NCBI RefSeq assembly: GCF_902499175.1 | Contig: NZ_CABVQC010000033.1 | Span: forward strand, 1 to 64,000 | DNA from: Burkholderia aenigmatica | GTDB lineage: Bacteria; Pseudomonadota; Gammaproteobacteria; Burkholderiales; Burkholderiaceae | DNA length: 64,000 nt | Reading direction: 5' to 3' | Part shown: positions 1 through 64,000 of the stretch, in pieces | Numbering within the stretch: the stretch's first letter is position 1 | Layout: every line of letters begins with the position of its first letter | Position numbers and translations under genes: made by a program | The notes under the pieces: model-generated | The model's database searches: none | What the model was told of the DNA's origin: nothing | Seen by the model: the letters and a program-made list of their open reading frames with translations, nothing else

Positions 1-115
1 TAGTGGCTCAGCCGACGGTCGTCAGGTGGGGGAATTTGAAGTGACCATACCCGGAGGAATTTGACCGACCGCCGGGGTTCGACGCGGATCTCGTGAGTGA
101 GGCGGTATGGCTGCG
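1..115. other. Window-edge stretch with two subterminal-type repeats, possibly an IS end
   Basis: No gene is seen before the topoisomerase stop codon. Two similar units occur about 25 bp apart, at about 29-48 and 52-70; both contain GGAATTTGA followed by a GACC. Tandem subterminal repeats of this kind are typical of IS21-family ends. No transposase is in the window, so this is only a suggestion that an insertion sequence abuts the left edge. Confidence 0.25.
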
Positions 116-1903
116 CTAGGAGGTCGCACCGGCCTCTTGGTGCCTTAGGGCCGCGCAATCTGCATCGAGCCGATCCCACACGTGTCCTACCAGGCGCGGG
201 CCGTCCAGCGTCCCCTTGGCGATCTGGTCCAAGGCGGCTTCCAGCTCGGCCGTATAGCCAATGTGCGAGAAGCCAAAGCACGGATACAGGACGTCGTAAC
301 ACTTCTCGGCCAATGGCGACGCTTCGAGTGTCCCGTCCATTCGTAGCTTGACGGTGCCCTTGGTCGGCACCCCCTTGAGGATCGCGGCCAGCGTTGCAGG
401 GCGTCCGATACCAAGCTTCTCAAGTTTGGCGGCCAGGCTTATCAGCGTGTAACGAGGAGGCGTCTGGGTGGTGTGGCTGCGCACCTCGGCGTAACCGACA
501 TTGACCGCGCTGCCTGGAGCCAGCCGAGGTAGACGAATAGTCGCCCTATCTTCCCAGCGGCTTCCATCGTCGTCCTGCAAGACGGGGGAATTTGCTACGG
601 GACTTTCCAGCCATCCAGCCTCCAGAAGAGCCCGGTCCTTCGCGACAAATCGATTCGTGTTCCGTGCGTCGATGAGAGTGATGCGCCTGACGACAAACCG
701 TGCCGGCGCCAGTTGACTGTAGAGGGCTCGCTCACGGATCAGCTTATAGAGAGCACGCTGCTCGTCCGATGCTCCGGCTTCTTCTACGTCGATGTACGCG
801 GGCCGAATGGCCTCGCGGCCTTCCTGTGCGTTCCTAGTCTTGATTGTCGAGCGGTTGAGGGTGGTGGGTACTACCTCGCCCTGCGCTCGCAGCAGGGCGC
901 GAATCTCTTCGACCGTTCCGGCGTCGATGTTGAGGCTGCTAGTTCGGTGGTACGTGATGTGGCCGTGGCCGGATCCGTCTCCTTCAAAGAGCTTCTGGGC
1001 GACATGCATGGTCGTTTCCGCGTCCCACCCGAAAATGCGATTGGCCGCCTGCAGCAGACTGTACGTGTTGAACGGAGGGGGCGGTAGGCATTGCTCGACC
1101 TGGTCTTCGAGCGACTCGATGGCGAGTCCGCGCTGCTTGCTGACAGCCTTGGCCAACTCGGCATCGAAGCATCGCTGGGTAGCATCATCTATGTCGTATT
1201 CGCTGTTGGGCTTTGGACCCTTTCCCGGGATGCTGGGCGCGCGGTACTGCCACTCGGCTTGCCAGCCTCGGAGATCCACGTGAACGGTGTAATAGGTCTG
1301 CGCCACGTAGTTGCGGATCTTGCGCTCGCGCTCGATCACGAGCGCCTCAACAGCAGTTTGCACGCGGTCAGCGGCGATGCCCTTCTTGTTGAACTGGGGG
1401 GTCAGAACCGGCGAGGCCACATATTCGATGATTCGGTCGAGCAGCCGGCGCGCTTCACGAGAGGCAACTGCGTTCCAGTCGATACGGTCGGCATGCTGAA
1501 ACGCGTGCTCGATCTGCTCGCGGGTGATCGCGCTGAAGCGCATGCGTTTCGGGTTCTTGAGCTGCAGGTACTTCGTCACGAATGCAGCAATCGACTCACC
1601 CTCGCGATCGTCATCGGTCCCGATATAGACCGTGGTTCCCGGATTGTCGCGCAGGTACTTGCGAATTCTTTCGACTGCCCGCGTGCCGTCGATGCGTCGG
1701 TTTGCGTCCGATGTCAGCACGTAGTCCCCTTGCATCGAGTCGCGGTAGATGCCGACGCCGACTCTGGGATTGCGCCTCAGATCGCAAATGTGCCCATAGG
1801 TCGCCATGACCTTGAATTGGCCCTGAAACATCTCTCCGATCTTCTCGGCCTTACTAGGAGACTCGACGATCAGCAGCGGGGCGGGAGTGGCCTGTGAAGT
1901 CAT
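116..1903 (-). CDS. Type IA DNA topoisomerase, plasmid TraE/TopB-like
   Basis: 595 residues. Type IA topoisomerases relax or decatenate DNA by breaking one strand through a tyrosine linkage. An N-terminal Toprim domain carries VESPSKAEKI (residues 13-22) and the acidic cluster TDDDREGE (96-103). The catalytic tyrosine is probably Y318 in GHITYHRTSS, matching the family ITYxRTDS signature. It is much shorter than E. coli TopA and lacks a C-terminal cysteine zinc-finger tail, as is usual for plasmid versions such as RP4 TraE. It is transcribed away from the XRE gene, and the 139-bp gap holds a KorB-like operator. It probably manages topology during replication or transfer. The family is clear; the exact plasmid role is inferred. 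Confidence 0.93.
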   Translation of the reverse strand: MTSQATPAPLLIVESPSKAEKIGEMFQGQFKVMATYGHICDLRRNPRVGVGIYRDSMQGDYVLTSDANRRIDGTRAVERIRKYLRDNPGTTVYIGTDDDREGESIAAFVTKYLQLKNPKRMRFSAITREQIEHAFQHADRIDWNAVASREARRLLDRIIEYVASPVLTPQFNKKGIAADRVQTAVEALVIERERKIRNYVAQTYYTVHVDLRGWQAEWQYRAPSIPGKGPKPNSEYDIDDATQRCFDAELAKAVSKQRGLAIESLEDQVEQCLPPPPFNTYSLLQAANRIFGWDAETTMHVAQKLFEGDGSGHGHITYHRTSSLNIDAGTVEEIRALLRAQGEVVPTTLNRSTIKTRNAQEGREAIRPAYIDVEEAGASDEQRALYKLIRERALYSQLAPARFVVRRITLIDARNTNRFVAKDRALLEAGWLESPVANSPVLQDDDGSRWEDRATIRLPRLAPGSAVNVGYAEVRSHTTQTPPRYTLISLAAKLEKLGIGRPATLAAILKGVPTKGTVKLRMDGTLEASPLAEKCYDVLYPCFGFSHIGYTAELEAALDQIAKGTLDGPRLVGHVWDRLDADCAALRHQEAGATS

Positions 1904-1928
1904 GTTCCTTCATGGACGGCAAACGCAA

Positions 1929-1943
1929 CTTTTGCTGCAAAAG
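1929..1943. promoter_or_regulatory. KorB-like palindrome, copy 1
   Basis: Perfect CTTTTGCTGCAAAAG in the divergent gap between the topoisomerase and XRE genes, 26 bp upstream of the topoisomerase start. It is one of nine copies in the window and is therefore placed to control one or both genes. Confidence 0.8.
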
Positions 1944-1970
1944 GCCGTTGCTGCGTCTGCCGCACCGTAA

Positions 1971-1985
1971 TTGCAAACTATTGTG
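1971..1985 (+). promoter_or_regulatory. TTGCNAACTATTGTG box, copy 1
   Basis: TTGCAAACTATTGTG lies 57 bp before the XRE start. The same 15-mer, with one variable base, recurs at 31977-31991 and 49571-49585, each time ahead of a plus-strand gene. TATTGT could be part of a -10 element, but no matching -35 is obvious. The binding factor is unknown. Confidence 0.5.
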
Positions 1986-2042
1986 TGAAGACGGCGTGTG
2001 AAGCAATACATATCATGCAGGCCCCCAGATGGGTGCCAAGGC

Positions 2043-2297
2043 ATGAAATCCTTAAACCTTAATGCAGCCTTCGGCAGAGTTCTGGCCAGGTTGCGCAGAG
2101 AACGTGGCTGGACACAAGAGTTTTTGAGTTTTGAGTGCAATCTCACAAGGAACTACATTTCGTTGCTTGAGAGAGGGGCACGTTCGCCGACGCTTAACAC
2201 CATCGCGAAGCTGGCCGAGGCTTTGAACGTCGGTGAAGAGGAGTTCATCAAGATGACCTTTGACGAACTCCGGAAGACCTCGAAACGTTCGGGGTAG
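2043..2297 (+). CDS. XRE-family transcriptional regulator
   Basis: 84 residues from ATG 2043. The frame opens upstream at GTG 1998, but those 15 residues are not HTH-like. A Cro/C1 helix-turn-helix fills most of the protein; WTQEFLSFECNLTRNYISLL gives helices 2-3, followed by ERGARSPTL and a leucine-rich helix. It is a likely DNA-binding repressor with no fused effector domain. It diverges from the topoisomerase and ends 2 bp from the convergent pilV stop. Its upstream region carries a KorB-like palindrome and a TTGCNAACTATTGTG box, so it is probably part of the element's regulatory network. Its targets are unknown. Confidence 0.85.
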   Translation: MKSLNLNAAFGRVLARLRRERGWTQEFLSFECNLTRNYISLLERGARSPTLNTIAKLAEALNVGEEEFIKMTFDELRKTSKRSG

Positions 2298-2299
2298 GG

Positions 2300-3853
2300 T
2301 CAATAGAGCACGTCGATAATCACAACGCCGTCTCGGCCAGCGTTGTTCCAGACGCAAGTTCCCTGGTTGGCCTGGTTGGGTGGCCCATCTACTCGGCAAC
2401 CGGATATAGAGACGCTTCCCCCTGACCCGTATCCAAAGGGCGACAAGCCACCGGGATAAGTACCGCTGCTCAGTGCGTTATGAGCTGGGTCCGGCGTGTA
2501 GGCGTTCTGTCCCGGATTGCCGATGCCATAGGCACTGTAGCCGCAAGCGCCCGGCCCACCGCCCCCATTCGCATATGGACCAGCAGCGACACGATTTGGG
2601 ACCGGAATCGTCCCCAATCCGCTGTAGGCCCATGCCCCGTTATTTGGGCCGGGGATCAAAACGCCGCCGTTGATCGTATCGGCCGTGACCGTAGTTGCGC
2701 CACTACCGCCATCGCACTCCAGCAAAACGCCCTGACTCGGGGAGATCAACTGTGACCTTTCACCGGGATAGCCTCCAAGGCCATCGTCATTCGATGGCGG
2801 AACCATGATGTGGTAGACGTATTCGGGCGGGGCGAGCCTCCCTGAGTCGAGTGGACCGTAGCCAGGTGCCCCTTTCCCCACCACAACACTTAATGTTTCG
2901 CCTGCCGTCAAATTGACAGGGGCAGAAAAGACGAACCCGCCCGAGGATCCGGTGATGTACTGGCTAGCGAATCGCCAGCCTAACCCCGACGCTCCCCCTC
3001 CAGCCATCGTCACCAGCGCGGATTTGACGCCAGACGGAACAGTCCAAGAAGTGCTGCTTGTGAACACGTAGCGGTACATGTTCGGGCTCGTCGACGCCTT
3101 TTGCCATTTCCCGTTGGGGTCAATGCCTTGGCAACTCAGACTTGCGCCCATCGAGTCTCGCCCAAAGGCGCCAACAGGCGAGCATGGTTGGTTCAGCGTT
3201 CCGATGGCACCAGGACCGTAGATCACGGGGGTGTTCATCGTGTTGAGCTGTTGCTGACCAGGTACCGCATTGCGGTACAGGTAGTTGCTGCTCAATTGCC
3301 CATTGTTGAAGTTCAGGAGCGCCGCGACGTGGCCGCCAGAAACGGACGGATAGTTGGCAGTGGACTGAGTCCAACCGCCCCAAGAGCCATAGGCTGTAGC
3401 GGCTCCGCCCGGGTAAATGCCTGAATCATTCTTCGGAATAATGCCGCCAGGTTGACCTACGAGCCCAGCGATCTTCGATGCGGTCATGTCGTTCATGGCC
3501 GTGCCGCCGTAGCTCATGACCAGAGCCTGTAGGTTGCCAGGACTGGGCTGCAGTACCGCTATCTGCCAGGTCTGACCATACGGATTTGTCGCGTTGAACG
3601 ACCCGTCCAGGAGGTTCACCGCCTGCAGCATCGGCACGGTGATGATGGCCGGACTCGTGGAGGTGGCGACGCTTTGCAGGTTCGTGCTGTACTTCTTGAT
3701 GTAGTCCGAGCCAACGTCAATCAGCTTGAGTTGCTGCTGAGCTGTTGAGGCTGCTCGCGTGTTGTCGCTCGCGGTTTGAGAGATCGTCGACAGCTTGGGA
3801 ATAAACGTCAGGCCGACGATGATCGCAAAGAGGACGCCAAGGACTTCGCTCAT
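2300..3853 (-). CDS. pilV: PilV-like minor pilin / pilus-tip adhesin
   Basis: 517 residues. In IncI-type thin pili, PilV is a tip adhesin that selects recipients. Here the N-terminus (MSEVLG then a hydrophobic segment to about residue 24) is followed by a pilin-like helix and a variable body. The C-terminal third is glycine-rich (about 300-517) and resembles phage tail-fibre tips, ending in a VVIIDVLY strand. Last gene of the minus-strand pilus operon. Two differences from R64: there is no Rci recombinase or set of inverted shufflon segments downstream, and the N-terminus lacks a classical prepilin leader with a cleavage-site Gly and +5 Glu. Assignment rests on position and architecture. Confidence 0.75.
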   Translation of the reverse strand: MSEVLGVLFAIIVGLTFIPKLSTISQTASDNTRAASTAQQQLKLIDVGSDYIKKYSTNLQSVATSTSPAIITVPMLQAVNLLDGSFNATNPYGQTWQIAVLQPSPGNLQALVMSYGGTAMNDMTASKIAGLVGQPGGIIPKNDSGIYPGGAATAYGSWGGWTQSTANYPSVSGGHVAALLNFNNGQLSSNYLYRNAVPGQQQLNTMNTPVIYGPGAIGTLNQPCSPVGAFGRDSMGASLSCQGIDPNGKWQKASTSPNMYRYVFTSSTSWTVPSGVKSALVTMAGGGASGLGWRFASQYITGSSGGFVFSAPVNLTAGETLSVVVGKGAPGYGPLDSGRLAPPEYVYHIMVPPSNDDGLGGYPGERSQLISPSQGVLLECDGGSGATTVTADTINGGVLIPGPNNGAWAYSGLGTIPVPNRVAAGPYANGGGGPGACGYSAYGIGNPGQNAYTPDPAHNALSSGTYPGGLSPFGYGSGGSVSISGCRVDGPPNQANQGTCVWNNAGRDGVVIIDVLY

Positions 3854-3872
3854 GATTTCTGTCCGATCCTGA

Positions 3873-4349
3873 TTACAGGCCGATTTGGATGACGGAGACG
3901 ACGCTACCGTTGGGTACGCTCGTCGCGAGTGCTTGGGCGCTTGAGCCCGGGGCTACGCTGGTCCATGTGGTGCCTGACGAGAGGCCATAGGCCGCATCGC
4001 CCCCAGTTGCAGACACGATGGTGTTGATCGCGCCGGCTGGCAGCAGAGCGTAGGTCGTGATGGTCCGGCCGGCTGCGCCGAACGGCGTGACGGCATTGCC
4101 GGCGCTCGCAAGAAACGGTGCTGAGAACGGCGTCCCCTGCGCGGCAAGTTGCGGGGCCGAGACTGTGCCGACGAATGATGGGTTGCTTTTCAAGAAAACA
4201 GCGACCGCATTGGCGTAGGCGATGAACGTTTGGCCTGATTGGACCGCCTGCAGCACTTGCGTCTGCGGGGTGATCGTTGTGCTTTGGAGGCGGTAGATTG
4301 CCAAGAGGCCAGTGAAGAAAGCGAAAACCACCACAGGCATCAATCGCAT
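3873..4349 (-). CDS. pilM: PilM-like pilus protein
   Basis: 158 residues from ATG 4349, preceded by AAGGAA at good spacing; the upstream extension of the frame is rejected. A single hydrophobic N-terminal segment (about residues 3-18) anchors or exports it. The rest is Ala/Thr/Ser-rich with patterns like R64 PilM, a small inner-membrane protein of thin-pilus clusters whose molecular role is not well defined. It lies between the PilT-like ATPase gene (13-bp gap) and pilV (19-bp gap), so it should be cotranscribed. In R64, PilM lies earlier in the operon, so the gene order has been rearranged here. Confidence 0.6.
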   Translation of the reverse strand: MRLMPVVVFAFFTGLLAIYRLQSTTITPQTQVLQAVQSGQTFIAYANAVAVFLKSNPSFVGTVSAPQLAAQGTPFSAPFLASAGNAVTPFGAAGRTITTYALLPAGAINTIVSATGGDAAYGLSSGTTWTSVAPGSSAQALATSVPNGSVVSVIQIGL

Positions 4350-4362
4350 GGCTGTTCCTTCG

Positions 4363-5376
4363 TCATGGCAGATGGGGGGAGCGCATCGCGAGACGACGTT
4401 GGCGTTCAACCTCGCTATTGAGCAATTTGAAGGTGCCGTCGCGCACGATGGACTGCAGGCTCTCTTTCAGTTCGTTGCCCATCCACAGAGGCTCGAAAGA
4501 AAGTATGCGGGGAGGGGTCCCCGTGCCCTTCGAATCAGGCAGTGTGAAGGGCTGCACTGATGGTGGCGGCAACTTCCCTGGCTCCGCGATATGCAAAGTC
4601 AGATGAGCGGCAACACGGAGGGCGTCGGCCAAAGCAGCGGAAATTTTGTCGTTGTTGGCAAGCATGGCAAGGCGCGACAGCCCGGTGACCAGGTCACCGG
4701 CATGAAAAGTTGCGACCACGAGATGGCCGCTGACGCTGGCAGTGATTGCCTCGCGCACCGCCACGCTCTCACGCAGCTCGCCGATGAAGATGATGTTGGG
4801 GCTGGCACGCAGCATGTTGCGGATCGCCGGCCCGATGTCTTCATCCGAGCCCACCTCTGTCTGGTAGCACCATCCTTTGCCGTGCTTACCTTGCAGCGGA
4901 ATTTCGATGGGATTCTCGACGGTCCAGCAAACGCCGCCGTGCATGGTCAGGCGCTCAGAGATGAATGACGCAGCGGTAGTCGTCTTTCCGCTGCCAGCCT
5001 TTCCCATGAAAACCACAAGGCCTTCTGTTAGCGCTACGTCGTTGAGCTTCCTGGCGAAGGTCGGGGGCACCCCCAGGGCAGTGAGATTGCCCGGGGGCAT
5101 GCGATACCGACGACAGACAAAGAGGCTCTGACCTGTAGCAAGCTGCATCTGGCCAACGCGCATGCGCGGCCCACCCTTCTGCGGCCAATTAACGCGGAAC
5201 GAAGGGCCTCGGCTTTGTGCTTGGGCTTGAAGGAACTTGCGCAGAGCGACAAGCTCCTCCGCGCAGGCGCTGGCAACAGGCACAACGTTCATCGAGTCGG
5301 GCGTGGGCTTGAACCAGCAGTCGCCGGGCGCTTCCGCAACGTACAGATCCGAGAACTCCAGGTCTTGCAACATCAT
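4363..5376 (-). CDS. PilT-like type IV pilus ATPase
   Basis: 337 residues. Secretion-superfamily ATPase with Walker A GKAGSGKT (residues 125-132), a Walker B/Asp-box region around IIFIGELRE (about 195-203) and a His-box segment VVATFHAGD, all typical of the PilT/GspE group. The short, poorly conserved N-terminal domain and absence of cysteine zinc motifs favour a PilT-type motor over a PilB-type assembly ATPase. The start is ATG 5376 or 5373, only 3 bp past the pilS stop. The R64 thin-pilus operon has one ATPase (PilQ), so a second motor suggests a retractable pilus. Function is inferred from family and context. Confidence 0.82.
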   Translation of the reverse strand: MMLQDLEFSDLYVAEAPGDCWFKPTPDSMNVVPVASACAEELVALRKFLQAQAQSRGPSFRVNWPQKGGPRMRVGQMQLATGQSLFVCRRYRMPPGNLTALGVPPTFARKLNDVALTEGLVVFMGKAGSGKTTTAASFISERLTMHGGVCWTVENPIEIPLQGKHGKGWCYQTEVGSDEDIGPAIRNMLRASPNIIFIGELRESVAVREAITASVSGHLVVATFHAGDLVTGLSRLAMLANNDKISAALADALRVAAHLTLHIAEPGKLPPPSVQPFTLPDSKGTGTPPRILSFEPLWMGNELKESLQSIVRDGTFKLLNSEVERQRRLAMRSPHLP

Positions 5377-5379
5377 GGA

Positions 5380-5856
5380 TTAATGGCTGTAAGTGAAAAT
5401 CAGCGTGTTGGTTGCGGTATTGCAGGCTGTAACCGCCGTACCTGCATCGATGGGCAAGGTTTGGGCCGCACCATTGATCTTCAGGCCAACAGCGGTCGGG
5501 GTGTTGGTGGCCATCTTGCTGCAGGCATCGGTCGGCACACCGGCTTCGGTCACGTCGAATTTCAATGCGTCAGAGGCATTGACGTTGACCGTGACCGCAC
5601 CGGACCAGGGATTGACCAGGTTGGTGCCATTGATCATTCGCGCCGGAGCTTGGGTGAGGGCTACGGCTGTGGTCACCGTTGTGAACGTGGATTGGGTGTT
5701 GTACAAGGTCTGGATGTTGCCCTGCAACTGACTGAGATCGCTAATCGCGTTGGAGGTCTTGGACGAGCCGAAAACGGCCCACAGAACCAGGCCAACTGCT
5801 GCGACGCCGATCATCTGGCCGAGGTACTTGAACAGGGTGCCGAGGATTTCACTCAT
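5380..5856 (-). CDS. pilS: PilS-like major pilin
   Basis: 158 residues from ATG 5856. A hydrophobic helix (about residues 7-28) is followed by a polar helix with SNAISDLSQLQGNIQTLY, then a globular part with the LVNPWSGAVTVN block seen in R64 PilS-type pilins. Two cysteines (in DACSK and VTACNTA) could form the usual C-terminal disulphide. Unlike R64 PilS there is no leader ending in Gly before the helix and no +5 Glu, and the N-terminus MSEILG matches that of the PilV-like protein. It lies between pilR and the PilT-like gene. Confidence 0.75.
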   Translation of the reverse strand: MSEILGTLFKYLGQMIGVAAVGLVLWAVFGSSKTSNAISDLSQLQGNIQTLYNTQSTFTTVTTAVALTQAPARMINGTNLVNPWSGAVTVNVNASDALKFDVTEAGVPTDACSKMATNTPTAVGLKINGAAQTLPIDAGTAVTACNTATNTLIFTYSH

Positions 5857-5912
5857 GATGACAATGCTCCAAATTGAAGGTGGGGGGGTGAATAAAAGAC
5901 AGGGATCGAGCT

Positions 5913-7079
5913 TTACCCCGAGAACGAGCCCATTTGGTTCGACATGGCGTTGACGGCGACGATGAGCAGGGTAATCACCCCATACATCACCGCTTCGGCG
6001 TAGAAGCCAAAGCGGTTGGCCTTCTCTTTCATGTCCTCTTCGAGATCTGCTGCCCAAGTACTGGCGACCTTCTTGATGCGCACAGGAAAGTCCGAGAAGC
6101 CGGCCAACGATGCGATGTCATCAACGATGTCGGGGTTAGGGAAGCCGAACGGAGGCATGCCGCCTTTTCCTTTGGCCAAGAGGGCCTCAGGCAGGGTTGC
6201 GCCGTTGTCCATGCGCCACCAGAGGGCGTACAGGCGTTCGTGCAGCCAAGGGGTAGCGTATTTGTATTGGTTCTTCAGGATCTCGACGTCGGGCATGCCG
6301 GCGCCGAGCAGTGCCGTGAACCCCATCAACCAGCGATAGCCCTCGATGTCGCGGTAAAAGCTGTAAGGGAGGTAACGCTCTGCGGCCACGCGATAGCGTC
6401 CCTTCCAGCGGGGAAGCGAATAGGCGACCAGTCGGTAGATGATGTTGCCGATTACCGGCGGAATGAACGCGACCCAGCTATTGGCCAAATGGGCAGCTTG
6501 GAACATCCCCCGGGCTAGACCCCTTGCGCGGTCTGCGGGAAGCACGTACTCCAGATCGGGAATGATGAAGGTGCCCAGTGCCCAGATGAATGCGTAGATG
6601 GCGATGGTGTAGATCAGCGGTCGAGTCAGAGCGGACTTGGCAGTTTTCATTACGTTGGCCACGCTGCGCTTCGACTCGACCAGGAGGTCTAGCGCATTGG
6701 AAAGATTGCCAGATAGCTCGCCGCTGTTGATCATGCTGACCTCGTCAGCCGGGATCCATTTCGACATGGCAGCAGCTAGCGACGAACCATCGCGCATGCG
6801 CCGAGAAATGTCGGCGACGATCTTGTCCGAGCTGACGCGGTTTCGCCGCTGCAGTCGCAGCCGGTAGTTATCCAGCGCCGTCTCGACGGGTATGGTGTTG
6901 CCAACCTGCGCGGCCAGGTGGCGATACAGGCCCTGACGCACTGGCCAAGAGAAGGCGAGCTTGTCGGCAAAGTGCGTAATCCTGGTCCAGACGCCTCGAC
7001 GCTTTTGCGGGCGAGCACGCTTTGCAGCACGGTACTTTTTGCCCTTGGCCAGGCCGAGCGCAGACTTAATGCTGTACAT
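5913..7079 (-). CDS. pilR: PilR, polytopic inner-membrane platform protein
   Basis: 388 residues from ATG 7079, with GGAG eight bases upstream inside the end of pilQ (14-bp overlap); upstream codons of the frame are a pilQ shadow. GspF/PilC family: two T2SF modules with membrane segments near residues 150-175, 200-225 and the C-terminus (YGVITLLIVAVNAM). The conserved ISRRMRDGSSLAAAM block sits in the first module and MDNGATLPEAL in the second. It links the cytoplasmic motor to the growing pilus. Gene order pilQ-pilR-pilS matches R64. Confidence 0.88.
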   Translation of the reverse strand: MYSIKSALGLAKGKKYRAAKRARPQKRRGVWTRITHFADKLAFSWPVRQGLYRHLAAQVGNTIPVETALDNYRLRLQRRNRVSSDKIVADISRRMRDGSSLAAAMSKWIPADEVSMINSGELSGNLSNALDLLVESKRSVANVMKTAKSALTRPLIYTIAIYAFIWALGTFIIPDLEYVLPADRARGLARGMFQAAHLANSWVAFIPPVIGNIIYRLVAYSLPRWKGRYRVAAERYLPYSFYRDIEGYRWLMGFTALLGAGMPDVEILKNQYKYATPWLHERLYALWWRMDNGATLPEALLAKGKGGMPPFGFPNPDIVDDIASLAGFSDFPVRIKKVASTWAADLEEDMKEKANRFGFYAEAVMYGVITLLIVAVNAMSNQMGSFSG

Positions 7080-8652
7080 GCTTGGCTCCGACGTGCGCCG
7101 CGGACTTCGGCTCGATGAGATCCACTTCCGTTTCAACGTCGCGCGGATCCACGGTACCCGACAGCGCGTAATGGATCGCGGAGGCGAGCATTGAAGGGTC
7201 CGCGTCTGGGCGAGCGTAATAGTTATCGCGAGCCGCTTCGCTGCCGTGCAAGACAAAATCCTTCATGACCTTGGCGTCCATCACCACAACTTCCGCCACT
7301 GCAAAGCGCACCGTGGTGCCGTCATAGTTGCAGTGCTCACAGCCTGCGCCCTTGAGGCGCACGAGTTTGAGGTCGCCCCAGGTTCGCAGTGCATTGACGA
7401 TACGTGCGGAGAGCGCGTCAGGGGCCTTGTGCAACGGCTGGCTGCAGCGCCGGCAGAGTTGAGGCAGCAGACGCTGGGCGATCACACCTCGGACAATCTT
7501 GTGGTCACAGAAGACCTTGCGCGCCAAGCGCCGGCTGTCCATGATCTCGATGCGGTCAACGAACAGGAAAGGGTCGGTGACGTGCAGCGTCGTCCAGACT
7601 TGGTGGCCAGTCACGGCGGCCTCGATCGCCGCAGCGGTCACGTCAGGGCCGCGCAGCTCGCCAAACAGCATGATCTTGGGTGCCATGCGAAGCGCGACGC
7701 GAACGCGATCAAGAAATGCCGCGCCGGCCTCTGCCTCATTGCGAGCATTCGTCACGGCCATTTGCACGCCCCAGGTCATCGGGTATTCGACCGGATCCTC
7801 GATGGTGACCTGGCGGCTCTGCGGCTTCTTGCGGGCCTGCTCCTTGAGCACCTCGTACAGGCTGGTAGTCTTCCCAGACGCTGTCGGACCAGTGAAGATC
7901 ACGATGCCGTTGGGCGCATCCATGAGCAACCGTACCTTCTCAAGGCTCTTTGGCCTGAATCCCATGCCGCCTAGTTGGAAAGAGCCTTCAGGCCGGCGCG
8001 GAAGTTCCAGGGCCTTGAGTTGAACCTGCTCGACTTGGGCAGTCGCATACTGCAGGCGGAGCGTCATGAACGCACCGCCTTGGGCTTGCGGAAAGCTCGG
8101 GCCACGTATGATGCGCACCGACGTAAGCAGCGTTTCTGGCGGAAGTGCCTCGCCCGGAATTTGGGCGTTCTGAAAGTCGAGAATGTTGTAGCTGGCGTCG
8201 CGGACCTTTGCGATGCCTTGGTAAATTGCGCGAGTCAGCGCCTCCCCATCTTGCTGAGTCTTTTGCGCGAGCACACGCAGGCCGCCGTTGACACCGATCT
8301 GGATCTCGGTGTGTGAGCCGCGTAAATTGAAGTGAAGGTCGTGAGCACGATAGCGTGCAGCGGTCTTGATGATCTCAATGGCCTCTGCCTTAACCTTCAT
8401 GTCCACGTCGGACTCTTCGGCTTGACGCAGACCCGAGTTCCGAAGACGGACTACCTCGTCGAATTCGACCGGCTTTACCGTGAAGACGATGCCACGGGAG
8501 CGGTTACGGTCGACCCAGGTGAGAAGGACCGGGTCTCCAGCAGAGGTGCGTTCCACGTAGACCGTGCGCTTGAGCGTGTCGATGGCAGTCTTTTCGACAA
8601 AGCTCTCAGGCAACGGCAGTGCGCTGGATTCGTCTTTGAAGTCAACGTCCAT
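7066..8652 (-). CDS. pilQ: PilQ, pilus-assembly ATPase (GspE/PilB type)
   Basis: 528 residues. Walker A GPTASGKT (255-262), Asp box QVTIEDPVEY (281-290), Walker B at IMLFGELRG (about 327-335), His box VWTTLHVTD, and a zinc-binding C-terminal element with C400, C403, C438 and C441. These are hallmarks of the assembly ATPase that powers pilus polymerisation at the inner membrane. It overlaps pilO by 11 bp upstream and pilR by 14 bp downstream, indicating translational coupling. Length and order match the thin-pilus PilQ family. Confidence 0.92.
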   Translation of the reverse strand: MDVDFKDESSALPLPESFVEKTAIDTLKRTVYVERTSAGDPVLLTWVDRNRSRGIVFTVKPVEFDEVVRLRNSGLRQAEESDVDMKVKAEAIEIIKTAARYRAHDLHFNLRGSHTEIQIGVNGGLRVLAQKTQQDGEALTRAIYQGIAKVRDASYNILDFQNAQIPGEALPPETLLTSVRIIRGPSFPQAQGGAFMTLRLQYATAQVEQVQLKALELPRRPEGSFQLGGMGFRPKSLEKVRLLMDAPNGIVIFTGPTASGKTTSLYEVLKEQARKKPQSRQVTIEDPVEYPMTWGVQMAVTNARNEAEAGAAFLDRVRVALRMAPKIMLFGELRGPDVTAAAIEAAVTGHQVWTTLHVTDPFLFVDRIEIMDSRRLARKVFCDHKIVRGVIAQRLLPQLCRRCSQPLHKAPDALSARIVNALRTWGDLKLVRLKGAGCEHCNYDGTTVRFAVAEVVVMDAKVMKDFVLHGSEAARDNYYARPDADPSMLASAIHYALSGTVDPRDVETEVDLIEPKSAAHVGAKHVQH

Positions 8653-9811
8653 AGAGCACTCCTGTCAGGTCCCAGCCGCTTGCAGACATCTTGATGGCTG
8701 TGAGGCGCAGACCGGGGATTTCAGAGAAATCGAGATCGAACGGCGAAACGTTGACACTGATTGCCACGTTCTTCTCGGTCGGCAATGGCGCAGCGTTGGG
8801 GGTGGCGCCGGGCAACGCGGAAGCGTTCTTGTCGGCGCTGGCGACGGTGGCAGTAGCAGTGAAGCCAGCAGCCTGGGACCAAGCAAGTAGTTGTTCCCAC
8901 GCTTCGCTGAGTGCAATGCGGTCGTCGGTGGATTGTTGGGTCAGGCGCAAGTCAATCGTCTGCGTGACCTTCTGGCCGTCGGCCGACAGTTCTCCGTCCG
9001 GTCGGAAATCAACCGTCGCACCATCCTTGCGGGCCCAGACAACAGTTGCCGAGTTGACTGCGCAACTGACGTTGTCGATGAGCCAACCGTACTGAGAGAT
9101 CGGCAGCGTCACAGCCTTGCCGCAAGCATGCAGCAGAGCAGTCGGAAGCGGTATGGTTGTCGCCGGCGTGGAAGTGACTGGCTTAACTTCCGGCACGGCG
9201 TTGGCGATTTGCGCGCGAATGCGTTCCATTTCCTCGCGCTGCTTAGCAGCTTGGTACCACCAGTAGCTACCTACTGCCGAACCGGCCAATGCAACAACCC
9301 CGGCGCCGACAAGCAACTTGTGCTTGAGGGGAATGCCTTCCAGGGACTTGATGCGTGTCGGGCGCTCGTCAATGTCTTTGATTAAGTCTTCGAGTAGCGC
9401 CACGTCGCCTTCGACGTAGTTCCAGTCCGTGTAACCCGAGTGCTTCTCGCGTGCGGCGAAGATTTCATCCCTGTCACCGAGCACGTCGCCATCGGGGAGG
9501 ATGGCGTGGCCGTCGCGAACGGCGATGTACCACCAGAGATCCTCTTCGATCTTGAAGATGCCAAGCCATGGCTGTTTGCGCGAGTCAGCGAGCATGGCGG
9601 CAAGGCTGTATAGCTTGCCCACGTTGGCGCCTTCCACAGCGCTGCAAAACCCTGCTTGGATGCAATCTTCTCCGATGCGCACGGCCGACCAGGTTGAGTT
9701 CAATCGCTTTGCATCGTCGCGAAGCTCGCCTTTGTCGGGGGTGTCTTCATAAGAGGCCCAAGTCATGCCAGCGAGCCAACGGCGCTTGCCGATTTGGATG
9801 ACGTTAGCCAT
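8642..9811 (-). CDS. pilO: PilO-like inner-membrane pilus protein
   Basis: 389 residues. One membrane segment (about residues 164-182, KLLVGAGVVALAGSAVGSYW) separates a cytoplasmic N-terminal domain (WLAGMTW near the start) from a periplasmic part with a coiled coil (QAAKQREEMERIRAQ). This fits R64 PilO, a membrane component linking the cytoplasmic machinery to PilP/PilN. It starts 2 bp after pilP and overlaps pilQ. C203-type cysteines in LLHACGK and NVSCAV may pair in the periplasm. Sequence conservation in this family is low, so the assignment leans on operon position. Confidence 0.8.
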   Translation of the reverse strand: MANVIQIGKRRWLAGMTWASYEDTPDKGELRDDAKRLNSTWSAVRIGEDCIQAGFCSAVEGANVGKLYSLAAMLADSRKQPWLGIFKIEEDLWWYIAVRDGHAILPDGDVLGDRDEIFAAREKHSGYTDWNYVEGDVALLEDLIKDIDERPTRIKSLEGIPLKHKLLVGAGVVALAGSAVGSYWWYQAAKQREEMERIRAQIANAVPEVKPVTSTPATTIPLPTALLHACGKAVTLPISQYGWLIDNVSCAVNSATVVWARKDGATVDFRPDGELSADGQKVTQTIDLRLTQQSTDDRIALSEAWEQLLAWSQAAGFTATATVASADKNASALPGATPNAAPLPTEKNVAISVNVSPFDLDFSEIPGLRLTAIKMSASGWDLTGVLYGR

Positions 9812-9813
9812 GC

Positions 9814-10611
9814 TCAGCGTGCGCCAGGAAAGGCGTTGACCGGCACCATGTCGAGGGGGCGAATGCCCGTCTTGGTGGCAACGAGAACTTCATCGCGAGA
9901 GATCGACTTCACTTTGCCAACCCCGGGAATGGGCGAGCCTTCGTGAGCCTTCATCGTGCTGCCATTGCTAAGAGAAACCACTGCAGTGAGCTTGTCATCG
10001 AGACCGTAGATGGCAAGAACTTGAACAGTGCGTGTGATATTGACGGTGGAGCTACCCGGGGCTACGCCTCCGCCTTGGGTGGAGAGCTTCGCCTTCTGCT
10101 CTGCTTCTTTCACCAACTCGGCAAGCACTGCATTGCGCGTACGCAATTCGTCGAGCTGGCGAAAGGTCTCGCTCGTCGTCTGCGTGAAAATCCGGCGCTC
10201 ATGTGTGGCCTGGTCCATGTCGTTCTGTGCCTGGGTTGGCTTGGGCGCGGCAACTGGGGCAGAGGGTGCTGCCGGCTTGGCGCTGGCCGGCGCAGGGGAA
10301 GGATTCGGCTGCGAGGCGGCAAGAGGTGCGGGAGCCGCAGGAGCTGACGCTACAGGTGCGGGCGCGGGCGCGGGCGCCGCAGGCGCGGCGGGAGCGGCGG
10401 GAGCGGCGGGAGCGGGAGTCGGGCCGGATGTTGGCTTGGCATTTCCGGCGTTCGCCGGTGCGGGGGCATTGGGCATACTTGCCTTCGTCGACCGTGCGAC
10501 GTCTGCTGGCAGCGCGCTCAGCGGATCGGGCAAAAGATCTGCGTGAGCCAGCAGAGAGCTGGATGTGCAGAGAACGATCAGGCCGACGCGGAGACTGGAA
10601 ATGGTGTTCAT
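9814..10611 (-). CDS. pilP: PilP-like periplasmic pilus protein
   Basis: 265 residues. A signal peptide (about 1-24, ending SLLAHA) is followed by a Pro/Ala low-complexity linker (about 40-125), a predicted coiled coil (about 130-175, DMDQATHERRIFTQTTSETF) and a C-terminal beta-rich PilP homology region (about 190-265, with VGKVKSISRDEVLV). In the family this C-terminus contacts the secretin-like PilN. Its ATG shares a base with the pilN stop (TGATG), indicating translational coupling. The long proline-rich linker may span the periplasm. Confidence 0.85.
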   Translation of the reverse strand: MNTISSLRVGLIVLCTSSSLLAHADLLPDPLSALPADVARSTKASMPNAPAPANAGNAKPTSGPTPAPAAPAAPAAPAAPAPAPAPVASAPAAPAPLAASQPNPSPAPASAKPAAPSAPVAAPKPTQAQNDMDQATHERRIFTQTTSETFRQLDELRTRNAVLAELVKEAEQKAKLSTQGGGVAPGSSTVNITRTVQVLAIYGLDDKLTAVVSLSNGSTMKAHEGSPIPGVGKVKSISRDEVLVATKTGIRPLDMVPVNAFPGAR

Positions 10612-12386
10612 CAGAGAACCTTCGCGGTGATGACGATGGCGGTGAGTTGCTTGCTGGTGGAGTCATCCAGGCCGCCACCGAAGGCAAAGTTGCTTGGGGT
10701 GCCCACACCATTGCGATTGGATTTGCCGTTGTGCTGCTGCACGCTTGTCAGCATGAGCGAGGCGCCCGGCGTCAGCATGGCGCTTTGCTGGAAGGTGTTT
10801 TGGCTGTAGTTCGGCGTCTGGATGAAGGACGTGGACGTGCCTGCTTGGCCGAAACCGTTGTTGTTGCTGCTCGTCATATCCATCGCTAGGAAGATCTTCC
10901 CGTTGACGACTTTCGGGATGAACGTGGCGGTGAAGCCCGTGGTCAGCGACCCGGGCGTCAGGCTTGGGGGCAGCGGAGTGGCGCCGACTGCGACGGAAGC
11001 CGAGGGTGTTTGGGATGCCAGGTAGCCTTCGATGTCGGCCATTTGCATTGGTGCCGGGCGACCATTGAGGGTCACGACCGTTTGGTGCATGACCTGTGCG
11101 ACATCTCCGAGCGAAGACAGGGCGTTGTAGGCGAACTGTGATCCGCTGAACTGTGCCAGGCCGCCTGTGGCGGTACTGAGGATGCTGGCAGTCAGGTTGA
11201 GCGGGTTCGTGCCCGAGACGATGGCCGGTGCTTGCGGGCCGGTCAGGTTGACGCCCCATTTGCCAGAGAGCGACTTGAAGACGACGCTCGGATTCCAGTT
11301 GTAGTTCTCTTCTGCCTTGACCTTGACCGTGAAGACATCCAACGTAATTTGGACCTGCTGGCTCAGGTTGTCGGTGAGCGGCTTGATCCACTCTTCGATG
11401 TTGCGAACTTGCGTCGGTGTGCCGGTGACAGTGACGCTTCCTGCGGAGGGGTTCACATCAACCTTGCCGCCTGCTGCAACCGTTTCGGCGGTCTTCTTCA
11501 GATCGCCCCAGATGTCCACTTCGAACTCGGTGCTCGCGTTGGAGCCTCCCATCGACGAGATGCCACCGCCGCCGCCACTGCTACTGCTGCTAGACGGGGA
11601 GCTGCTCGAAGTGCCGGCTCCGGAACTGTTCGAGTTCGCGGAAATCTTGCCGCCGCCAGTGGACTTGTTTGCAAGAGCTGGGAGATAGAACGTTTTGGTC
11701 TCGGACCGATAGAAGATGATTCCGCGACCGTCGACATATTTCCACCAGACTCCCGATTTGCTCGCGGCGATGTCGAGCAGCCCGCGCAGCTTGCCGCTGT
11801 AGTCGACCGAGAAGTATTGCGAGCCCGAGTACATGCCCATGGCTGCGCTAGCAGATGCCGCGCCGGGAAGTACTGCGCCTGGCTGTGGCGCTGCAGGCGA
11901 GCCATTAATGCTGAGAGCCGAATTGCCGCTGGGCGCGCCGCTGATCGCCGGCACAGTTGGGGAGGTCGCGCCTGCCATGCTGCCACCAAAGGGCATTCCG
12001 GCGGCGCCGCTCCACACTTCGGACGTGTCGATGCGGATACCGAGCGTCTGGCTGATATAGGCCGCGATGTCTGTCAGCGTGACAAGCTGGCGCGGGTTGT
12101 AGGTAATGGTCCGCGATAGGAAGGCTGGGGGTGGAGCAACAACGGGCACCGCCTCGCCGAGCAGCCAAGCTGCTTGCGTGCGGGTGACAACCGGCAAGGG
12201 TTGCGCTTGCTTTTCAGTCTCCTCGGCGATCCTGCCGGAAGCTTGAGCCTTCATGGCGATCACGTCATTCTTGACCGTACCGCAGCCAGCGAGAGGAGCC
12301 ACGCTCAGCAGGGCACTGATCGTGATGGCCAGATGCTTGCGCGGAAGGGCGGACAAGCCAGGCGATTGAGTGTTGGAAGTCTGCAT
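10611..12386 (-). CDS. pilN: PilN, outer-membrane secretin lipoprotein
   Basis: 591 residues from ATG 12386; the longer frame upstream is a shadow of the previous gene. A lipoprotein signal ends in LAGC (lipidated C35). The N-terminal domain (about 60-220) is followed by a Ser/Gly-rich linker (about 260-285) and a secretin core with VTVTGTPTQVRNIEEWI and the C-terminal secretin block around MTSSNNNGFGQAG. R64 PilN forms an outer-membrane multimer through which the pilus exits. It lies between the TcpQ-domain gene (14-bp gap) and pilP. Confidence 0.9.
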   Translation of the reverse strand: MQTSNTQSPGLSALPRKHLAITISALLSVAPLAGCGTVKNDVIAMKAQASGRIAEETEKQAQPLPVVTRTQAAWLLGEAVPVVAPPPAFLSRTITYNPRQLVTLTDIAAYISQTLGIRIDTSEVWSGAAGMPFGGSMAGATSPTVPAISGAPSGNSALSINGSPAAPQPGAVLPGAASASAAMGMYSGSQYFSVDYSGKLRGLLDIAASKSGVWWKYVDGRGIIFYRSETKTFYLPALANKSTGGGKISANSNSSGAGTSSSSPSSSSSSGGGGGISSMGGSNASTEFEVDIWGDLKKTAETVAAGGKVDVNPSAGSVTVTGTPTQVRNIEEWIKPLTDNLSQQVQITLDVFTVKVKAEENYNWNPSVVFKSLSGKWGVNLTGPQAPAIVSGTNPLNLTASILSTATGGLAQFSGSQFAYNALSSLGDVAQVMHQTVVTLNGRPAPMQMADIEGYLASQTPSASVAVGATPLPPSLTPGSLTTGFTATFIPKVVNGKIFLAMDMTSSNNNGFGQAGTSTSFIQTPNYSQNTFQQSAMLTPGASLMLTSVQQHNGKSNRNGVGTPSNFAFGGGLDDSTSKQLTAIVITAKVL

Positions 12387-12400
12387 GAGCGTGTGCGTCG

Positions 12401-12958
12401 TTACTGTTGAGCGAGGCCAGGACCAGACACCACGAAGGTTTTGTTGCCCTCGTAGGTAATGGCTCGCACGAGCGCGCCGTTTTCTGCGAGGGTCTTGATG
12501 ACCTTCTCGGCTGCGTCGGCGAAGCTGCCTGTGAAAGACGTTTCGTTGGGCACGACCCAAGTCTTCAGGGTCTCGGGCCAGACGATGTGCCATTGGACTT
12601 TTTCGGCCCAGGTTTCCAAGTTTTCCTTGATCGTGACGCCTGCTGTCAGCGTCCAGATCTGCTGAATGGGCAATGCCGCTGCAACGGGCGCTGTTGTCGC
12701 TGCGGCGGGAACAGCGAGTGCTTCGGTCTTGGGAGGGTTCGCTGTCGCGGGGACCGCAAGCGCGAGTGCTTCGGTCTTCAACTGGTTTGCCGTCTCAGCG
12801 ACGGGAACAGCGAGCGCGAGCGGTTCAGTCGGTGCCGGCTGAGCTGCCGGGGCGATCGGCAGCGGGCGAATGGAGAGTTCTTGCGCTTGCGATGCGGCGA
12901 CATGCCCAAGCGAACCGGCAGCGGCCAAAAGAATCCCGATGGACTTGCTGACTTGCAT
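12401..12958 (-). CDS. TcpQ-domain periplasmic pilus protein
   Basis: 185 residues from ATG 12958, preceded by AAAGGAC. A signal peptide (about 1-26) leads into a Pro/Ala-rich segment with an imperfect repeat (EALALAVP, EALAVP), then a TcpQ/PilL C-terminal domain (about 105-185) beginning WTLTAGVTIKENLETWA and ending in a VSG strand. TcpQ-type domains interact with the secretin or peptidoglycan in thin and toxin-coregulated pili. The neighbouring gene at 12970-14073 carries a second copy, so the two proteins may be partly redundant or form a hetero-oligomer. Confidence 0.78.
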   Translation of the reverse strand: MQVSKSIGILLAAAGSLGHVAASQAQELSIRPLPIAPAAQPAPTEPLALAVPVAETANQLKTEALALAVPATANPPKTEALAVPAAATTAPVAAALPIQQIWTLTAGVTIKENLETWAEKVQWHIVWPETLKTWVVPNETSFTGSFADAAEKVIKTLAENGALVRAITYEGNKTFVVSGPGLAQQ

Positions 12959-12969
12959 AGGTGTGTCCT

Positions 12970-14073
12970 TTATTTGCTGCAAGGAACGTTGGGGTCCGTC
13001 ACGCGCACGAACTTGTCACGGGTGATGGCGCAAATGTTCAGGCCCGTGCTGTCGGCGATTCGCTTCAACACATCCGGGAACGCGCCGTCGAGAGTCGTTG
13101 TGTTCGTGACCTGATAGAAGTTGCCGGCGTCCCAAACGGTCGGTTTCCAGCCTGAGGACTTGGACCACTCGTCGAGGTTGTCCTTCAGCGTCAGGCGTGC
13201 GTCGAGCACCCAGCGCTCAACGCGGACCGGTGCACGATTGACGGTTGTAGTTGAGGGATATGCGGCGAGCAGGGCCTGTGCTTGTGGTGCGGCCGTGGGT
13301 TGGGGCGGTTGCGCGCTCGTGCTTGCCTCGGCGAGGCTGCGCAGTATCTGTGCAGCGACCGACGGGAGCATTTGGCCCGTCTGGACTGCCTGGTTGATGT
13401 ACTGGATCAGCCGTTCGTCAGTCGGCGAACGAGTGGCGGGAGCCTGGGCTTGTGCGGCGACGTTGACCGGTGCCAATGTCGCCGATCGCATTGCGGCTTC
13501 GGGGGCTTGATTCAGATACTGGTAAGCGTGCGGGATCGCCTGATCCTGTTGCGCGCGGTATTGTGCGCGGACCTGATCGACAACGGATGGTCCGGAATCG
13601 CGCGAGTTCGAGATGATGATTTCGGCTGGCGAGATGCCACTGGAAGCCAGCGGATTGCCCGTTGCGTCCAGGTCGACCTGGATGATGTTTGAAGGGATCC
13701 CTGCCTGAATGAGATATGAGCGCAGCGCAGAGGCGCGAGCCATGCCGAGAGAATGTTGCTTCTTGTTTTCGGTGGCTGATGCGTAGTCTGTTCGGCCGAC
13801 GATACGGATGCGGGAGGCTGCTTGCATGCGGGGGATCAAGTCATCGACGAAAGAGCGGGCCATCGGGCCCACCACCGATGAACCTCTGTTGAAGGTGACT
13901 TTGAATTTCTCTGCCGACCGGTCATCCCCCGACCGATCACGGGCCTGAATGGCTGCGGTCGGATAGAGGTCGTCGTCAATCACCGTGTAGGTGGCATGTG
14001 CATTGGTGATCAATGCCAGCGCCCCGACGAGGGGGGCGACGGAGTGGCGCACAGAGAAAAGCTTTGGTCGCAT
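12970..14073 (-). CDS. pilL: PilL-like protein: OmpA-type domain plus TcpQ domain
   Basis: 367 residues from ATG 14073; upstream frame residues lie in the intergenic region and are rejected. A signal peptide (about 1-26, ending ITNAHA) precedes an OmpA-like peptidoglycan-binding domain (about 55-155) with RIRIVGRTDYASA and the NKKQHSLGMARASALRSYL helix. A Gln/Ala-rich linker leads to a C-terminal TcpQ domain (about 285-360, WVLDARLTLKDNLDEWS). First gene of the pilus operon, so its promoter is in the 196-bp gap to trbB. The combination fits a wall anchor for the PilN channel. Confidence 0.78.
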   Translation of the reverse strand: MRPKLFSVRHSVAPLVGALALITNAHATYTVIDDDLYPTAAIQARDRSGDDRSAEKFKVTFNRGSSVVGPMARSFVDDLIPRMQAASRIRIVGRTDYASATENKKQHSLGMARASALRSYLIQAGIPSNIIQVDLDATGNPLASSGISPAEIIISNSRDSGPSVVDQVRAQYRAQQDQAIPHAYQYLNQAPEAAMRSATLAPVNVAAQAQAPATRSPTDERLIQYINQAVQTGQMLPSVAAQILRSLAEASTSAQPPQPTAAPQAQALLAAYPSTTTVNRAPVRVERWVLDARLTLKDNLDEWSKSSGWKPTVWDAGNFYQVTNTTTLDGAFPDVLKRIADSTGLNICAITRDKFVRVTDPNVPCSK

Positions 14074-14269
14074 GTTTGGATCCGAGGCCTGGGAATACCG
14101 CTCTTTGGAGCGAAGTGCATTATTTGTGGTGCGATGGTACACTACCCGCGCAACATTGTGCAAAAGATAATGTACATGCATAATTCGCCGCAACCGCGCA
14201 AGCAGGCGTGGGGCCAGCAACCCCGGCATCTTTTGCGGCAAAAGAATGTAAAGCGATGGGAAGGATCAG
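14074..14269. promoter_or_regulatory. Divergent control region between pilus and trb operons
   Basis: 196 bp without a convincing ORF. It contains a KorB-like palindrome at 14230-14244 and AT-rich dyads, including ATGTACAT at 14170-14177, GTGCATTATTTGTGG near 14115, and CAACATTGTGCAAAAG near 14151. GATAAT at 14166-14171 is a plausible -10 for trbB, but the spaced -35 is weak. Both operons probably start here. The palindrome lies nearer trbB. Confidence 0.6.
14230..14244. promoter_or_regulatory. KorB-like palindrome, copy 2
   Basis: Perfect CTTTTGCGGCAAAAG, 25 bp upstream of the trbB GTG start in the divergent pilus/trb gap. Its position suits repression of the trb operon, as KorB does in IncP plasmids. 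Confidence 0.8.
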
Positions 14270-15232
14270 GTGGCAATAGAACTGGACGATGAGCTTGCCG
14301 AGCGGCGCAGGGAGGCGTTGGCCTACGCGTTCGGAGAGAAAGTCATGGGCGCTCTCGCGGACCCCGATGTCGTCGAAGTCATGCTCAACGACGACGGAAC
14401 GCTCTGGGTCGAGGCGCGCGGTGAAATGGTCTGTGTGGGCTCCATTTCGGCGAACGACGCGTTGGCGATCCTCAGCCAGGTGTCGTCGGCACTCAATGGC
14501 GAGTTGTCAAAACAGAATCCCTTCGTTGAGGGGGAGTTGGTGCTTTTCAACGGCGAGCGTTTCGAAGGTGTAGCTCCGCCTGTCGTGGAGCGAGCGGTCT
14601 TCGCCATTCGTAAGAAAGCGACAAAGGTGTACCAACTCGCTGACTACATCCGATCCGGGGTGATGACATTCACCCAGGCCGAGTTGATTCGCGAGGCGCT
14701 CATTGCGCGCAAGAACGTCTTGGTTATTGGTGGCACGGGGTCGGGGAAGACCACCTTCTGCAACGCGATGTTGGCTGAACTGGCTGAGCTGGTGCCTGAC
14801 GTGCGGATGCTTCTGCTTGAAGACACCAAGGAGCTTCAATGCACGCTGAAAAACCGATTGTTCTTGCGTACGTCGCCGTGGACGACCATGGCCGACATCT
14901 CGCTGGCGGTCAACCGGCTGCGGCCAGACTCGATCACCGTGGGTGAGGTGCGCGCCGGAGCGGCGGCACTGGCGTTGTTGAAGTTATGGAACACAGGGCA
15001 CCCGGGCGGTATGGGTACCGCGCACGCGAACTCAGCCTATGAGGGACTAACGCGAATGGACCAACTCATTCAGGAAGTCTCGGCTTACCCGCAGCGAGTT
15101 CTGATCGGTGAGGCAGTCAATGTGGTGGTCTTTTTGCAAAAGGAGAAGGGCAAGCGAAAGGTCAAAGAAATCGTCCGCGTGATGGGCTACGACGAAGTCT
15201 CTCAGCGGTTCAAGGTCGAGAACATCCAGTAA
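14270..15232 (+). CDS. trbB: TrbB/VirB11 secretion ATPase
   Basis: 320 residues from GTG 14270, with GGAAGGA just upstream. Hexameric traffic ATPase that energises conjugative pilus biogenesis and DNA transfer at the inner membrane. It has Walker A GGTGSGKT (154-161), Walker B/Asp-box segment MLLLEDTKELQ (about 179-189), the GEVRAG motif and His-box GTAHANSA. Length and motifs match TrbB of IncP and Ti plasmids. First gene of the trb operon, directly behind a KorB-like operator. Confidence 0.95.
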   Translation: MAIELDDELAERRREALAYAFGEKVMGALADPDVVEVMLNDDGTLWVEARGEMVCVGSISANDALAILSQVSSALNGELSKQNPFVEGELVLFNGERFEGVAPPVVERAVFAIRKKATKVYQLADYIRSGVMTFTQAELIREALIARKNVLVIGGTGSGKTTFCNAMLAELAELVPDVRMLLLEDTKELQCTLKNRLFLRTSPWTTMADISLAVNRLRPDSITVGEVRAGAAALALLKLWNTGHPGGMGTAHANSAYEGLTRMDQLIQEVSAYPQRVLIGEAVNVVVFLQKEKGKRKVKEIVRVMGYDEVSQRFKVENIQ

Positions 15233-15253
15233 GCAGTTTCTTACGGAGAACAG

Positions 15254-15457
15254 ATGGACATTCTGGATACCGTGACCAGCGCCGCAAATGGCCTGGTCCA
15301 AGGGCTTGTCCGGTGGCCGCACAGCACATTGCAGTGCAGCGCGCCTTCGCAGGCCTTGCTCTATGTGCTCTTTGCATCGTCACTCGCGATTGCGATTGGC
15401 GGAGTTTATGTCTGGCGACGGTACATCCGAACCCAGCCGCAACCCAACCCGGTTTGA
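15254..15457 (+). CDS. Small membrane protein between trbB and trbC
   Basis: 67 residues. One clear membrane helix (about residues 33-53, ALLYVLFASSLAIAIGGVYV) is followed by a basic WRRYIRT stop-transfer segment and a short proline tail. Two residues, C28 and W21, precede the helix. It lies 21 bp after trbB and 24 bp before trbC, so it is cotranscribed. I recognise no family. It may be an accessory factor for pilin insertion or assembly. Confidence 0.6.
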   Translation: MDILDTVTSAANGLVQGLVRWPHSTLQCSAPSQALLYVLFASSLAIAIGGVYVWRRYIRTQPQPNPV

Positions 15458-15481
15458 CTTTACCCACAACGGAGAATCTCG

Positions 15482-15829
15482 ATGTACTCGAATCATCAAT
15501 CAATGCTCAATGCGCAGGCGTTCAAGAAGCACCTTCCGACCGTGGTCGGTGTGTTGCTCATGGCGGCGGTTAACGTCGCCTTTGCTGCCGGGGGCGACGA
15601 GTTGGGCGGAGGCGTTTGCACGCTCGTGAACTTGCTGACCGGGAAGTACCTCTTCGGGACAGCGGTATTGGCCATGGTGGCTGGTGGACTTGCCTTGCTT
15701 TTCGGGGCCGAGCTGACCGATGGCGTCAAGAAGATGGTGACGATCGTGACCATCGTGGGGATGATCCTTTCCTTCGGTGGCGTCCTGTCGATGGCCTACA
15801 ACGCCTTGAGCAGCGCATCGTGCTCGTAA
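15482..15829 (+). CDS. trbC: TrbC/VirB2 conjugative pilin
   Basis: 115 residues. A long leader (about 1-35, ending NVAFA) is followed by the mature pilin: a Gly-rich start, C47-type cysteine in GGGVCTLVNLL, and two hydrophobic helices (about 55-75 and 83-108) separated by a short polar LTDGVKKM loop. This two-helix hairpin is the standard VirB2/TrbC pilin form. A second cysteine sits next to the C-terminus. It lies between trbB and trbD as in IncP and Ti systems. No cyclase (TraF-like) was found in the window. Confidence 0.85.
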   Translation: MYSNHQSMLNAQAFKKHLPTVVGVLLMAAVNVAFAAGGDELGGGVCTLVNLLTGKYLFGTAVLAMVAGGLALLFGAELTDGVKKMVTIVTIVGMILSFGGVLSMAYNALSSASCS

Positions 15830-15845
15830 TGAGCAACGGCTGACC

Positions 15846-16166
15846 ATGGAAAAGGCTCCAGTTCGTCTGTCCCTTCTGCGCCGAATCGCATGGTTCGGAG
15901 GGGACCGCCGCCTGGTTGGCGGAGTGGGCATTATCTGCGCAGCGCTCGGGTGGACCATGTTCGTGGGTTTTGGCCTGTCTTTCGGGCTATTCATTCTCGT
16001 ACCAGGGGGCATTTTCCTGGGCGTGGTTTGGGTCGCGCGAAAGATGTATGCGGCAGATCCGTGGATGATCGATGTGGGCCTGCGGCACCTTAAATACGGC
16101 AAGTATTACGCCCCCAAGTCGCACCTTGGCAAAGAGCATCCCAACATTCGCGATTTTAAAAACTAA
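15846..16166 (+). CDS. trbD: TrbD/VirB3 inner-membrane protein
   Basis: 106 residues. It has a short basic N-terminus with LSLLRRIAWFGGDRR, then two hydrophobic segments (about 24-43 and 46-64), then a soluble tail. VirB3/TrbD proteins act with the VirB4 ATPase in pilin handling. It is 16 bp past trbC. The usual next gene, trbE, follows after a 64-bp gap that carries a strong hairpin. Confidence 0.85.
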   Translation: MEKAPVRLSLLRRIAWFGGDRRLVGGVGIICAALGWTMFVGFGLSFGLFILVPGGIFLGVVWVARKMYAADPWMIDVGLRHLKYGKYYAPKSHLGKEHPNIRDFKN

Positions 16167-16171
16167 GCAGC

Positions 16172-16191
16172 GGGCCCGCTGAAGCGGGCCC
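16172..16191 (+). terminator. GC-rich hairpin between trbD and trbE
   Basis: GGGCCCGC-TGAA-GCGGGCCC: a perfect 8-bp stem with a tetraloop. A run of six T residues follows only about 14 bp later, so this is not a textbook intrinsic terminator. It may attenuate or protect mRNA to set a lower TrbE level than pilin level. Confidence 0.55.
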
Positions 16192-16230
16192 ACATTGACG
16201 CCCATTTTTTGAGAATTGCGGGAGGACCGA

Positions 16231-18756
16231 TTGGGAGCTGTTGACTTCTTTCATAAAGAGTTTCGCGATAAGCGCGGAGGCCTACCTGACCTCCTTCGCT
16301 ACGACTCATGCACTCGTCCTGGCGTCGTATTGGGAAAGGGCGGTGAGCTTATGGCCACGTATCGGTATCGAGGTCCCGATATGCAGTGCGCGAGCGTGGC
16401 CGACGTGACCTTTCTGCGCAAGCGCGTGAACGAGATGGTGAAGAAGCTGGCGGGTGGGTGGATGATCCATTCGACCACGCTGCGCACCGAGTCCGTCGAG
16501 TACGAGGACAATGGCGCCTTTCCTGATCCAGTCACCCGCGCAATCGAGAATGAGCGCGTAAAGCAGTATCGCACCGAGGGCGCCCACTACGAGAACGACT
16601 ATTACATCACGTTCACGTATCTTCCCGATCCAATTCTTGTGAATCGGATCAAGTCGTTTGCTTTTGAAACGAGCGACAAGGGCGTTAATGATCCGGTAAA
16701 GATCTCGAAAAAGGGTCTCGACTATTTCGAGCGCACCCTGGCCGACTATGTCTCGATCCTTGAATCGGGCATGAAAACCAGCTTGGTGCGCCTAATGCCG
16801 AGGCAAGAGCGCGACCCTGTTACACACCGAATGGTGTGGTACGAAGACCAGCTTGCCTTCTTTCATGAATGCCTGACCGGCATTTCCAATCCGGTGAGGG
16901 TGCCACGCAAGGCGATTCCCTGTGGGGTTGACTATGCCATTGGGAGCTATAGCTTCCTTCCAGGCATTCGGCCGAAGATCAACGGCACGAACATCCGCGT
17001 TGTGGCCATCGAAGGACTGCCTGACGAGGGGACGCAATTCGGTGTTCTGGAGTTGCTCAATCGATTCAACGTAAAGTTCCGCTGGACTACTCGATGGATT
17101 GCGCGCGACCCCGAGAAGGCGAAGGCGAGCACAAAGAAAATCCGTAGCAAATGGCGGCAGAAGATTCGTGGCTTCGTGGCCGATATGACGGGGAAGACGA
17201 ATGGCCCTGTCAATAAGGACGCGGCGAACATGTCGCTCGACGCGGAAGAGGTGCTCACGGACCTCGAATCTGGCAACGTGAGCTACGGGTTTTGGGCCTC
17301 AACCGTTGTGCTGATGGGCGATGACGCGGGTTACCTGGAGGGCGTCGTCCGCTTCTTCATCAAGCACGTCGGTGGTCTCGGATTCCCTTGCCGCGACGAG
17401 GACGTGAATTGCGTAGAGGCATTCCTTGGCTCACTGCCTGGCCACGGCTATGAGAATGTGCGCCAGCCGGAAATCCACAGCATGAACCTTGCTGACTGCC
17501 TGCCGCTGACGTCGACGTGGCAGGGGCCGGTATCGAACCCGTGCGCGTTTTACAAGAAGTACTTCCCCAATCGCCCAGTGCCGCCGCTATTCCAGGGTTC
17601 GGCCAGCGGTGGCACCCCGTTTCGCGTTGTTTTGCACAACGGAGATGTGGGCCACACACTGGTCTGCGGCCCGACCGGCGCTGGTAAATCGACCCTCTTG
17701 GGGTTGATGGCAGCCTCTCATTTTCGGTATCCGGGTGCGAAGGTCGTCGCCTTTGAGAAGGGTGAGTCGCTGTTGGGTCTATGCCTGGGGGCGGGAGGCA
17801 GCCACTACAACTTCATGGACGAGGATTCGCCGGAATCGCTGAAGATTGGGCTGGCGCCGTTTGTACACATCGACCGGCAATCTGATCGCACTTGGGCGCT
17901 GGGCTATGTCGAGACGATTCTTGCGCTCAACAACATCAAGGTCGATCACGACGTTACGGCCGAGATTAATCGCTGCCTGGAGCTTCTGCAGACGCGTCCG
18001 GTGCACATGCGCTCCTTCACTGAGTTCAACCAGCTTGTGCAGCTCCGTCAGGTGAAGGATGTCCTGATGGGCTACGAGACGTCGCTGGCCGGTGGCATGC
18101 TCAACGCCCGCCAAGACACCATCACTTCCAGTCGATTCACCGTCTTCGAGATGGAGAAGCTGATGGAGATGAACAACAAGCACGTCGCACCGGTCTTGAT
18201 GTACATCTTCCGAATGATCGAGCGTTCGCTGGACGGTTCGCCCACGATGATCATCCTGGACGAAGCTTGGTTGATGTTGGCTCATGAACTGTTCGCCGAA
18301 AAACTGAAGGAGTGGTTCAAGGTTCTACGTAAAGCCAATGCCTTCGTAGTGTTTGCAACGCAAGAGCTGCAAGACATCGCGAATTCGCCCATCGCGTCGA
18401 CGATTTTCTCGGCTTGCCAGACGAAGATCCTGCTGCCCAATCCCGAGGCGCAGTCCGAAGAAAACCTCAAGCTCTACAAGTCGATGCGTCTTACCGATCG
18501 CGAGATTGAGTTGCTGGTCAATGCTGCGCCGAAGCGCGACTACTTCTTCACGAGCCCGGCCGGCCGCCGTCTCTTCCAGCTCGAACTTGGCCCGGTGGCC
18601 TTGGCGTTCGTTGGCGCTTCAGGCGTTGAAGACCGCAAGGCAATCAAAGAACTGCACCGCATCCACGGAGACAAGTGGGTTGGATTCTGGCTGCAGCAAC
18701 GTGGCCTTGACCCGGAGCTGGCAAGCAACGCCAATCTATATCGGGAGGCCGCATGA
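16231..18756 (+). CDS. trbE: TrbE/VirB4 secretion ATPase
   Basis: 841 residues from TTG 16231, chosen because GGAGGA sits 4 bp upstream; the frame also opens at TTG 16216. This large inner-membrane ATPase is universal in type IV secretion. Walker A GPTGAGKS (480-487), Walker B MIILDEAWLML (673-683), and the late FATQELQD and DREIELL motifs are all present. Length matches TrbE better than the shorter VirB4. It overlaps the next gene by 4 bp (ATGA). Confidence 0.95.
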   Translation: MGAVDFFHKEFRDKRGGLPDLLRYDSCTRPGVVLGKGGELMATYRYRGPDMQCASVADVTFLRKRVNEMVKKLAGGWMIHSTTLRTESVEYEDNGAFPDPVTRAIENERVKQYRTEGAHYENDYYITFTYLPDPILVNRIKSFAFETSDKGVNDPVKISKKGLDYFERTLADYVSILESGMKTSLVRLMPRQERDPVTHRMVWYEDQLAFFHECLTGISNPVRVPRKAIPCGVDYAIGSYSFLPGIRPKINGTNIRVVAIEGLPDEGTQFGVLELLNRFNVKFRWTTRWIARDPEKAKASTKKIRSKWRQKIRGFVADMTGKTNGPVNKDAANMSLDAEEVLTDLESGNVSYGFWASTVVLMGDDAGYLEGVVRFFIKHVGGLGFPCRDEDVNCVEAFLGSLPGHGYENVRQPEIHSMNLADCLPLTSTWQGPVSNPCAFYKKYFPNRPVPPLFQGSASGGTPFRVVLHNGDVGHTLVCGPTGAGKSTLLGLMAASHFRYPGAKVVAFEKGESLLGLCLGAGGSHYNFMDEDSPESLKIGLAPFVHIDRQSDRTWALGYVETILALNNIKVDHDVTAEINRCLELLQTRPVHMRSFTEFNQLVQLRQVKDVLMGYETSLAGGMLNARQDTITSSRFTVFEMEKLMEMNNKHVAPVLMYIFRMIERSLDGSPTMIILDEAWLMLAHELFAEKLKEWFKVLRKANAFVVFATQELQDIANSPIASTIFSACQTKILLPNPEAQSEENLKLYKSMRLTDREIELLVNAAPKRDYFFTSPAGRRLFQLELGPVALAFVGASGVEDRKAIKELHRIHGDKWVGFWLQQRGLDPELASNANLYREAA

Positions 18757-20033
18757 TCGGCACAGGTGCTTCTTCGGTGGGGGCCGCGTGGGTTGGCCGA
18801 TTCCTTCGGCCGCTGCAAGAGCGCCCTGAAGGCAAGCTGCAGGGTGTGCTGCGCCTCATGATGTCCGCTGCTGTCGGTGCGGTGATCGGTTGGATTGCAT
18901 GGGGCCACGGCGAGAGCACGTGGGGCCTTGTTGGTCTGCTCCTATTGCCTCTCCTGTGGGGGGCATTGCGATCGCGATGGGAAGGCCTGGCGCTCATGCT
19001 GACGTACTACGCGGGAGGTGCAAGAGGTCTACCGGGGGGAGCGGTGGCCTTCTTTGGCGACACGGCTCCGCACTGGTGGGGACTCGGAATGTGGCTGGGC
19101 GCGAGCATGTTGTTGAGCATGCCCTTTGCGCTATGTTGGTCAAGTGTCCCCAGCAAGCGAGCGATCGGCTTCGCACTTGCATTGCTTCTGTGCCTAGCGC
19201 CACCGCTCGGCATTGTTGGGTGGCTCAATCCGCTGTCGGTCGCCGGCATCTTGTTCCCTTTTGCAGGGTGGTTGGGCTTGGCGCTGACCGTCGGACTGTT
19301 CATCGCCCTGGTGCTACGGAGGGGCCGGTTGATAGCAGGCTTGGTCGTGGCAGCGGCCGTTGCGAATGCAGCGGCGTTGCACGCGGATTCGGTGATCCAT
19401 CTACGCTGGCTCGGCTTCGACACTAGTTTCCCGAAACTCTCAAGCGCCGGTTCAGACCAAGCGACGCAGTACCTCTCCGCCATGGACCGCATTCAGTGGT
19501 TGCGTGGTGTCATCGCCGACATGCCGCCCGGCGCGACCCTCGTGCTACCTGAGACGGTAATTGGCCGCTTCGACGGCGTGGCGCAATCCATGCTCAGCGA
19601 GGCCGAAGGCGAGCTGGTCGCTAAGAACTCCAGGGTGTTGGTTGGCGCTGAGTTGCCTGAGGACAACGGGCGGTACAAGAACGCGGTTGTGGTCTTGGGC
19701 GCGCAGCGGGGTGATGATCGGGCCGCAATACAAGGCATTCCGGTGCCAATCTCCATGTGGAAACCTTGGGCCGCCGACGGTGCAGAGGCGGACTTGCTGG
19801 CGCGCGGTAACACGATCACGGTTGAAGGGCGTCGCGTCGGCGTAGCTATCTGCTATGAGCAACTTTTGACGTACTCACTGTTACGGCTGATGGCGGACAA
19901 GCCCGACCTTATCGCTGCCGTGAGTAATGTCTGGTGGGCGCGAGCCACCAACATTCCACAAATCCAATTTCAAAGCGTTCACGCGTTTGCGCGCCTGTTC
20001 GGTGTTCCGGTGTTTTCCGCCAAGAACATGTGA
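18753..20033 (+). CDS. traB: TraB-like membrane CN-hydrolase
   Basis: 426 residues. The N-terminal half has several membrane helices (about residues 30-215). The C-terminal half is a carbon-nitrogen hydrolase domain with the triad E267 (VLPETVIG), K309 (GRYKNAVVV) and C367 (VAICYEQL). This layout resembles apolipoprotein N-acyltransferase and TraB of Ti plasmids. A plausible role is modifying a lipoprotein of the transfer apparatus, such as TrbK, but the substrate is unknown. It overlaps trbE by 4 bp, so it belongs to the trb operon. Confidence 0.8.
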   Translation: MIGTGASSVGAAWVGRFLRPLQERPEGKLQGVLRLMMSAAVGAVIGWIAWGHGESTWGLVGLLLLPLLWGALRSRWEGLALMLTYYAGGARGLPGGAVAFFGDTAPHWWGLGMWLGASMLLSMPFALCWSSVPSKRAIGFALALLLCLAPPLGIVGWLNPLSVAGILFPFAGWLGLALTVGLFIALVLRRGRLIAGLVVAAAVANAAALHADSVIHLRWLGFDTSFPKLSSAGSDQATQYLSAMDRIQWLRGVIADMPPGATLVLPETVIGRFDGVAQSMLSEAEGELVAKNSRVLVGAELPEDNGRYKNAVVVLGAQRGDDRAAIQGIPVPISMWKPWAADGAEADLLARGNTITVEGRRVGVAICYEQLLTYSLLRLMADKPDLIAAVSNVWWARATNIPQIQFQSVHAFARLFGVPVFSAKNM

Positions 20034-20054
20034 CTTTCAAGGGAGGTATTAATC

Positions 20055-20654
20055 GTGATTGGAAAGAAGCAATTAGCGCTGACGCTGTGTCTGCTGGGGT
20101 CAGTGGTATCGGCCCATGCTGCAGGCACGGCCACTGTCGTATGCAGTAAGACTGCGAACCCGGTTCCGCTCTTGCAGGTTGCCTACAGCACGGGGCCGGA
20201 CGCGGGAACGCCGGGGCTCTTCTGGTTCGGTGTGATTTCCCAGGACATGACGCTGGGCTCGGTGTTGACGCCAAAAGGCTGGCAGACCTACACGGGGGGG
20301 CTCTACCCGTTTCAGGCGCGCTACGACAATGGTCTGCCGCCGACCATCACGCTGACGCTTCCATTTCCCGATGGGAATCAAACCACGGGTGCATATGTTG
20401 GCTACAGCGTCTACGCCGGACAAGGTGTCTATTCATCTGCCATGCGTCAAAAGGTGGCCGATCGTCGCACAGCGTTGAACAACGTGAAGCCGGATATGGT
20501 TGCGAAGGGGCGCTGGCGGCCCGAGTTCGACTCGGATGACACCTACATCTGGTCCTTGATTCAGAAAGACATGAAGGACAACAACAAGTATGGGCCGATC
20601 TTGACCATCCCCTTCGTGGATTGCACGCCGGCCGAGACAGGTGGGGGAGGTTGA
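20055..20654 (+). CDS. Exported protein of unknown function in the trb operon
   Basis: 199 residues from GTG 20055, with a strong GGGAGG 8 bp upstream. A signal peptide (about 1-22, ending SAHA) precedes a beta-rich domain with Gly, Tyr and Pro. Two mature cysteines (C30 and one in PFVDCTP near the C-terminus) could form a disulphide tying both ends together. No motif recognised. It ends in GGGG and its stop is followed immediately by the ATG of the next ORF. A periplasmic accessory of the mating apparatus is the simplest guess; it does not look like TrbM. Confidence 0.7.
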   Translation: MIGKKQLALTLCLLGSVVSAHAAGTATVVCSKTANPVPLLQVAYSTGPDAGTPGLFWFGVISQDMTLGSVLTPKGWQTYTGGLYPFQARYDNGLPPTITLTLPFPDGNQTTGAYVGYSVYAGQGVYSSAMRQKVADRRTALNNVKPDMVAKGRWRPEFDSDDTYIWSLIQKDMKDNNKYGPILTIPFVDCTPAETGGGG

Positions 20655-20819
20655 ATGATCAACTCGCCAAGCAACAGCGAATTTGTGGAGACGGCGTTCA
20701 CGGCCGAAGAGGTGGGGAACGTCGAATCGACAAAAGATCCCCAAGAAGGCCAGGCCTGCGCCTTTCTCGACGGGGTGCAGCAGCCGACCCAGCAACTCAA
20801 GAAGAATCAGGCGTCATGA
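20655..20819 (+). CDS. Small acidic ORF, 54 residues, translationally coupled
   Basis: Begins MINSPSNSEFVETAF and ends QLKKNQAS. ATG 20655 directly follows the previous stop and has GGGGGAGG upstream. Its TGA overlaps the ATG of the HTH gene (ATGA at 20816). It is acidic and glutamine-rich, with one cysteine. Both the start signal and the overlapping stop support real translation, perhaps mainly to couple the HTH gene to the operon. No family recognised. Confidence 0.5.
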   Translation: MINSPSNSEFVETAFTAEEVGNVESTKDPQEGQACAFLDGVQQPTQQLKKNQAS

Positions 20820-21181
20820 GTTTAGAGGCAGGCAAGGTGTCGGCAGAGCGAGATTGGCCACAATTCGTCGCAAGGGCTGACTTCGAGGAACTCGCTCCCT
20901 TGGCGCAGGGGCTGTTCGTGAAGGACGCCATGCGGCGGTTGAAAATGACCAAGGAGGAGTTCGCTCGACGAATCGGGGTGTCGACGACCGGATTGGAGAA
21001 GTGGATGGCCCGCCACGGTACTTCTGATTTCAGAAACATGCCGTCGATGGCCTGGAAATTCATCGCGGAAATCCTGGAGCACGCTGCCTCGTCTCACCGC
21101 CTTGACTCGGACCTTGGTGTCTGTACAATGTGCATTAATTCGTGCGGAGTTTTGCCGCAAAAGACTTTGGAGGGAACATGA
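20816..21181 (+). CDS. HTH DNA-binding protein inside the trb operon
   Basis: 121 residues from ATG 20816 (coupled to the preceding 54-residue ORF). A helix-turn-helix is visible at about residues 42-66: MTKEEFARRIGVSTTGLEKW, then HGTSDFRNMP. This resembles small XRE-like plasmid regulators. Its last 30 codons overlap a sigma70-like promoter and a KorB-like operator that serve trbJ, so the C-terminal residues are constrained by regulation. The stop overlaps the trbJ ATG (ATGA). It is probably an autoregulator or modulator of the downstream trbJ-I genes. Confidence 0.7.
   Translation: MSLEAGKVSAERDWPQFVARADFEELAPLAQGLFVKDAMRRLKMTKEEFARRIGVSTTGLEKWMARHGTSDFRNMPSMAWKFIAEILEHAASSHRLDSDLGVCTMCINSCGVLPQKTLEGT
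21102..21129 (+). promoter_or_regulatory. Sigma70-like promoter for trbJ
   Basis: TTGACT (21102-21107), 16-bp spacer, TACAAT (21124-21129). It lies inside the 3' end of the HTH gene, about 50 bp before trbJ, with a KorB-like operator just downstream at 21149. Confidence 0.6.
21149..21163. promoter_or_regulatory. KorB-like palindrome, copy 3
   Basis: GTTTTGCCGCAAAAG (one outer mismatch), within the end of the HTH coding sequence, 14 bp before trbJ and about 20 bp after a -10 element. Its placement suits repression of an internal trb promoter. Confidence 0.75.
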
Positions 21182-21924
21182 AGCTGCTGACGCGAGAGTT
21201 GATCGTTTGTGTGTTGCTGCTTTGCGGGCAAAGCGGGGCGAACGCGGGCACGATCGCCGGGACTGGCGGATCGACCGAAGTCACGCAGATTCTGAACAAT
21301 CTGCAACTCATCCAAAGCTACGAACAGCAGGTGCAGGCTTATGTGCGCCAAGGCGTTCAGGTCCAAAACGAGTTGCGGAACTTGATGTCCAACCCGACAT
21401 CGATACTGGGTGACGACGTCGGCAAAATGATCAACACCATTGGGTCGATCTGGAATGGCGGGCAGTCCATTGGCTACAACCTCGCGCAGATCGACCAGAA
21501 CTTTGCGCGGACGTTCAAGAGTCCCACTGCCGGCAATCTCGCCAAGATGTTCACCTCCTGGCACCAGACCAATACGGACACTCTGCAGTCCGCGCTCCGC
21601 GCCATTGGAACGCAGCGCGACAACTATGCGTCAAGCCAGGCGGCCCTGACCGATCTGTACAACCGCAGTCAAGCCACCAACGGCAATCTCGACTCCCTGC
21701 AGACGCTTTCCCAAATCAACATTCGCCAGATCCAGGAGTTGCAGTCTCTGCAGGAGCTGATGGCGACGCAGTCGCAAGCTGCGACTACGTACATGGCCAC
21801 CCAGAATGCCAAGGATCAGAAAGGCCTGGATGATGCCGGCGCGCTGTCGCAGCCCTACCAAAAGGCAATACCTGCGGCACAATCTGCTCCGGCGCCGAAG
21901 TGGAAGGGCTTTGGCTATCAGTGA
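21178..21924 (+). CDS. trbJ: TrbJ/VirB5 periplasmic pilus-associated protein
   Basis: 248 residues from ATG 21178, with AGGG just upstream; the frame opens earlier but those codons lie in the operator. A signal peptide (about 1-25, ending GANA) is followed by a largely helical body: TQILNNLQLIQSYEQQ, a long central coil, and repeated Gln-rich helices (IRQIQELQSLQELM). The Pro/Ala C-terminus ends KWKGFGYQ. This is typical of TrbJ, a minor pilus component. It is followed by trbK and trbL as in Ti plasmids. Confidence 0.88.
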   Translation: MKLLTRELIVCVLLLCGQSGANAGTIAGTGGSTEVTQILNNLQLIQSYEQQVQAYVRQGVQVQNELRNLMSNPTSILGDDVGKMINTIGSIWNGGQSIGYNLAQIDQNFARTFKSPTAGNLAKMFTSWHQTNTDTLQSALRAIGTQRDNYASSQAALTDLYNRSQATNGNLDSLQTLSQINIRQIQELQSLQELMATQSQAATTYMATQNAKDQKGLDDAGALSQPYQKAIPAAQSAPAPKWKGFGYQ

Positions 21925-21941
21925 ACCAAGGAGAGATTGAA

Positions 21942-22280
21942 ATGAAAAAGTGCATCGTGCTCGTATTGCTGTCGCTGGCTTTGGCCGCCTGCAACCAGAG
22001 TCAGGACAAAAGCCAGGGCGAAGGCAAAAAGGAAGGGAGCGTGGTCACACCGTCCAGTTTGGCAGGGACGTTCACTTCCGGGAAAGATACCTTTGTTTTT
22101 TCGGCTGACGGCAAGGTGACGGCAAAGAACCCCAATTTTGCCGACAAGGTGACGACGTATTCCATCGAAGGCGGGAAGGTGACTTTCAAGTTCCCGCAGG
22201 GGTATCCGATCTCCATGTCTTTGAATTCCGATGGTTCCCTTACCTCGGATTCGAACATCAACTATAAGAAAACCGATTAA
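21942..22280 (+). CDS. trbK: Lipoprotein in the TrbK (entry exclusion) position
   Basis: 112 residues from ATG 21942, with AAGGAGAG upstream. The lipoprotein signal ends LALAAC (lipidated C17). The mature part is short, with a beta-rich domain: TSGKDTFVFSADGKV and a YSIEGGKVTFKF strand. TrbK lipoproteins between trbJ and trbL mediate entry exclusion in IncP and Ti systems. Position and lipidation fit, but the sequence is longer than RP4 TrbK, so the exclusion role is inferred from synteny. Confidence 0.65.
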   Translation: MKKCIVLVLLSLALAACNQSQDKSQGEGKKEGSVVTPSSLAGTFTSGKDTFVFSADGKVTAKNPNFADKVTTYSIEGGKVTFKFPQGYPISMSLNSDGSLTSDSNINYKKTD

Positions 22281-22294
22281 GCCTGAGGCTGTTC

Positions 22295-24151
22295 ATGAAA
22301 CGACGTCAACTGTTGATTGCAGTTCTGCTGCTTGTTGCGGCTCAGGTGGCACTGGCACAAGCTCAGGCGCTCGGTGCCAATGACGTCTTGGGCATCATCA
22401 AACAGGCGATGGCGCCGGCCATCAACAAGCTGACGTCTCAGGCAATTTCTTGGCTTGGAGTGTTCGCAACACTCCAATTCTTTATCACCAACTACAATCT
22501 CCTCAAAACGGACGGCGATATTCAGTCCGTGGTCGCCAAGATGTTTGCTGCTGTAGGGTGGGTCGGCGTTGTCCTCTACATCATCAATCACGGACCGCAG
22601 TTTATTCAGGCAGTTGGCGACCAGATGTTTGGTGTAGTCGGTTTGGATTTGCCAAGCCCAGGAAGCATCATCGGAAAGACCATCGGCGTATCCGCGACAG
22701 TGTCCGTGCTTGCTCTTGCTGTCGGCTCTATTCCGTTCGTTGGTAACACTGCTGGTCAGTTGCTCCTTTATGTTGCACTCGCGGTGTTGGCGGTTGGAAT
22801 GTACTTTGCGTTTAAAATTTTCATGCTCCAACTGGAGCTTGGATTAATCGCAATGCTATCGCCGTTGAGCTTCTCTTTCCTGGGCCTCAATACACTAAAA
22901 GATCAAGGTATTGCTCCGTTTAAAGGCCTGCTTTCGCTGGCTTATAGAGTGATTCTGTTGACTGTAATTCTTGCTGCGTTTAACCAGGTAAGCGATATTG
23001 TTTCGGGAAAGCTATCTGAAATTACCGTGGATACGTTCAAGAGCAGCGGCATTGGGGAGGTGGCGGACATAATGTTGTCTGCCCTGGCTTCATACATGCT
23101 GCTTGCTTACCTCACGTTTAAGTCCGACGCGATTGCAGCCACTTTGGCGAACGGTTCGACGTCAATGGGTGCGGGCGACGTGGCGCAAGCGGCGGCGGCC
23201 GGTGCCGCAGTGGGCGCAGCCGTTGCCACGGGCGGCGCTGCTTTGGCCGGCTCCGCTGGGAAAGCGCCTACTGCGATGTCGTCCTTCATGGACAAGCTCA
23301 TGGGGCGTGGCTCGGTCTCGAACGCCTCCTCCATGGGGAGTGGTGGCGAGGCGCCGTCGTTCACGCCTCCGGTTGCACCGCCTACGGCTAGCCCGGCTTT
23401 GTCTGTCGGTGGGCCGGTCGCAGATGGCGCACCGGTTTCGTCGTCGCCAAGAGGAGCACAATCGGGCCCGGTGGCGGGGCCTGCCAAGCCCAGCGTTGCG
23501 TCCGGGCGCTACGGGGCTGATTTGGCGAACGAAGAGAAAATGCAGGATGCTGTGCAGAATGAGCCGGGTGCAGAGCAAAGTGACGGAACCGGTGAAGGGG
23601 CCAGTGCGGACGAGGCAGTAAGCGATCCTGTTACCGTCACGCCAGCCAGCGCCATGGGTGATGCGGTGGCCGATACGACGAACCAGCCGGGCGCCGGAAA
23701 ACCGGCTGCAATCGGAGGTGCGGCCGGTGTGGACGCGGCAGCATCTCAAGGTGTCACGGTCACGCCGGCTGGCTCGCAGGGTAAAGCGGCGGCTGCAACG
23801 AGTGCTGCGCCTGGTGCAAGCAGGTCAGCCAACTCGAAGGGTGATGGCGTAGCTGCCACGCCGGACGTGTCTGGAGCCCGTATGTCGGCCGGCACAAAGG
23901 GCAAAGGGGCCGAAGCGACGAAGGCAGCCCCTGAGCCCGGGCAGCAAACCGCTGATCCTGGCTCGGCACGTACCGCAGGCATCGGCGGCAAGCCAGGCTT
24001 GGAGCAGGATCTGACTCGCCTGGTAGACCACCTCACGCAGCAAGGACCGAGGAAGCCGACCCTGGGCGAGCGCCTAGGCGAAGCCAACAAGCACCTCGCG
24101 CAAGAACAGGCAGCTACGCACGTTTCCATCAACGCTCATCACGCGGATTGA
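22295..24151 (+). CDS. trbL: TrbL/VirB6 polytopic channel protein
   Basis: 618 residues. A signal-like N-terminus (ending AQAQA) is followed by about six membrane segments between residues 45 and 285, including WLGVFATLQFFI, GMYFAFKIFMLQLELGLIAM and ASYMLLAYLTFKS. The C-terminal half (about 300-618) is low-complexity Ala/Gly/Ser/Pro, ending in a charged tail. VirB6/TrbL proteins form the inner-membrane DNA path. Codon usage in the membrane part is noticeably more AT-rich than the neighbours. It lies after trbK. Confidence 0.9.
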   Translation: MKRRQLLIAVLLLVAAQVALAQAQALGANDVLGIIKQAMAPAINKLTSQAISWLGVFATLQFFITNYNLLKTDGDIQSVVAKMFAAVGWVGVVLYIINHGPQFIQAVGDQMFGVVGLDLPSPGSIIGKTIGVSATVSVLALAVGSIPFVGNTAGQLLLYVALAVLAVGMYFAFKIFMLQLELGLIAMLSPLSFSFLGLNTLKDQGIAPFKGLLSLAYRVILLTVILAAFNQVSDIVSGKLSEITVDTFKSSGIGEVADIMLSALASYMLLAYLTFKSDAIAATLANGSTSMGAGDVAQAAAAGAAVGAAVATGGAALAGSAGKAPTAMSSFMDKLMGRGSVSNASSMGSGGEAPSFTPPVAPPTASPALSVGGPVADGAPVSSSPRGAQSGPVAGPAKPSVASGRYGADLANEEKMQDAVQNEPGAEQSDGTGEGASADEAVSDPVTVTPASAMGDAVADTTNQPGAGKPAAIGGAAGVDAAASQGVTVTPAGSQGKAAAATSAAPGASRSANSKGDGVAATPDVSGARMSAGTKGKGAEATKAAPEPGQQTADPGSARTAGIGGKPGLEQDLTRLVDHLTQQGPRKPTLGERLGEANKHLAQEQAATHVSINAHHAD

Positions 24152-24168
24152 TCTTCGCGGGCGGGGGA

Positions 24169-24183
24169 CTTTTGCAGCAAAAG
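24169..24183. promoter_or_regulatory. KorB-like palindrome, copy 4
   Basis: Perfect CTTTTGCAGCAAAAG in the 83-bp trbL-trbF gap, 51 bp before trbF. It suggests a second internal control point in the trb operon. Confidence 0.75.
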
Positions 24184-24234
24184 CGTCCCTTGTCCCCGCT
24201 GGGCGCGTTTCTCACGTACTGACTACATCAAAGA

Positions 24235-24957
24235 ATGTTCAAATTCAGGAAAAAGACGAGCGATATTGAGCTGACGCAACCTGACCAGGTTGACGAAGTA
24301 ACGGCAGACGACGATACGCCCTGGGCGAAGGCTGCGGCTGCTCATGAGGACCGGATTCTTCGGGTTCAAGCTCAGGTAGCCAACTGGCGCATGTTCGCGT
24401 TCTTTTGCCTTGCCATCGCTGCAGCCGCGGTCGCCGGACTGATTTGGGTCGCGTTGAAATCCAAGTTCATCCCCATGGTTTTTGAGGTGGACAAGCTGGG
24501 GCAGACGGTGGCGGTCAAAGCGCTTTATGGCGACGAAGCGGTATCTGATACGCAGCGTCTGGTGTACCGCGAGATGTTCGATTTGATCGAGAACTTGCGC
24601 ACTGTGACAACGGATCGCCAAGCCAACAATGATCGGCTCACCAAGGGTTTCTCGCGCTTGAGCGGAGCGGCCGAGCGGTATGTGCGAACGGAACTGCGCA
24701 AGGCGCCTCCGAATGAGGTTGGTGCCACGAAGACGGTTCAGGTCATCGTGCGATCGGCACTGAAGCTGACAGGTAAGAGCTGGCAAGTTGACTGGGAAGA
24801 GCATTCGTTCAGCCTGGCCGGCGAAGAGATGGGGGTGGAACGCTGGAGAGCCACCGTGCAATACGAACTCAATCCGGCTGGCGATGAAAAGGCAATTCGG
24901 AGAAATCCAATTGGTTTCACTGTTCCGGAATTGAGCTGGCAGCGAATTGTGCAGTAA
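24235..24957 (+). CDS. trbF: TrbF/VirB8 assembly protein
   Basis: 240 residues. The cytoplasmic N-terminus is followed by one membrane helix (about residues 57-79, FAFFCLAIAAAAVAGLIWVA) and a periplasmic VirB8-type domain with VFEVDKLGQTVAV near its start and a late WQVDWEEHSFS strand. TrbF nucleates the inner-membrane complex. The family match to TrbF is stronger than to VirB8. It sits between the operator at 24169 and trbG. Confidence 0.88.
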   Translation: MFKFRKKTSDIELTQPDQVDEVTADDDTPWAKAAAAHEDRILRVQAQVANWRMFAFFCLAIAAAAVAGLIWVALKSKFIPMVFEVDKLGQTVAVKALYGDEAVSDTQRLVYREMFDLIENLRTVTTDRQANNDRLTKGFSRLSGAAERYVRTELRKAPPNEVGATKTVQVIVRSALKLTGKSWQVDWEEHSFSLAGEEMGVERWRATVQYELNPAGDEKAIRRNPIGFTVPELSWQRIVQ

Positions 24958-24982
24958 TGCGTGTGGGAGAGAGGAAGCCGAA

Positions 24983-25879
24983 ATGAGCAAAAAATGGATT
25001 CTCGCTGCGAGTGTAGCGGTCTATGCGTTGGGCGCGATGTCTGTCTCCTATGCGGGTCAGCGGTACAACGAATTGGACGATGCAGTCATGGCGCAGGCTA
25101 AGCGATGGCAGTCGGGTGAAAAGGCGAAGCCGCTGATGTCCTCCGATGGAAAGGTCGTCTTCCCGTTTGGCCAGGCGATGCCGAAGCTCACGTGTTCGCC
25201 GAGTCGCGCTTGTGACGTCGAGATGGAACCGGGTGAGACGCCACGAAAAGTCATCCTGGGCGATCAAGCGAACTGGACGTGGGAGGGCGCTGACTCGATC
25301 GAAAAAGGGAAGACGGTCAACCACGTTGTGTTTCAGCCGAAGGACAATGACCTCGAATCGAACGCCATCATCACGACAGACCGACGCACCTACCATATCA
25401 AACTGTATGCGCCCAAGACCGAGGGCGTGTACCTGAACCGAATCGCCTTCTATTACCCCGAGCAACTGGTTTCTTCGTGGGAAGCCAAGATGGGTAGCGC
25501 GGCCGCAGCGAAGGCCAAGGACGAGGAGTCAAACGTGATGCCGGCGCCGGTTGCTCCGGACAAGATGGCGTTCGACTATCGGATCGATGGCGACGCTGAC
25601 TTCCGTCCCATCCGCGTGTTCAACGATGGTGAGCGCGTGTACATCGCCATGCCGGATGACATTCGCCACGGTGAGTATCCGACTCTTCAGCTCATTGACG
25701 AGAAGGGTGATGGGATGGTCGTCAACTATCGACGCACCGTCGACGACAAGGCCGGCACGATTTACTTCGTGGTGGACAAGCTCTTCACGAAGGCTCAGTT
25801 GATCAGGGATTCCGAAAAGGTCCAGATCATTTGGAAGCGCAAGGAGAAGTCGCGGTTCGCGTTCTGGGGGCGTGGCTAA
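24983..25879 (+). CDS. trbG: TrbG/VirB9 outer-membrane core protein
   Basis: 298 residues from ATG 24983, preceded by GAGGAAG. A signal peptide (about 1-22, ending SVSYA) leads into an N-terminal beta domain (WTWEGADSIEKG; HIKLYAPKTE) and a C-terminal domain (about 195-290) with FDYRIDGDADFRPIRVFNDG, the conserved VirB9 block. One cysteine pair in LTCSPSRACD could stabilise the N-domain. It forms the outer-membrane core complex with TrbI. The stop overlaps the trbI start (TAATG). Confidence 0.92.
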   Translation: MSKKWILAASVAVYALGAMSVSYAGQRYNELDDAVMAQAKRWQSGEKAKPLMSSDGKVVFPFGQAMPKLTCSPSRACDVEMEPGETPRKVILGDQANWTWEGADSIEKGKTVNHVVFQPKDNDLESNAIITTDRRTYHIKLYAPKTEGVYLNRIAFYYPEQLVSSWEAKMGSAAAAKAKDEESNVMPAPVAPDKMAFDYRIDGDADFRPIRVFNDGERVYIAMPDDIRHGEYPTLQLIDEKGDGMVVNYRRTVDDKAGTIYFVVDKLFTKAQLIRDSEKVQIIWKRKEKSRFAFWGRG

Positions 25880-27360
25880 TGTCCCAGGACGGCAAGAAGG
25901 TCGATGCGTTTTCACTGGAAGCTGGCGTACCAAAGATCGAGGGCGAGATCCAGCCGAAGCCGAAATACGCAGATCGAATTTCCAAGCGGATTATCGCGGT
26001 CGCGCTTGCGGTCGCCGTTCTGATGGTGGGCATCTTCTTCGCATCTCTCGAAGCGATGGATCACAAGAAGAAAGGGCGCCAGGAAGCGGTCGAGACCGAG
26101 AAGAAGAAGTCGCAGCCTGCAAAGGTCGCTGACGCCGTGGTCCCAAAGGAACTGACCGACGCTCCAGACAGTGATGGCTCAAAGGGGCATGCTGCGCCTG
26201 CAAGTTTGGTTGGCTCGCTCCCTAAAGCGCAAGACGATCTCTTGGGTGGTGGGACAGGCGCGCCGTCCTTGTCGGGTGGAGCAGTGCTCAACCCGGCCTC
26301 CGCTCCAGCGGGTCTACCTGCCTCCGTTCCCTCTGTGGGGACAGCACGGGGTCGCGTGCAAGCGGGCGCAGGCGCTTTGCCTGGGGGTACAGGGGACGAT
26401 GGCTTGGGCTCTGGTTCTCCAGCGGCCAACAATGCACCGGTCGGGCCCGCCCCCTTGACGCCGGAGGAGCAGGCAGAACGACTGGCGAAACAGGACAGGC
26501 AGAAGCGGCTCTCGCAGGCACGAGCCAATGGCTTGAGCGCGAAGAACTACGCGGGCGACGACAAGAAGAGCGGAGCCGGCGCGCTGCCAGCGGGCTTGCT
26601 GGGTAGTTTGCCGCAACAGGGCGGTGGAATGGTGCCCGCGTCCCTTGAAGGACAGAACGGGCAGAAGGTCGACTCCGAGCAAGACGAGAAGATGAGCTTC
26701 ATCAAGAACTCGGGCAAGGATGACCGTAACTACTTGCCCTATTCGCCGCAGCCCGCTGTCTCGAAGAACGAATTGAAACGCGGGTCGTACTTACCACTGC
26801 GCCTTGAGGGTAGCGTCAACTCCGGGCAACCTGGCATGGTGTTGGCGCGGGTGACCGAGGACGTTTATGACACAGTCACAGGCTGCCGCTTGCTTGTCCC
26901 GGCCATGTCGGTATTGCAGGGAGCGTACGACTCGAAGGTGGCCATTGGTCAGACGCGCAACTTGGTGGTGTGGAACTACATGCGCTTTGAGGACGGCTCC
27001 GATTTGACGCTGGGTGGAATGCAAGGCTATGACAGCACAGGCGCGGCTGGCATCGAGGCGGATGTGGACAACCATTACCTGCGATTGTTCGGCGCGACGT
27101 TCGGCATGTCGCTGATCACCGCTGGGGTTCAAATGTCGGTACCGCCGACGCCATCTGGCACGACAGCACAGACGCCGCAGCAGAGCATCGCGAATGCGTT
27201 GACTCAACAGTACGGTCAGCTCGGAGCCCAGCTCATTGGGAAGTATCTGCAGGTCCAGCCTACGCTGCGCAACTATGCAGGCGAGCGCTTCATGGTCATG
27301 CTTCCGCTGACCATTGTCTTCAAGAAAGTGTGGCGAAACCGCTGCGTAGGAGGGACTTGA
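25879..27360 (+). CDS. trbI: TrbI/VirB10 core-complex protein
   Basis: 493 residues from ATG 25879 (overlapping the trbG stop). A short cytoplasmic N-terminus precedes one membrane helix (about 40-58, IIAVALAVAVLMVGIFFAS), a Pro/Gly-rich periplasmic spacer (about 75-260) and a C-terminal TrbI/VirB10 domain (about 300-490) with the core blocks GMVLARVTEDVYDT and YMRFEDGSDLTLGGM and an outer-membrane pore-helix region. It spans both membranes and senses ATP energy in the VirB system. No trbH was seen between trbG and trbI. Confidence 0.93.
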   Translation: MSQDGKKVDAFSLEAGVPKIEGEIQPKPKYADRISKRIIAVALAVAVLMVGIFFASLEAMDHKKKGRQEAVETEKKKSQPAKVADAVVPKELTDAPDSDGSKGHAAPASLVGSLPKAQDDLLGGGTGAPSLSGGAVLNPASAPAGLPASVPSVGTARGRVQAGAGALPGGTGDDGLGSGSPAANNAPVGPAPLTPEEQAERLAKQDRQKRLSQARANGLSAKNYAGDDKKSGAGALPAGLLGSLPQQGGGMVPASLEGQNGQKVDSEQDEKMSFIKNSGKDDRNYLPYSPQPAVSKNELKRGSYLPLRLEGSVNSGQPGMVLARVTEDVYDTVTGCRLLVPAMSVLQGAYDSKVAIGQTRNLVVWNYMRFEDGSDLTLGGMQGYDSTGAAGIEADVDNHYLRLFGATFGMSLITAGVQMSVPPTPSGTTAQTPQQSIANALTQQYGQLGAQLIGKYLQVQPTLRNYAGERFMVMLPLTIVFKKVWRNRCVGGT

Positions 27361-27458
27361 AGGGACGGAAGTGCTTAGTGCACCCCCCACTGGGAAAATA
27401 TCCTGCAACTGGCGAACAGTGTATGCTTCTGGATTCAGAAAATATTAACCTAGGCATT

Positions 27459-27884
27459 ATGAACACGGAGTTCGCTCCCGCCCAGACTTCAGTCCCGAAC
27501 TGGCTGATGACGTACTGTCGTCAGCTAGCCGACGTTCACTATCAACGCAAGCTGAACAAGATGTACGTTCATATGCTTGAGAGTTTCCTGGCGTATGAAC
27601 CGTGGAAAGCGAATCCGCCATTCGAATGGCGTGTGGCGCGTATTCATCGGACGACAGGGGGTGCGGCCGTGCGGCGAGACACCGACGCAGGGTGGGTGCC
27701 GATGAACATGGTGTTGCCGACCGCACTCGTGGATCGGTCTAAGCTTGCCATCGATTTAATCAATGCGAACTATGCTTCGGCACTGCCGAGGTCGCTTTCC
27801 TTGCGGACGTTCCTTTACACGGCGGTCTGCTGGTGGTGCATTGCTGTGTATCCGTACGAAGGGCCAGGACTCATCAACAGTTGA
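27459..27884 (+). CDS. Hypothetical protein downstream of trbI
   Basis: 141 residues from ATG 27459 (the frame is open upstream to 27330, inside trbI). It contains a conserved-looking helical part (ADVHYQRKLNKMYVHMLESF) and a WKANPPFEWRV block, and ends in a hydrophobic patch with TAVCWWCIAVYPYEGPG. No signal peptide. I recognise no family. Codon use is more AT-rich than the trb genes. It is the last gene before the par region. Confidence 0.5.
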   Translation: MNTEFAPAQTSVPNWLMTYCRQLADVHYQRKLNKMYVHMLESFLAYEPWKANPPFEWRVARIHRTTGGAAVRRDTDAGWVPMNMVLPTALVDRSKLAIDLINANYASALPRSLSLRTFLYTAVCWWCIAVYPYEGPGLINS

Positions 27885-27924
27885 CTGGGCGCAGTTGATT
27901 GCGGTCCACGGTCGATGAGTTCGT

Positions 27925-27939
27925 CTTTTGCAGCAAAAG
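27925..27939. promoter_or_regulatory. KorB-like palindrome, copy 5
   Basis: Perfect CTTTTGCAGCAAAAG upstream of the parA/parB pair, 16 bp before the -35 element of the parA promoter. Suits autoregulation by the ParB/KorB-like protein, or a partition centromere. Confidence 0.8.
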
Positions 27940-27955
27940 TTTTTGTCCCGTCCCC

Positions 27956-27984
27956 TTGCGAGACCCCCGGTGGGGGCATAGAAT
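27956..27984 (+). promoter_or_regulatory. Likely promoter for parA-parB
   Basis: TTGCGA (27956-27961), 17-bp spacer, TAGAAT (27979-27984), about 62 bp before parA. The spacer holds a G/C inverted repeat (CCCCC-GGT-GGGGG). GCGC-rich dyads follow in the leader. Confidence 0.55.
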
Positions 27985-28046
27985 GCGCATTATTGTATGC
28001 GCTGATGCGCGCGCATTGCTACAGGTGAAAGCGAGGGCAAAAACCG

Positions 28047-28838
28047 ATGCAAACGAAGAAGACGCGAACAAACCGCAAGACCAAGGTCATTGTGGTCATC
28101 AATCGGAAGGGCGGGCCAGGCAAGACGACCGTATCGTTCAATCTGGCGCACGCCGCGCTGCTGAAGGACGAGCATGCGCGCGTCTTGTGCCTGGATTTGG
28201 ATTCCCAAGGGAACCTGAGCCAGTATCTCACCGACGATCTGGAGATCGTGCGTGAGACAAGCAGTGGCGTTAGCGATCTGTTTGACGGCGTGCCGCTGGC
28301 TCCCCGCAAGACCAATCACCCTCAGATCGATCTGCTCCATGGGCATTCGGATCTGGATCGGGTGGATCACGATGAGGCTGCAGAAGAGCGCGCATATTCC
28401 GAGGAAATGCGTGTTCAGCTTCGCAGCCTTGACTACGACGTGATCATCATTGACACACCTCCTGCAGTCGGTCTGCGGCACTTGGCTTCGCTGTTCTGGG
28501 CCGACCTGGCGGTGATCCCCATGGAGCCCTCGATGACCCACATCGCTGGCTTCCAGGAAGTCGTGAAAAACATTGATGAGTCCATCCTGAGCCTCAACCC
28601 GAATCTTCAATGGGTCGGGTTGGTCAACCGCGCGAATTTGCGATTGAAGGCGCAGCGGCAAAAGGATGCTTGGTTGCGGGATAACTACGGCTCGAAGATC
28701 ATGCCCACCCTGTCATCGCGCGGCGCCGTGGCCGAGGCCATTGAAGACAGCCCGGCCAAGCCCGTGTGGGCGCACCGTGGCGCGCCCCGTGAGCTGCGTG
28801 CGCAATGGCGCGACGTGTGCACGAAAATCGTCGGGTAG
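28047..28838 (+). CDS. parA: ParA/IncC-like partition ATPase
   Basis: 263 residues. Deviant Walker ATPase that drives plasmid segregation. It has Walker A KGGPGKTT (21-28), with the signature lysine at 21, a Walker A-prime-like IIIDTPPAVG (about 131-140) and a P-loop fold. It has a short N-terminus, so there is no long HTH extension of the SopA/P1 type. This matches the IncC2 form of RK2 that pairs with KorB. Immediately followed by the KorB-like gene. ATG 28047 is preceded by GAGGG. Confidence 0.93.
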   Translation: MQTKKTRTNRKTKVIVVINRKGGPGKTTVSFNLAHAALLKDEHARVLCLDLDSQGNLSQYLTDDLEIVRETSSGVSDLFDGVPLAPRKTNHPQIDLLHGHSDLDRVDHDEAAEERAYSEEMRVQLRSLDYDVIIIDTPPAVGLRHLASLFWADLAVIPMEPSMTHIAGFQEVVKNIDESILSLNPNLQWVGLVNRANLRLKAQRQKDAWLRDNYGSKIMPTLSSRGAVAEAIEDSPAKPVWAHRGAPRELRAQWRDVCTKIVG

Positions 28839-28893
28839 TGAATCTTCGGGGCGTGTATTGCACGTTCTGCGTCGAGAGTATTTGGAGAAACGA

Positions 28894-30171
28894 ATGAGCA
28901 GCACCACGAAGAAATTGTCGGCGCTTGAAAAGCTGAGCGCTCGCGCCAAGCCTGTGGCGGTTGATGAAGGAAAGGCAGTCGCTATCCCGCTGGACAAGAT
29001 CCGTTTCGACCCGACACAGCCGCGCCAGGCATTCCATCATCCCGATGGCCGCATTGCGGAGGATGACGAGGCAAGTCTGGATGAGCTGGCGCAGTCGATC
29101 GAATCGCAAGGGTTGATTCATCCGATCACGGTCGAGCCAATTGGCGATGGCACGTACCGAGTGGTGGTGGGTGAACGGCGCACGCGTGCCTACCTCAAGC
29201 TCGGCCGCACGACCATCGAAGCCAAGATTCGCGATGACCTGACCAATCCGAAAAAGCGCCTGATCTATCAGGTTGCGGAGAACGTCAACCGCAAGGACCT
29301 GACGGATGCGGACATGGCGAAGTCCATCCGCAGCCTCATGGAGGGGACGGATGCGGTTGAGCCGATGACGCAGACACAGATCGCCAAGGCACTTGGCAAG
29401 AGTGAGGGCTGGGTGAGTCGGTATGTTCGATTCGGGGATGACGAGCAGCAACGCCTGTGGGTTCAAACGGGGATCGCCGACACGGTGGAAAATCTCTACC
29501 GGCTTTCGATCCTGCCGATGCCCATGCATGCTGAGATCCAGCGCCGGGTACAACTGCCTGAAGACGATCCTGAGCACTTGGCGAAGCCGCTGAGTCGTGC
29601 GGTCATTGACGACTTCTCGCGGCAGGCGAAGATGGCCAAAAAGGGCGTGCAAACGCCTCCGGTTTCGGCGACACCCTCCGGGGCATCGAGCGCTGCTGCG
29701 CAGCCGAGTGAGGTGCGATCCGCCGCTCCTTCCGCCTTCCCTGGCGACGGAATTCCCAATGACCCGGTGTCGCGCGCTTTTGCAGAGATGGCCGAGCATG
29801 GGCGCGAGCCGGCACAGCAGGCTCAGGCGGGCGCGCAACAAACGTCGTCGAGCGCGGCGACCAGCGGGTCGGGATACAAACTGTCGGAAGGCGACCGCGC
29901 CAAGATTCTGAGCACGGCCAGTGTCACGTTGAGCAATTCGGAGAAGGCGGCTGCGCAACCTCCGGTGAGTATTCGGGTGCCGATGGCCAGCTTGCAAGCG
30001 TTGTTGCTGAAGCTTGAGCCGGCTGACCAAGAGGCCTTGGCGGGCATGCAACTGAGCCTCAATTTGCCGGGGCCGCTGGCTGAGCGGATCGCCAATGCGC
30101 TGACCGGCGTAGTGGTGGACCCGAGCGAGGTGCCTGCCGTGGTGCAAAACGAACTCGTGAAGTTGCAGTAA
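28894..30171 (+). CDS. korB: ParB/KorB-like partition protein and global repressor
   Basis: 425 residues from ATG 28894, with TTGGAG upstream. It has a ParB N-terminal CTPase domain with GERRTRAY (93-100) and ENVNRKDLT (129-137), an HTH near 159-180 (TQIAKALGKSEGWVSRYVRF), a long Ala/Ser/Gln linker (about 230-340), and a C-terminal dimerisation domain (about 355-425). In RK2, KorB binds TTTAGCSGCTAAA, silences many operons and partitions the plasmid with IncC. The related palindrome CTTTTGCNGCAAAAG occurs nine times in this window, so this is its probable reader. Confidence 0.88.
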   Translation: MSSTTKKLSALEKLSARAKPVAVDEGKAVAIPLDKIRFDPTQPRQAFHHPDGRIAEDDEASLDELAQSIESQGLIHPITVEPIGDGTYRVVVGERRTRAYLKLGRTTIEAKIRDDLTNPKKRLIYQVAENVNRKDLTDADMAKSIRSLMEGTDAVEPMTQTQIAKALGKSEGWVSRYVRFGDDEQQRLWVQTGIADTVENLYRLSILPMPMHAEIQRRVQLPEDDPEHLAKPLSRAVIDDFSRQAKMAKKGVQTPPVSATPSGASSAAAQPSEVRSAAPSAFPGDGIPNDPVSRAFAEMAEHGREPAQQAQAGAQQTSSSAATSGSGYKLSEGDRAKILSTASVTLSNSEKAAAQPPVSIRVPMASLQALLLKLEPADQEALAGMQLSLNLPGPLAERIANALTGVVVDPSEVPAVVQNELVKLQ

Positions 30172-30181
30172 TCTGTTTGGG

Positions 30182-30213
30182 TGACCGCATCTCGTTGGGG
30201 GTGCGGTCATTTT
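30182..30213 (+). terminator. Intrinsic terminator after korB
   Basis: TGACCGCA (30182-30189) and TGCGGTCA (30202-30209) form a perfect 8-bp stem with a 12-nt loop, followed by four T residues. It lies 10 bp past the korB stop. Confidence 0.7.
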
Positions 30214-30276
30214 GCGTCGCGCGTAGCTCGATGCCGTCGGACGAATTGCGGCCAGGTGCGAACGGGATATTAAAAA

Positions 30277-31809
30277 ATGCAAATTAGGATTGGCCGAAAC
30301 GCGAAGACGGGAGAGCCTGTCGTTTTGGACACCACAAAAGTGATCAACCCGCACCTCCAGGTGTCGGGTATTACCGGCATTGGGAAGACCTATGCGCTGC
30401 AAGAGCTGGTGACAAACTTTGTGGAGAGCGCGGCCGACCTCAGGCGACCTGTTCGCGTCCACGTCTTCGATCCGCACGGAGACATCCAACTGCCCTACGC
30501 CTCGGTGGTGAAGTTCTCGGAGGCGACAAACTACGGCTATAACCCGCTGGAAGTGAACCCAGATCCTGACTACGGCGGCGTCCGTCGGGCTATTCAGAAA
30601 TTCATCGCGGCGATCAAGAAGCACAAGGCGTTGGGCACGAAGCAGGAAGCGGTGATGCGCTACCTGCTGGAGGACTTGTACGCGGCACACGGCTTCAAGG
30701 CGGACGATCAGCAGACCTGGTGGCCTGATGATCCTCGGATGATCCGGGAGGTGATGAAAGGGCGGGAGAATCGTGTGTACCTGGACGTGGCATATGAGCA
30801 CCAGGAACGGTTCAAGAAGCTCCTGAAAGATCCCACGTCTGGCCGGTATCGGGGGGGATTCGACGATTTCACCAACGACCCAGCGATGCGCACGAAGAAG
30901 TGCTGGTGGGTCGAGCGTGACTACTATGAAGGCGACTTCCTCATGTGGGAGCCGCGCAATCTGTTTAAGACCGCACCGACATTGGATGACCTGGTGCGTT
31001 TCACTGAGCGAAAGCTCAAGGCCCAGTTCTGCGGGTCCAACAGCGCCGCAATGGCGCTGCTCAAGGACGTGAACCGGGTGGCCAGGGCGTATCACCGCAA
31101 GGTCGCAGAAATGTCCAAGCGCAACGCGGCGCTGGACGAAGCGGAGAAAGCTGAGCTGACCAAGGCGCTGAACAAGGCCAAGGATAAGGCGGAAGACGCA
31201 TACAAGAGCTACCTCGACGCCATCGTGACAGGGCGCGAGCTGGACGACATGATCCGCTATAACAGCTCCCCAGACGTGCTCACAAGTGTCTACGAGCGCT
31301 TCCAGAATGTGCGGGCAATCGGCATCTACAATCCGGTGCCACCGCCATTTGATCCGCACAAGCCCATCTGGCACTACCAGATCAAGCCGTTGGAGATCCC
31401 GGTGCAGCGCATGTTCGTCGACCTGGTCTGCGCAAGGATCTTCGAGCGCGCCATGCAACGCGGTGTGCAAAACGATGTTGTCGAGTTGCTGGTGCTCGAT
31501 GAAGGCAAACGCTTTGTGGGAGAGTCGGAGGGGGACATTCTGAGCACCATCAGCAACGAAGCCCGCAAGTTCGGCCTCGGTCTGTGGATCATGTCCCAAA
31601 CTCCCGATCACTTCCCCGACGACTTTATCAAGGCCACGGGCACGATCCTGGTGTTGGGGCTGGCCGAGGCCGACACGAACCTCGCGGCCCGGAAACTCGG
31701 AGTCGATGAGAGTCTGCTGTCTTCAGTAGTGCCGCAGCAATCAGCGCTGGTGCAGATGAAGAGCAAGGGGACGTTGTCGGCTGGCTTCCAGATAGTAAGC
31801 CTCGTTTGA
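30277..31809 (+). CDS. HerA/FtsK-like P-loop ATPase
   Basis: 510 residues. Walker A is GITGIGKT (31-38), and Walker B is at VLDEGKRF (D408, E409). An internal charged coiled coil (about 270-310, DEAEKAELTKALNKAKDKAE) and a late IMSQTPDHFPDD segment also match HerA/DUF87 or TraD-like translocases. These hexameric ATPases move DNA or proteins. The gene follows a terminator and starts a new unit next to par. Its job could be DNA pumping, plasmid defence or a substrate-selection step. It is distinct from TrbE and TraG. Confidence 0.75.
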   Translation: MQIRIGRNAKTGEPVVLDTTKVINPHLQVSGITGIGKTYALQELVTNFVESAADLRRPVRVHVFDPHGDIQLPYASVVKFSEATNYGYNPLEVNPDPDYGGVRRAIQKFIAAIKKHKALGTKQEAVMRYLLEDLYAAHGFKADDQQTWWPDDPRMIREVMKGRENRVYLDVAYEHQERFKKLLKDPTSGRYRGGFDDFTNDPAMRTKKCWWVERDYYEGDFLMWEPRNLFKTAPTLDDLVRFTERKLKAQFCGSNSAAMALLKDVNRVARAYHRKVAEMSKRNAALDEAEKAELTKALNKAKDKAEDAYKSYLDAIVTGRELDDMIRYNSSPDVLTSVYERFQNVRAIGIYNPVPPPFDPHKPIWHYQIKPLEIPVQRMFVDLVCARIFERAMQRGVQNDVVELLVLDEGKRFVGESEGDILSTISNEARKFGLGLWIMSQTPDHFPDDFIKATGTILVLGLAEADTNLAARKLGVDESLLSSVVPQQSALVQMKSKGTLSAGFQIVSLV

Positions 31810-31976
31810 ATTGGGCGCCGCGAAACGGCCGGCAGGTAATAATTTCCGTTAGAGAGTGTTACACATTTTATGTCAGATATAAACGTCGCTTAATTCGCGA
31901 TATTTAGGCGATAACCCCTCTCATGTGGGGTTAAGTTCGCGGTCATTCGGACGATGACATCCAGATTGCGCCTATG

Positions 31977-31991
31977 TTGCCAACTATTGTG
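31977..31991 (+). promoter_or_regulatory. TTGCNAACTATTGTG box, copy 2
   Basis: TTGCCAACTATTGTG, identical to the copies at 1971 and 49571 except the fifth base. It lies 173 bp before the 32165 gene. Confidence 0.5.
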
Positions 31992-32069
31992 GTCACGGAT
32001 CGGCTTCGACCGAGGTCGCGCGCTGACAACAGGAAGTGCTAGATACCTCCCACTAGGGGGTATCCAACC

Positions 32070-32086
32070 GTTAATTATGTGTTAAT
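32070..32086 (+). promoter_or_regulatory. Direct-repeat operator GTTAAT x2, copy a
   Basis: GTTAATTATGTGTTAAT: two half-sites 11 bp apart, upstream of the 32165 and KorA-like genes. The first half lacks the leading T seen in the other four sites. Five such pairs exist in the window. Confidence 0.6.
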
Positions 32087-32164
32087 CTGTCGTTGCGGCA
32101 TGTATTCCCTACCACACCCTAGGCGGGTCACTGGTAACCAAATGTAACCTTTGCGGTAATCAAT

Positions 32165-32461
32165 ATGACGGTCACCATTGTTCGCCCAATTCCACTTTCC
32201 TCCATCGACTATCCGGAAGGTCCGTTAGCAGATCGCTTGGAGGCAGAAGCCCGGCGCGCACTGCCCCAAGTGCGTGGATTGGACGACGCACAGACCGAAG
32301 GCGAACGCATGCAGGCCTATGCTCAGGTGATCGAAGAGCAGCGCGATGATTTCATCGGTATGTACGGTGATGCATTCGGTTGGGAGAAGCGAAGTGTTCC
32401 GCGTGAAGCGAGCGTGCCGGCACTCGGTCGCTATGTCGCTGCGGTCGTCAACGCCGAGTAA
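32165..32461 (+). CDS. Hypothetical protein, 98 residues
   Basis: A small acidic protein with a proline-rich start (IVRPIPLSSIDYPEGP), followed by a helical body with ARRALPQVRGLDDAQTEGER. No transmembrane segment or known motif. It lies downstream of a complex promoter region and 69 bp before the KorA-like repressor. A weak hairpin CTGCCT-TCCT-AGGCAG (32469-32484) follows it. It may be an accessory regulator or stability protein. Confidence 0.6.
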   Translation: MTVTIVRPIPLSSIDYPEGPLADRLEAEARRALPQVRGLDDAQTEGERMQAYAQVIEEQRDDFIGMYGDAFGWEKRSVPREASVPALGRYVAAVVNAE

Positions 32462-32468
32462 CGATTGT

Positions 32469-32484
32469 CTGCCTTCCTAGGCAG
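32469..32484 (+). terminator. Short hairpin after the 98-residue ORF
   Basis: CTGCCT and AGGCAG pair perfectly over a four-base loop, with no long T tract after it. It is probably a weak terminator or mRNA stabiliser between this gene and the KorA-like gene. Confidence 0.35.
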
Positions 32485-32530
32485 GCGGTCGTTCTTGTAA
32501 GATAGAGAGTTACCCCACTCTCTTCACATC

Positions 32531-33046
32531 ATGGAACGCTGGACAGAAGACGAATTCCGGCGCATTGCCCTGGATACGCGTATCAGCGAACGGACCCTTG
32601 ACGCATGCAGGGACGTGCTGGTCGGGGGCATGCTTGGCGTTGACGCAGCCAACAAACATAAGATGTTTCCCTCGCAAATATCGCGGGCGCTTACCACGCT
32701 GCGCGAGAAACATGCCGAGGTGATCGAGATCAGTTCGGTCAGCAAAGAGTCGGATGAAATGCTGCAGTACGTGGCCTCAGAAGTAGCCAAGGCACTGCAG
32801 GGTAAAGACTTTCAGTGCGTGCTCGCCGAGGCTGGACAGACATATGATGGGCAAGTCATTGCCCAATCGAAAGGCTACCTCGTCCAAAAGGTCGGCCGTG
32901 TTGGCGTGCTCCACGACTTGGCGCGCTTCAGCAAACTCCCCCCTCTCAACGAAGACTTGCGGATTGCTTACGGCAAGGCCGGTGGCTTGGCCAAGGTCTG
33001 GGCGCTGCTTCCAGAGCAAGAGAGAGGCAAGGGGCCCGAGCGCTGA
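32531..33046 (+). CDS. KorA/TrfB-like repressor fused to a KfrB-like domain
   Basis: 171 residues. The N-terminus (about 1-60) matches the KorA/TrfB layout: a WTEDEFRRIAL start, then RDVLVGGMLGVDAA and an HTH at about 35-58 (PSQISRALTTL). The C-terminal part (about 104-156) resembles the KfrB domain found on seven other proteins here: YDGQVIAQSKGYLVQK followed by LRIAYGKAGG. RP4 KorA has no such extension. It probably represses genes of this region; the extension may dock it to the element's KfrB-tagged proteins. The gene is followed by the paired direct repeats at 33053. Confidence 0.72.
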   Translation: MERWTEDEFRRIALDTRISERTLDACRDVLVGGMLGVDAANKHKMFPSQISRALTTLREKHAEVIEISSVSKESDEMLQYVASEVAKALQGKDFQCVLAEAGQTYDGQVIAQSKGYLVQKVGRVGVLHDLARFSKLPPLNEDLRIAYGKAGGLAKVWALLPEQERGKGPER

Positions 33047-33052
33047 CGAAAG

Positions 33053-33070
33053 TGTTAATTTTGTGTTAAT
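33053..33070 (+). promoter_or_regulatory. Direct-repeat operator TGTTAAT x2, copy b
   Basis: TGTTAAT at 33053 and 33064, 11 bp apart, just after the KorA-like stop and about 140 bp before the 33209 gene. CTGACG (33043-33048) 16 bp ahead of GTTAAT could make a promoter that the site overlaps. Confidence 0.6.
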
Positions 33071-33158
33071 TGCGACCCGTACGATGTAGGATACGTCCAC
33101 GCGACGTTTGGGTCTTCTAACCATAAGGCACTGCGCGTTCTCATCTTCGGTACGGCAT

Positions 33159-33173
33159 CTTTTGCGGCAAAAG
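33159..33173. promoter_or_regulatory. KorB-like palindrome, copy 6
   Basis: Perfect CTTTTGCGGCAAAAG, 35 bp before the first polyvalent-protein gene (33209). Confidence 0.78.
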
Positions 33174-33208
33174 CAAGGCCGAAAGTCATTAAATAGTGAG
33201 GTGTGGTC

Positions 33209-35314
33209 ATGGCTGGCAAGTCCAAGTTCGAGCAGTTGAAGGAGCGCTTCGCGCAACAAGCGCGGGCCCGAATCCCGTTCAACCCGTTGGATAGCAAGGA
33301 CATCACGGGTGCGAACGTGGACCGGCTGAAGGCTGGGATGGAGACGTTCGGCTGGAAGGACTATCGCTTTGTGACTGCAGACCAAGCCCGTGCGAATGGC
33401 TGGACCATCGCCGGCAAGGCGAGCAGCGTTCGGATTCAGGAACGCGACGCCAGCAATGGCTCCATAAGTGAGAAGGTGCTCTACAACGCGTCGAACGTGC
33501 GAGGCATACCGTCATTGGAAGCGATGTTGGCCATGTCAGAAGAGGCCATGTTGAAGATGCGGGGTGAAGAGGCGGAAGTGGCTGCGTCCGCCGGAACGCC
33601 GGCTGGTGTCGCGCAAGACGTGCCATCTACCGACGCGGGGGTGAGCGATGTCGAGGACGATATTGTTATTGGTCCCGCCCGCGTGCATGAGCAGCAGGTG
33701 GCTGCGAGTCTCGATGCACAGGCGCAAGACGCGAAGGATCTCGCCCAGGGTGAGTCAGCGGCCGATCTGGACAATTCAGTGAAGGAATCGGGCACGCCGG
33801 CTGTGGCTGGCCAGCCAAATCTGGATCAGGCTGCAGAGCCTGCCGTCGAGACGGACTTTGCGGTAATGGCGCCGTACTGGCTCGATGGCTTGCACAACCA
33901 TGAAGGCATCGAGATGGCCGAGCAGGTAAATCGGCTGATCGCCGCCGAGAAGCTGGCCAGAAACAAAGCGGCGATTGCCACGTTGCTCAACTCCTACCCG
34001 GACAATCGCCGGTTTGGATTGGACATCGTCCCGCAATCGAAGTACCTGAACGACCCGCATCGCAAGGCGAACCTGGCCGAGCCGGCCCACCTTCTCGGAG
34101 GTGAGCTTATTCGGGACAAGGAAGGCGCCTACCGGCCAAAGGCTGGGGGGATGGCTGTGTTGCAGGACAAGGGCTCATCGCTCTTGCTCAAGAACAAGTC
34201 CGAAGAGGCCTATCGCGGTGCGATGGAGCTGGCCTTGGCCAAGGGCTGGAAGGCCATCGAACTCAAGGGCAAGCCCAAGATGCTCGCGCAAGCTTGGCTG
34301 GAAGCCAAGATGATGGGCTTGGAGGTTGTGAACTTCACGCCGACCGAGCAGGACCGCGAGAAGCTCGCACAGCGCATGGCCGAGGAAGTCAGGAAGCGCG
34401 AGGCTGCTGCGGCCAGAGCCGAAGCGCTGGCGCCCGAGAACGTCGAGGTGCGTCCGGTGGTGGACGCCAACGGCAAGCAAGTCATGGCCACGGTCACTTA
34501 CACGGTGGAGCGCACAGACACCCCCGCCGAGCAGCTTGCCTCGTCGAAGGGAGCGCCTAGCAATGCGCTGGCGGCTGAACCGTTCGAAGAGCCGGTTGTC
34601 ACGCGCACCGTTACGCGTGTCGAAGGCGTTGTCAGGGACGACGTGGTTGCTGGGGTTGCTATGGCGCATGCCCCTGAGCAGGGGCGGCAACTGCAGCCTG
34701 AGGCCGTAGCTTCTGTGGTTGATCACGAAGTGAACACGGCGCTGGGCGAAGTGAAGCGCGAGCAATCCGCGCTGGTGGATCTGGAGAAGGGGGCCAAGTT
34801 GGTAGCCCATGGTCCCGCTCCCTATGACCATAACCCGAAGAACAAGGCGAGCTACTTCGTCACCGTCGAGAACGACAGCGGCCAGTCAAGAACGGTCTGG
34901 GGCGTGGATCTGCCGCGCAGCCTCTCCGCAGCCGGCGCAGAGCCAGGCGACACCATTTCGCTTGTCGAAGGTGGCCGCGAGCCCGTGGAAGTCGAGGTCG
35001 AAGAGCCGGACGGCTCCAAGAGCTTCAAGATGACGCACCGTGTCAATTGGACTACGGCAGTGCTGTCCCGGGCGGCCGAGGTAGCGCCAGCGGCGGAAGT
35101 TGCCAGCAGCGGCATGTTCATCGGACCTGTTGTTCGAGTCGAAGAGGGCCGCATCGCCCAGAAAGCAGGCCGTGATCCCAATAAGCTGATTTGGCATGAC
35201 GTATCCAAGCTGCAGGGCAAGGTGCCCGCAGTCGGAGAAATTGCCGAGATCAACTACGCCCACGGTGTTGGCAAGATCAAGGAGCAAGCGCTTGGCCAGG
35301 AGCTGGGCCGATGA
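33209..35314 (+). CDS. Polyvalent protein: ArdC-like N-domain, LPD7, KfrB-like C-domain
   Basis: 701 residues from ATG 33209 (an upstream GTG at 33203 is possible). The N-terminus (about 35-110) carries the ArdC-N-like pattern DYRFVTADQARANGW then NVRGIPSLE. LPD7 is at about 315-400 (GWKAIELKGKPKMLAQAW, GLEVVNFTPTEQD). The KfrB-like C-domain is at about 635-701 (FIGPVVRVEEGR, then VGEIAEINYAHGVGK). A Thr/Val-rich linker separates them. Polyvalent proteins of this kind are thought to be delivered with transferred DNA and protect it. It overlaps the next gene by 4 bp. Confidence 0.75.
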   Translation: MAGKSKFEQLKERFAQQARARIPFNPLDSKDITGANVDRLKAGMETFGWKDYRFVTADQARANGWTIAGKASSVRIQERDASNGSISEKVLYNASNVRGIPSLEAMLAMSEEAMLKMRGEEAEVAASAGTPAGVAQDVPSTDAGVSDVEDDIVIGPARVHEQQVAASLDAQAQDAKDLAQGESAADLDNSVKESGTPAVAGQPNLDQAAEPAVETDFAVMAPYWLDGLHNHEGIEMAEQVNRLIAAEKLARNKAAIATLLNSYPDNRRFGLDIVPQSKYLNDPHRKANLAEPAHLLGGELIRDKEGAYRPKAGGMAVLQDKGSSLLLKNKSEEAYRGAMELALAKGWKAIELKGKPKMLAQAWLEAKMMGLEVVNFTPTEQDREKLAQRMAEEVRKREAAAARAEALAPENVEVRPVVDANGKQVMATVTYTVERTDTPAEQLASSKGAPSNALAAEPFEEPVVTRTVTRVEGVVRDDVVAGVAMAHAPEQGRQLQPEAVASVVDHEVNTALGEVKREQSALVDLEKGAKLVAHGPAPYDHNPKNKASYFVTVENDSGQSRTVWGVDLPRSLSAAGAEPGDTISLVEGGREPVEVEVEEPDGSKSFKMTHRVNWTTAVLSRAAEVAPAAEVASSGMFIGPVVRVEEGRIAQKAGRDPNKLIWHDVSKLQGKVPAVGEIAEINYAHGVGKIKEQALGQELGR

Positions 35315-35727
35315 CAACCGGCGGCCTCTATGCCCAACAAGCTCGCCCCCAGCTTGGGCTGTTTGATGAAGAGCTGGAGCAAGTGCGCGAGCAACTACGC
35401 GCACGAGAGGAGGCATACCACCGCGAGCGCCAAGCGCGGTTCGAAGCGAACAAGGCGCGGATTCTGGCTGATACGGCTGCATGGAAGGGTGGGGAGTTTT
35501 CCGAGCGTATTGACGGGCTGTTGGGCAAGCTTGTCGATGCCGGCGAGCCCGCACGAGGGATGCATGACGCGATCCTCGGTGGCATCAATTCCGCAGCCAA
35601 GGCGGGGCGTCTAGACGAATCGCATGTGGCCTTTGTGGAGGAAAAAGCCCGCATCGAGGTGGCTCGCGTATCCGTGCGCACGCCTGAGAGGCTGGCCAAA
35701 GCGTCAGCTAAGTCGATCAACGTGTGA
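35311..35727 (+). CDS. Hypothetical coiled-coil protein between polyvalent genes
   Basis: 138 residues. A long basic helix (QVREQLRAREEAYHRERQAR, then FEANKARIL) dominates the N-half, followed by a compact domain (GMHDAILGGINSAAKAGRLD). No membrane segment or catalytic motif. It overlaps the preceding gene by 4 bp (ATGA) and ends 8 bp before the next start, so the three genes form one operon. Its role is unknown; it may bridge the tagged proteins. Confidence 0.6.
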   Translation: MTTGGLYAQQARPQLGLFDEELEQVREQLRAREEAYHRERQARFEANKARILADTAAWKGGEFSERIDGLLGKLVDAGEPARGMHDAILGGINSAAKAGRLDESHVAFVEEKARIEVARVSVRTPERLAKASAKSINV

Positions 35728-35735
35728 GGTGGATC

Positions 35736-36554
35736 ATGAACGAGAATGAAGGTGTCGCCGATCCGGCGGGCAATCAAGCCGAGATGGAAGCCGAACGACG
35801 CATCGAGGAGCGCTGGGAAGCTGCCTTTGACGGGATGGATGAAAAGACCGCCCGTGAGTGGGCGAAGCTGGACGTGGATGACTTCGGCAAGATCCAGGAC
35901 AAAGAACTTGCGCGATTTGCTGCCGTCACGATTGCCGGCAACATGGAGAACCCCGCCTACAAGGCCGAGTTCGAGCGCGGAGGCGCGGATATGGTTGCAA
36001 GGGTTGCAGAACGCAACGCAGCTAACAACGCCCTGGTCGCAGCGAAAGAAGAGCGCAAGGCGCGTGCTTATGATGCCATGCTCGCAAGTCGCCAAGAGAG
36101 CGCCAAAAGCTGGTCCCCTGAAGAGGCCTCGAAACAAGCGTTGAGCGACGTAGCCGATTATGCGCGTGCGCTGCATGACCAGCAGACGAGCTTGAATGAC
36201 GTGCCGGGCGTTGAGCTGCACTACCGGCTCGCCGACATGCGCATGTACTCCAAGGCGAACCCAGCATACCTCGGCGCCTTGGAGAAAGCGTTTCCAGCCC
36301 TAGCGCGGGAGATCTCCCACGCAGAACAGCAGACGATCAGTGGAACCTTTATCGGCAAGATCACTGCACTCAATGACACTTATCTGGCGCAGAAGGTCGG
36401 ACGCAATCCACACGATGTCATGGTCCATGCCAGACATGCATTGAACGGAGACGATGTCTCCGTCGGCCACATAGTCACGATCAGCTATGAGATGGGCAAG
36501 GGCCGCCTACGCAATCAAGACCTGGCTGTTGAACAGCGCGGCGTTGGGCGCTAA
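35736..36554 (+). CDS. KfrB-tagged polyvalent-operon protein
   Basis: 272 residues from ATG 35736, with GAGG upstream. The N-terminal 190 residues are helical and acidic (EAERRIEERWEAAFDGMDEK) without a recognised enzyme motif. The last 65 residues are a KfrB-like domain: TFIGKITALNDTYLAQKVGR, then VTISYEMGKGRL and a terminal EQRGVGR. That C-terminus is nearly the same as the next gene's, in protein and in DNA, pointing to a recent duplication or conversion. Confidence 0.68.
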   Translation: MNENEGVADPAGNQAEMEAERRIEERWEAAFDGMDEKTAREWAKLDVDDFGKIQDKELARFAAVTIAGNMENPAYKAEFERGGADMVARVAERNAANNALVAAKEERKARAYDAMLASRQESAKSWSPEEASKQALSDVADYARALHDQQTSLNDVPGVELHYRLADMRMYSKANPAYLGALEKAFPALAREISHAEQQTISGTFIGKITALNDTYLAQKVGRNPHDVMVHARHALNGDDVSVGHIVTISYEMGKGRLRNQDLAVEQRGVGR

Positions 36555-36603
36555 GCCACCACGCGTTGGCGATTCCACTAACGAAAATTTCGGGGAAAAG
36601 AGA

Positions 36604-38352
36604 ATGCCGAACCATGTGAATGAAAGCGGTGAAGTGGCCTTGATGGACGCGCTCGCGGCGGATGATCTCAAAACCGCCAAAGAGATCATGTCGACGCAGA
36701 AGATCTCGGTGACGGTGCGCGACTGGACGCGCTCGAACATGTCGCCGCTTGCGTATGCTGTGCGTCGAAACGACGCCGAATTTGTGGCCGAGTTGATTGA
36801 AGCCGGCGCCGACGTGAATGGATTCGCATTCGGCGACATTCCGCTGATCGCGTTGGCGAACGCCGAATGTGCCGAGCAACTTGCGAGAGCCGGCGCAGAT
36901 GTCAATGCACCCATCAAACGGGACTCCAGCTCTCTTGGCTTGGTGCAGGGCGCCACCGCGCTTATCAAGGCGGCACACCGAGACGATGGTAAGTTGGTGG
37001 CCAAGCTCATCGATCTGGGTGCCGACATCAATGCTGTCGACCGCTTTGGCAGGACTGCGCTCCACTACGCCGCACGCAGCAACGGCGTGGCTGCGAAACA
37101 GCTACTGGCGGCGGGTGCAGATCTTCTGGCGGAGGACCGATTCGGGAAGACACCGACCTTCTACGATGCGGCCCCGCAGTTGAAGCCTGTTGACTTGCGC
37201 CAGCAAGGCGCAGCGGTACGGTCGGCCGTGCCGCCGACGGAGCAGCGCGCAACCGCGCGCCCTGCAAAGCTAGCCCGGTTGGCGCTTGGAACTGCAGCGG
37301 AGGAGGAACTCCTGCAGGCACTGAACGGCTTCGAGTACACGGTGGGAGACAAGTTGTCTTTGGACCATGGCGAGTTCCTTTACCTGAATGGCAAGGATGT
37401 GCTGGGGGAGGGCTCCCAATTCGCCGTGGTGCCCCGTTCGATGTCTCTTCCGGTCACTCGCTTCAGTGATGAAGGCGATTTGGAGTCGTATCTTGCCGAC
37501 CAACAACTTGCATCGCGCGATCGGAGTGCGGTGCATGCGTTCTTCCTGATCAGCCAGCAGCGGGATGGTCTGGCGCACGAGCAAATCGCTGCGCCGCCGG
37601 AGAATGCGATCATTGGGATCGCACGCACTGTCAGCCAGGATGCCATCAACCTGAACGAGTACATTTCCCGCATCGAGCACGATGGTGGCTTGTCGGTTGG
37701 TCATGGGACGCAAGACGGGCCCGAGACCCTCCTACAAGGTCGGTATGTTCGCGATGGCGCAGGGCAATACCGCCGCCTTGGCGAGGAGCAAATCGCGCTG
37801 GTGGATGAAGGGGACAAGATTCGGTTTGTGGACAAGCAGACCGATACGTTCCACGCGGCTGGTGAACTTGCTGGTGCCAAGAAGTGGCAGGCAATCCAGG
37901 TGACCGGCAGCGAGAAGTTCTGCGCGGATGCCTGGTTCTCGGCTCGCCTGGCCGGACTGGATGTCATCGGTTACGAGCCGACTGCCAAGGATCTGGATCG
38001 CCTTGAGACGGCGGTGGAACGAGGTTTCTCTAAGGCTTTTGCAGACACACCTCGCCATCTGACGGCAGCAAACCACGCACGCGAGGTGCCCAACGAGGGG
38101 CCACCTCTTGCCAGCACGCTGCACCCGTTAGCGGTCAGCGGAACCCATATTGGCAAGATCACTGCGCTGAGCGACAACCACCTGGAGCAAAAGGTCGGAC
38201 GGGATCCTCGCAATGTCGTAGTGCACGATCGAAGCGTATTGAGCGGCGATCCCGTGGATGTCGGGCAAGTCGTCACCATCAAATACGAGCTGGGGAAAGG
38301 CGTGCTCAGCAATCATGACTTGGCTGTTGAGCAGCGCGGCGTGGGGCGCTGA
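36604..38352 (+). CDS. Ankyrin-repeat, LPD7, KfrB-like protein
   Basis: 582 residues from ATG 36604, with a purine-rich GGGGAAAAGAGA before it. The N-terminus (about 10-190) has several ankyrin repeats, for example MSPLAYAVRRNDAEFVAELI then EAGADVN, and a clear TALHYAARSNG repeat. LPD7 follows at about 383-470 (KKWQAIQVTGSEKFCADAW) and the KfrB-like end at 513-582 (HIGKITALSDNHLEQKVGR). Ankyrin repeats bind proteins and are common in secreted effectors. A protein delivered to recipients is plausible but unproven. Confidence 0.75.
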   Translation: MPNHVNESGEVALMDALAADDLKTAKEIMSTQKISVTVRDWTRSNMSPLAYAVRRNDAEFVAELIEAGADVNGFAFGDIPLIALANAECAEQLARAGADVNAPIKRDSSSLGLVQGATALIKAAHRDDGKLVAKLIDLGADINAVDRFGRTALHYAARSNGVAAKQLLAAGADLLAEDRFGKTPTFYDAAPQLKPVDLRQQGAAVRSAVPPTEQRATARPAKLARLALGTAAEEELLQALNGFEYTVGDKLSLDHGEFLYLNGKDVLGEGSQFAVVPRSMSLPVTRFSDEGDLESYLADQQLASRDRSAVHAFFLISQQRDGLAHEQIAAPPENAIIGIARTVSQDAINLNEYISRIEHDGGLSVGHGTQDGPETLLQGRYVRDGAGQYRRLGEEQIALVDEGDKIRFVDKQTDTFHAAGELAGAKKWQAIQVTGSEKFCADAWFSARLAGLDVIGYEPTAKDLDRLETAVERGFSKAFADTPRHLTAANHAREVPNEGPPLASTLHPLAVSGTHIGKITALSDNHLEQKVGRDPRNVVVHDRSVLSGDPVDVGQVVTIKYELGKGVLSNHDLAVEQRGVGR

Positions 38353-38381
38353 TAGGCCGACAACGACAAAAGGAGGCGATC

Positions 38382-38891
38382 TTGGATAAGCAATTTGTGC
38401 AGCTTGGGCTTGCTGTTGTGGCCGCAGCCCTGTCGCTTTGTGCGCATGCCGGCGACTTGCCCGATCGGGCGTTGACGCCTGGTGCCATCAACCTCGATGT
38501 CACCCAAGACAACATCCATAGCACGGTTTGCGTGAAAGGCTGGACCAAAACGGTCCGGCCGCCCGCCTTCTACACCAACAGGCTCAAGAAGAGCCAGATC
38601 CGCGAATACGGCTATGGGGATTCCAGTCCCCGAGACTTCGAAGAGGACCACCTGATTCCGCTGAGCGTCGGTGGACACCCCACCGACCCGCGAAACCTCT
38701 GGCCTCAACCTCGCAACTCGGAATGGAACGCCGATCGCAAGGATGACCTAGAGTTCGCGCTCTACAAGGGCTTGTGCCACGGAGAGGTCACGCTTGAGGA
38801 GGCGCGCCGGGCGTTCGCGTCGAACTGGATTGCCGCTTACCGGCGTTACGGTGCGCTGCTGCAGCGCTATCGGCACGGCCAGGCCGACTAG
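38382..38891 (+). CDS. Secreted HNH-like nuclease
   Basis: 169 residues from TTG 38382, preceded by AGGAGG. A signal peptide (about 1-23, ending AHA) is followed by a domain with EEDHLIPLSVGG (87-98), PRNLWPQP (103-110) and WNADRKDDLE, the His/Asn pattern of HNH-type nucleases. Two mature cysteines could form a disulphide. It would act in the periplasm or outside. Possible roles include processing DNA at the transfer site or attacking rivals; neither is shown. It starts 30 bp after the ankyrin gene. Confidence 0.6.
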   Translation: MDKQFVQLGLAVVAAALSLCAHAGDLPDRALTPGAINLDVTQDNIHSTVCVKGWTKTVRPPAFYTNRLKKSQIREYGYGDSSPRDFEEDHLIPLSVGGHPTDPRNLWPQPRNSEWNADRKDDLEFALYKGLCHGEVTLEEARRAFASNWIAAYRRYGALLQRYRHGQAD

Positions 38892-38969
38892 CGCGTGCCA
38901 ATAGTGCACTGCTCCTGTATCATTCCCACATTATTTGATGCTGTTGCGTTCTCATAGACGAGCAGAACA

Positions 38970-39302
38970 ATGATCTCGATTGAGGTTTTTGCTGCAAAAG
39001 ATCCGTCCGGAGCTTTGCAGGGAATCATGATGACAGTCCCGCTGGGGTGTGGCTTGAAGCAGGCCGACACGCTTCGCATCCACGGTTCGCGGCTGCTTGC
39101 TATGGAGCGACGGTCGATCCTCCCGATCGATTTCCCGGAGGTCGATGAAGCCAGCTTGAGGGACCTAGTTGAGACGGCCAAGCGACGGGGGCAACTTGCC
39201 GTCGGCGAGTTCACAGCATTGGGTCTGGCGGACAGTTATCTGCTGTCGTTGGAAGTTGCAGCACCTTCGTCCGACGTTGCTGCCGTTGAGGGCGGTCTGT
39301 GA
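38970..39302 (+). CDS. Small conserved-type protein upstream of the TraC-like primase
   Basis: 110 residues from ATG 38970, or 91 from ATG 39027, which has an AGGGA ribosome site. The KorB-like palindrome at 38986 lies inside the longer version, which slightly favours the shorter. The sequence is mixed alpha/beta (LKQADTLRIHGSRLLAMERR). No motif recognised. Its stop overlaps the next start (TGATG), so it is coupled to the primase gene. It may be an accessory to that protein. Confidence 0.55.
   Translation: MISIEVFAAKDPSGALQGIMMTVPLGCGLKQADTLRIHGSRLLAMERRSILPIDFPEVDEASLRDLVETAKRRGQLAVGEFTALGLADSYLLSLEVAAPSSDVAAVEGGL
38986..39000. promoter_or_regulatory. KorB-like palindrome, copy 7
   Basis: TTTTTGCTGCAAAAG (one outer mismatch) at the 5' end of the 38970 frame. 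If the gene starts at 39027 this is an ordinary upstream operator. Confidence 0.65.
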
Positions 39303-41932
39303 TGGACGAAGTTCAAGAAGCCATGCCGACGCAAGTCGCGGCACAGGTTACGGCACAAGCAAAGGTGGATGCGCGAGCTGCGGGCTACGCGCATCGTTTG
39401 GCGATCGCCAAGCGATTCGCGCAACGAGTTGAGGCTGGGGACGCAGTGTTCATGACCGGACAGCCGGCGACCATGGAGATGCCCCACACGGTCAGCGCTG
39501 GCGAGAAGCGACCGATCACTGGATTCAATCGCTGGATGCTGATGCAGGTGATGCAGGACCGGGCGTGGTCGGATGCGAGGTTCTTCACGGACCAACAGAT
39601 CGAGGCCTCGGGCTGGAAATTGCGCGAGAACGCACAGCCCGTGGTTCTCCAGTTCGTGAACGCAACGGACAGCACGGGCACGGCCTTGGCGATTCCGGAG
39701 GTGCAGCGGTTTTCGGTCGTGAATGCGGCGCATATTGACGGCGTGCCGCCTTTTGAGCCAACACAGAAGATCCCCAGTAAGGCGCTGGAAGCCGCGATGG
39801 TTGCGGCGGATTTCGAGCCGGGCACACAAGTCGTTGATGCGCTCGCGGCCTGGGTGGATGCCCAGTATCGGGACTTCGGCGGCCGGGATGAGTCGGCGTA
39901 TCAAGCCCTTGCGCAAGCGCTGGCCATGTCAGCGGTCTTTCCGGAGATTGACTGGCGTGACGTGCAGCACGGCACGTCTCACGAGAAGGCTTTGCAGGAA
40001 CAGGTGGCGCGCTGGTCCAACGCTCAGTGGATGAGCAATGTGGCGGCGCTTATCGATGCAGATCCATCAGCGTTCTTCGATGCCGTGCGCGTCTCGGAGC
40101 TTGTTGCTGCGCAAATCGTCACTCAAGCGCGCGTTGCGCAACAAGAGCTACGAATTGCAGACGAAATCTCCGTTGCTCGCCAGGAGCAAACACTGGAGCA
40201 GCAAGCGGAGCAACTACCGCAGGGGGAGCAGGGGAAAGGCGTGAGCGAGTCCACGATGGAAAAAAGTCAGCCAGGCCAATCGCACGGCGGCAGCGACGCG
40301 CAAGCCAGAAACGCTGCATACAGCGCTCGGCTGGAGGCCATGTTTGCGGAACGTGAAGCGGTGCTGGCCGTCCCCTTCGAGGAGAAGGAGCGCGCCAAAG
40401 AGCTAGGCGCCGTCTGGTACAAGCCGCAACTGGTGTGGTTCGTCCCAAAGGGCTTGGAGTTGGCCAAGTTTAAGGAGTGGGATCCGCGTGACCATTGCCT
40501 CGGTAAAACGGCCGCCGAAAGCGAGGTGATCGACGACTTCCGCTCAGCAATGAAGGCCATGAATCTTGATGTCTCAGGAGACATCAAGGCGGATGGGAAG
40601 TGGCATAACGTTCGGACCTTCAGCAAGAAAGGACCGAACAAGGCGGGCGCCTACATTCTGGACCTTCATGGCGGGCGTGATGGAACGCCGAAAGGGTCGA
40701 TCAGCGACAAATACACGGGCGAGCGGCACGCTTGGACGTTCGATGGCCCTCTGCTGACGCCGGAGCAGAAGGCGCGTATGCGCGCCGAAGCCATGCGCCG
40801 AGCAGAGGAAGCCGACCGAGCGATGCAACGGGCGCAAGGTGTTGCGGCGGAGCATGCCGCAGAAATCGTTGCTCAGGGACTGCCTGCGGCCGGTCACGGA
40901 TACGTGCGGAAGAAGGGAATCTCCGCCGAAGGCCTGGTCCAGGTCTCAGGCAAGGTTCTACTCGGCTATGACGAGTTCGTCGGCGAGAACGGCAAGTCGG
41001 CGATCCGGGAAGAGCAGAACTACTTGATCGTGCCCATGCGCAACGCGGCGGGCGTGATCCGGGCGGTGCAGGCCATCAGCGAGGACGGCAAGGTCAAGTC
41101 GTTCATGCGTGGGGCGCAGAAGAAGGGAACGATGGCTGTGTTGGGGGCCCCGTCTCTCGACGCGCTGTGTGCCCATGCTGCCGCCTCTCCAGATCAAGCA
41201 CCTGCGGCGGCGTTTTTCGTCGAGGGCTTTGCCACTGGGGCTTCACTCAGGCAACCCACGGGCCTGCCCGTCATCGTTTGCTTTGACGCTGGCAACCTGG
41301 AAGCGGTGGCCGCCGAGGCAGCAGGGAAGTGGCCCGACAGCCTTCTGCCGGTCCTTGCTGTGGACAACGATCAGTTCCACGTTGAGCGAGCCCTTGGGTA
41401 TTTGGCTGACAAACTCGGAGTCAACCCCAACTCGCAGCGCGGCAGCATGGTGGAGGTGCTCAGTGGGAAGTCGTCTTCGCGCATGGTGTCGCTGGGCGAC
41501 GCCGTTGCTGACGGGCAGTGGCACCAAGCGGCCAAAGGGCGGTATTGCATGAGCCTGGAGCGCGAGCCGGATTCGACGGAAGTCCGATCCATCACGGTCG
41601 ACATGGTCGCGGAAGAAGGCCAGCGCCCCGCGCGGCTGGTTTTCAGCAACCGGGGAGTGGAGGCAGGACGAGTTGCGCTGGAGGCCTTTGCTGGGCAAGC
41701 CCAAGAGGGCGAACAAGAGGCACCGTCGCGAGCCGTCATGCTCGTGCCCGAATTCAAGTCACTGGGCGGGCGTCCAACCGACTGGAACGACTTGGCTGCG
41801 GCGGAAGGTCCCCAGGCAGTCCACAAGCAAGTGATGGCGGTGCTGGGGAATTCACAGCAGCGAGAAGTGCGGCACACCGTTCAATGGCCACCGCTGTCTG
41901 ACCACCGGACGGGTAGTGGTGTCGAGAGATGA
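39302..41932 (+). CDS. traC: TraC-like DNA primase with ArdC-N domain
   Basis: 876 residues. The N-terminus (about 20-150) is ArdC-N-like: KRPITGFNRWMLMQVMQDR, then ARFFTDQQIEASGW and AAHIDGVPP. A DUF5710-like module follows (about 345-400, ERAKELGAVWYKPQLVWFV). The C-half has a primase/Toprim region (about 560-700) with FFVEGFATGASL, VCFDAGNLEAV and VLAVDNDQF. In RP4, TraC is a primase sent into the recipient and begins with an ArdC-like domain. It probably primes complementary-strand synthesis and shields ssDNA. Confidence 0.82.
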   Translation: MDEVQEAMPTQVAAQVTAQAKVDARAAGYAHRLAIAKRFAQRVEAGDAVFMTGQPATMEMPHTVSAGEKRPITGFNRWMLMQVMQDRAWSDARFFTDQQIEASGWKLRENAQPVVLQFVNATDSTGTALAIPEVQRFSVVNAAHIDGVPPFEPTQKIPSKALEAAMVAADFEPGTQVVDALAAWVDAQYRDFGGRDESAYQALAQALAMSAVFPEIDWRDVQHGTSHEKALQEQVARWSNAQWMSNVAALIDADPSAFFDAVRVSELVAAQIVTQARVAQQELRIADEISVARQEQTLEQQAEQLPQGEQGKGVSESTMEKSQPGQSHGGSDAQARNAAYSARLEAMFAEREAVLAVPFEEKERAKELGAVWYKPQLVWFVPKGLELAKFKEWDPRDHCLGKTAAESEVIDDFRSAMKAMNLDVSGDIKADGKWHNVRTFSKKGPNKAGAYILDLHGGRDGTPKGSISDKYTGERHAWTFDGPLLTPEQKARMRAEAMRRAEEADRAMQRAQGVAAEHAAEIVAQGLPAAGHGYVRKKGISAEGLVQVSGKVLLGYDEFVGENGKSAIREEQNYLIVPMRNAAGVIRAVQAISEDGKVKSFMRGAQKKGTMAVLGAPSLDALCAHAAASPDQAPAAAFFVEGFATGASLRQPTGLPVIVCFDAGNLEAVAAEAAGKWPDSLLPVLAVDNDQFHVERALGYLADKLGVNPNSQRGSMVEVLSGKSSSRMVSLGDAVADGQWHQAAKGRYCMSLEREPDSTEVRSITVDMVAEEGQRPARLVFSNRGVEAGRVALEAFAGQAQEGEQEAPSRAVMLVPEFKSLGGRPTDWNDLAAAEGPQAVHKQVMAVLGNSQQREVRHTVQWPPLSDHRTGSGVER

Positions 41933-42678
41933 GTTTTGAAACCGCTAGTCGGCGGGTTGATGTGGAAAAAATACCGGAGGAGGTGCGTATGGAAGTAACT
42001 GGTGTTATTCAGCCAGCCGTTCGGCGAAAGGCGCTAAAAAATATTGCCAATGCGTATAGCAAGGTAGAGGAAACTGACGTTCAGACAAGGACAGAGTTGT
42101 TTCAGTGTGTAGGGATGATTCTGATGGCCTTGATGTTTTTGACCGGGAAGGTTGCAGTCTTCGGTTCGATGCTATTGGCGCTGATTGTGTGGGGCATTGA
42201 CGGACTTTTGAAGGTGAGGAATGGGGTCTTTTTTGGCGAATTCTGTGACTTGTTGGCCAAGTACGATCCGCTTGCCAAGCAGGAATACTGGAGCGCGCAA
42301 AAGGAACTGAAGGGCATGGATTCGGCAAGCGATTGGCGCGCGTTCGATGCTGAATTTCGAAAGTGGGAAAGGATCGAGCGCAACCTGTTGACCCCTCGAT
42401 CGAATGCGCAGGCGCAGAGTATGTCGTCGGTTCAGCGCTTTTTGAATAAGGTCGTTTTCCCCCAGCCGACATCCACTCAGACCTCGTGGCGGGCACACGT
42501 CTACAGCCTTCTGCAGATCACAATTCGACTGCAGAGCGCGCGGCCCAGTGAGCGCAAGAGCCTGATCGATCAGCTTCAGGCGGTTCTTGACAGACTGAAT
42601 GCTAGCGATATGGCCGGCATGCTGGATCCAACGTCGCAAGGCCCGTCATCATTAGATGGTTCTAGCGGCAGCGCCTGA
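41929..42678 (+). CDS. Membrane protein of unknown function
   Basis: 249 residues. Two hydrophobic segments (about 60-75 and 80-95, VGMILMALMFLTGKVAVFGSM) form a hairpin, with the rest predicted cytoplasmic, including a WRAFDAEFRKWERIERNLL helix and a C-terminal RQLQAVLDRL-like helix. The C-terminus is Ser/Gly-rich. It overlaps the primase gene by 4 bp. Codon use and base composition are AT-richer over its first 300 bp than in its neighbours. No family recognised. Confidence 0.6.
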   Translation: MSFETASRRVDVEKIPEEVRMEVTGVIQPAVRRKALKNIANAYSKVEETDVQTRTELFQCVGMILMALMFLTGKVAVFGSMLLALIVWGIDGLLKVRNGVFFGEFCDLLAKYDPLAKQEYWSAQKELKGMDSASDWRAFDAEFRKWERIERNLLTPRSNAQAQSMSSVQRFLNKVVFPQPTSTQTSWRAHVYSLLQITIRLQSARPSERKSLIDQLQAVLDRLNASDMAGMLDPTSQGPSSLDGSSGSA

Positions 42679-42697
42679 CGAGTTCGGAGCCTGACGT

Positions 42698-42970
42698 ATG
42701 CGCAAGGGAAACGTCTTTTTGGTGACAGGCCGAGTGTCCGAGGCGACGCCATCCGGTCCCGAGGCACGTGGGGAACTGCTGCAGCGAGTCGTGTGTGCGG
42801 CCAATGAAACCGCGCTGTACCAATTCCTGCCTGCTGCCTTTCCCAACTTCGAGGTAGTAGGCGTGGTCAACCTGGCCGCTCTGGAGGAGACCGTGCGAAA
42901 GATCATGGCGGCGCTCTCTGGGGCAGAGGGGACCCTCCCGGTTTTCGTGGACCCTGCCATGTCCCGTTGA
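42698..42970 (+). CDS. Small protein, paralogue of the 58161 ORF
   Basis: 90 residues. It begins with a NVFLVTGRV strand and has LLQRVVCAANETALYQF and a later NFEVVGVVNLAALEE helix. The same pattern (KVFLVSGQL, TQRVVVADDAVEAV, RPVGHASLADYE) occurs in the ORF at 58161, so the two are paralogues. No enzyme motif. It lies just before a direct-repeat site and the 43086 gene. Confidence 0.6.
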   Translation: MRKGNVFLVTGRVSEATPSGPEARGELLQRVVCAANETALYQFLPAAFPNFEVVGVVNLAALEETVRKIMAALSGAEGTLPVFVDPAMSR

Positions 42971-43045
42971 CAAGAGCTGAGTGGAAGCACGTGCGTGATG
43001 CAGGTCGGTATGGCGTTCGATCGACAGTCATGCAATAATCAAAAC

Positions 43046-43063
43046 TGTTAATTATGTGTTAAT
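43046..43063 (+). promoter_or_regulatory. Direct-repeat operator TGTTAAT x2, copy c
   Basis: TGTTAATTATGTGTTAAT at 43046-43063, 22 bp before ATG 43086. The short distance implies the site overlaps the promoter or transcription start. Confidence 0.6.
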
Positions 43064-43085
43064 TGTAAGTGTCGGCGAGGGTCCT

Positions 43086-44213
43086 ATGGAGATGAGTGAG
43101 GCGCGGTACTTGGGCGGTCGGCCCAACTACGTGAGCCCGACCGTGGGCGAAGACGGGGTATGGGCGTCTGCGGGTGCGCATGCGCTGCGTGGCGTCTTGC
43201 GCCGACAGTCGGCCCGTGGGGTGATGGACCTGCTGAAGTCGATGGACGCGAGTGGCATGGCAGCGATTCTCCGCGAAACCGGCTTCAAGGTGGATGAGCG
43301 CTTGGTTGGCCAAGGCCGGGGTGCCGTGTATGAGGGTGTGAAGGGCGATCTGCAAGCGGCGTTGGTGCAGGGTGTTGACGGATTCGGATTGCAGAAAGGC
43401 AGGGCAGTGCGGGGAATGAGTGGTCAGGGCCCGGTAGCTGCCCAGCGCTCACAAGTTGCGGTTACCGAGGAATATCCGGGCAACCAGCAGGCGGCGGAAA
43501 TGATTCAGGGAGTTTTGAAGGCATCCGGAGTGCGAGTCGCCCCGCTCGGGGAACAGCCGTTCTCCCAACGGGCCTCGCTGCAGATGGTCGCGGCGCAAGC
43601 GCTGAAGAAGGGCGTACTCGGATTCGGGTTCGATGGCCTGCCTGGAAAATTCTCGGTGCCGGCGCCGATGTCTGAGGTGGTCGATTTGCATCGGCAAGCC
43701 GCTATTGAAGTGGCAACGCAATCGACCCGCGCAGGTCTGGCGGCTTGGGTGTCCGGCGCGAAGGTGGCGGATCTGAGCGAGTGGGTGCCCGATAGCGTGC
43801 AGCGACTCTTGCACGGCAGTGTCTCCAAGGACGCCGCTGAAATCGTTGTGAGCGGCCTGCAAAGCGGCAGCATTGCGCGACACGCGCAGGAGTTTGGTAT
43901 TCACGGGATTGCCGGGCTGCTGCGGGCCCAGGGGCTCGATGCCGATGCTCCGACCATCGGCGAGCAAGCTGATGAGATGGGTCTGCGAATCAAGGAGCCG
44001 GATCGCGAGCGAGGCCAGTATTTTGGCACCGTGGTCGCGCAAGACCATCGATCCAGCCTCATCAAGATCAACCGCGAGGAAGCGATTGAACTGCCCTTTG
44101 CGGAGGCGTCCGGAGTTCAACCGCGCGTCGGCGAGCTGCTGCGGATCGGATTCAAGGCAGGCGTCCTGAGCGTCAGCTCCAAAGATATGGGCCGCGAAGG
44201 CAATTCGCGCTGA
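43086..44213 (+). CDS. Protein with a divergent KfrB-like C-terminus
   Basis: 375 residues from ATG 43086 (preceded by CGAGGG). A pattern of short hydrophobic helices repeats through the body, for example LLKSMDASGMAAIL and MIQGVLKASGVRVAPLG, with two similar halves that may be an internal duplication. The end (about 315-370) has YFGTVVAQDHRSSLIKINRE then VGELLRIGFKAGVL, a degenerate KfrB-like domain. No catalytic motif. It sits directly behind a direct-repeat operator. Confidence 0.6.
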   Translation: MEMSEARYLGGRPNYVSPTVGEDGVWASAGAHALRGVLRRQSARGVMDLLKSMDASGMAAILRETGFKVDERLVGQGRGAVYEGVKGDLQAALVQGVDGFGLQKGRAVRGMSGQGPVAAQRSQVAVTEEYPGNQQAAEMIQGVLKASGVRVAPLGEQPFSQRASLQMVAAQALKKGVLGFGFDGLPGKFSVPAPMSEVVDLHRQAAIEVATQSTRAGLAAWVSGAKVADLSEWVPDSVQRLLHGSVSKDAAEIVVSGLQSGSIARHAQEFGIHGIAGLLRAQGLDADAPTIGEQADEMGLRIKEPDRERGQYFGTVVAQDHRSSLIKINREEAIELPFAEASGVQPRVGELLRIGFKAGVLSVSSKDMGREGNSR

Positions 44214-44261
44214 TCGAGCTGCGCCGGGGGGGCGCGCTTGGTGCCACCCCTGGTCAACCGA

Positions 44262-44298
44262 AGGCTAACCCAGCCAGTGTGGCAATGCGGGTTGGCCT
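44262..44298 (+). other. Nested inverted repeat before the metallopeptidase gene
   Basis: AGGCTAACCC (44262-44271) and GGGTTGGCCT (44289-44298) pair at 9 of 10 positions. Inside lies GCCA-GTG-TGGC (44273-44283). The structure is 43 bp before the 44341 start, has no T tract, and could be a regulatory or DNA-processing site. Confidence 0.4.
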
Positions 44299-44340
44299 CC
44301 CCACATTCACTGATCTCACAGGCCCTTGGGCGCTGAAATC

Positions 44341-47300
44341 ATGGCCAAAGAAGACGGCAATCTCGCAGCGGCATCGCTGCAAATGGATCTGTTCAGCGAC
44401 GGTGCGCCGCAAGATCGATTCGTAGAGCGCGTTGACGCCAGCCCGGGGCCTGTCGTTGAGGTAGAGGATCTGTTCCAGGAGACCACGGATGCAGCCGCTG
44501 TGTCGCCCCCGGTGGCTGCAACGGCCGTGTCGACTGCGGACACAGTCGGTGGCATTTCCGACGCGGGCGAGGAACTGGTAGCCAATCGACGCAATCGCGG
44601 AAAGGTGGCCACGACCTGGGCGGATATCGAAGGGCTTAACGACACACTGAAGGTCAAGGAAGCAGTCAAAGGCAACGTGTGGCCCAAGCCGGACTATCAG
44701 CAGCTCATTGATGACGGCATGCAGCCCATGGTTGCCCATGTCTTCAAGCAGGTCTATGACAGTGTCGCGGCCAAGCCTGCGGTCAGAGCCGGGGGCACGT
44801 TGGCAGACACGCACCTGAAGGAGTACATCGCGGGTCTGCAGCGCGTCGAGCAGGGCTTGATGAAATGGACGCAAGACACTGCAGCCCTGAAGGCCTGGGC
44901 CAGCCAGAATATGCGCGTCGCAGGCGCCACGCTGGGACGACAGGTCGCTCTGTCGGATCTCAAGCCTACAAACTCGCTTCTGGAGTATGTCTATCCGGAT
45001 GGATGGCGCAATCACCGCGACGAGATTCGCCTCGTGGGCGGCAACAAGCTCCTTGGTGCCCTGCAGCCCGGCTACGAAGAGATCAAGCGTGCGGGCAAGG
45101 CTATTGACGACGGCTGGCCAAACAAGCGCGAATCATGGGAGGTCCGAGGTTACAAAGTGCTTGAGCAGGCGAGCGTTCGCGTCGATGCCCATCCGCGCGA
45201 CAAACAGTTCTCGCTGTCCGTTGATCGCTACTACCTCGAAGCATTCGACACCGAGGACGCGGCCATGGCTGCAGCCGCGAGCATCAAGCCTTACGTTCTG
45301 GTCGGCAAGCGCGGCTTTATCGGATCATTTGACACTCGCGAGCTGGCGGTGGAATCCGCGAAAGAGCGCACTCGTGGCGCCAAGGGCAAGGACGCCCAGA
45401 TCATCGACAAGGGCTACAACGTCGCGGACGCCGAGCGCATCGGGGCCAGTCGCCGCATGGAAGGCGAGGACATCAGCAGCGAGCGGCTGATGGAGGAGTT
45501 CGGATTGCGCGGCGTGAACTTCGGCAATTGGATGAAGACGCCGGCAGCGCGCGCCGAGGCGCAGATGCATCTGAACCATGCTTTCGACGCTTTTCATGAC
45601 CTTGCCGAGATCCTGGATGTACCGCCTAAGGCCTTGTCATTGGGTGGCATGCTTGGCCTGGCCATCGGCGCTCAGGGCCACGGTGGCAGATTTGCGGCGC
45701 ATTTCGTGCCCGGTGTGAACGAAATCAACCTGACGCGCACCACTGGTGCCGGCGCCCTCGCCCACGAATGGGCGCACGCGGTCGATCACTACTTCGCCCG
45801 GCAGGCTGGGCTCGATACGGCGGAGGAGCCCTACCTTAGCGAACATGCAACGCTGGGTGACACAAAAACCCGTCATGAGTTGGTGGGCAACAAGTTCGTG
45901 GCTGTTAAGTCGCCCCGCTTTGGCGATGTACGACCCGAGATCGTGGGCGCCTTCAAAGCCCTGGTGCAGACCATGACCAAGCGTCAGCAGACTGCGGAAG
46001 AGGCTCGATCTGAAGACGCCAAGTATCAGCAAAAGTTGGAGAGGAACGTCGACGGCTGGCTCGGCTCCATCGGCCGCGACTTCAAAGGCATGGAGGCGGA
46101 GTTCAATGTGCTGGCCAAGCGCGTGCGAGCTGGCGATTTCGGGGGTGAGCGGGTAGCGATCGGCCAGAGCACATTGGTGCATCCAGTGGTTGCCGAGATG
46201 CGGGATCTCTATAAGGCTAAGCACGGCCGCGTCTATTCGATTGATCAACTGAAGGGGTTGCAGAGCAATCTGGATTCACTGGCCTATCGACGCGAAAAAG
46301 CCGCGCACGAGCAAGCAATGGCGGCTGACGCCGAAGCAATGCCCGAGCGCCGCCAGGTTAGCACCGACTACGTACTGAACGCTGCGAGGCTGGATAAGGA
46401 CAAGGGCGGTAAGGCCTACTGGTCAACGAAGTGCGAACTGTTCGCCCGCGCCTTCGATTCGTTTGTGGCTGACAAGCTCGAAGCCAAGCAGGCGAAAAAC
46501 AGCTATCTGTCCTTCGGCGTGCGAGAGACCGAGACGGTGCCGGTTGGCCACGAGCGTGAGTCCGTCAACGCGGCATTCAACACGCTCATCGGCGAGTTTG
46601 TGGTGCGTGAGTCGGAGCTGGGGCCGGCGTTGTTTTCGACGGCGCCGGGCCCCAGCTCCACGCTACCGGTGCCAGAGATCCACGCGGAGATCGAGCGTCT
46701 TCGCGGCCAGTGGAAGGGGATGCCTCCCGTGCTGGTCGTGGGCTCGCCTCGCGACTTGCCTTTCGATGCGCCTGCCAATGCCGACGGCGCCTATCACGAC
46801 GGCAAGGTCTACGTGGTTGCGGGCAACATCGCCGATATGCGGCAGATGCAGAAGGTGATGGCGCACGAATGCATCATGCACCACAGCCTAGAGGAAATGC
46901 TGGGCAACTACGGCTTCTCGAAACTCCACCACGGTATCCAATCGCTGAAGGCTAAGGGCGACGAGACAGTGTGTTCGATCGCAGAGAACGTGCGTTCGCG
47001 CTACGGCGAGCTTCCTCCGGATATCGAGACCAAGGAGATTGTGGCCCGGGCAGGGGAGCAATGCTTGGATGAGCAGGGCAACGTGCGCGTGCAATACGGG
47101 TTCATGAAGGGTGTGTTTGCCGGCATGACCTCCTGGCTCCGCGATCACGGCATCGCGGTGCCGTTCACCAACGTCGAACTGCAGGGCATTCTGCACAAGG
47201 GTGGCGAGTGGGCAAAGAACGGCACAGGCCTTGAGGCCGGCCGCCGCGAGCAGACCCTGCCGCAGAAGGTCGTTGGCAATCTCAGCGGCCTCTTCGTCGG

Positions 47301-47490
47301 CAAGATCTTGGGCGTTGCGGATGGAGTGGTGACGCAGAAGGTTGGCCGTGCCGGCGAGACGGTGGTGCACTCGATGGCGAACTTGACCGAGCCGGTAGCG
47401 ACCGGGGACATCGCCGAGATCGCCTACAAGGACGGCAAGGGTACCGTTCGGAACCTGGAGCGCGGTCAAGTGCATGGGCTCGATCGTTGA
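44341..47490 (+). CDS. Large polyvalent protein with two zincin-type domains and KfrB-like end
   Basis: 1049 residues from ATG 44341. The N-terminal LPD-type region (about 95-150) has GNVWPKPDYQQLIDDG. The first zincin domain holds ALAHEWAHAVDHYF (H475, E476, H479, plus GVNFGNWMKTP and LGLAIGAQGHGGRF upstream), typical of LPD1/LPD5-type peptidases. A second zincin-like domain has HECIMHH (H842-H848), homologous to the next gene. The KfrB-like domain ends it (FVGKILGVADGVVTQKVGR). It probably cleaves or modifies proteins in donor or recipient. Confidence 0.72.
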   Translation: MAKEDGNLAAASLQMDLFSDGAPQDRFVERVDASPGPVVEVEDLFQETTDAAAVSPPVAATAVSTADTVGGISDAGEELVANRRNRGKVATTWADIEGLNDTLKVKEAVKGNVWPKPDYQQLIDDGMQPMVAHVFKQVYDSVAAKPAVRAGGTLADTHLKEYIAGLQRVEQGLMKWTQDTAALKAWASQNMRVAGATLGRQVALSDLKPTNSLLEYVYPDGWRNHRDEIRLVGGNKLLGALQPGYEEIKRAGKAIDDGWPNKRESWEVRGYKVLEQASVRVDAHPRDKQFSLSVDRYYLEAFDTEDAAMAAAASIKPYVLVGKRGFIGSFDTRELAVESAKERTRGAKGKDAQIIDKGYNVADAERIGASRRMEGEDISSERLMEEFGLRGVNFGNWMKTPAARAEAQMHLNHAFDAFHDLAEILDVPPKALSLGGMLGLAIGAQGHGGRFAAHFVPGVNEINLTRTTGAGALAHEWAHAVDHYFARQAGLDTAEEPYLSEHATLGDTKTRHELVGNKFVAVKSPRFGDVRPEIVGAFKALVQTMTKRQQTAEEARSEDAKYQQKLERNVDGWLGSIGRDFKGMEAEFNVLAKRVRAGDFGGERVAIGQSTLVHPVVAEMRDLYKAKHGRVYSIDQLKGLQSNLDSLAYRREKAAHEQAMAADAEAMPERRQVSTDYVLNAARLDKDKGGKAYWSTKCELFARAFDSFVADKLEAKQAKNSYLSFGVRETETVPVGHERESVNAAFNTLIGEFVVRESELGPALFSTAPGPSSTLPVPEIHAEIERLRGQWKGMPPVLVVGSPRDLPFDAPANADGAYHDGKVYVVAGNIADMRQMQKVMAHECIMHHSLEEMLGNYGFSKLHHGIQSLKAKGDETVCSIAENVRSRYGELPPDIETKEIVARAGEQCLDEQGNVRVQYGFMKGVFAGMTSWLRDHGIAVPFTNVELQGILHKGGEWAKNGTGLEAGRREQTLPQKVVGNLSGLFVGKILGVADGVVTQKVGRAGETVVHSMANLTEPVATGDIAEIAYKDGKGTVRNLERGQVHGLDR

Positions 47491-47582
47491 GCGCAGCGTG
47501 ACGCAGAGCTGCTCGACATGGCCCCGTTCGCGGACCAGAGTGCGGTCGCGCAACGGGTGTGAACGGCTGACGGTTGCCCTTC

Positions 47583-48422
47583 ATGTGGTACGCAGAAATG
47601 GGTACGCATGAGGCGCTTACGATCGATGAGTGCAAGCAGGCAGTCATCGACTTTTGCCAGCAATACCCTATTGCGCTCAAAATAGCATACGTGATCAGGG
47701 ACAAGCAGGAGGATGCACTTGGAATCCCAGAAGCTACCAAAGAGCGAGTCGGAAACGTCGCAGGAGCCTACTTTCCTGCACGACGCCGAGTCGCCCTCGC
47801 AGTTTCCAACCTTCGTGACGCGCAAAACGTTGAGCGAACGCTTCGCCACGAACTCCTCGGACACCTTGGAATCAACACTTTTGCGGCACGTGACAAACGC
47901 GCCTTGCTCGCCCGCATCGCCGAAGCCCGAGAGCAACCAGGGCTAACAGAGTTGTGGCGCAACGTGGAACGCGAGTATCCGCGTGACTCCGTCGACCGGC
48001 AGGCTGAAGAAGTATTCGCCTCCGTATGCGAGGTAATCACACCGGAGCGCTTCCACCGTGCCCCCGCTGGCCAAGCGGCCTTTGCGGAAGTCTGTCAGGA
48101 GCGTGCGCGCCCGATGACTGCCCAAGACCTGGTGGACATCGCCACGCTGGTGGCAGATGGGCTGCACCGGAGAGAACGCCGGCAGCAAATTTTCCCGGTC
48201 CGTGACAACGATCAGTTCTGCGAGGGCACCTTCGTCGGCCCAATCCTTGGCATTGAGGGCCGCGTGGCGATGCAACGGATCAACCGTCAAGGTGAAGTTG
48301 TGATGCACAGCCTTGAAGCGCTGGCCAGTCCCGTAACGCCTGGGACGTTGGTGGAGATCAGCTACAGCGATGGCCTCGGGCGGGTCAACGAGTTGGGCGT
48401 CGATCGCGGTATCGGGCGGTAG
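47583..48422 (+). CDS. HEXXGH zincin with KfrB-like domain
   Basis: 279 residues from ATG 47583 (ATG 47598 is also possible). RTLRHELLGHLGINTF holds HELLGH (H89-H94). The spacing is HExxxH, as in dipeptidyl-peptidase III-type zinc sites (HEXXGH), not the usual HEXXH. A downstream RQAEEVFASVCE may give the third zinc ligand. The C-terminal 60 residues are KfrB-like (FVGPILGIEGRVAMQRINR, then VEISYSDGLGRV). It matches the second half of the preceding gene, so it is a paralogue. Confidence 0.7.
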   Translation: MWYAEMGTHEALTIDECKQAVIDFCQQYPIALKIAYVIRDKQEDALGIPEATKERVGNVAGAYFPARRRVALAVSNLRDAQNVERTLRHELLGHLGINTFAARDKRALLARIAEAREQPGLTELWRNVEREYPRDSVDRQAEEVFASVCEVITPERFHRAPAGQAAFAEVCQERARPMTAQDLVDIATLVADGLHRRERRQQIFPVRDNDQFCEGTFVGPILGIEGRVAMQRINRQGEVVMHSLEALASPVTPGTLVEISYSDGLGRVNELGVDRGIGR

Positions 48423-48497
48423 ATCAGCGGAACACAGTCCGCCCTTGCCAGATAGGGCACCACGCTAGAATGCTGAGCCTTCTACACGCCGTTCTCC

Positions 48498-49301
48498 ATG
48501 CCGCTGCCCACCACTGACTTTTTTGAGCGCACGCTACGCGCGCCCTACCAGGCGCTGCGCCGCTCGGCGCAAGCGCGCCAGCATCTGTCCGGCGTCTTTC
48601 GCTATGACGGCAAGGACCTGGACTCAGCCGATGAGATCGAGTTATTCGATGCCCTCCTTTCCAGCGAAGAGGCGGCCCACTTGCTCATGGTGTTCGATGG
48701 CTCCCGCGTGCATGCGCAGGAGCAGTACAACGATGGGCTCGACGATGCGCCGCCTGGCACGTACTTCACCACTGTCAACGCCGACGTCGTCCACGAAGGA
48801 CACAAGAACCGCGTCGGGATCTACGACGAGGAGGACGGTCCGGGACTGTTCCTAGAGGACATGCTGGCGAGCGAGAACGACCAAGACGACGCAGAGGAGA
48901 CGCAGGCTGGCGGCATGGGGGTGCACGTCGACCACTTCTACCTGCGCCATCAGGCGCCCGACGGGCTCGGGACCGTGGCCTTTGCACTGTGCGCGATCAC
49001 CGCGCACTGCCTAGGATACCGGCGGATCTCGCTAATTGCTGGGGGCGGCAGGGGATACGATGCGAACATGATCGGCTATCGCTTCTGGCCCAAGCTGGGT
49101 TTTGACGCGCCGTTGGACGAAGGGGAAACCGAAGGAGCACCGCACTTGGCCAACTGCCGTACTGTGCAAGACGTGCTCGCGATCGACGCGGCTTGGTGGG
49201 AGCGCGACGGCACGCAGCGCTGGATGGAATTCGACCTGGCCGCACAAGGTCCAGGTTGGCAAATGCTGCTAGACTACTTGCAAGTCAAGGAGCTGATATG
49301 A
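48498..49301 (+). CDS. GNAT-like protein, possible acetyltransferase
   Basis: 267 residues. The C-half has a GNAT-style tail: DGLGTVAFALCAITAHCLGY, a glycine-rich loop (IAGGGRGYDAN), and IGYRFWPKLGFDAPLD. The N-half is a separate domain with RYDGKDLDSADEIELFDALL. No signal peptide. It overlaps the following 58-residue basic ORF by 4 bp, which invites a toxin-antitoxin or enzyme-partner reading, but neither matches a known pair. The KfrB tag is absent. Confidence 0.55.
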   Translation: MPLPTTDFFERTLRAPYQALRRSAQARQHLSGVFRYDGKDLDSADEIELFDALLSSEEAAHLLMVFDGSRVHAQEQYNDGLDDAPPGTYFTTVNADVVHEGHKNRVGIYDEEDGPGLFLEDMLASENDQDDAEETQAGGMGVHVDHFYLRHQAPDGLGTVAFALCAITAHCLGYRRISLIAGGGRGYDANMIGYRFWPKLGFDAPLDEGETEGAPHLANCRTVQDVLAIDAAWWERDGTQRWMEFDLAAQGPGWQMLLDYLQVKELI

Positions 49302-49474
49302 GTGCACCCGGCAACACCAAGAAGCTGGCGACTGCGGCCGCGCCGAAGGTCGTGGTGCGCCGTTCGTCTAAGCGCACAATCGTCACCACGGCCATGAAGA
49401 GCCAGTTGCGTAGCAACGCGAAGACGTCAACGCGCAGCACGTTCCCTGAGCTGCCGGAGTGGCGGCGCACCTGA
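49298..49474 (+). CDS. Small basic protein coupled to the GNAT-like gene
   Basis: 58 residues from ATG 49298, which overlaps the previous stop (ATGA); AAGGAG precedes. It is rich in Lys, Arg, Ala, Ser and Thr (VVVRRSSKRTIVTTAMKSQL), ends with PELPEWRRT, and looks partly disordered. It may bind nucleic acid or the GNAT-like partner. A strong terminator follows 24 bp later. Confidence 0.55.
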   Translation: MSAPGNTKKLATAAAPKVVVRRSSKRTIVTTAMKSQLRSNAKTSTRSTFPELPEWRRT

Positions 49475-49498
49475 AGGTAGCGGCAACGCACATCGGAA

Positions 49499-49520
49499 AC
49501 GGGCCGGCGGGCCCGTTTTT
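49499..49520 (+). terminator. Strong intrinsic terminator
   Basis: ACGGGCC (49499-49505), GGCG loop, GGCCCGT (49510-49516), then a run of T. It ends the GNAT-like transcript and insulates the next regulatory region. Confidence 0.85.
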
Positions 49521-49534
49521 CTTTGCCGCTCCCA

Positions 49535-49549
49535 CTTTTGCTGCAAAAA
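49535..49549. promoter_or_regulatory. KorB-like palindrome, copy 8
   Basis: CTTTTGCTGCAAAAA (one outer mismatch) ahead of the giant methyltransferase-helicase gene. Confidence 0.75.
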
Positions 49550-49570
49550 AAACCGTCCGCCAATGCAGTG

Positions 49571-49585
49571 TTGCTAACTATTGTG
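49571..49585 (+). promoter_or_regulatory. TTGCNAACTATTGTG box, copy 3
   Basis: TTGCTAACTATTGTG, 21 bp past a KorB-like palindrome and 107 bp before ATG 49693. This repeats the palindrome-then-box order seen at 1929-1985. Confidence 0.5.
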
Positions 49586-49604
49586 GGCAGAGGCGCCCCT
49601 CGGC

Positions 49605-49633
49605 TTGCGATAAAGTGTTAATCAACTGTTAAT
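49605..49633 (+). promoter_or_regulatory. Likely promoter overlapping direct repeat d
   Basis: TTGCGA (49605-49610), 17-bp spacer, GTTAAT (49628-49633). The -10 is the second half of the direct repeat TGTTAAT (49616-49622) and TGTTAAT (49627-49633), so a protein bound there would occlude the promoter. Confidence 0.5.
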
Positions 49634-49692
49634 CGCGCGGGCTGGCCGTGCGAAAATTACATCATTTAGTTGTCATTCGTTTGGAGAGATTG

Positions 49693-52600
49693 ATGCAACT
49701 CGACCTGTTCGGCGCCACTCGGGAGGAGGCGACTCAGGAAACGGCGCCCCCCATCATCACAAACACGGGGGCGTGGCGCCACCCTGAAGCTGAAGCCTTC
49801 GATGTCGCCTTGCGGACGGGTTCATTAATCAATGTTGTTGCGATTCTCAACAAGCTGAAGACTGACGCGGCTGCCAAAGTCCTGTTGGCGTCAGGCTTTG
49901 CTATCACCACGATGAAGGACCGCGCCCAACTTATGAAGGACGTGCAGCCGCAGCTCATGGCGGCCGTGCGCCTCAGGATGACGGGCCACGAACTGCACGA
50001 CCATCGCAAGGCACAGATCGATCGCGCTACAGCCCAAGAGGCTTGGGAATCTGGTACATTAATTAATAATTCGCAACAGCCTCAGGAAGCGACGGAGAAT
50101 CAGGATCATGGAAGCACTCTACAAACGCGAGCTGTACGGGGAGACGACCGCCCTCAAAATCGAGTCGATGGGGTCGACGGCAGTCTCCATCGCGAACCGC
50201 TGGGCGCTGGGGTGGCAGGATCGGGTGACCGCTCTGTTGGTCGCCAACCAGTACCTGAACAAGCTGACCGCGCAGACCGATCTGGAGAAGGACGTTCTGG
50301 CGAACGAGACGGAAATGACCCATCTGTCGCGCCACGAGATCCTGGCGATGCACGGAGTGCAACAGGAACCGCCGGAAGCAACGCACCTGGTGGGCTGAGC
50401 ACACCACCTACGGCCCGTAGCGAGTCCCAGCCTAGCGAGCCCCCGCCCGCAGCAGCTCAAGCGTCTACCCCACCCGACAGCAACGGCATTGCGTTGCTGC
50501 GTCAGATCGAAGCGGCCTGGCGCCAAGCCATCCCCGAAGATGGTCGCTTCATCTTCAATCGCCTGTACCCAGCGACGGCAACCCTCAACGGTGTGACGCG
50601 CCGTTTCGGCGTCAGCAAGGCCAGTGGCGCCGGCCCATTCCGCCTCACAGCCCTGGTGCAAAACCAGTTGGGCCCTCAATTCAACTACTACAAGCTCACG
50701 CGCGAAGGCGAGGTGATCCGCGAAGGGCAGAGGAACCTTTGGGCGCTGACGCCCGAAGCGCGTGAGATCCAGATCAACGAGTTCAAGGCCGTTTTCCAGG
50801 CTGAGGAATTGGGCACTGACGTCGCCACGACTCAGAAAGATGGCGCCCAAGCAACGCCACCGCTAGGCGCGCAAGACCTGGCGCAAGGTGAAATCCGCCA
50901 GCAACACAAGGCGGCCGATGCTCTGGCGCCGCAGACCTCTACCGATGCGCAAGGTGCAACGAGTGCGACCGCAGGTACCGCGCAAGACGCAGCAAAAGCG
51001 GCAGCGCGCGAGGCGCCTGGAACGCGCCATCGTCTGCCAAGTGATGCTCCTCAACTGGAGCGCTTGAAGCAAGTCATTGAAACCTTCCACCCAAGCCGCA
51101 ATACCCTTGAAGGCAACGCCCGCGCTGCAATTGCCCTCGTCATTCAGGAACTGGAGCGCCCGAGAACGGTAGCCAGTGTGACCGCCATGCTCGAAAAGGC
51201 GTCCAGCGACCTCATGAAGCAGTGGCCTGCCCAAGCACAAGTCGTTGAGGAAGTTGCCGAAGCGCTGAAGGATACTCGCGAGCGGGCCCAGAGCCTGGCG
51301 AAGCCCTCAAGCGAGGGCCACACCATCGTGGGCCGCCGTGCTGATGGCGTCATGATCCGGCAGGATCAGAACGGCGTGCGTTTCTATGCCGAGGGTGGCG
51401 TTCGTATCAGTGAAAGCGTGAGCATGCGACCCACGCCCGAAGGCATGCGCATTGAACGCGGTGAACTGAAGCGCGACTTCATGACGGCTGAGGAATCCGC
51501 CGCGCAACGCGCGCAGAAGGCGCCGGCCCCAGGAGAACAGGGCGTTGAAGACTTGGGTGCCTTCATCCGTGTCGCGGCCGACTCAGTTGAGGAATTGCGC
51601 CGGGTGGACGTCATGCGAGTGCTGGAATCCAACTCGCTGCGCAAATTTTCGTTGGCCCGCTACATCGCTCAGCAGCGACCGGACCTGGAGCAGGAAGTCT
51701 CCGAAGTGATGGTGGATGAATTCGGCCTGCCGGACTGGCGCGCACGTGAGGATGAGGTGGACAACAAGGGTGAGATCCAGCTCACCGAATCCAAGGCCAT
51801 CGTCCAGCCGCAAGCCACCGAGCAACCGGCGCCCGCCGCAGGGGTCCAGATCGCAACGGCGGGCACCACTACCCCTGTTGAATCGCGGGCCGCCGCAGAA
51901 CGGCGTCCAGCTTCGGCGCCGCCTTCCGAGATCGTGCCGCCGGTACGCCAGAAGCCCAGCGCCCAAATCCCCCTCGGCCCCCGGCCACCGATGGTGGGCC
52001 CGATCACGTACACCCGCGAGCAATTGGAGTCGATCTACGTCACGCAGATGACGGACCAGCAGTTGCGCCAGGCCTCGGAATTCTTCACCGAGGGCAGTCG
52101 AGCGCAAGCGATTCGACTGCAGATTGAGAAGCGTGCCCAAGAGGCGCAGGCCGCCCTTGCCGCCCAAGCTGAAGCGGCGCAAGCCGAAGCATTGGCCTCC
52201 GTGCGTGCCGTCAAGCCCGCTGGCCAAGAGCGCTATGGTGAGCGGCTGGACCACGTTATTACTGACGCGGACCAGATCGGGCAGGGTGGCCTCATGGAGA
52301 AGTACCGGGACAACGTCCGCGCAATTCAATTGGTGCGCACGCTTGACGCGGAGAACCGCAACGCGACGGCCGACGAACTGCGCGTGCTGGCCAGGTACGT
52401 GGGATGGGGCGGCTTGAAAGGCGTTTTCGACCCGCAGAACAAGAATTGGGCGCAACAGCATGTTGAGCTGAAAGCCTTGCTGACGGACGCCGAATGGGCT
52501 GCGGCGAGCCGCTCACAGCTTGATGCGTTCTACACAGCGCCTGTTGTGGTCGATGCCATGTACGCGGGCCTCTCACGCATGGGCTACAACGGCGGCAGGA

Positions 52601-55600
52601 TGATCGACCCCGCCATGGGCAGCGGCAATTTTGTCGGCATGATGCCGGCTGAGATGCGGCGCGAGTCGAGCATTCACGGCGTTGAGCTGGACATCCTCAC
52701 GAGCCGTATTGCCGCCGCGCTGTACCCGACGGCCAAGATCGCGAAGGCCACGGGCTTTCAGGCGTACAACGCGCCGGCAGGCTACTTCGACCTGGTGGTG
52801 GGTAATCCGCCGTTCGGTAGCCAGCCCATTGTGGACGAGCGCGGCTCGGCCTACTCGGGCTGGTCCATTCACAACTACTTCTTTGCCAAGAGCATCGAGT
52901 TGCTGCGGCCAGGCGCCCTGATGTCCCTGGTGGTCTCGCATTACTTCCTCGACAAGCTCGATCCCCAGGTCCGTCAGTGGATTTCGCGCCGCGCGGAGCT
53001 GGTGTCGGGCGTGCGCCTGCCCAACAACGCGTTCAAGGGCAACGCGAACACGGAAGTGGTGACTGACGTCCTTATATTCCGTCGCGTTGACCACGAGAAC
53101 TCGCTCGGCCGTGACGAGCGTCCGGACTGGTTGGAGACGACGGACGTCGAGATCGAGAATCCGAAGACGGGCGACATCGCCTCGCTCGCGGTCAACAACT
53201 ATTTCCTGAAGAACCCGCAGAACGTCCTCGGCAAGCACTCGGCCGAGGGCACGATGTACCGCGCCAACGAATACACGGTGGTGCCAGACGAATCCAAGGG
53301 CACCCTGCAGGAGCAACTTGCTCGCTGGGTCGAGACCCTGCCCGTGGGCATCTATTCGCGCATCGAGCGCACGGATGACGTGGAGGTGTCAGCGGCAGCC
53401 AGCGACATCCCGGAGCACATCAAGGAAGGGTCATTCTTTCTCAAGGAATCGAAGGACGGCCCGGCCGTCTGGCAGCGCTTACCGGACATGCGTGGCGAGC
53501 AACGCGCAGTGCCATGGGAAGCACCCAACGAGCGTGCTGGCGAGCGCATGGTGGGGATGATCCGCATCCGCGAGGCCCTGCGCGCGCAGATGCGACTGGA
53601 GCGCAGCCCGGAAGCTACGGATCCTCAGATCGAATTCCATCGTCGCGAGCTGAACCGGATCTACGACGGCTTCAACAGCAAGTTCGGTTTCCTCAATGAT
53701 CCGGTGAACCGGCGCATCTTCCTGGACGACACCGAGTCGCCCTTGGTGCAAGCGCTGGAGTTCGATTACGAAAAGGCCATCACGCCTGCCTATGCGCAAG
53801 AGCACGGCGTAGAGCCGAGGCCTGCGCGCGCCGTGAAGGCGGACATCTTTAGTCGGCGCGTGCTTTTCCCACCTGGTGAGCTGGAGGTGGTGGAGACGGC
53901 CAAGGATGCGCTGCTGCACTCGCTCAATCAGCGTGGCCGTGTTGACCTGGAGTATATGCAGCGAGCCTATGGCCGCGAGGAAAAAGAGATCGTCGCCGAG
54001 CTGGGCGATCTGATCTATTTCGATCCGAAGTCGGGTGCCGTGGTCACGGCCGACGAATACCTGTCGGGCGACGTGAAGACGAAACTTGCACACGCGCTGG
54101 AGGCAGCCAAGGAGAAACAGGAACTGCAGCGCAACGTGCAAGCGCTACAGAGCATCATTCCGGCCGACAAGATGCCCTCGGAGATCCACGCGGCAATCGG
54201 TGCCAGTTGGATCCCAGTAAAGCATTACCAGGCCTTCGCCCGCGAAATCTCAGGCGGTGAGGCAGCTTTCACCTACGTGCGCTCCACGGGCCAGTGGCTC
54301 ACGGGCGAGAAGCGGGGTATCAACTTTGCCAAGAACAACAACGAGTTCGGCACACCCAAGATGGGCGCCATCGACATCCTAGGGTTGGCGATGAACAGCC
54401 GCGCTCCAGAGGTCAAAAAGCCGGTGGAAGTAGATGGACAGACGCGGTACGTGACCGACGAGGAGCAGACCGAAGCGGCACGGCAAGCGGCCGACAAGAT
54501 CAAATCACACTGGGAGTCATGGCTGTGGGGCGATCCAGAACGGGCGCAGGAGTTGGCCGGCATCTACAACGAACGCTTCAACCGGACGGTTGAGCGCAAG
54601 TTCGACGGTTCGCACCTAACGTTCCCTGGGATGAGCCCGGCCATCGAGCTACTTGGCCACCAGAAAAATGCGGTCTGGCGCGGCCTGCAGAGCCGCACCA
54701 TGTTGCTGGACCACGTGGTCGGCGCCGGCAAGACCTACGAGAGCATTGCCATGTTCATGGAGATGCGCCGGCTTGGCATCTGCAACAAGCCTCTGCTGGC
54801 GGTGCCCAACCACCTGACACTGCAATGGCGCAGTGACTTCTATCGCCTCTATCCCGGCGCGAACGTGCTGGCGGCCACGCCTCAGGACTTCGAGAAGGAG
54901 AATCGCGAGCGACTGTTTTCCAAGATCGTGACGGGGAACTGGGACGCAGTGATTATTGGCCATTCCGCGTTGAAGAAGATTCCCCTGCCGCCCGGTGCCG
55001 AGATGCAGGTCATCGGCGAACAGGTTGACGACATCAGCGGCGCCATTGAGGACATGAAGCGCGAGCGTGGCGATCGCCACGTGATCCGCGACATGGAAAA
55101 GATCAAGGCCAATCTCGAAGCCAAGGTCGCACGGCTCAAGGAGAAAGCCGGCGACAAGACTAAGGTCGTGGATATGGCCGATTTGGGCATTGACGGTCTT
55201 GAGGTCGACGAAGCCCACGAGTTCAAGAATCTGTTTTTCAATACGCAGATGAACCGCGTGGCGGGACTGGGCAATCCGGCAGGCTCCGGCAAGGCCTTCG
55301 ATCTGTTCGTCAAGACCCGATGGCTGCAGAACACCTACGGCGAGGACGTTCCGCTGATTCATGCGACGGGCACGCCAGTGTCCAACTCGTTGGCCGAGAT
55401 GTTCACGGTGCAGCGGTATCTGCAGTACAACAAGCTCAAGGCCGAAGGCCTGCACGTCTTTGATGCGTGGGCCAAGCAGTACGGCGATGTGCAGAACGTC
55501 TACGAGGTCGCGCCCTCAGGCACGGGCTATCGGTTGTCGCAGCGCTTCGCGAAGTTCAAGAACCTGGGCTCGCTCATGGGCGAGTATCGCAGCTTCGCCG

Positions 55601-58125
55601 ATGTGGTCACGCTCAACGATCTCAAGGCGCAAGAGCTTGCGCGCGGCAAAGTCTTCCCGGTGCCCAAGCTCGCGGGTGGCAAGCCCAAGAACATCGTGGT
55701 GCCGCGCTCCAAGCTGCAAGAGGCATTCTTTGGCGTCCCGGAGATCGCCCGCAATAAGGACGGCAACATCCGTTTCGAGCTGAGCCTTGATCCAGACATG
55801 CCGGTTAACATCGTCGCAGTCGAGGACGGTAAGTTCGAGATGCAGCAGCAAGACGGTGACATCGTTCGCCGTGGCAGCCGGCGCTACGAGACGGCAGAGG
55901 AAGCCGCCTACATGACGGCGCTCTCGGCAATCACTCCGGTCATGCATATCGACCCGAAGTCGATCATTGGCCAGTTCGAGAACCTGCGGCAACTCACGCG
56001 GGAGACAAAGGGCAAGGTCAATGCGCTTTCACTGACGGGCTTGGCCAACAAGGCAGGCCTGGACTATCGCCTCATCGATCCAGCGGCGCCGGACGATCCC
56101 AACAGCAAGATCAACCACGCCATCGACAACATGATGGACCTGTGGAAGCAATGGGAGGCGGACAAAGGCACGCAGCTCGTCTTCTGCGATCTGTCGGTGC
56201 CGCTGTCGGCCAAGGCGAAGATGGCCAGCAAGGAGAAGCGCATCTACGTGCGCGACGAGGCAGGAGCGCTCACGCATAAGAAGGGCACGTTCCACGCGCC
56301 CAAAGACTATGAGGGTCTGGCGTACTTTCTTACCTCCAGCGGGCGCAAGAATGAGCGGACTTTCTCAATGTACGACCCGACCACGGGCCAGCTCATGAAG
56401 GAAGGCCTGGACAGCAAGCAAGACGCGCACGAGTTCTTTGCGCGCCTGGTGCAGCAGGAAGGCGGCACGGAGCGCTGGCTGGACATGCGCGAGCAGTCGC
56501 GCCCGATCGGCGAGGACGAGATCGAGGAGTACAAGAACGAACACTCGCTGGACGTGGAGGGCGATGCCGCCGATGTGGAGTTCTCACTGACTGACATCGA
56601 AGGCGCCACGGGTGTCACGGGCTTTTCGGTCTACGACGACATGAAGGCCAAGCTGATCGCACGCGGCGTACCTGAGTCGCAGATCGAGTTTATTCACGAT
56701 CACGACACGCCGCAGGCAAAGGATGCGCTGTTCAAGCGCACGAACGCGGGCGACGTGCGTTTTCTCTTTGGCTCCACGCCGAAGATGGGCGCCGGCACCA
56801 ACGTACAGAAGCGCATCGTAGGCCTGCATCACATCGACGCACCCTACCGTCCCTCGGACCTGGAACAGCGTGAAGGCAGAGGCATCCGACGCGGCAACAT
56901 GCTCTACGAACGTGATCCTGATGGCTTCGAGTTGGGCGTGTACCGGTATGCCACGTCGCAGACGTATGACACGCGGCGCTGGCAATTGCTTGAGCACAAG
57001 GCCTCAGGCATCGAGCAACTGCGCAACTACACGGTGGGCGTCAATGAGATCGAGGACGTCACAACCGAGGCCTCGAATTCTGCTGATATGAAAGCTGCGG
57101 CCAGCGGCAATCCGCTGATCCTGAAGGAAACACAGCTCGCCAATGAGGTGAAGAAGCTGCGCAATCTGGAGCGCGCACATCGTGATGGTCAGTTCCTGCT
57201 GCAATCTCGGCTTAACTCCAATCGCAACTATGTCAACGTCTACGGCCCGAAGGATCTAGCCGTGCAAGAGGCGTTGAAAGCTGCGCGGGACGCGGCAGCC
57301 GTGCTGGGTGTGTTTGATGGCAAACAACTGCACACCAAAGAGGAAGTCATGGAGGCGATGGACGGCATTGATGCTCATATCTCGGCGTTGAGCACGCCAA
57401 AGAGCCTGACCTATCGTGGCCTTGAGTTCCAATTCGCTTATTGGCAGGACGCGGAGTTCTATGTGATGACCATGCCCGACGGCGACAAGCACCGGATGGA
57501 AGCGTTGTCGCGCTCAGGCGCAGTCACGCGCATGGAGAACTTCTGCGAGGGCGTGGAAAAGGCCGAGGCAGGCGTTCGAGCCCAAATCTCCCGCGCGGAG
57601 CGTGAAGTGCTGAGCCTCTCCGAGTTGGTCGGCAAACCGTTCGATCAGGCGGATGAACTTCAAGAAGCGATCGCAGAGCATGGCAAGGTGCAGCGGGCGT
57701 TGCGCAAGTCCAACTCATTGGCAGCAGTCAAGCCCGAAGAGGCAAGGGCATTCAAGGCGGCCGTGGATTTGCAGAAGCAGAAGCTGCGTGACATGGGGCT
57801 GGGAGAAGCCGTGGCCGAGATCGAGCGCGAAGAGCAAAACGATCTTCAGCTTGCGCCTGGCGCCATGGGGGGCCAAGACACGGCTGATGCTGCCAGGGTG
57901 GGCGCACCGAGCGGCCAGCGACATGGCGAGTTCGTGGGCCAGATCATCAAGGTGGGAGCGGACCACGTGGTACAGAAGATCAACCGTGAAGGAAAGACCG
58001 CCACGCATAGCCTGGTGGACATGGACGGCGCGCTGGATCGACTCCAGGTCGGCGAGGTTGTGACGATCAAGTACCGGGCCGGCCGAGGGGAGGTAGCTTC
58101 CCACATTGGTATCACTCTCGAATAG
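49693..58125 (+). CDS. Giant polyvalent protein: N6-methyltransferase and SNF2-like helicase with KfrB-like end
   Basis: 2810 residues from ATG 49693 (GGAGAG upstream; GTG 49648 rejected). It has a methyltransferase motif NPPF at 1038-1041 within FDLVVGNPPFGS, typical of adenine-N6 enzymes. Helicase motif I GAGKT is at 1677-1681, DEAH at 1839-1842, and motif VI-like QREGRGIRR near 2393. The KfrB-like domain is at about 2747-2805. Such fusions occur in plasmids and are thought to modify or remodel incoming DNA. Residues about 140-235 read like an out-of-frame linker and overlap a second ORF. Confidence 0.82.
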   Translation: MQLDLFGATREEATQETAPPIITNTGAWRHPEAEAFDVALRTGSLINVVAILNKLKTDAAAKVLLASGFAITTMKDRAQLMKDVQPQLMAAVRLRMTGHELHDHRKAQIDRATAQEAWESGTLINNSQQPQEATENQDHGSTLQTRAVRGDDRPQNRVDGVDGSLHREPLGAGVAGSGDRSVGRQPVPEQADRADRSGEGRSGERDGNDPSVAPRDPGDARSATGTAGSNAPGGLSTPPTARSESQPSEPPPAAAQASTPPDSNGIALLRQIEAAWRQAIPEDGRFIFNRLYPATATLNGVTRRFGVSKASGAGPFRLTALVQNQLGPQFNYYKLTREGEVIREGQRNLWALTPEAREIQINEFKAVFQAEELGTDVATTQKDGAQATPPLGAQDLAQGEIRQQHKAADALAPQTSTDAQGATSATAGTAQDAAKAAAREAPGTRHRLPSDAPQLERLKQVIETFHPSRNTLEGNARAAIALVIQELERPRTVASVTAMLEKASSDLMKQWPAQAQVVEEVAEALKDTRERAQSLAKPSSEGHTIVGRRADGVMIRQDQNGVRFYAEGGVRISESVSMRPTPEGMRIERGELKRDFMTAEESAAQRAQKAPAPGEQGVEDLGAFIRVAADSVEELRRVDVMRVLESNSLRKFSLARYIAQQRPDLEQEVSEVMVDEFGLPDWRAREDEVDNKGEIQLTESKAIVQPQATEQPAPAAGVQIATAGTTTPVESRAAAERRPASAPPSEIVPPVRQKPSAQIPLGPRPPMVGPITYTREQLESIYVTQMTDQQLRQASEFFTEGSRAQAIRLQIEKRAQEAQAALAAQAEAAQAEALASVRAVKPAGQERYGERLDHVITDADQIGQGGLMEKYRDNVRAIQLVRTLDAENRNATADELRVLARYVGWGGLKGVFDPQNKNWAQQHVELKALLTDAEWAAASRSQLDAFYTAPVVVDAMYAGLSRMGYNGGRMIDPAMGSGNFVGMMPAEMRRESSIHGVELDILTSRIAAALYPTAKIAKATGFQAYNAPAGYFDLVVGNPPFGSQPIVDERGSAYSGWSIHNYFFAKSIELLRPGALMSLVVSHYFLDKLDPQVRQWISRRAELVSGVRLPNNAFKGNANTEVVTDVLIFRRVDHENSLGRDERPDWLETTDVEIENPKTGDIASLAVNNYFLKNPQNVLGKHSAEGTMYRANEYTVVPDESKGTLQEQLARWVETLPVGIYSRIERTDDVEVSAAASDIPEHIKEGSFFLKESKDGPAVWQRLPDMRGEQRAVPWEAPNERAGERMVGMIRIREALRAQMRLERSPEATDPQIEFHRRELNRIYDGFNSKFGFLNDPVNRRIFLDDTESPLVQALEFDYEKAITPAYAQEHGVEPRPARAVKADIFSRRVLFPPGELEVVETAKDALLHSLNQRGRVDLEYMQRAYGREEKEIVAELGDLIYFDPKSGAVVTADEYLSGDVKTKLAHALEAAKEKQELQRNVQALQSIIPADKMPSEIHAAIGASWIPVKHYQAFAREISGGEAAFTYVRSTGQWLTGEKRGINFAKNNNEFGTPKMGAIDILGLAMNSRAPEVKKPVEVDGQTRYVTDEEQTEAARQAADKIKSHWESWLWGDPERAQELAGIYNERFNRTVERKFDGSHLTFPGMSPAIELLGHQKNAVWRGLQSRTMLLDHVVGAGKTYESIAMFMEMRRLGICNKPLLAVPNHLTLQWRSDFYRLYPGANVLAATPQDFEKENRERLFSKIVTGNWDAVIIGHSALKKIPLPPGAEMQVIGEQVDDISGAIEDMKRERGDRHVIRDMEKIKANLEAKVARLKEKAGDKTKVVDMADLGIDGLEVDEAHEFKNLFFNTQMNRVAGLGNPAGSGKAFDLFVKTRWLQNTYGEDVPLIHATGTPVSNSLAEMFTVQRYLQYNKLKAEGLHVFDAWAKQYGDVQNVYEVAPSGTGYRLSQRFAKFKNLGSLMGEYRSFADVVTLNDLKAQELARGKVFPVPKLAGGKPKNIVVPRSKLQEAFFGVPEIARNKDGNIRFELSLDPDMPVNIVAVEDGKFEMQQQDGDIVRRGSRRYETAEEAAYMTALSAITPVMHIDPKSIIGQFENLRQLTRETKGKVNALSLTGLANKAGLDYRLIDPAAPDDPNSKINHAIDNMMDLWKQWEADKGTQLVFCDLSVPLSAKAKMASKEKRIYVRDEAGALTHKKGTFHAPKDYEGLAYFLTSSGRKNERTFSMYDPTTGQLMKEGLDSKQDAHEFFARLVQQEGGTERWLDMREQSRPIGEDEIEEYKNEHSLDVEGDAADVEFSLTDIEGATGVTGFSVYDDMKAKLIARGVPESQIEFIHDHDTPQAKDALFKRTNAGDVRFLFGSTPKMGAGTNVQKRIVGLHHIDAPYRPSDLEQREGRGIRRGNMLYERDPDGFELGVYRYATSQTYDTRRWQLLEHKASGIEQLRNYTVGVNEIEDVTTEASNSADMKAAASGNPLILKETQLANEVKKLRNLERAHRDGQFLLQSRLNSNRNYVNVYGPKDLAVQEALKAARDAAAVLGVFDGKQLHTKEEVMEAMDGIDAHISALSTPKSLTYRGLEFQFAYWQDAEFYVMTMPDGDKHRMEALSRSGAVTRMENFCEGVEKAEAGVRAQISRAEREVLSLSELVGKPFDQADELQEAIAEHGKVQRALRKSNSLAAVKPEEARAFKAAVDLQKQKLRDMGLGEAVAEIEREEQNDLQLAPGAMGGQDTADAARVGAPSGQRHGEFVGQIIKVGADHVVQKINREGKTATHSLVDMDGALDRLQVGEVVTIKYRAGRGEVASHIGITLE
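50108..50398 (+). CDS. Nested out-of-frame ORF inside the giant gene
   Basis: 96 residues in the +1 frame relative to the giant gene. ATG 50108 has GGAG upstream, and a frame-2 stop precedes it at 50060. The sequence reads as a normal folded protein (IANRWALGWQDRVTALLVAN then HLSRHEILAMHGVQQEPPEA). The giant frame across the same bases is Gly/Arg/Asp-rich, like a frameshifted translation. Either it is a real overlapping gene or the giant gene contains compensating indels. No function recognised. Confidence 0.55.
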   Translation: MEALYKRELYGETTALKIESMGSTAVSIANRWALGWQDRVTALLVANQYLNKLTAQTDLEKDVLANETEMTHLSRHEILAMHGVQQEPPEATHLVG

Positions 58126-58160
58126 TGAATGGTAAAATGCAGAAAAATGGGGTACATGGC

Positions 58161-58451
58161 ATGATGGCGAACGAAGCGACGTTGAGCGCGATTGATCCCA
58201 GGAAGGTTTTCCTGGTTTCTGGTCAACTGCTTGAGCAGAAAGTGGGCGGGCGAGAAGGGATCAGCCCGACGGTCACGCAGCGCGTGGTCGTTGCAGACGA
58301 TGCTGTGGAGGCGGTGCGACGGTTGGCTGAAGCTGAGCCGATGTTCAGGCCTGTGGGGCACGCGTCACTGGCTGACTATGAAGATGCGGCGCGCCGGCTA
58401 AGGGCGGTCGCGGAAGGGCGCAGTAGTGAATGGAGCATCCTGACGGCCTAA
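58161..58451 (+). CDS. Small protein, paralogue of the 42698 ORF
   Basis: 96 residues from ATG 58161 (ATG 58164 also possible). The frame opens at GTG 58125, overlapping the giant gene stop. It has the same KVFLVSGQL strand, TQRVVVADDAVEAV helix and RPVGHASLADYE block as the 42698 ORF. No catalytic motif. Its reading frame is distinct from the giant gene. Confidence 0.6.
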   Translation: MMANEATLSAIDPRKVFLVSGQLLEQKVGGREGISPTVTQRVVVADDAVEAVRRLAEAEPMFRPVGHASLADYEDAARRLRAVAEGRSSEWSILTA

Positions 58452-58492
58452 GGCTGTCAGGGCGCAATGCACCGGCAAAAGGACATTTGGTT

Positions 58493-58507
58493 CTTTTGCT
58501 GCAAAAG
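58493..58507. promoter_or_regulatory. KorB-like palindrome, copy 9
   Basis: Perfect CTTTTGCTGCAAAAG, 21 bp before ATG 58529 of traG. TATTAT (58514-58519) between them could be a -10, so binding would block initiation. Confidence 0.78.
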
Positions 58508-58528
58508 ACAGATTATTATTTGTTGTAC

Positions 58529-60877
58529 ATGGCCAATTTACTGAACTACACCTCAGCGCGCTCACCACTGCAGAACGCTCTTCTGGCGCTCATCGTTGTG
58601 ATGGTGGCGATGCTGCTGGTCGGTGCGGTCCCGACGCAATGGTGGGCCTGGAAGTACCACTATGATCCGCGACTCGGGCCTCCGCTATTGCGCATGGCTG
58701 GATTCGCCTTGTACCAGCCGCTGCAGTGGGTAGCTTGGGGTTGGAAGTACGGTGACGTGCTCGTATTGCGCTCGTCGGTGCACACGATGTTCGTGATTGG
58801 GGGCATCTCCGAAGTCGGCGCGATGATCTTTGGTGGGTACGTCAGCTACCGACTCGCGCGGTACACAAAAGGCATGGAGGGCCTGCACGGCACTGCTCAC
58901 TTCGCCGAGCACGAGGACGTGGACAAGACCGGCTTCATCGACGCCGCAGGGCACAAGGCCGAGGGGGTCGTGGTGGGTTCGGTCATGTTGGATCGGAAGG
59001 GGAAGGTCATTCACCCGCATCACCCGAAGTTTCACAAACGCTATGAGCCCATCATGATTCGTGGCACATGGCGCCAAGGCTTCCGCAAGATGCCCAAGCG
59101 CGACGGCAACAAGCGACCGATGTTCAAGCTCAAGAAAACCATCGTCAAGAAGGTCGAGATCCTGCGCGACGGTGGCAACACTCACCTGTTCGGTTTCTGT
59201 CCGACCCGCTCGGGTAAGGGGGTCGGCATGGTCATTCCCACGTTGTTGACCTGGCGCCACTCGGTCATGGTCAACGACCCCAAGGGCGAGGCCTACGCGC
59301 TGTCTGCCGGCTTCCGCCAGGCGGCTGGCCAGGACATCATCAAGTTCGAGCCAGCCTGCACCGACGGCACTGGAGCTTGCTGGAACCCACTGGAGGAGAT
59401 CCGCATCTTCACGCTGTACGACGTGGCCGATGCACAGATGATCATGACGATGGCCTGCGACCCGAAGGGCAAGGGCCTCGATGATTACTTCGACAAGGCC
59501 GGCTACGAATTCCTGACAGCAGTGGCGCTCCACGTCCGCTACACGAGCAAGGAAGGTTCGCTTGCTGCTTGCGCGAGTTTCCTCGGAGATCCCAATTGGG
59601 ACAGCGACAAGCAGATGTACACCGAGATGATGCAAGCCGCCCATGACCCGGAAGGGAAGATGGGCTGGAAAGACACGTTCGGCAAGCCAACCAAGACGCA
59701 TCCGATGATCGCCAACGCGGCCAAGACGATGCTCAACAAAGAAGACAAGGACCGTTCCGGCGTGCTGTCCACGGCCAAGTCGCTGTTGTCGCTGTACCTG
59801 GATCCGATCGTGGCGAACAACACCGGCCGGTCGGACTTCCTGGTGCGCGATCTGATGACGGGACAAAAGCCCGTCTCGCTGTACTTCGTGGTGAAGCCCA
59901 ACGACATGGAGCGCTTGACCCCGCTGACGCGTCTCTTCTATGCGATCTTCATCCGTCGCAATGCGGCAGAGATGGAGTTCGCAGAGGGCCGCAGCAAGGC
60001 CAACTATACGCACCCGCTCCTGATGATCATCGACGAGGCGGCCTCGCTGCAAAAGCTGCAAATCCTGCAGGAGGCGCTGGGCTACGTTGCGGGCTACGGC
60101 ATCCGAATGTTCTTCCTGGTTCAGGACATCGTGCAGATCGAGGAGCTGTATGGCGATAAACAGTCCTTCGACTCAGGCGCCGAAACCCGGATCGCGTATG
60201 CGCCGAACAAGATCGAGACAGCCGAAAAGCTGGCGCGCATGACGGGCAAAACTACAGTGTCAGAAGAAGGCGCATCGAGAAGCCAGGGCATGTTTGGCGT
60301 CAAAGGCGGCAACGTGTCCGTCAGCAACAACAAGACGGGCCGGGATCTCGTCACTGCCGACGAATTCTTGGGGCTACACGACCAGGACTTGGTCCTTTTC
60401 GTGAAGGGCCAGCCTCCTATCTATGGTCGCAAGGCGTTCTACTACGAGAACCCAACGCTGTTGGCTCGCGCCTCGATGCCGCCCCCGAAGGAGTCGACGA
60501 GACTGCGCGTTTCCAAGAATGCGTCAGCGGCGGAGGCGGAAGAGGCGCTGGAGATTCAGGAAGCCAAGCCGGAAACGCCACGCGATAAGTGGGCAGCGGG
60601 CCGGGAAGCCATGCGCGAGCAGATCGCAACGGCAGCACAGCCATCGGCTGCGGTGCGAGGCGCTGAAGGCCGCAATCACGGTGGCGCCGCAGCAAACGCC
60701 ACCCCTCCGCAGCCTGGAGGCGCACCGTCCTCCGACAGCCAGCCAGCCAAGCCGCGCCAGCGGAGCCGCTACGCCGACCAGATCAAGACCATCACACCCG
60801 AGGAACGGCGGCAGGTCGAAGAGCTGGTGGCCAGCGTCGGCGTTGTAAACAAGGTCATTTCGGTTTCCGCCTTCTAG
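58529..60877 (+). CDS. traG: TraG/VirD4 coupling protein
   Basis: 782 residues from ATG 58529. Two N-terminal membrane helices (about 13-32 and 75-100), then the ATPase: Walker A PTRSGKG (225-231) and Walker B LLMIIDEAASL (497-507). The Pro/Ala-rich C-terminal tail (about 660-760) ends in a helix with TPEERRQVEELVASVG. It links the relaxosome to the trb channel and selects DNA and protein substrates. The start is set by the operator 21 bp upstream. No ribosome site is clear. Confidence 0.93.
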   Translation: MANLLNYTSARSPLQNALLALIVVMVAMLLVGAVPTQWWAWKYHYDPRLGPPLLRMAGFALYQPLQWVAWGWKYGDVLVLRSSVHTMFVIGGISEVGAMIFGGYVSYRLARYTKGMEGLHGTAHFAEHEDVDKTGFIDAAGHKAEGVVVGSVMLDRKGKVIHPHHPKFHKRYEPIMIRGTWRQGFRKMPKRDGNKRPMFKLKKTIVKKVEILRDGGNTHLFGFCPTRSGKGVGMVIPTLLTWRHSVMVNDPKGEAYALSAGFRQAAGQDIIKFEPACTDGTGACWNPLEEIRIFTLYDVADAQMIMTMACDPKGKGLDDYFDKAGYEFLTAVALHVRYTSKEGSLAACASFLGDPNWDSDKQMYTEMMQAAHDPEGKMGWKDTFGKPTKTHPMIANAAKTMLNKEDKDRSGVLSTAKSLLSLYLDPIVANNTGRSDFLVRDLMTGQKPVSLYFVVKPNDMERLTPLTRLFYAIFIRRNAAEMEFAEGRSKANYTHPLLMIIDEAASLQKLQILQEALGYVAGYGIRMFFLVQDIVQIEELYGDKQSFDSGAETRIAYAPNKIETAEKLARMTGKTTVSEEGASRSQGMFGVKGGNVSVSNNKTGRDLVTADEFLGLHDQDLVLFVKGQPPIYGRKAFYYENPTLLARASMPPPKESTRLRVSKNASAAEAEEALEIQEAKPETPRDKWAAGREAMREQIATAAQPSAAVRGAEGRNHGGAAANATPPQPGGAPSSDSQPAKPRQRSRYADQIKTITPEERRQVEELVASVGVVNKVISVSAF

Positions 60878-60903
60878 GCAAGTCTCAGGGCTCACCCATA
60901 TAC

Positions 60904-60921
60904 TGTTAATTCCATGTTAAT
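60904..60921 (+). promoter_or_regulatory. Direct-repeat operator TGTTAAT x2, copy e
   Basis: TGTTAATTCCATGTTAAT, two half-sites 11 bp apart, 25 bp before ATG 60947 of the transglycosylase gene. Downstream of traG, so it may start a new transcript. Confidence 0.6.
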
Positions 60922-60946
60922 TCCCGAACCCTACCGGCGGCATCAG

Positions 60947-61687
60947 ATGCGCATTATTCGATGTTCATTGCTTTTGCTTGTGATCAGCACCATCGCGATG
61001 CTGGGCGGCAGAAGCGCGCACGCCCAGGTGGTGGTTGCGGGCGTGGACCCAGAGCTAAGTGCGCTCATTGCACGTTGTGCGCCCACGGTCCACCCCGAAA
61101 CCATGGCGGCCGTCGTGTCTGCAGAGTCGCGCGGGCACCAGTTCGCAATTGCGGACGCCGGGCCGGTGAAATTGCCATGGGCGCAACGTAAGGCACTGGT
61201 GCGTTCGCTCTACCCCGGGTCGCTCCAAGAGGCCGTCACGACTGCGCAGACCCTCATTGCAAACGGCCACACCGTCTCGCTCGGCGTGGCTCAGGTGAAC
61301 GACCGCAACCTGGCCAAGATGGGCGTATCGATTCAAGACGTGTTCGACCCCTGCGTGAACATCGCTGTGGGCGGAAAGATCCTGACGGACTTCTATGAGA
61401 AAGCCCGCGCGAAGTTCGGCAATGGGCCAGCGGCACTGCAAGCTGCGCTCAGCGCTTACAACTCTGGTGACTGGTCGCGTGGCGCGAGGGATGGCTATGT
61501 GGCCTTGGTCTACAAGCAAGTGGGCAAGCCTCTGACCATTCGCACCGAGCGCGTCGTGCCACGCATGACGCGCACAACTGCTGCACGCGGCGATGCCGCT
61601 CCGGCACTGACTGCAAGCCCGGAGCGAACGAACGAACGGACCTTCACGCTGAAGGCCAGCAATTTCTCAGTCGCAGAGATGCACTGA
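60947..61687 (+). CDS. trbN: VirB1/TrbN-like lytic transglycosylase
   Basis: 246 residues from ATG 60947, after which a signal peptide (about 1-27, ending SAHA) is evident. An SLT domain has the catalytic E60 in VVSAESRGHQFAI, then TVSLGVAQVNDRNL and AALSAYNSGDWSRG. It opens peptidoglycan so the mating channel can assemble. It follows traG after a direct-repeat site. C44-type and later cysteines may form a disulphide. The C-terminal 50 residues are an Arg/Thr-rich tail outside the domain. Confidence 0.9.
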   Translation: MRIIRCSLLLLVISTIAMLGGRSAHAQVVVAGVDPELSALIARCAPTVHPETMAAVVSAESRGHQFAIADAGPVKLPWAQRKALVRSLYPGSLQEAVTTAQTLIANGHTVSLGVAQVNDRNLAKMGVSIQDVFDPCVNIAVGGKILTDFYEKARAKFGNGPAALQAALSAYNSGDWSRGARDGYVALVYKQVGKPLTIRTERVVPRMTRTTAARGDAAPALTASPERTNERTFTLKASNFSVAEMH

Positions 61688-61713
61688 CCGCACGGGGAAT
61701 GAAGGAGAGAGTG

Positions 61714-62820
61714 ATGGGTATCGGGTTGCAAGTCGTGGATCAAGAAAGCGATCAGCAGGGCTCATTGATTGCCAACGCAAAAGACCTGCTCATTCAGATT
61801 GAGGCCACGTCGCCGCCACCTCATTCGAGTGGACTCATAGCTCTAACCGATCTCGCGGACCAACTGCTGTCCATGCGCGCCAAAGGCTTCACGCTTGAGC
61901 GCCTAGCTTCGGTCCTCACGGAATGCGACGTTCCTGTGAGCGTTAGTGAGCTGGATGATTTTCTGCGGCGGGCCCTGTTGGCTCGCATGTATGCGTGCGA
62001 GGCCAAGATCGAGGAGTACGGCCGGCGCGGTCACGTCCGCTCTTCCGAGCGCGCGGCCTTCATTGAGCGCGGTCTGCGCCGCGCGCTGGATTCCGGCGAA
62101 GGTCTTCTTCTGCACTATCAGCCTCAAGTGGACATGCAGACTGGAGCCGTCGTCGGCGCCGAAGCATTGCTGCGGTGGCGTCACGAAGCGGACCTGGTCA
62201 GCCCAACGGAATTCATTCCCATTGCGGAGGAATCCGGGCTCATTGAAGAGATTGGCGCATGGGTGTTGCGCGAGGCCTGCACCGAGGCAGTGGGCTGGCA
62301 ACGCCTGGGCCTTGGTCAGGGCAAAGGGATCAAGGTCTCGGTCAATCTCTCGGTCAAGCAGTTCTCGGATCGGCTGAGCGACGTAATCCATGGCGTGCTC
62401 TGCGATACCGGCCTGGGCACTGAGCTGCTCGGCATCGAGATCACCGAAAGTTTCCTCGCGGACGACCGTTCGCAAGGTCTGCTGCAGGCCTTGAACGATA
62501 CGGGCATTCACATCTCCATTGACGACTTCGGTACCGGGTACTCATGCCTATCGCGCGTGAGCAAGCTGCCGCTGGACACGATCAAGATTGACCGCGCGTT
62601 CGTTTCAGATCTGGCCCGCTCTCCCGGGGCCGCTGCTGTCGTCCAGAGCGTCATCGGCCTGGCCGACAAGCTGGGCATGAGCACGATTGCCGAAGGCGTC
62701 GAAACGCAGCGACAAGTGGATCTCCTGAGGTCTTTCGGCTGCAACGTTGCCCAGGGGTATCTGTTCGCCAAGCCTCTACCGCCAACTGAGTTCGTGCAGT
62801 TCGCACTTGCAGCGCGTTGA
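61714..62820 (+). CDS. EAL-domain c-di-GMP phosphodiesterase
   Basis: 368 residues from ATG 61714, behind GGAGAGAG. The EAL motif (EALLRW, E150), DDFGTGYS (270-277), EITES, KIDRAF and EGVET (E327) are all present, so it should be active and lower c-di-GMP. The N-terminus (about 30-90) has a helical part with MRAKGFTLERLASVLTEC, resembling small plasmid DNA-binding modules, so it may act as a regulated enzyme or a transcription factor. c-di-GMP controls pili and motility, making the pilus cluster a likely target. Confidence 0.88.
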   Translation: MGIGLQVVDQESDQQGSLIANAKDLLIQIEATSPPPHSSGLIALTDLADQLLSMRAKGFTLERLASVLTECDVPVSVSELDDFLRRALLARMYACEAKIEEYGRRGHVRSSERAAFIERGLRRALDSGEGLLLHYQPQVDMQTGAVVGAEALLRWRHEADLVSPTEFIPIAEESGLIEEIGAWVLREACTEAVGWQRLGLGQGKGIKVSVNLSVKQFSDRLSDVIHGVLCDTGLGTELLGIEITESFLADDRSQGLLQALNDTGIHISIDDFGTGYSCLSRVSKLPLDTIKIDRAFVSDLARSPGAAAVVQSVIGLADKLGMSTIAEGVETQRQVDLLRSFGCNVAQGYLFAKPLPPTEFVQFALAAR

Positions 62821-62847
62821 CTCCCCACTGATCGAAAAGGATTGCCC

Positions 62848-63093
62848 ATGCGAATCATCACCAGCCTGTTTGCCCCCTGGCTGCACTTCCTGACCGTCAA
62901 CCGTCCCATCGCCGCGACCGTGTGTCTGCTGCTTCAGATCAGCCTTATTGGCTGGGCGCCCGCAACCATCTGGTCTGCGTACTCCATCGATCAGTACAAC
63001 AAGGCCGCCAGGAGAACCGCCAAGAGGATTGCCGCGGCAATCGCCGAGGCGGCCATGCGCAATTCGCAGTTGAAGGTCGAGGCAGGCCTGTGA
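62848..63093 (+). CDS. Pmp3/YqaE-like small membrane protein
   Basis: 81 residues from ATG 62848, with AAAGGA upstream. It has two hydrophobic segments (about 5-20 and 24-43, IAATVCLLLQISLIGWAPAT) and the GWxPxxIWSxYxIxQY motif of the Pmp3 (UPF0057) family, plus a basic C-terminal helix. Such proteins are small membrane potential modulators often found on plasmids. Its stop overlaps the FlhD-like GTG (GTGA). Confidence 0.7.
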   Translation: MRIITSLFAPWLHFLTVNRPIAATVCLLLQISLIGWAPATIWSAYSIDQYNKAARRTAKRIAAAIAEAAMRNSQLKVEAGL

Positions 63094-63449
63094 CCAAAGG
63101 CCCTAGCGCTTCGGATGGTCGCGGAAAGCTGCTCACGAATTCCGTTGCGCTGGTACCCGAGATCCGGAAGCTGAACATTAGTTTCCTCACGCTCGCCAGA
63201 AAACTGCTTGCCAGCGGGCGAAGCGACGCACTCGCGTCGCTTGGTATCTCACAGGAAATGGCTGACGTACTGGTGGCGATGCCAGAGACCGAGATCACGA
63301 AGCTGGCGAACACCAATCTGCTGCTATGCCGCTTCTACTTTGGCTCTCATGTACTGGCTGAATTGATTGCCAAGCCCCATTGGGAGGAGTTGGTCGTTCG
63401 TGATTCCGCGTTGGCGATGGACGAAGACCGCACCGTGGTGGACGAGTAA
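63090..63449 (+). CDS. FlhD-like transcriptional regulator subunit
   Basis: 119 residues from GTG 63090. The line IRKLNISFLTLARKLL, then LASLGISQEMADVLVAM, KLANTNLLLCRF and YFGSHVLAELI follows E. coli FlhD (116 residues) block by block, including a C80 that matches FlhD C65. FlhD pairs with FlhC to activate flagellar genes; the FlhDC relatives SetCD (SXT) and AcaCD (IncC) turn on conjugation genes instead. A FlhC-like partner was not found in the window, so it may lie to the right or use a chromosomal FlhC. Confidence 0.82.
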   Translation: MTKGPSASDGRGKLLTNSVALVPEIRKLNISFLTLARKLLASGRSDALASLGISQEMADVLVAMPETEITKLANTNLLLCRFYFGSHVLAELIAKPHWEELVVRDSALAMDEDRTVVDE

Positions 63450-63489
63450 CCAAGCATCGAATGGATAAACACAGAATTTTGGAGGCCGT

Positions 63490-64000
63490 ATGAATGCCGT
63501 AGCTGAACGAGTGGACCACGCAGACGATTGCAGACTGTCCTCGATCTTGGAGTTCGAAACGAGTGATCGAGAAGTGGAGCATCTCGAATCGCCGCCCAAA
63601 GCCGACAAGGTTGCGCACGGTGAGTTCGAGGTGGACGTTACCAAGGAAAAGGTCATCGTTGCGGGTGTTGGCCTCCTCGCGATCTACCACTGGGAGACGA
63701 GCAACTGGGGAAAGAAGATCAAGCGGCTATCGGTCGAGCGCTCCCAGGCGGACTCCGACAACACCGCTCAAGATCGCTATCGGGTTGTCGCTGAATCCAG
63801 CGACGACTCCGGCGGGAAGAGCGAAGTATTCGTCAACAACTTGAGCGAAGCCGAAGCAAAGGTAGTCCTCAAGAAGATTGAACTGGGCATCAAGGAGATT
63901 CTCGGCGTAAGTGCGCTCGGCGTCCACACGCTGGAGATCCCGTGCGACGACGGCTCAGTCGTCACCATTGCCAGCAGCCGCGCGCTCAATAGCAAGCCTG
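63490..64000 (+). CDS. Truncated hypothetical protein running off the right edge
   Basis: 170 residues visible from ATG 63490, with GGAGG 5 bp upstream; no stop before the window end. Mixed alpha/beta with VIVAGVGLLAIYHWETSN and EAKVVLKKIELGIKEILG. No domain recognised. It follows the FlhD-like gene by 40 bp and may be part of the same operon. Confidence 0.55.
   Translation, partial: MNAVAERVDHADDCRLSSILEFETSDREVEHLESPPKADKVAHGEFEVDVTKEKVIVAGVGLLAIYHWETSNWGKKIKRLSVERSQADSDNTAQDRYRVVAESSDDSGGKSEVFVNNLSEAEAKVVLKKIELGIKEILGVSALGVHTLEIPCDDGSVVTIASSRALNSKP

What the first reader, a model, noticed from the sequence alone, without database searches (positions are those of the whole stretch)
32531..58125. 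Eight different proteins end in copies of one KfrB-like domain
Genes at 32531, 33209, 35736, 36604, 43086, 44341, 47583 and 49693 share a short C-terminal domain: F-I/V-G-K/P-I, then V/A-Q-K-V-G-R, then V-G-x-V/I and a short YxxGxG. The attached parts are unrelated: a repressor, ankyrin, ArdC-like, zincin and methyltransferase-helicase. One tag reused on unlike proteins suggests a docking or secretion signal, by analogy with VirD4-docking domains of Xanthomonas effectors. This could be a system for loading proteins onto the transfer machinery or the DNA.
Basis: partly seen in the sequence, partly recalled or inferred. Interest (0 to 1): 0.88.

Follow-up and report, generated by a model that had tools for sequence, protein, structure and literature searches.

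The report
Shared tail marking conjugation cargo proteins
A mobile DNA element ends many unrelated proteins, among them the enzyme that pilots its DNA into the next cell, with the same small tail, which looks like an address label for loading proteins into the DNA-transfer machine.

Summary
Seven of the eight genes pass Pfam's cut-off for KfrB (PF18790); the eighth is a likely divergent copy. In 20 related elements, 132 of 132 carriers have KfrB within 26 residues of the stop; in 20 further contigs, 17 of 20 within 36. Carriers form 31 N-terminal groups.

New here: the element's own MOBP relaxase, the obligatory transfer substrate, lies just outside the window and ends in a divergent KfrB; several related relaxases have clear ones. 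In 10 of 18 elements the coupling protein itself carries KfrB. Other carriers are Fic, Zeta, AbiEii and HipA toxins, primases, ArdC/zincins and DNA methylases. T4SS structural proteins tested carry none. Phage homologues of the methylase-helicase lack it (0 of 7 phage genomes); full-length element versions have it (9 of 9). Cargo carriers, unlike coupling proteins, mostly end in arginine (97 of 121 versus 0 of 10).

Best reading: KfrB plus a short Arg-ended tail is a modular type IV secretion tag, an OB-fold counterpart of the BID domain. Transfer is untested. Against: no element-specific matching of tails, IncP-type relaxases lack KfrB, 13 of 43 KfrB contigs show no relaxase or coupling protein, and R751 KfrB is a reported linker in a maintenance complex.

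The parts
32531..33046 (+). PapB/TrfB-like HTH protein (HTH match below cut-off) with KfrB (32840-32983), ends GPER
   Evidence: PF18790 53 bits; frames of 167-195 aa of the same N-terminal group with KfrB in 13 elements (cluster 2)
33203..35314 (+). LPD7 protein with C-terminal KfrB (35117-35281), ends ELGR
   Evidence: LPD7 46.8 bits, KfrB 35.9 bits
35724..36554 (+). 276-aa protein with C-terminal KfrB (36345-36506), ends GVGR
   Evidence: KfrB 38.8 bits; last 219 nt align with those of the next gene and the alignment does not extend upstream
36487..38352 (+). Ankyrin + LPD7 + C-terminal KfrB (38143-38310), ends GVGR
   Evidence: tail DNA shared with the 35724 gene
43056..44213 (+). 385-aa protein with divergent KfrB-like tail (about 44013-44183), ends GNSR
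   Evidence: no Pfam hit; own iterated profile whose seed included it; same group in 3 other elements (cluster 9)
44326..47490 (+). LPD1 polyvalent protein with C-terminal KfrB (47296-47448), N-terminal QMDLF, ends GLDR
   Evidence: LPD1 61.6 bits, KfrB 41.7 bits; phage PHROG 616 match outside KfrB; AlphaFold model of the tail
47574..48422 (+). HELLGH zincin-like protein (motif by eye) with C-terminal KfrB (48228-48386), ends GIGR
   Evidence: KfrB 35 bits; PHROG 616 match outside KfrB
49648..58125 (+). 2825-aa Eco57I/N6 methylase + helicase protein, DarB-like by its phage relatives, with C-terminal KfrB (57931-58098), N-terminal QLDLF, ends ITLE
   Evidence: residues about 870-2743 homologous to phage proteins, 7 phage genomes without KfrB
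58430..60877 (+). Coupling protein TraG/VirD4, likely receptor; no KfrB found in this copy
   Evidence: T4SS-DNA_transf 320 bits; no KfrB here, KfrB in 10 of 18 coupling proteins' elements
39299..41932 (+). DUF5710 + Toprim protein without KfrB, ending GVER; a DUF5710 protein of a related element carries KfrB
   Evidence: pBVB_1-type DUF5710 protein (Toprim below cut-off) with KfrB 67.9 bits

Best explanation
KfrB plus the roughly 11-residue tail behind it is a modular C-terminal recognition tag for the conjugative type IV secretion system of a family of plasmids and ICEs, mainly of Betaproteobacteria. Shown by sequence: the tag is on relaxases and on many unrelated enzymes, C-terminal, on no structural T4SS protein tested, and missing from the phage versions examined. 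Inferred: the KfrB OB fold docks the protein at the coupling protein (in many elements through or beside the coupling protein's own C-terminal KfrB domain), the flexible Arg-ended tail then engages the translocation apparatus, and the tagged proteins (methylase-helicase, primase, zincin/ArdC, Fic/Zeta/AbiEii/HipA toxins, a KorA-like regulator) enter the recipient with the DNA to protect, replicate and entrench it.
For: (1) Relaxase: KfrB over the Pfam cut-off in the relaxase frame of six genomes of the family survey and five of eleven plasmid records, one of them the same record. By a profile built without any relaxase or coupling protein, 9 of 16 relaxase-bearing elements (duplicate G277 removed) reach E<1e-3, W07 and W02 1.8e-3 and 3.8e-3. 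The window clade's relaxase tails match that profile at 95% probability, E 4e-8, 54 columns; two control regions give 0.6% and 0.8%. (2) Coupling protein: KfrB at the C-terminus in 10 of 18 elements; one checked by Pfam, 311 bits T4SS-DNA_transf + 31.3 bits KfrB. (3) C-terminal place in 132 of 132 carriers of 20 elements and 17 of 20 in a second set. (4) 97 of 121 non-coupling carriers end in Arg, 22 of 29 with one per N-terminal group, against 100 of 797 background frames and 0 of 10 coupling proteins. (5) VirB4, VirB9, VirB10, VirB11, TrbL and ParA homologues with KfrB: 0 of 16, 17, 18, 16, 12 and 18. (6) Same enzyme, two vehicles: the methylase-helicase core matches 115 phage records and 0 of 7 phage genomes searched whole hold KfrB; of 16 element frames found by the core alone 12 carry KfrB, including 9 of 9 longer than 1,900 aa, and the other 4 are short pieces. 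No PHROG match of nine carriers covers KfrB in its best stretch; three KfrB queries find nothing at E<=1 in 50,697 phage records. (7) The carrier list Fic, Zeta, relaxase repeats that of BID, a shown T4S signal with a positively charged tail (PMC6509941, PMC5675462: passages).
Against: No transfer or binding experiment. Tails of different carriers in one element are no more alike than in different elements of the clade (247 and 199 of 500 permutations reach the observed value), so no element-specific matching to a receptor is seen. The window clade's coupling proteins have no KfrB; the coupling protein is not cargo, so KfrB is not purely an export signal. Of 32 relaxase matches in 30 KfrB-bearing genomes only 6 share a frame with a KfrB over the cut-off; IncP-type relaxases (G255:C3, G059, G148, G093, G071) do not, and the whole R751 record has only its stand-alone KfrB. 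Relaxases L143-L145 of the same family lack KfrB and end in short basic tails. Elements were chosen for carrying KfrB or a kin relaxase, so the fractions are not rates for plasmids at large. [quoted passage not shown] By hand tally, 13 of 43 KfrB contigs have no relaxase (PF03432) or near coupling protein; several are short. In the second set only 10 of 20 carriers end in Arg and 3 of 20 have KfrB inside the protein. Net charge of the last ten residues is +1.2 for cargo, +0.5 for background but +2.0 for coupling proteins, so charge alone does not separate them.
Confidence: 0.64

Rival explanations
1. KfrB is a tether to the Kfr/partition scaffold: tagged proteins are held at the plasmid nucleoprotein complex (KfrA filament, KorB) in the donor, for maintenance rather than for export.
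For: R751 KfrB links KfrA and KfrC (PMC8124265 passage) and is PF18790 at 75.5 bits. A KorA-like regulator carries KfrB in 13 elements.
Against: KfrA_N is on the same contig or element in only 5 of 14 multi-KfrB elements and is absent from the complete plasmids NZ_CP021369, NZ_CP102461, NC_012970, CP053916 and pBVB_1, while a coupling protein is in all 14. It does not explain KfrB on toxins, or the Arg end.
Confidence: 0.15
2. KfrB is a single-strand nucleic acid binding OB domain: tagged proteins ride into the recipient on the transferred strand, or act on it.
For: The model is a five-stranded barrel whose structural neighbours after zeta_1 include cold-shock, IF5A and RPA OB domains. Many carriers act on DNA.
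Confidence: 0.12
3. KfrB is a general interaction or antitoxin-binding module of mobile elements, spread by hitch-hiking, with no single partner.
For: Zeta, HipA, AbiEii and Fic carriers are toxin-antitoxin type proteins; 13 of 43 contigs lack a relaxase or near coupling protein (hand tally).
Against: Relaxase, coupling protein, methylases and primases are not toxins; the C-terminal place and Arg end are unexplained.
Confidence: 0.09

Closest known systems
BID domain (Bep intracellular delivery) of Bartonella effectors, VbhT and alphaproteobacterial relaxases (PMC6509941, PMC5675462: passages read)
   Same: Modular C-terminal domain shared by relaxases, Fic and Zeta-type proteins next to a T4SS; followed by a short tail; conjugation-linked cargo
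   Different: BID is a helical bundle of about 100 residues; KfrB is a 55-residue all-beta OB-type domain; KfrB also sits on coupling proteins; KfrB transfer is not shown
XVIPCD of Xanthomonas/Stenotrophomonas T4SS effectors (search listing with abstract starts only)
   Same: C-terminal domain common to unlike antibacterial effectors of a VirB/VirD4 system
   Different: I ran no profile or fold comparison with it and read no full text
Polyvalent proteins (PMC5512222: abstract, part 1 of 14 of the text, search passages)
   Same: Same kinds of carriers: zincin, ArdC, LPDs, methylase, SNF2, Toprim; predicted to be transferred with the DNA
   Different: The main text holds no word with 'kfr' (supplements not searched); no common C-terminal tag or coupling-protein link is in the passages I read
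KfrB of IncP plasmid R751
   Same: Same Pfam family, 75.5 bits
   Different: Stand-alone 115-aa protein annotated 'plasmid survival protein' beside kfrC; reported as a linker, not as a tag
C-terminal OB domain of the gonococcal plasmid zeta_1 toxin, 6EPG/6EPH/6EPI (PMC5923241: abstract and passages)
   Different: The passages give the domain no function and say few zeta toxins have it

Membership tests
Pfam PF18790 KfrB | Profile score over the curated cut-off (25 bits) | tested here: met
   7 of 8 window proteins; the eighth, 43056, does not reach it
Pfam PF18790 KfrB | Window element's relaxase passes the cut-off | tested here: not met
   18 bits, E 0.0285; homology is instead supported by profile-profile comparison, 95% and E 4e-8
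OB fold | Five-stranded Greek-key barrel | tested here: met
   Model with mean pLDDT 88.2 and five strands; best PDB match by sequence and fold is a published OB domain
BID domain | Sequence or fold homology to BID (four-helix bundle) | tested here: not met
   KfrB model has no long helix, five strands; BID is a four-helix bundle (PMC6509941 passage); no direct alignment was run
BID-like T4S signal (works like) | On relaxase plus Fic/Zeta toxins, C-terminal, near a T4SS | tested here: met
   30 of 43 contigs with a relaxase or coupling protein (hand tally)
BID-like T4S signal (works like) | Positively charged tail behind the domain | tested here: inconclusive
   K+R 24% and D+E 13% in the tails; last residue Arg in 97 of 121; but net charge of the last ten residues only +1.2, against +0.5 background and +2.0 in coupling proteins
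BID-like T4S signal (works like) | Needed and sufficient for transfer through the T4SS | not testable with these tools
   needs a mating assay
XVIPCD | Homology to XVIPCD and binding to VirD4 | not tested
   no comparison was run
Polyvalent proteins | Several enzyme/LPD domains in one polypeptide, on a conjugative element or phage | tested here: met
   Eco57I/N6 methylase + helicase, ankyrin+LPD7; ArdC+MPTase+DUF5710+Toprim+KfrB in G212

The most novel reading that the evidence does not exclude
KfrB is a two-sided docking module: the coupling protein wears a tail-less KfrB domain at its C-terminus, cargo and relaxase wear KfrB with an Arg-ended tail, and pairing of the two (or binding to one shared adaptor) sorts many unrelated proteins into the conjugation channel. 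This would be a general, swappable cargo-loading code for a family of conjugative elements, evolved independently of BID on the same kinds of cargo.
Probability: 0.3. Interest if true: 0.92.

Novelty: new variant of a known kind. Interest (0 to 1): 0.8.

Why it matters
How polyvalent and toxin proteins get into the recipient during conjugation is open: they were predicted to travel with the DNA, but no common tag was named in the papers I found. A single small domain that marks relaxases, toxins, anti-defence enzymes and even coupling proteins would give a sequence rule for predicting the protein cargo of these elements, and makes the question testable with one reporter fusion. It would also be a second, structurally unrelated solution to the problem that BID solves, on the same types of cargo.

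Tried and rejected
Element-specific co-adaptation: expected if tags track their own receptor; not found. Within a clade tails follow the carrier; between the two clades tails of like carriers are no more alike (0.177) than those of unlike carriers (0.177). The carrier links between clades are loose (shared LPD7 or methylase only), so I do not build on this.

KfrA as the common receptor: rejected as a general explanation.

Circularity: my first profile was seeded with the window relaxase; I rebuilt it without relaxases and coupling proteins. With that profile the window relaxase fails (E 3.5), and its homologues give 0.031 (G255), 0.14 (W01) and 3.8e-3 (W02); the claim for the window relaxase rests on the profile-profile test.

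Phage exception not excluded: the best match in the viral structure library is a metagenomic 'Myoviridae sp. ctPkm1' protein, 478 aa, TM 0.60, E 1.8e-3, 26% identity; I could not read its sequence. The other viral matches have E 0.018 or worse. The relaxase scan of viral contigs found no relative; a KfrB scan of viral contigs could not be run.

Literature: 'KfrB' in 15 listed papers, several unrelated; 'KfrB domain' in none. Searches for polyvalent proteins, BID with relaxase, XVIPCD, gonococcal zeta toxins, OB-fold translocation signals (no paper), Fic/zeta/relaxase signals and conjugative effectors (no paper) listed no paper that I saw naming KfrB as a transfer tag. Subscription papers, among them the 2006 R751 kfrA study, were not read; I quote it only through PMC8124265. 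PMC11288057 (passages) says T4SS signals vary widely, which warns against one universal tag.

Dropped rows: within-element exact copies (136 to 133 carriers); G277 (same record as W05, by length and positions); R751 and G277 left out of the C-terminus count; G008, G058, G132, G277, W05 and R751 left out of the tail comparison. The background is longest non-overlapping frames of 200 aa or more, not annotated genes. The plasmids W04 and G126 are close relatives (relaxases 93% identical), so counts over elements are not independent and the Fisher values are not probabilities. In the 43-contig tally G179:C111 counts as without, although a coupling-protein match over cut-off lies 58 kb away.

Full report
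OBSERVATION. Eight frames in the window end in a short similar tail. Seven of eight pass the Pfam KfrB cut-off; the eighth (43056-44213) does not and rests on a profile that contained it. The genome has 10 KfrB matches at E<=1, nine on the same 90.8-kb contig. The contig looks like a conjugative element: VirB11-, VirB4-, TrbG- and TrbI-like proteins, a TrbL-like protein just below cut-off, ParA, ParB and a TraG coupling protein lie in the window. Beyond the window lie a MOBP relaxase at C33:69718-72546 and a Fic protein at C33:76055-77572, both with KfrB-type tails. The window genome is of the same genus as a genome whose 102,620-base contig agrees with Burkholderia vietnamiensis plasmid pBVB_1 in length and relaxase position, so it is probably a Burkholderia.

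SURVEY. PF18790 was sought in 299 genomes of the family: 37 have a match at E<=0.001, 30 over the cut-off; in the class 8 of 369, the window's own genome included. I read 23 elements or contigs, 1.6 Mb, chosen because they carried KfrB or a kin relaxase or coupling protein. After removing exact repeats 133 carriers remain, 1 to 14 per element, in 31 N-terminal groups, six of which recur in nine or more elements. In all 132 of 20 elements (one duplicate record dropped) the last KfrB ends within 26 residues of the stop; a few carriers hold a second or third copy further in. In 20 further KfrB contigs the domain ends within 36 residues of the stop in 17 and lies inside the frame in 3.

RELAXASE. 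In six genomes of the survey the KfrB match over cut-off and the PF03432 relaxase are in one frame (G177, G126, G132, G277, G069, G034); that is 6 of the 32 relaxase matches found in 30 KfrB-bearing genomes. IncP-type relaxases (G255:C3, G059, G148, G093, G071) have a stand-alone KfrB a few kilobases away instead. The fused form is also in five of eleven plasmid records (W04-W08); W05 and G277 are one record. In G132 and W05 the relaxase is the only KfrB carrier found. A profile built without relaxases and coupling proteins finds 9 of 16 relaxase-bearing elements at E<1e-3; W07 1.8e-3, W02 3.8e-3, G255 0.058, W01 0.14, G000 nothing; W03 and W09 nothing. The five aligned tails of window-clade relaxases match that profile at 95% probability, E 4e-8; two control regions give 0.6% and 0.8%. 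Six positions of the KfrB signature (G, A, Q, H, Y, G) are invariant across ten relaxases. A scan of genome contigs gave 13 relaxase loci, several of them the same elements: KfrB tails in L137, L138, L139, L141, L142, L146 and, weakly, L148; none in L140, L143, L144 and L145; L147 and L149 are cut at contig ends. L143-L145 relaxases end in short Arg-rich tails, and no KfrB lies in those loci.

COUPLING PROTEIN. In 10 of 18 elements with a coupling protein in hand it ends in KfrB, with 0 to 4 residues after it in nine and 8 in W07; one checked by Pfam gives 31.3 bits. The coupling proteins of the window clade (G000, G255, W01, W02), G034, W09, W10 and R751 have none.

CARGO. Pfam names other carriers as Fic/DUF4172, AbiEii, DUF6036 nucleotidyltransferase, C5 methylase, Eco57I/N6 methylase with helicase, DUF5710 (Toprim), ArdC+zincin+DUF5710+Toprim, Zeta toxin, HipA, LPD1 and LPD7 proteins; others get no name beyond KfrB. 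Homologues of VirB4, VirB9, VirB10, VirB11, TrbL and ParA carry none.

C-TERMINAL ARGININE. 97 of 121 non-coupling carriers end in Arg, 22 of 29 with one per group; background 100 of 797; coupling proteins 0 of 10. The consensus end is G-[LIV]-x-R; 60 of 121 fit [LIVM]-x-R. In the window 7 of 8 carriers end in Arg; the element's relaxase ends in Leu and its Fic protein in Arg. In the second set of 20 contigs 10 of 20 end in Arg.

PHAGE CONTRAST. The methylase-helicase core has homologues in 115 phage records; in the seven read, aligned pieces of residues about 870-2743 are 39 to 59% identical, and several are annotated as DarB-like antirestriction. Those seven phage genomes, searched whole, hold no KfrB. 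Searching the 23 elements with the core alone gives 16 frames of 400 aa or more: 12 carry KfrB, including 9 of 9 longer than 1,900 aa; the four without are short pieces, three of them beside a piece that has KfrB. PHROG matches of nine KfrB carriers do not cover the KfrB part in their best stretches; three KfrB queries find nothing at E<=1 in the phage collection. One viral structure match remains unexplained.

MECHANISM. The demand shared by a relaxase, toxins, a primase, methylases and zincins is to reach the recipient. BID shows how such a tag works: it sits on relaxases, Fic and Zeta/PezT proteins, with a positively charged tail, and the Fic-BID protein VbhT was transferred during conjugation (PMC6509941, PMC5675462). 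I infer that KfrB docks at the coupling protein and that the Arg-ended tail is the second half of the signal; the coupling protein's own KfrB lacks that tail, as expected for a receptor side. Experimental hints are indirect: R751 KfrB links KfrA and KfrC, and KfrC of RA3 binds VirD4, but KfrC and TraG of RK2 and R751 did not interact (PMC8124265).

RIVALS. A KfrA scaffold tether fails as a general account because KfrA_N is missing from 9 of 14 multi-KfrB elements, five of them complete plasmids, while all 14 have a coupling protein. Strand-riding by ssDNA binding remains open. Against the export reading stand the lack of element-specific matching, relaxases without KfrB, the 13 of 43 contigs without relaxase or near coupling protein (hand tally) and the absence of any assay.

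TAIL SHUFFLING. The tails of neighbours 35724 and 36487 share 219 nt; the ungapped alignment scores 97 (matches minus mismatches), about 72% identity, and starts at the domain edge although 900 nt were offered. This looks like a tail copied onto a different protein.

Noticed in passing
window 49648-58125 and 44326-47490, N-termini: QLDLF and QMDLF, which look like the beta-sliding-clamp binding motif (recalled); QLDLF recurs in the G255 and W01 relatives and QMDLF in the G255 and W02 relatives. 10 hits in 1461 frames against 2.8 expected by shuffling; 35311-35727 has QLGLF by eye.
   Followed up: partly
window 39299-41932 and 42698-42970: Two proteins of the cargo region without KfrB still end in GVER and AMSR, like the Arg end of the KfrB carriers.
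   Followed up: no
window 58430-60877 and coupling proteins of G255, W01, W02, G034: Coupling proteins without KfrB end in VSAF (G000, G255, W01, W02) or VRAF (G034).
   Followed up: no
L012 / G000:C4:128593-128778: A Toprim-like protein near another relaxase and coupling protein on a second contig has a weak KfrB followed by a longer end; similar 635-670 aa frames recur in other genomes.
   Followed up: partly
L113:14530-16185 (plasmid CP053916): A 552-aa frame directly upstream of the coupling protein holds three KfrB domains, a possible adaptor.
   Followed up: no
window 61699-62820: An EAL-domain protein sits behind the coupling protein and transglycosylase genes, also in plasmid NZ_CP021369.
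   Followed up: no
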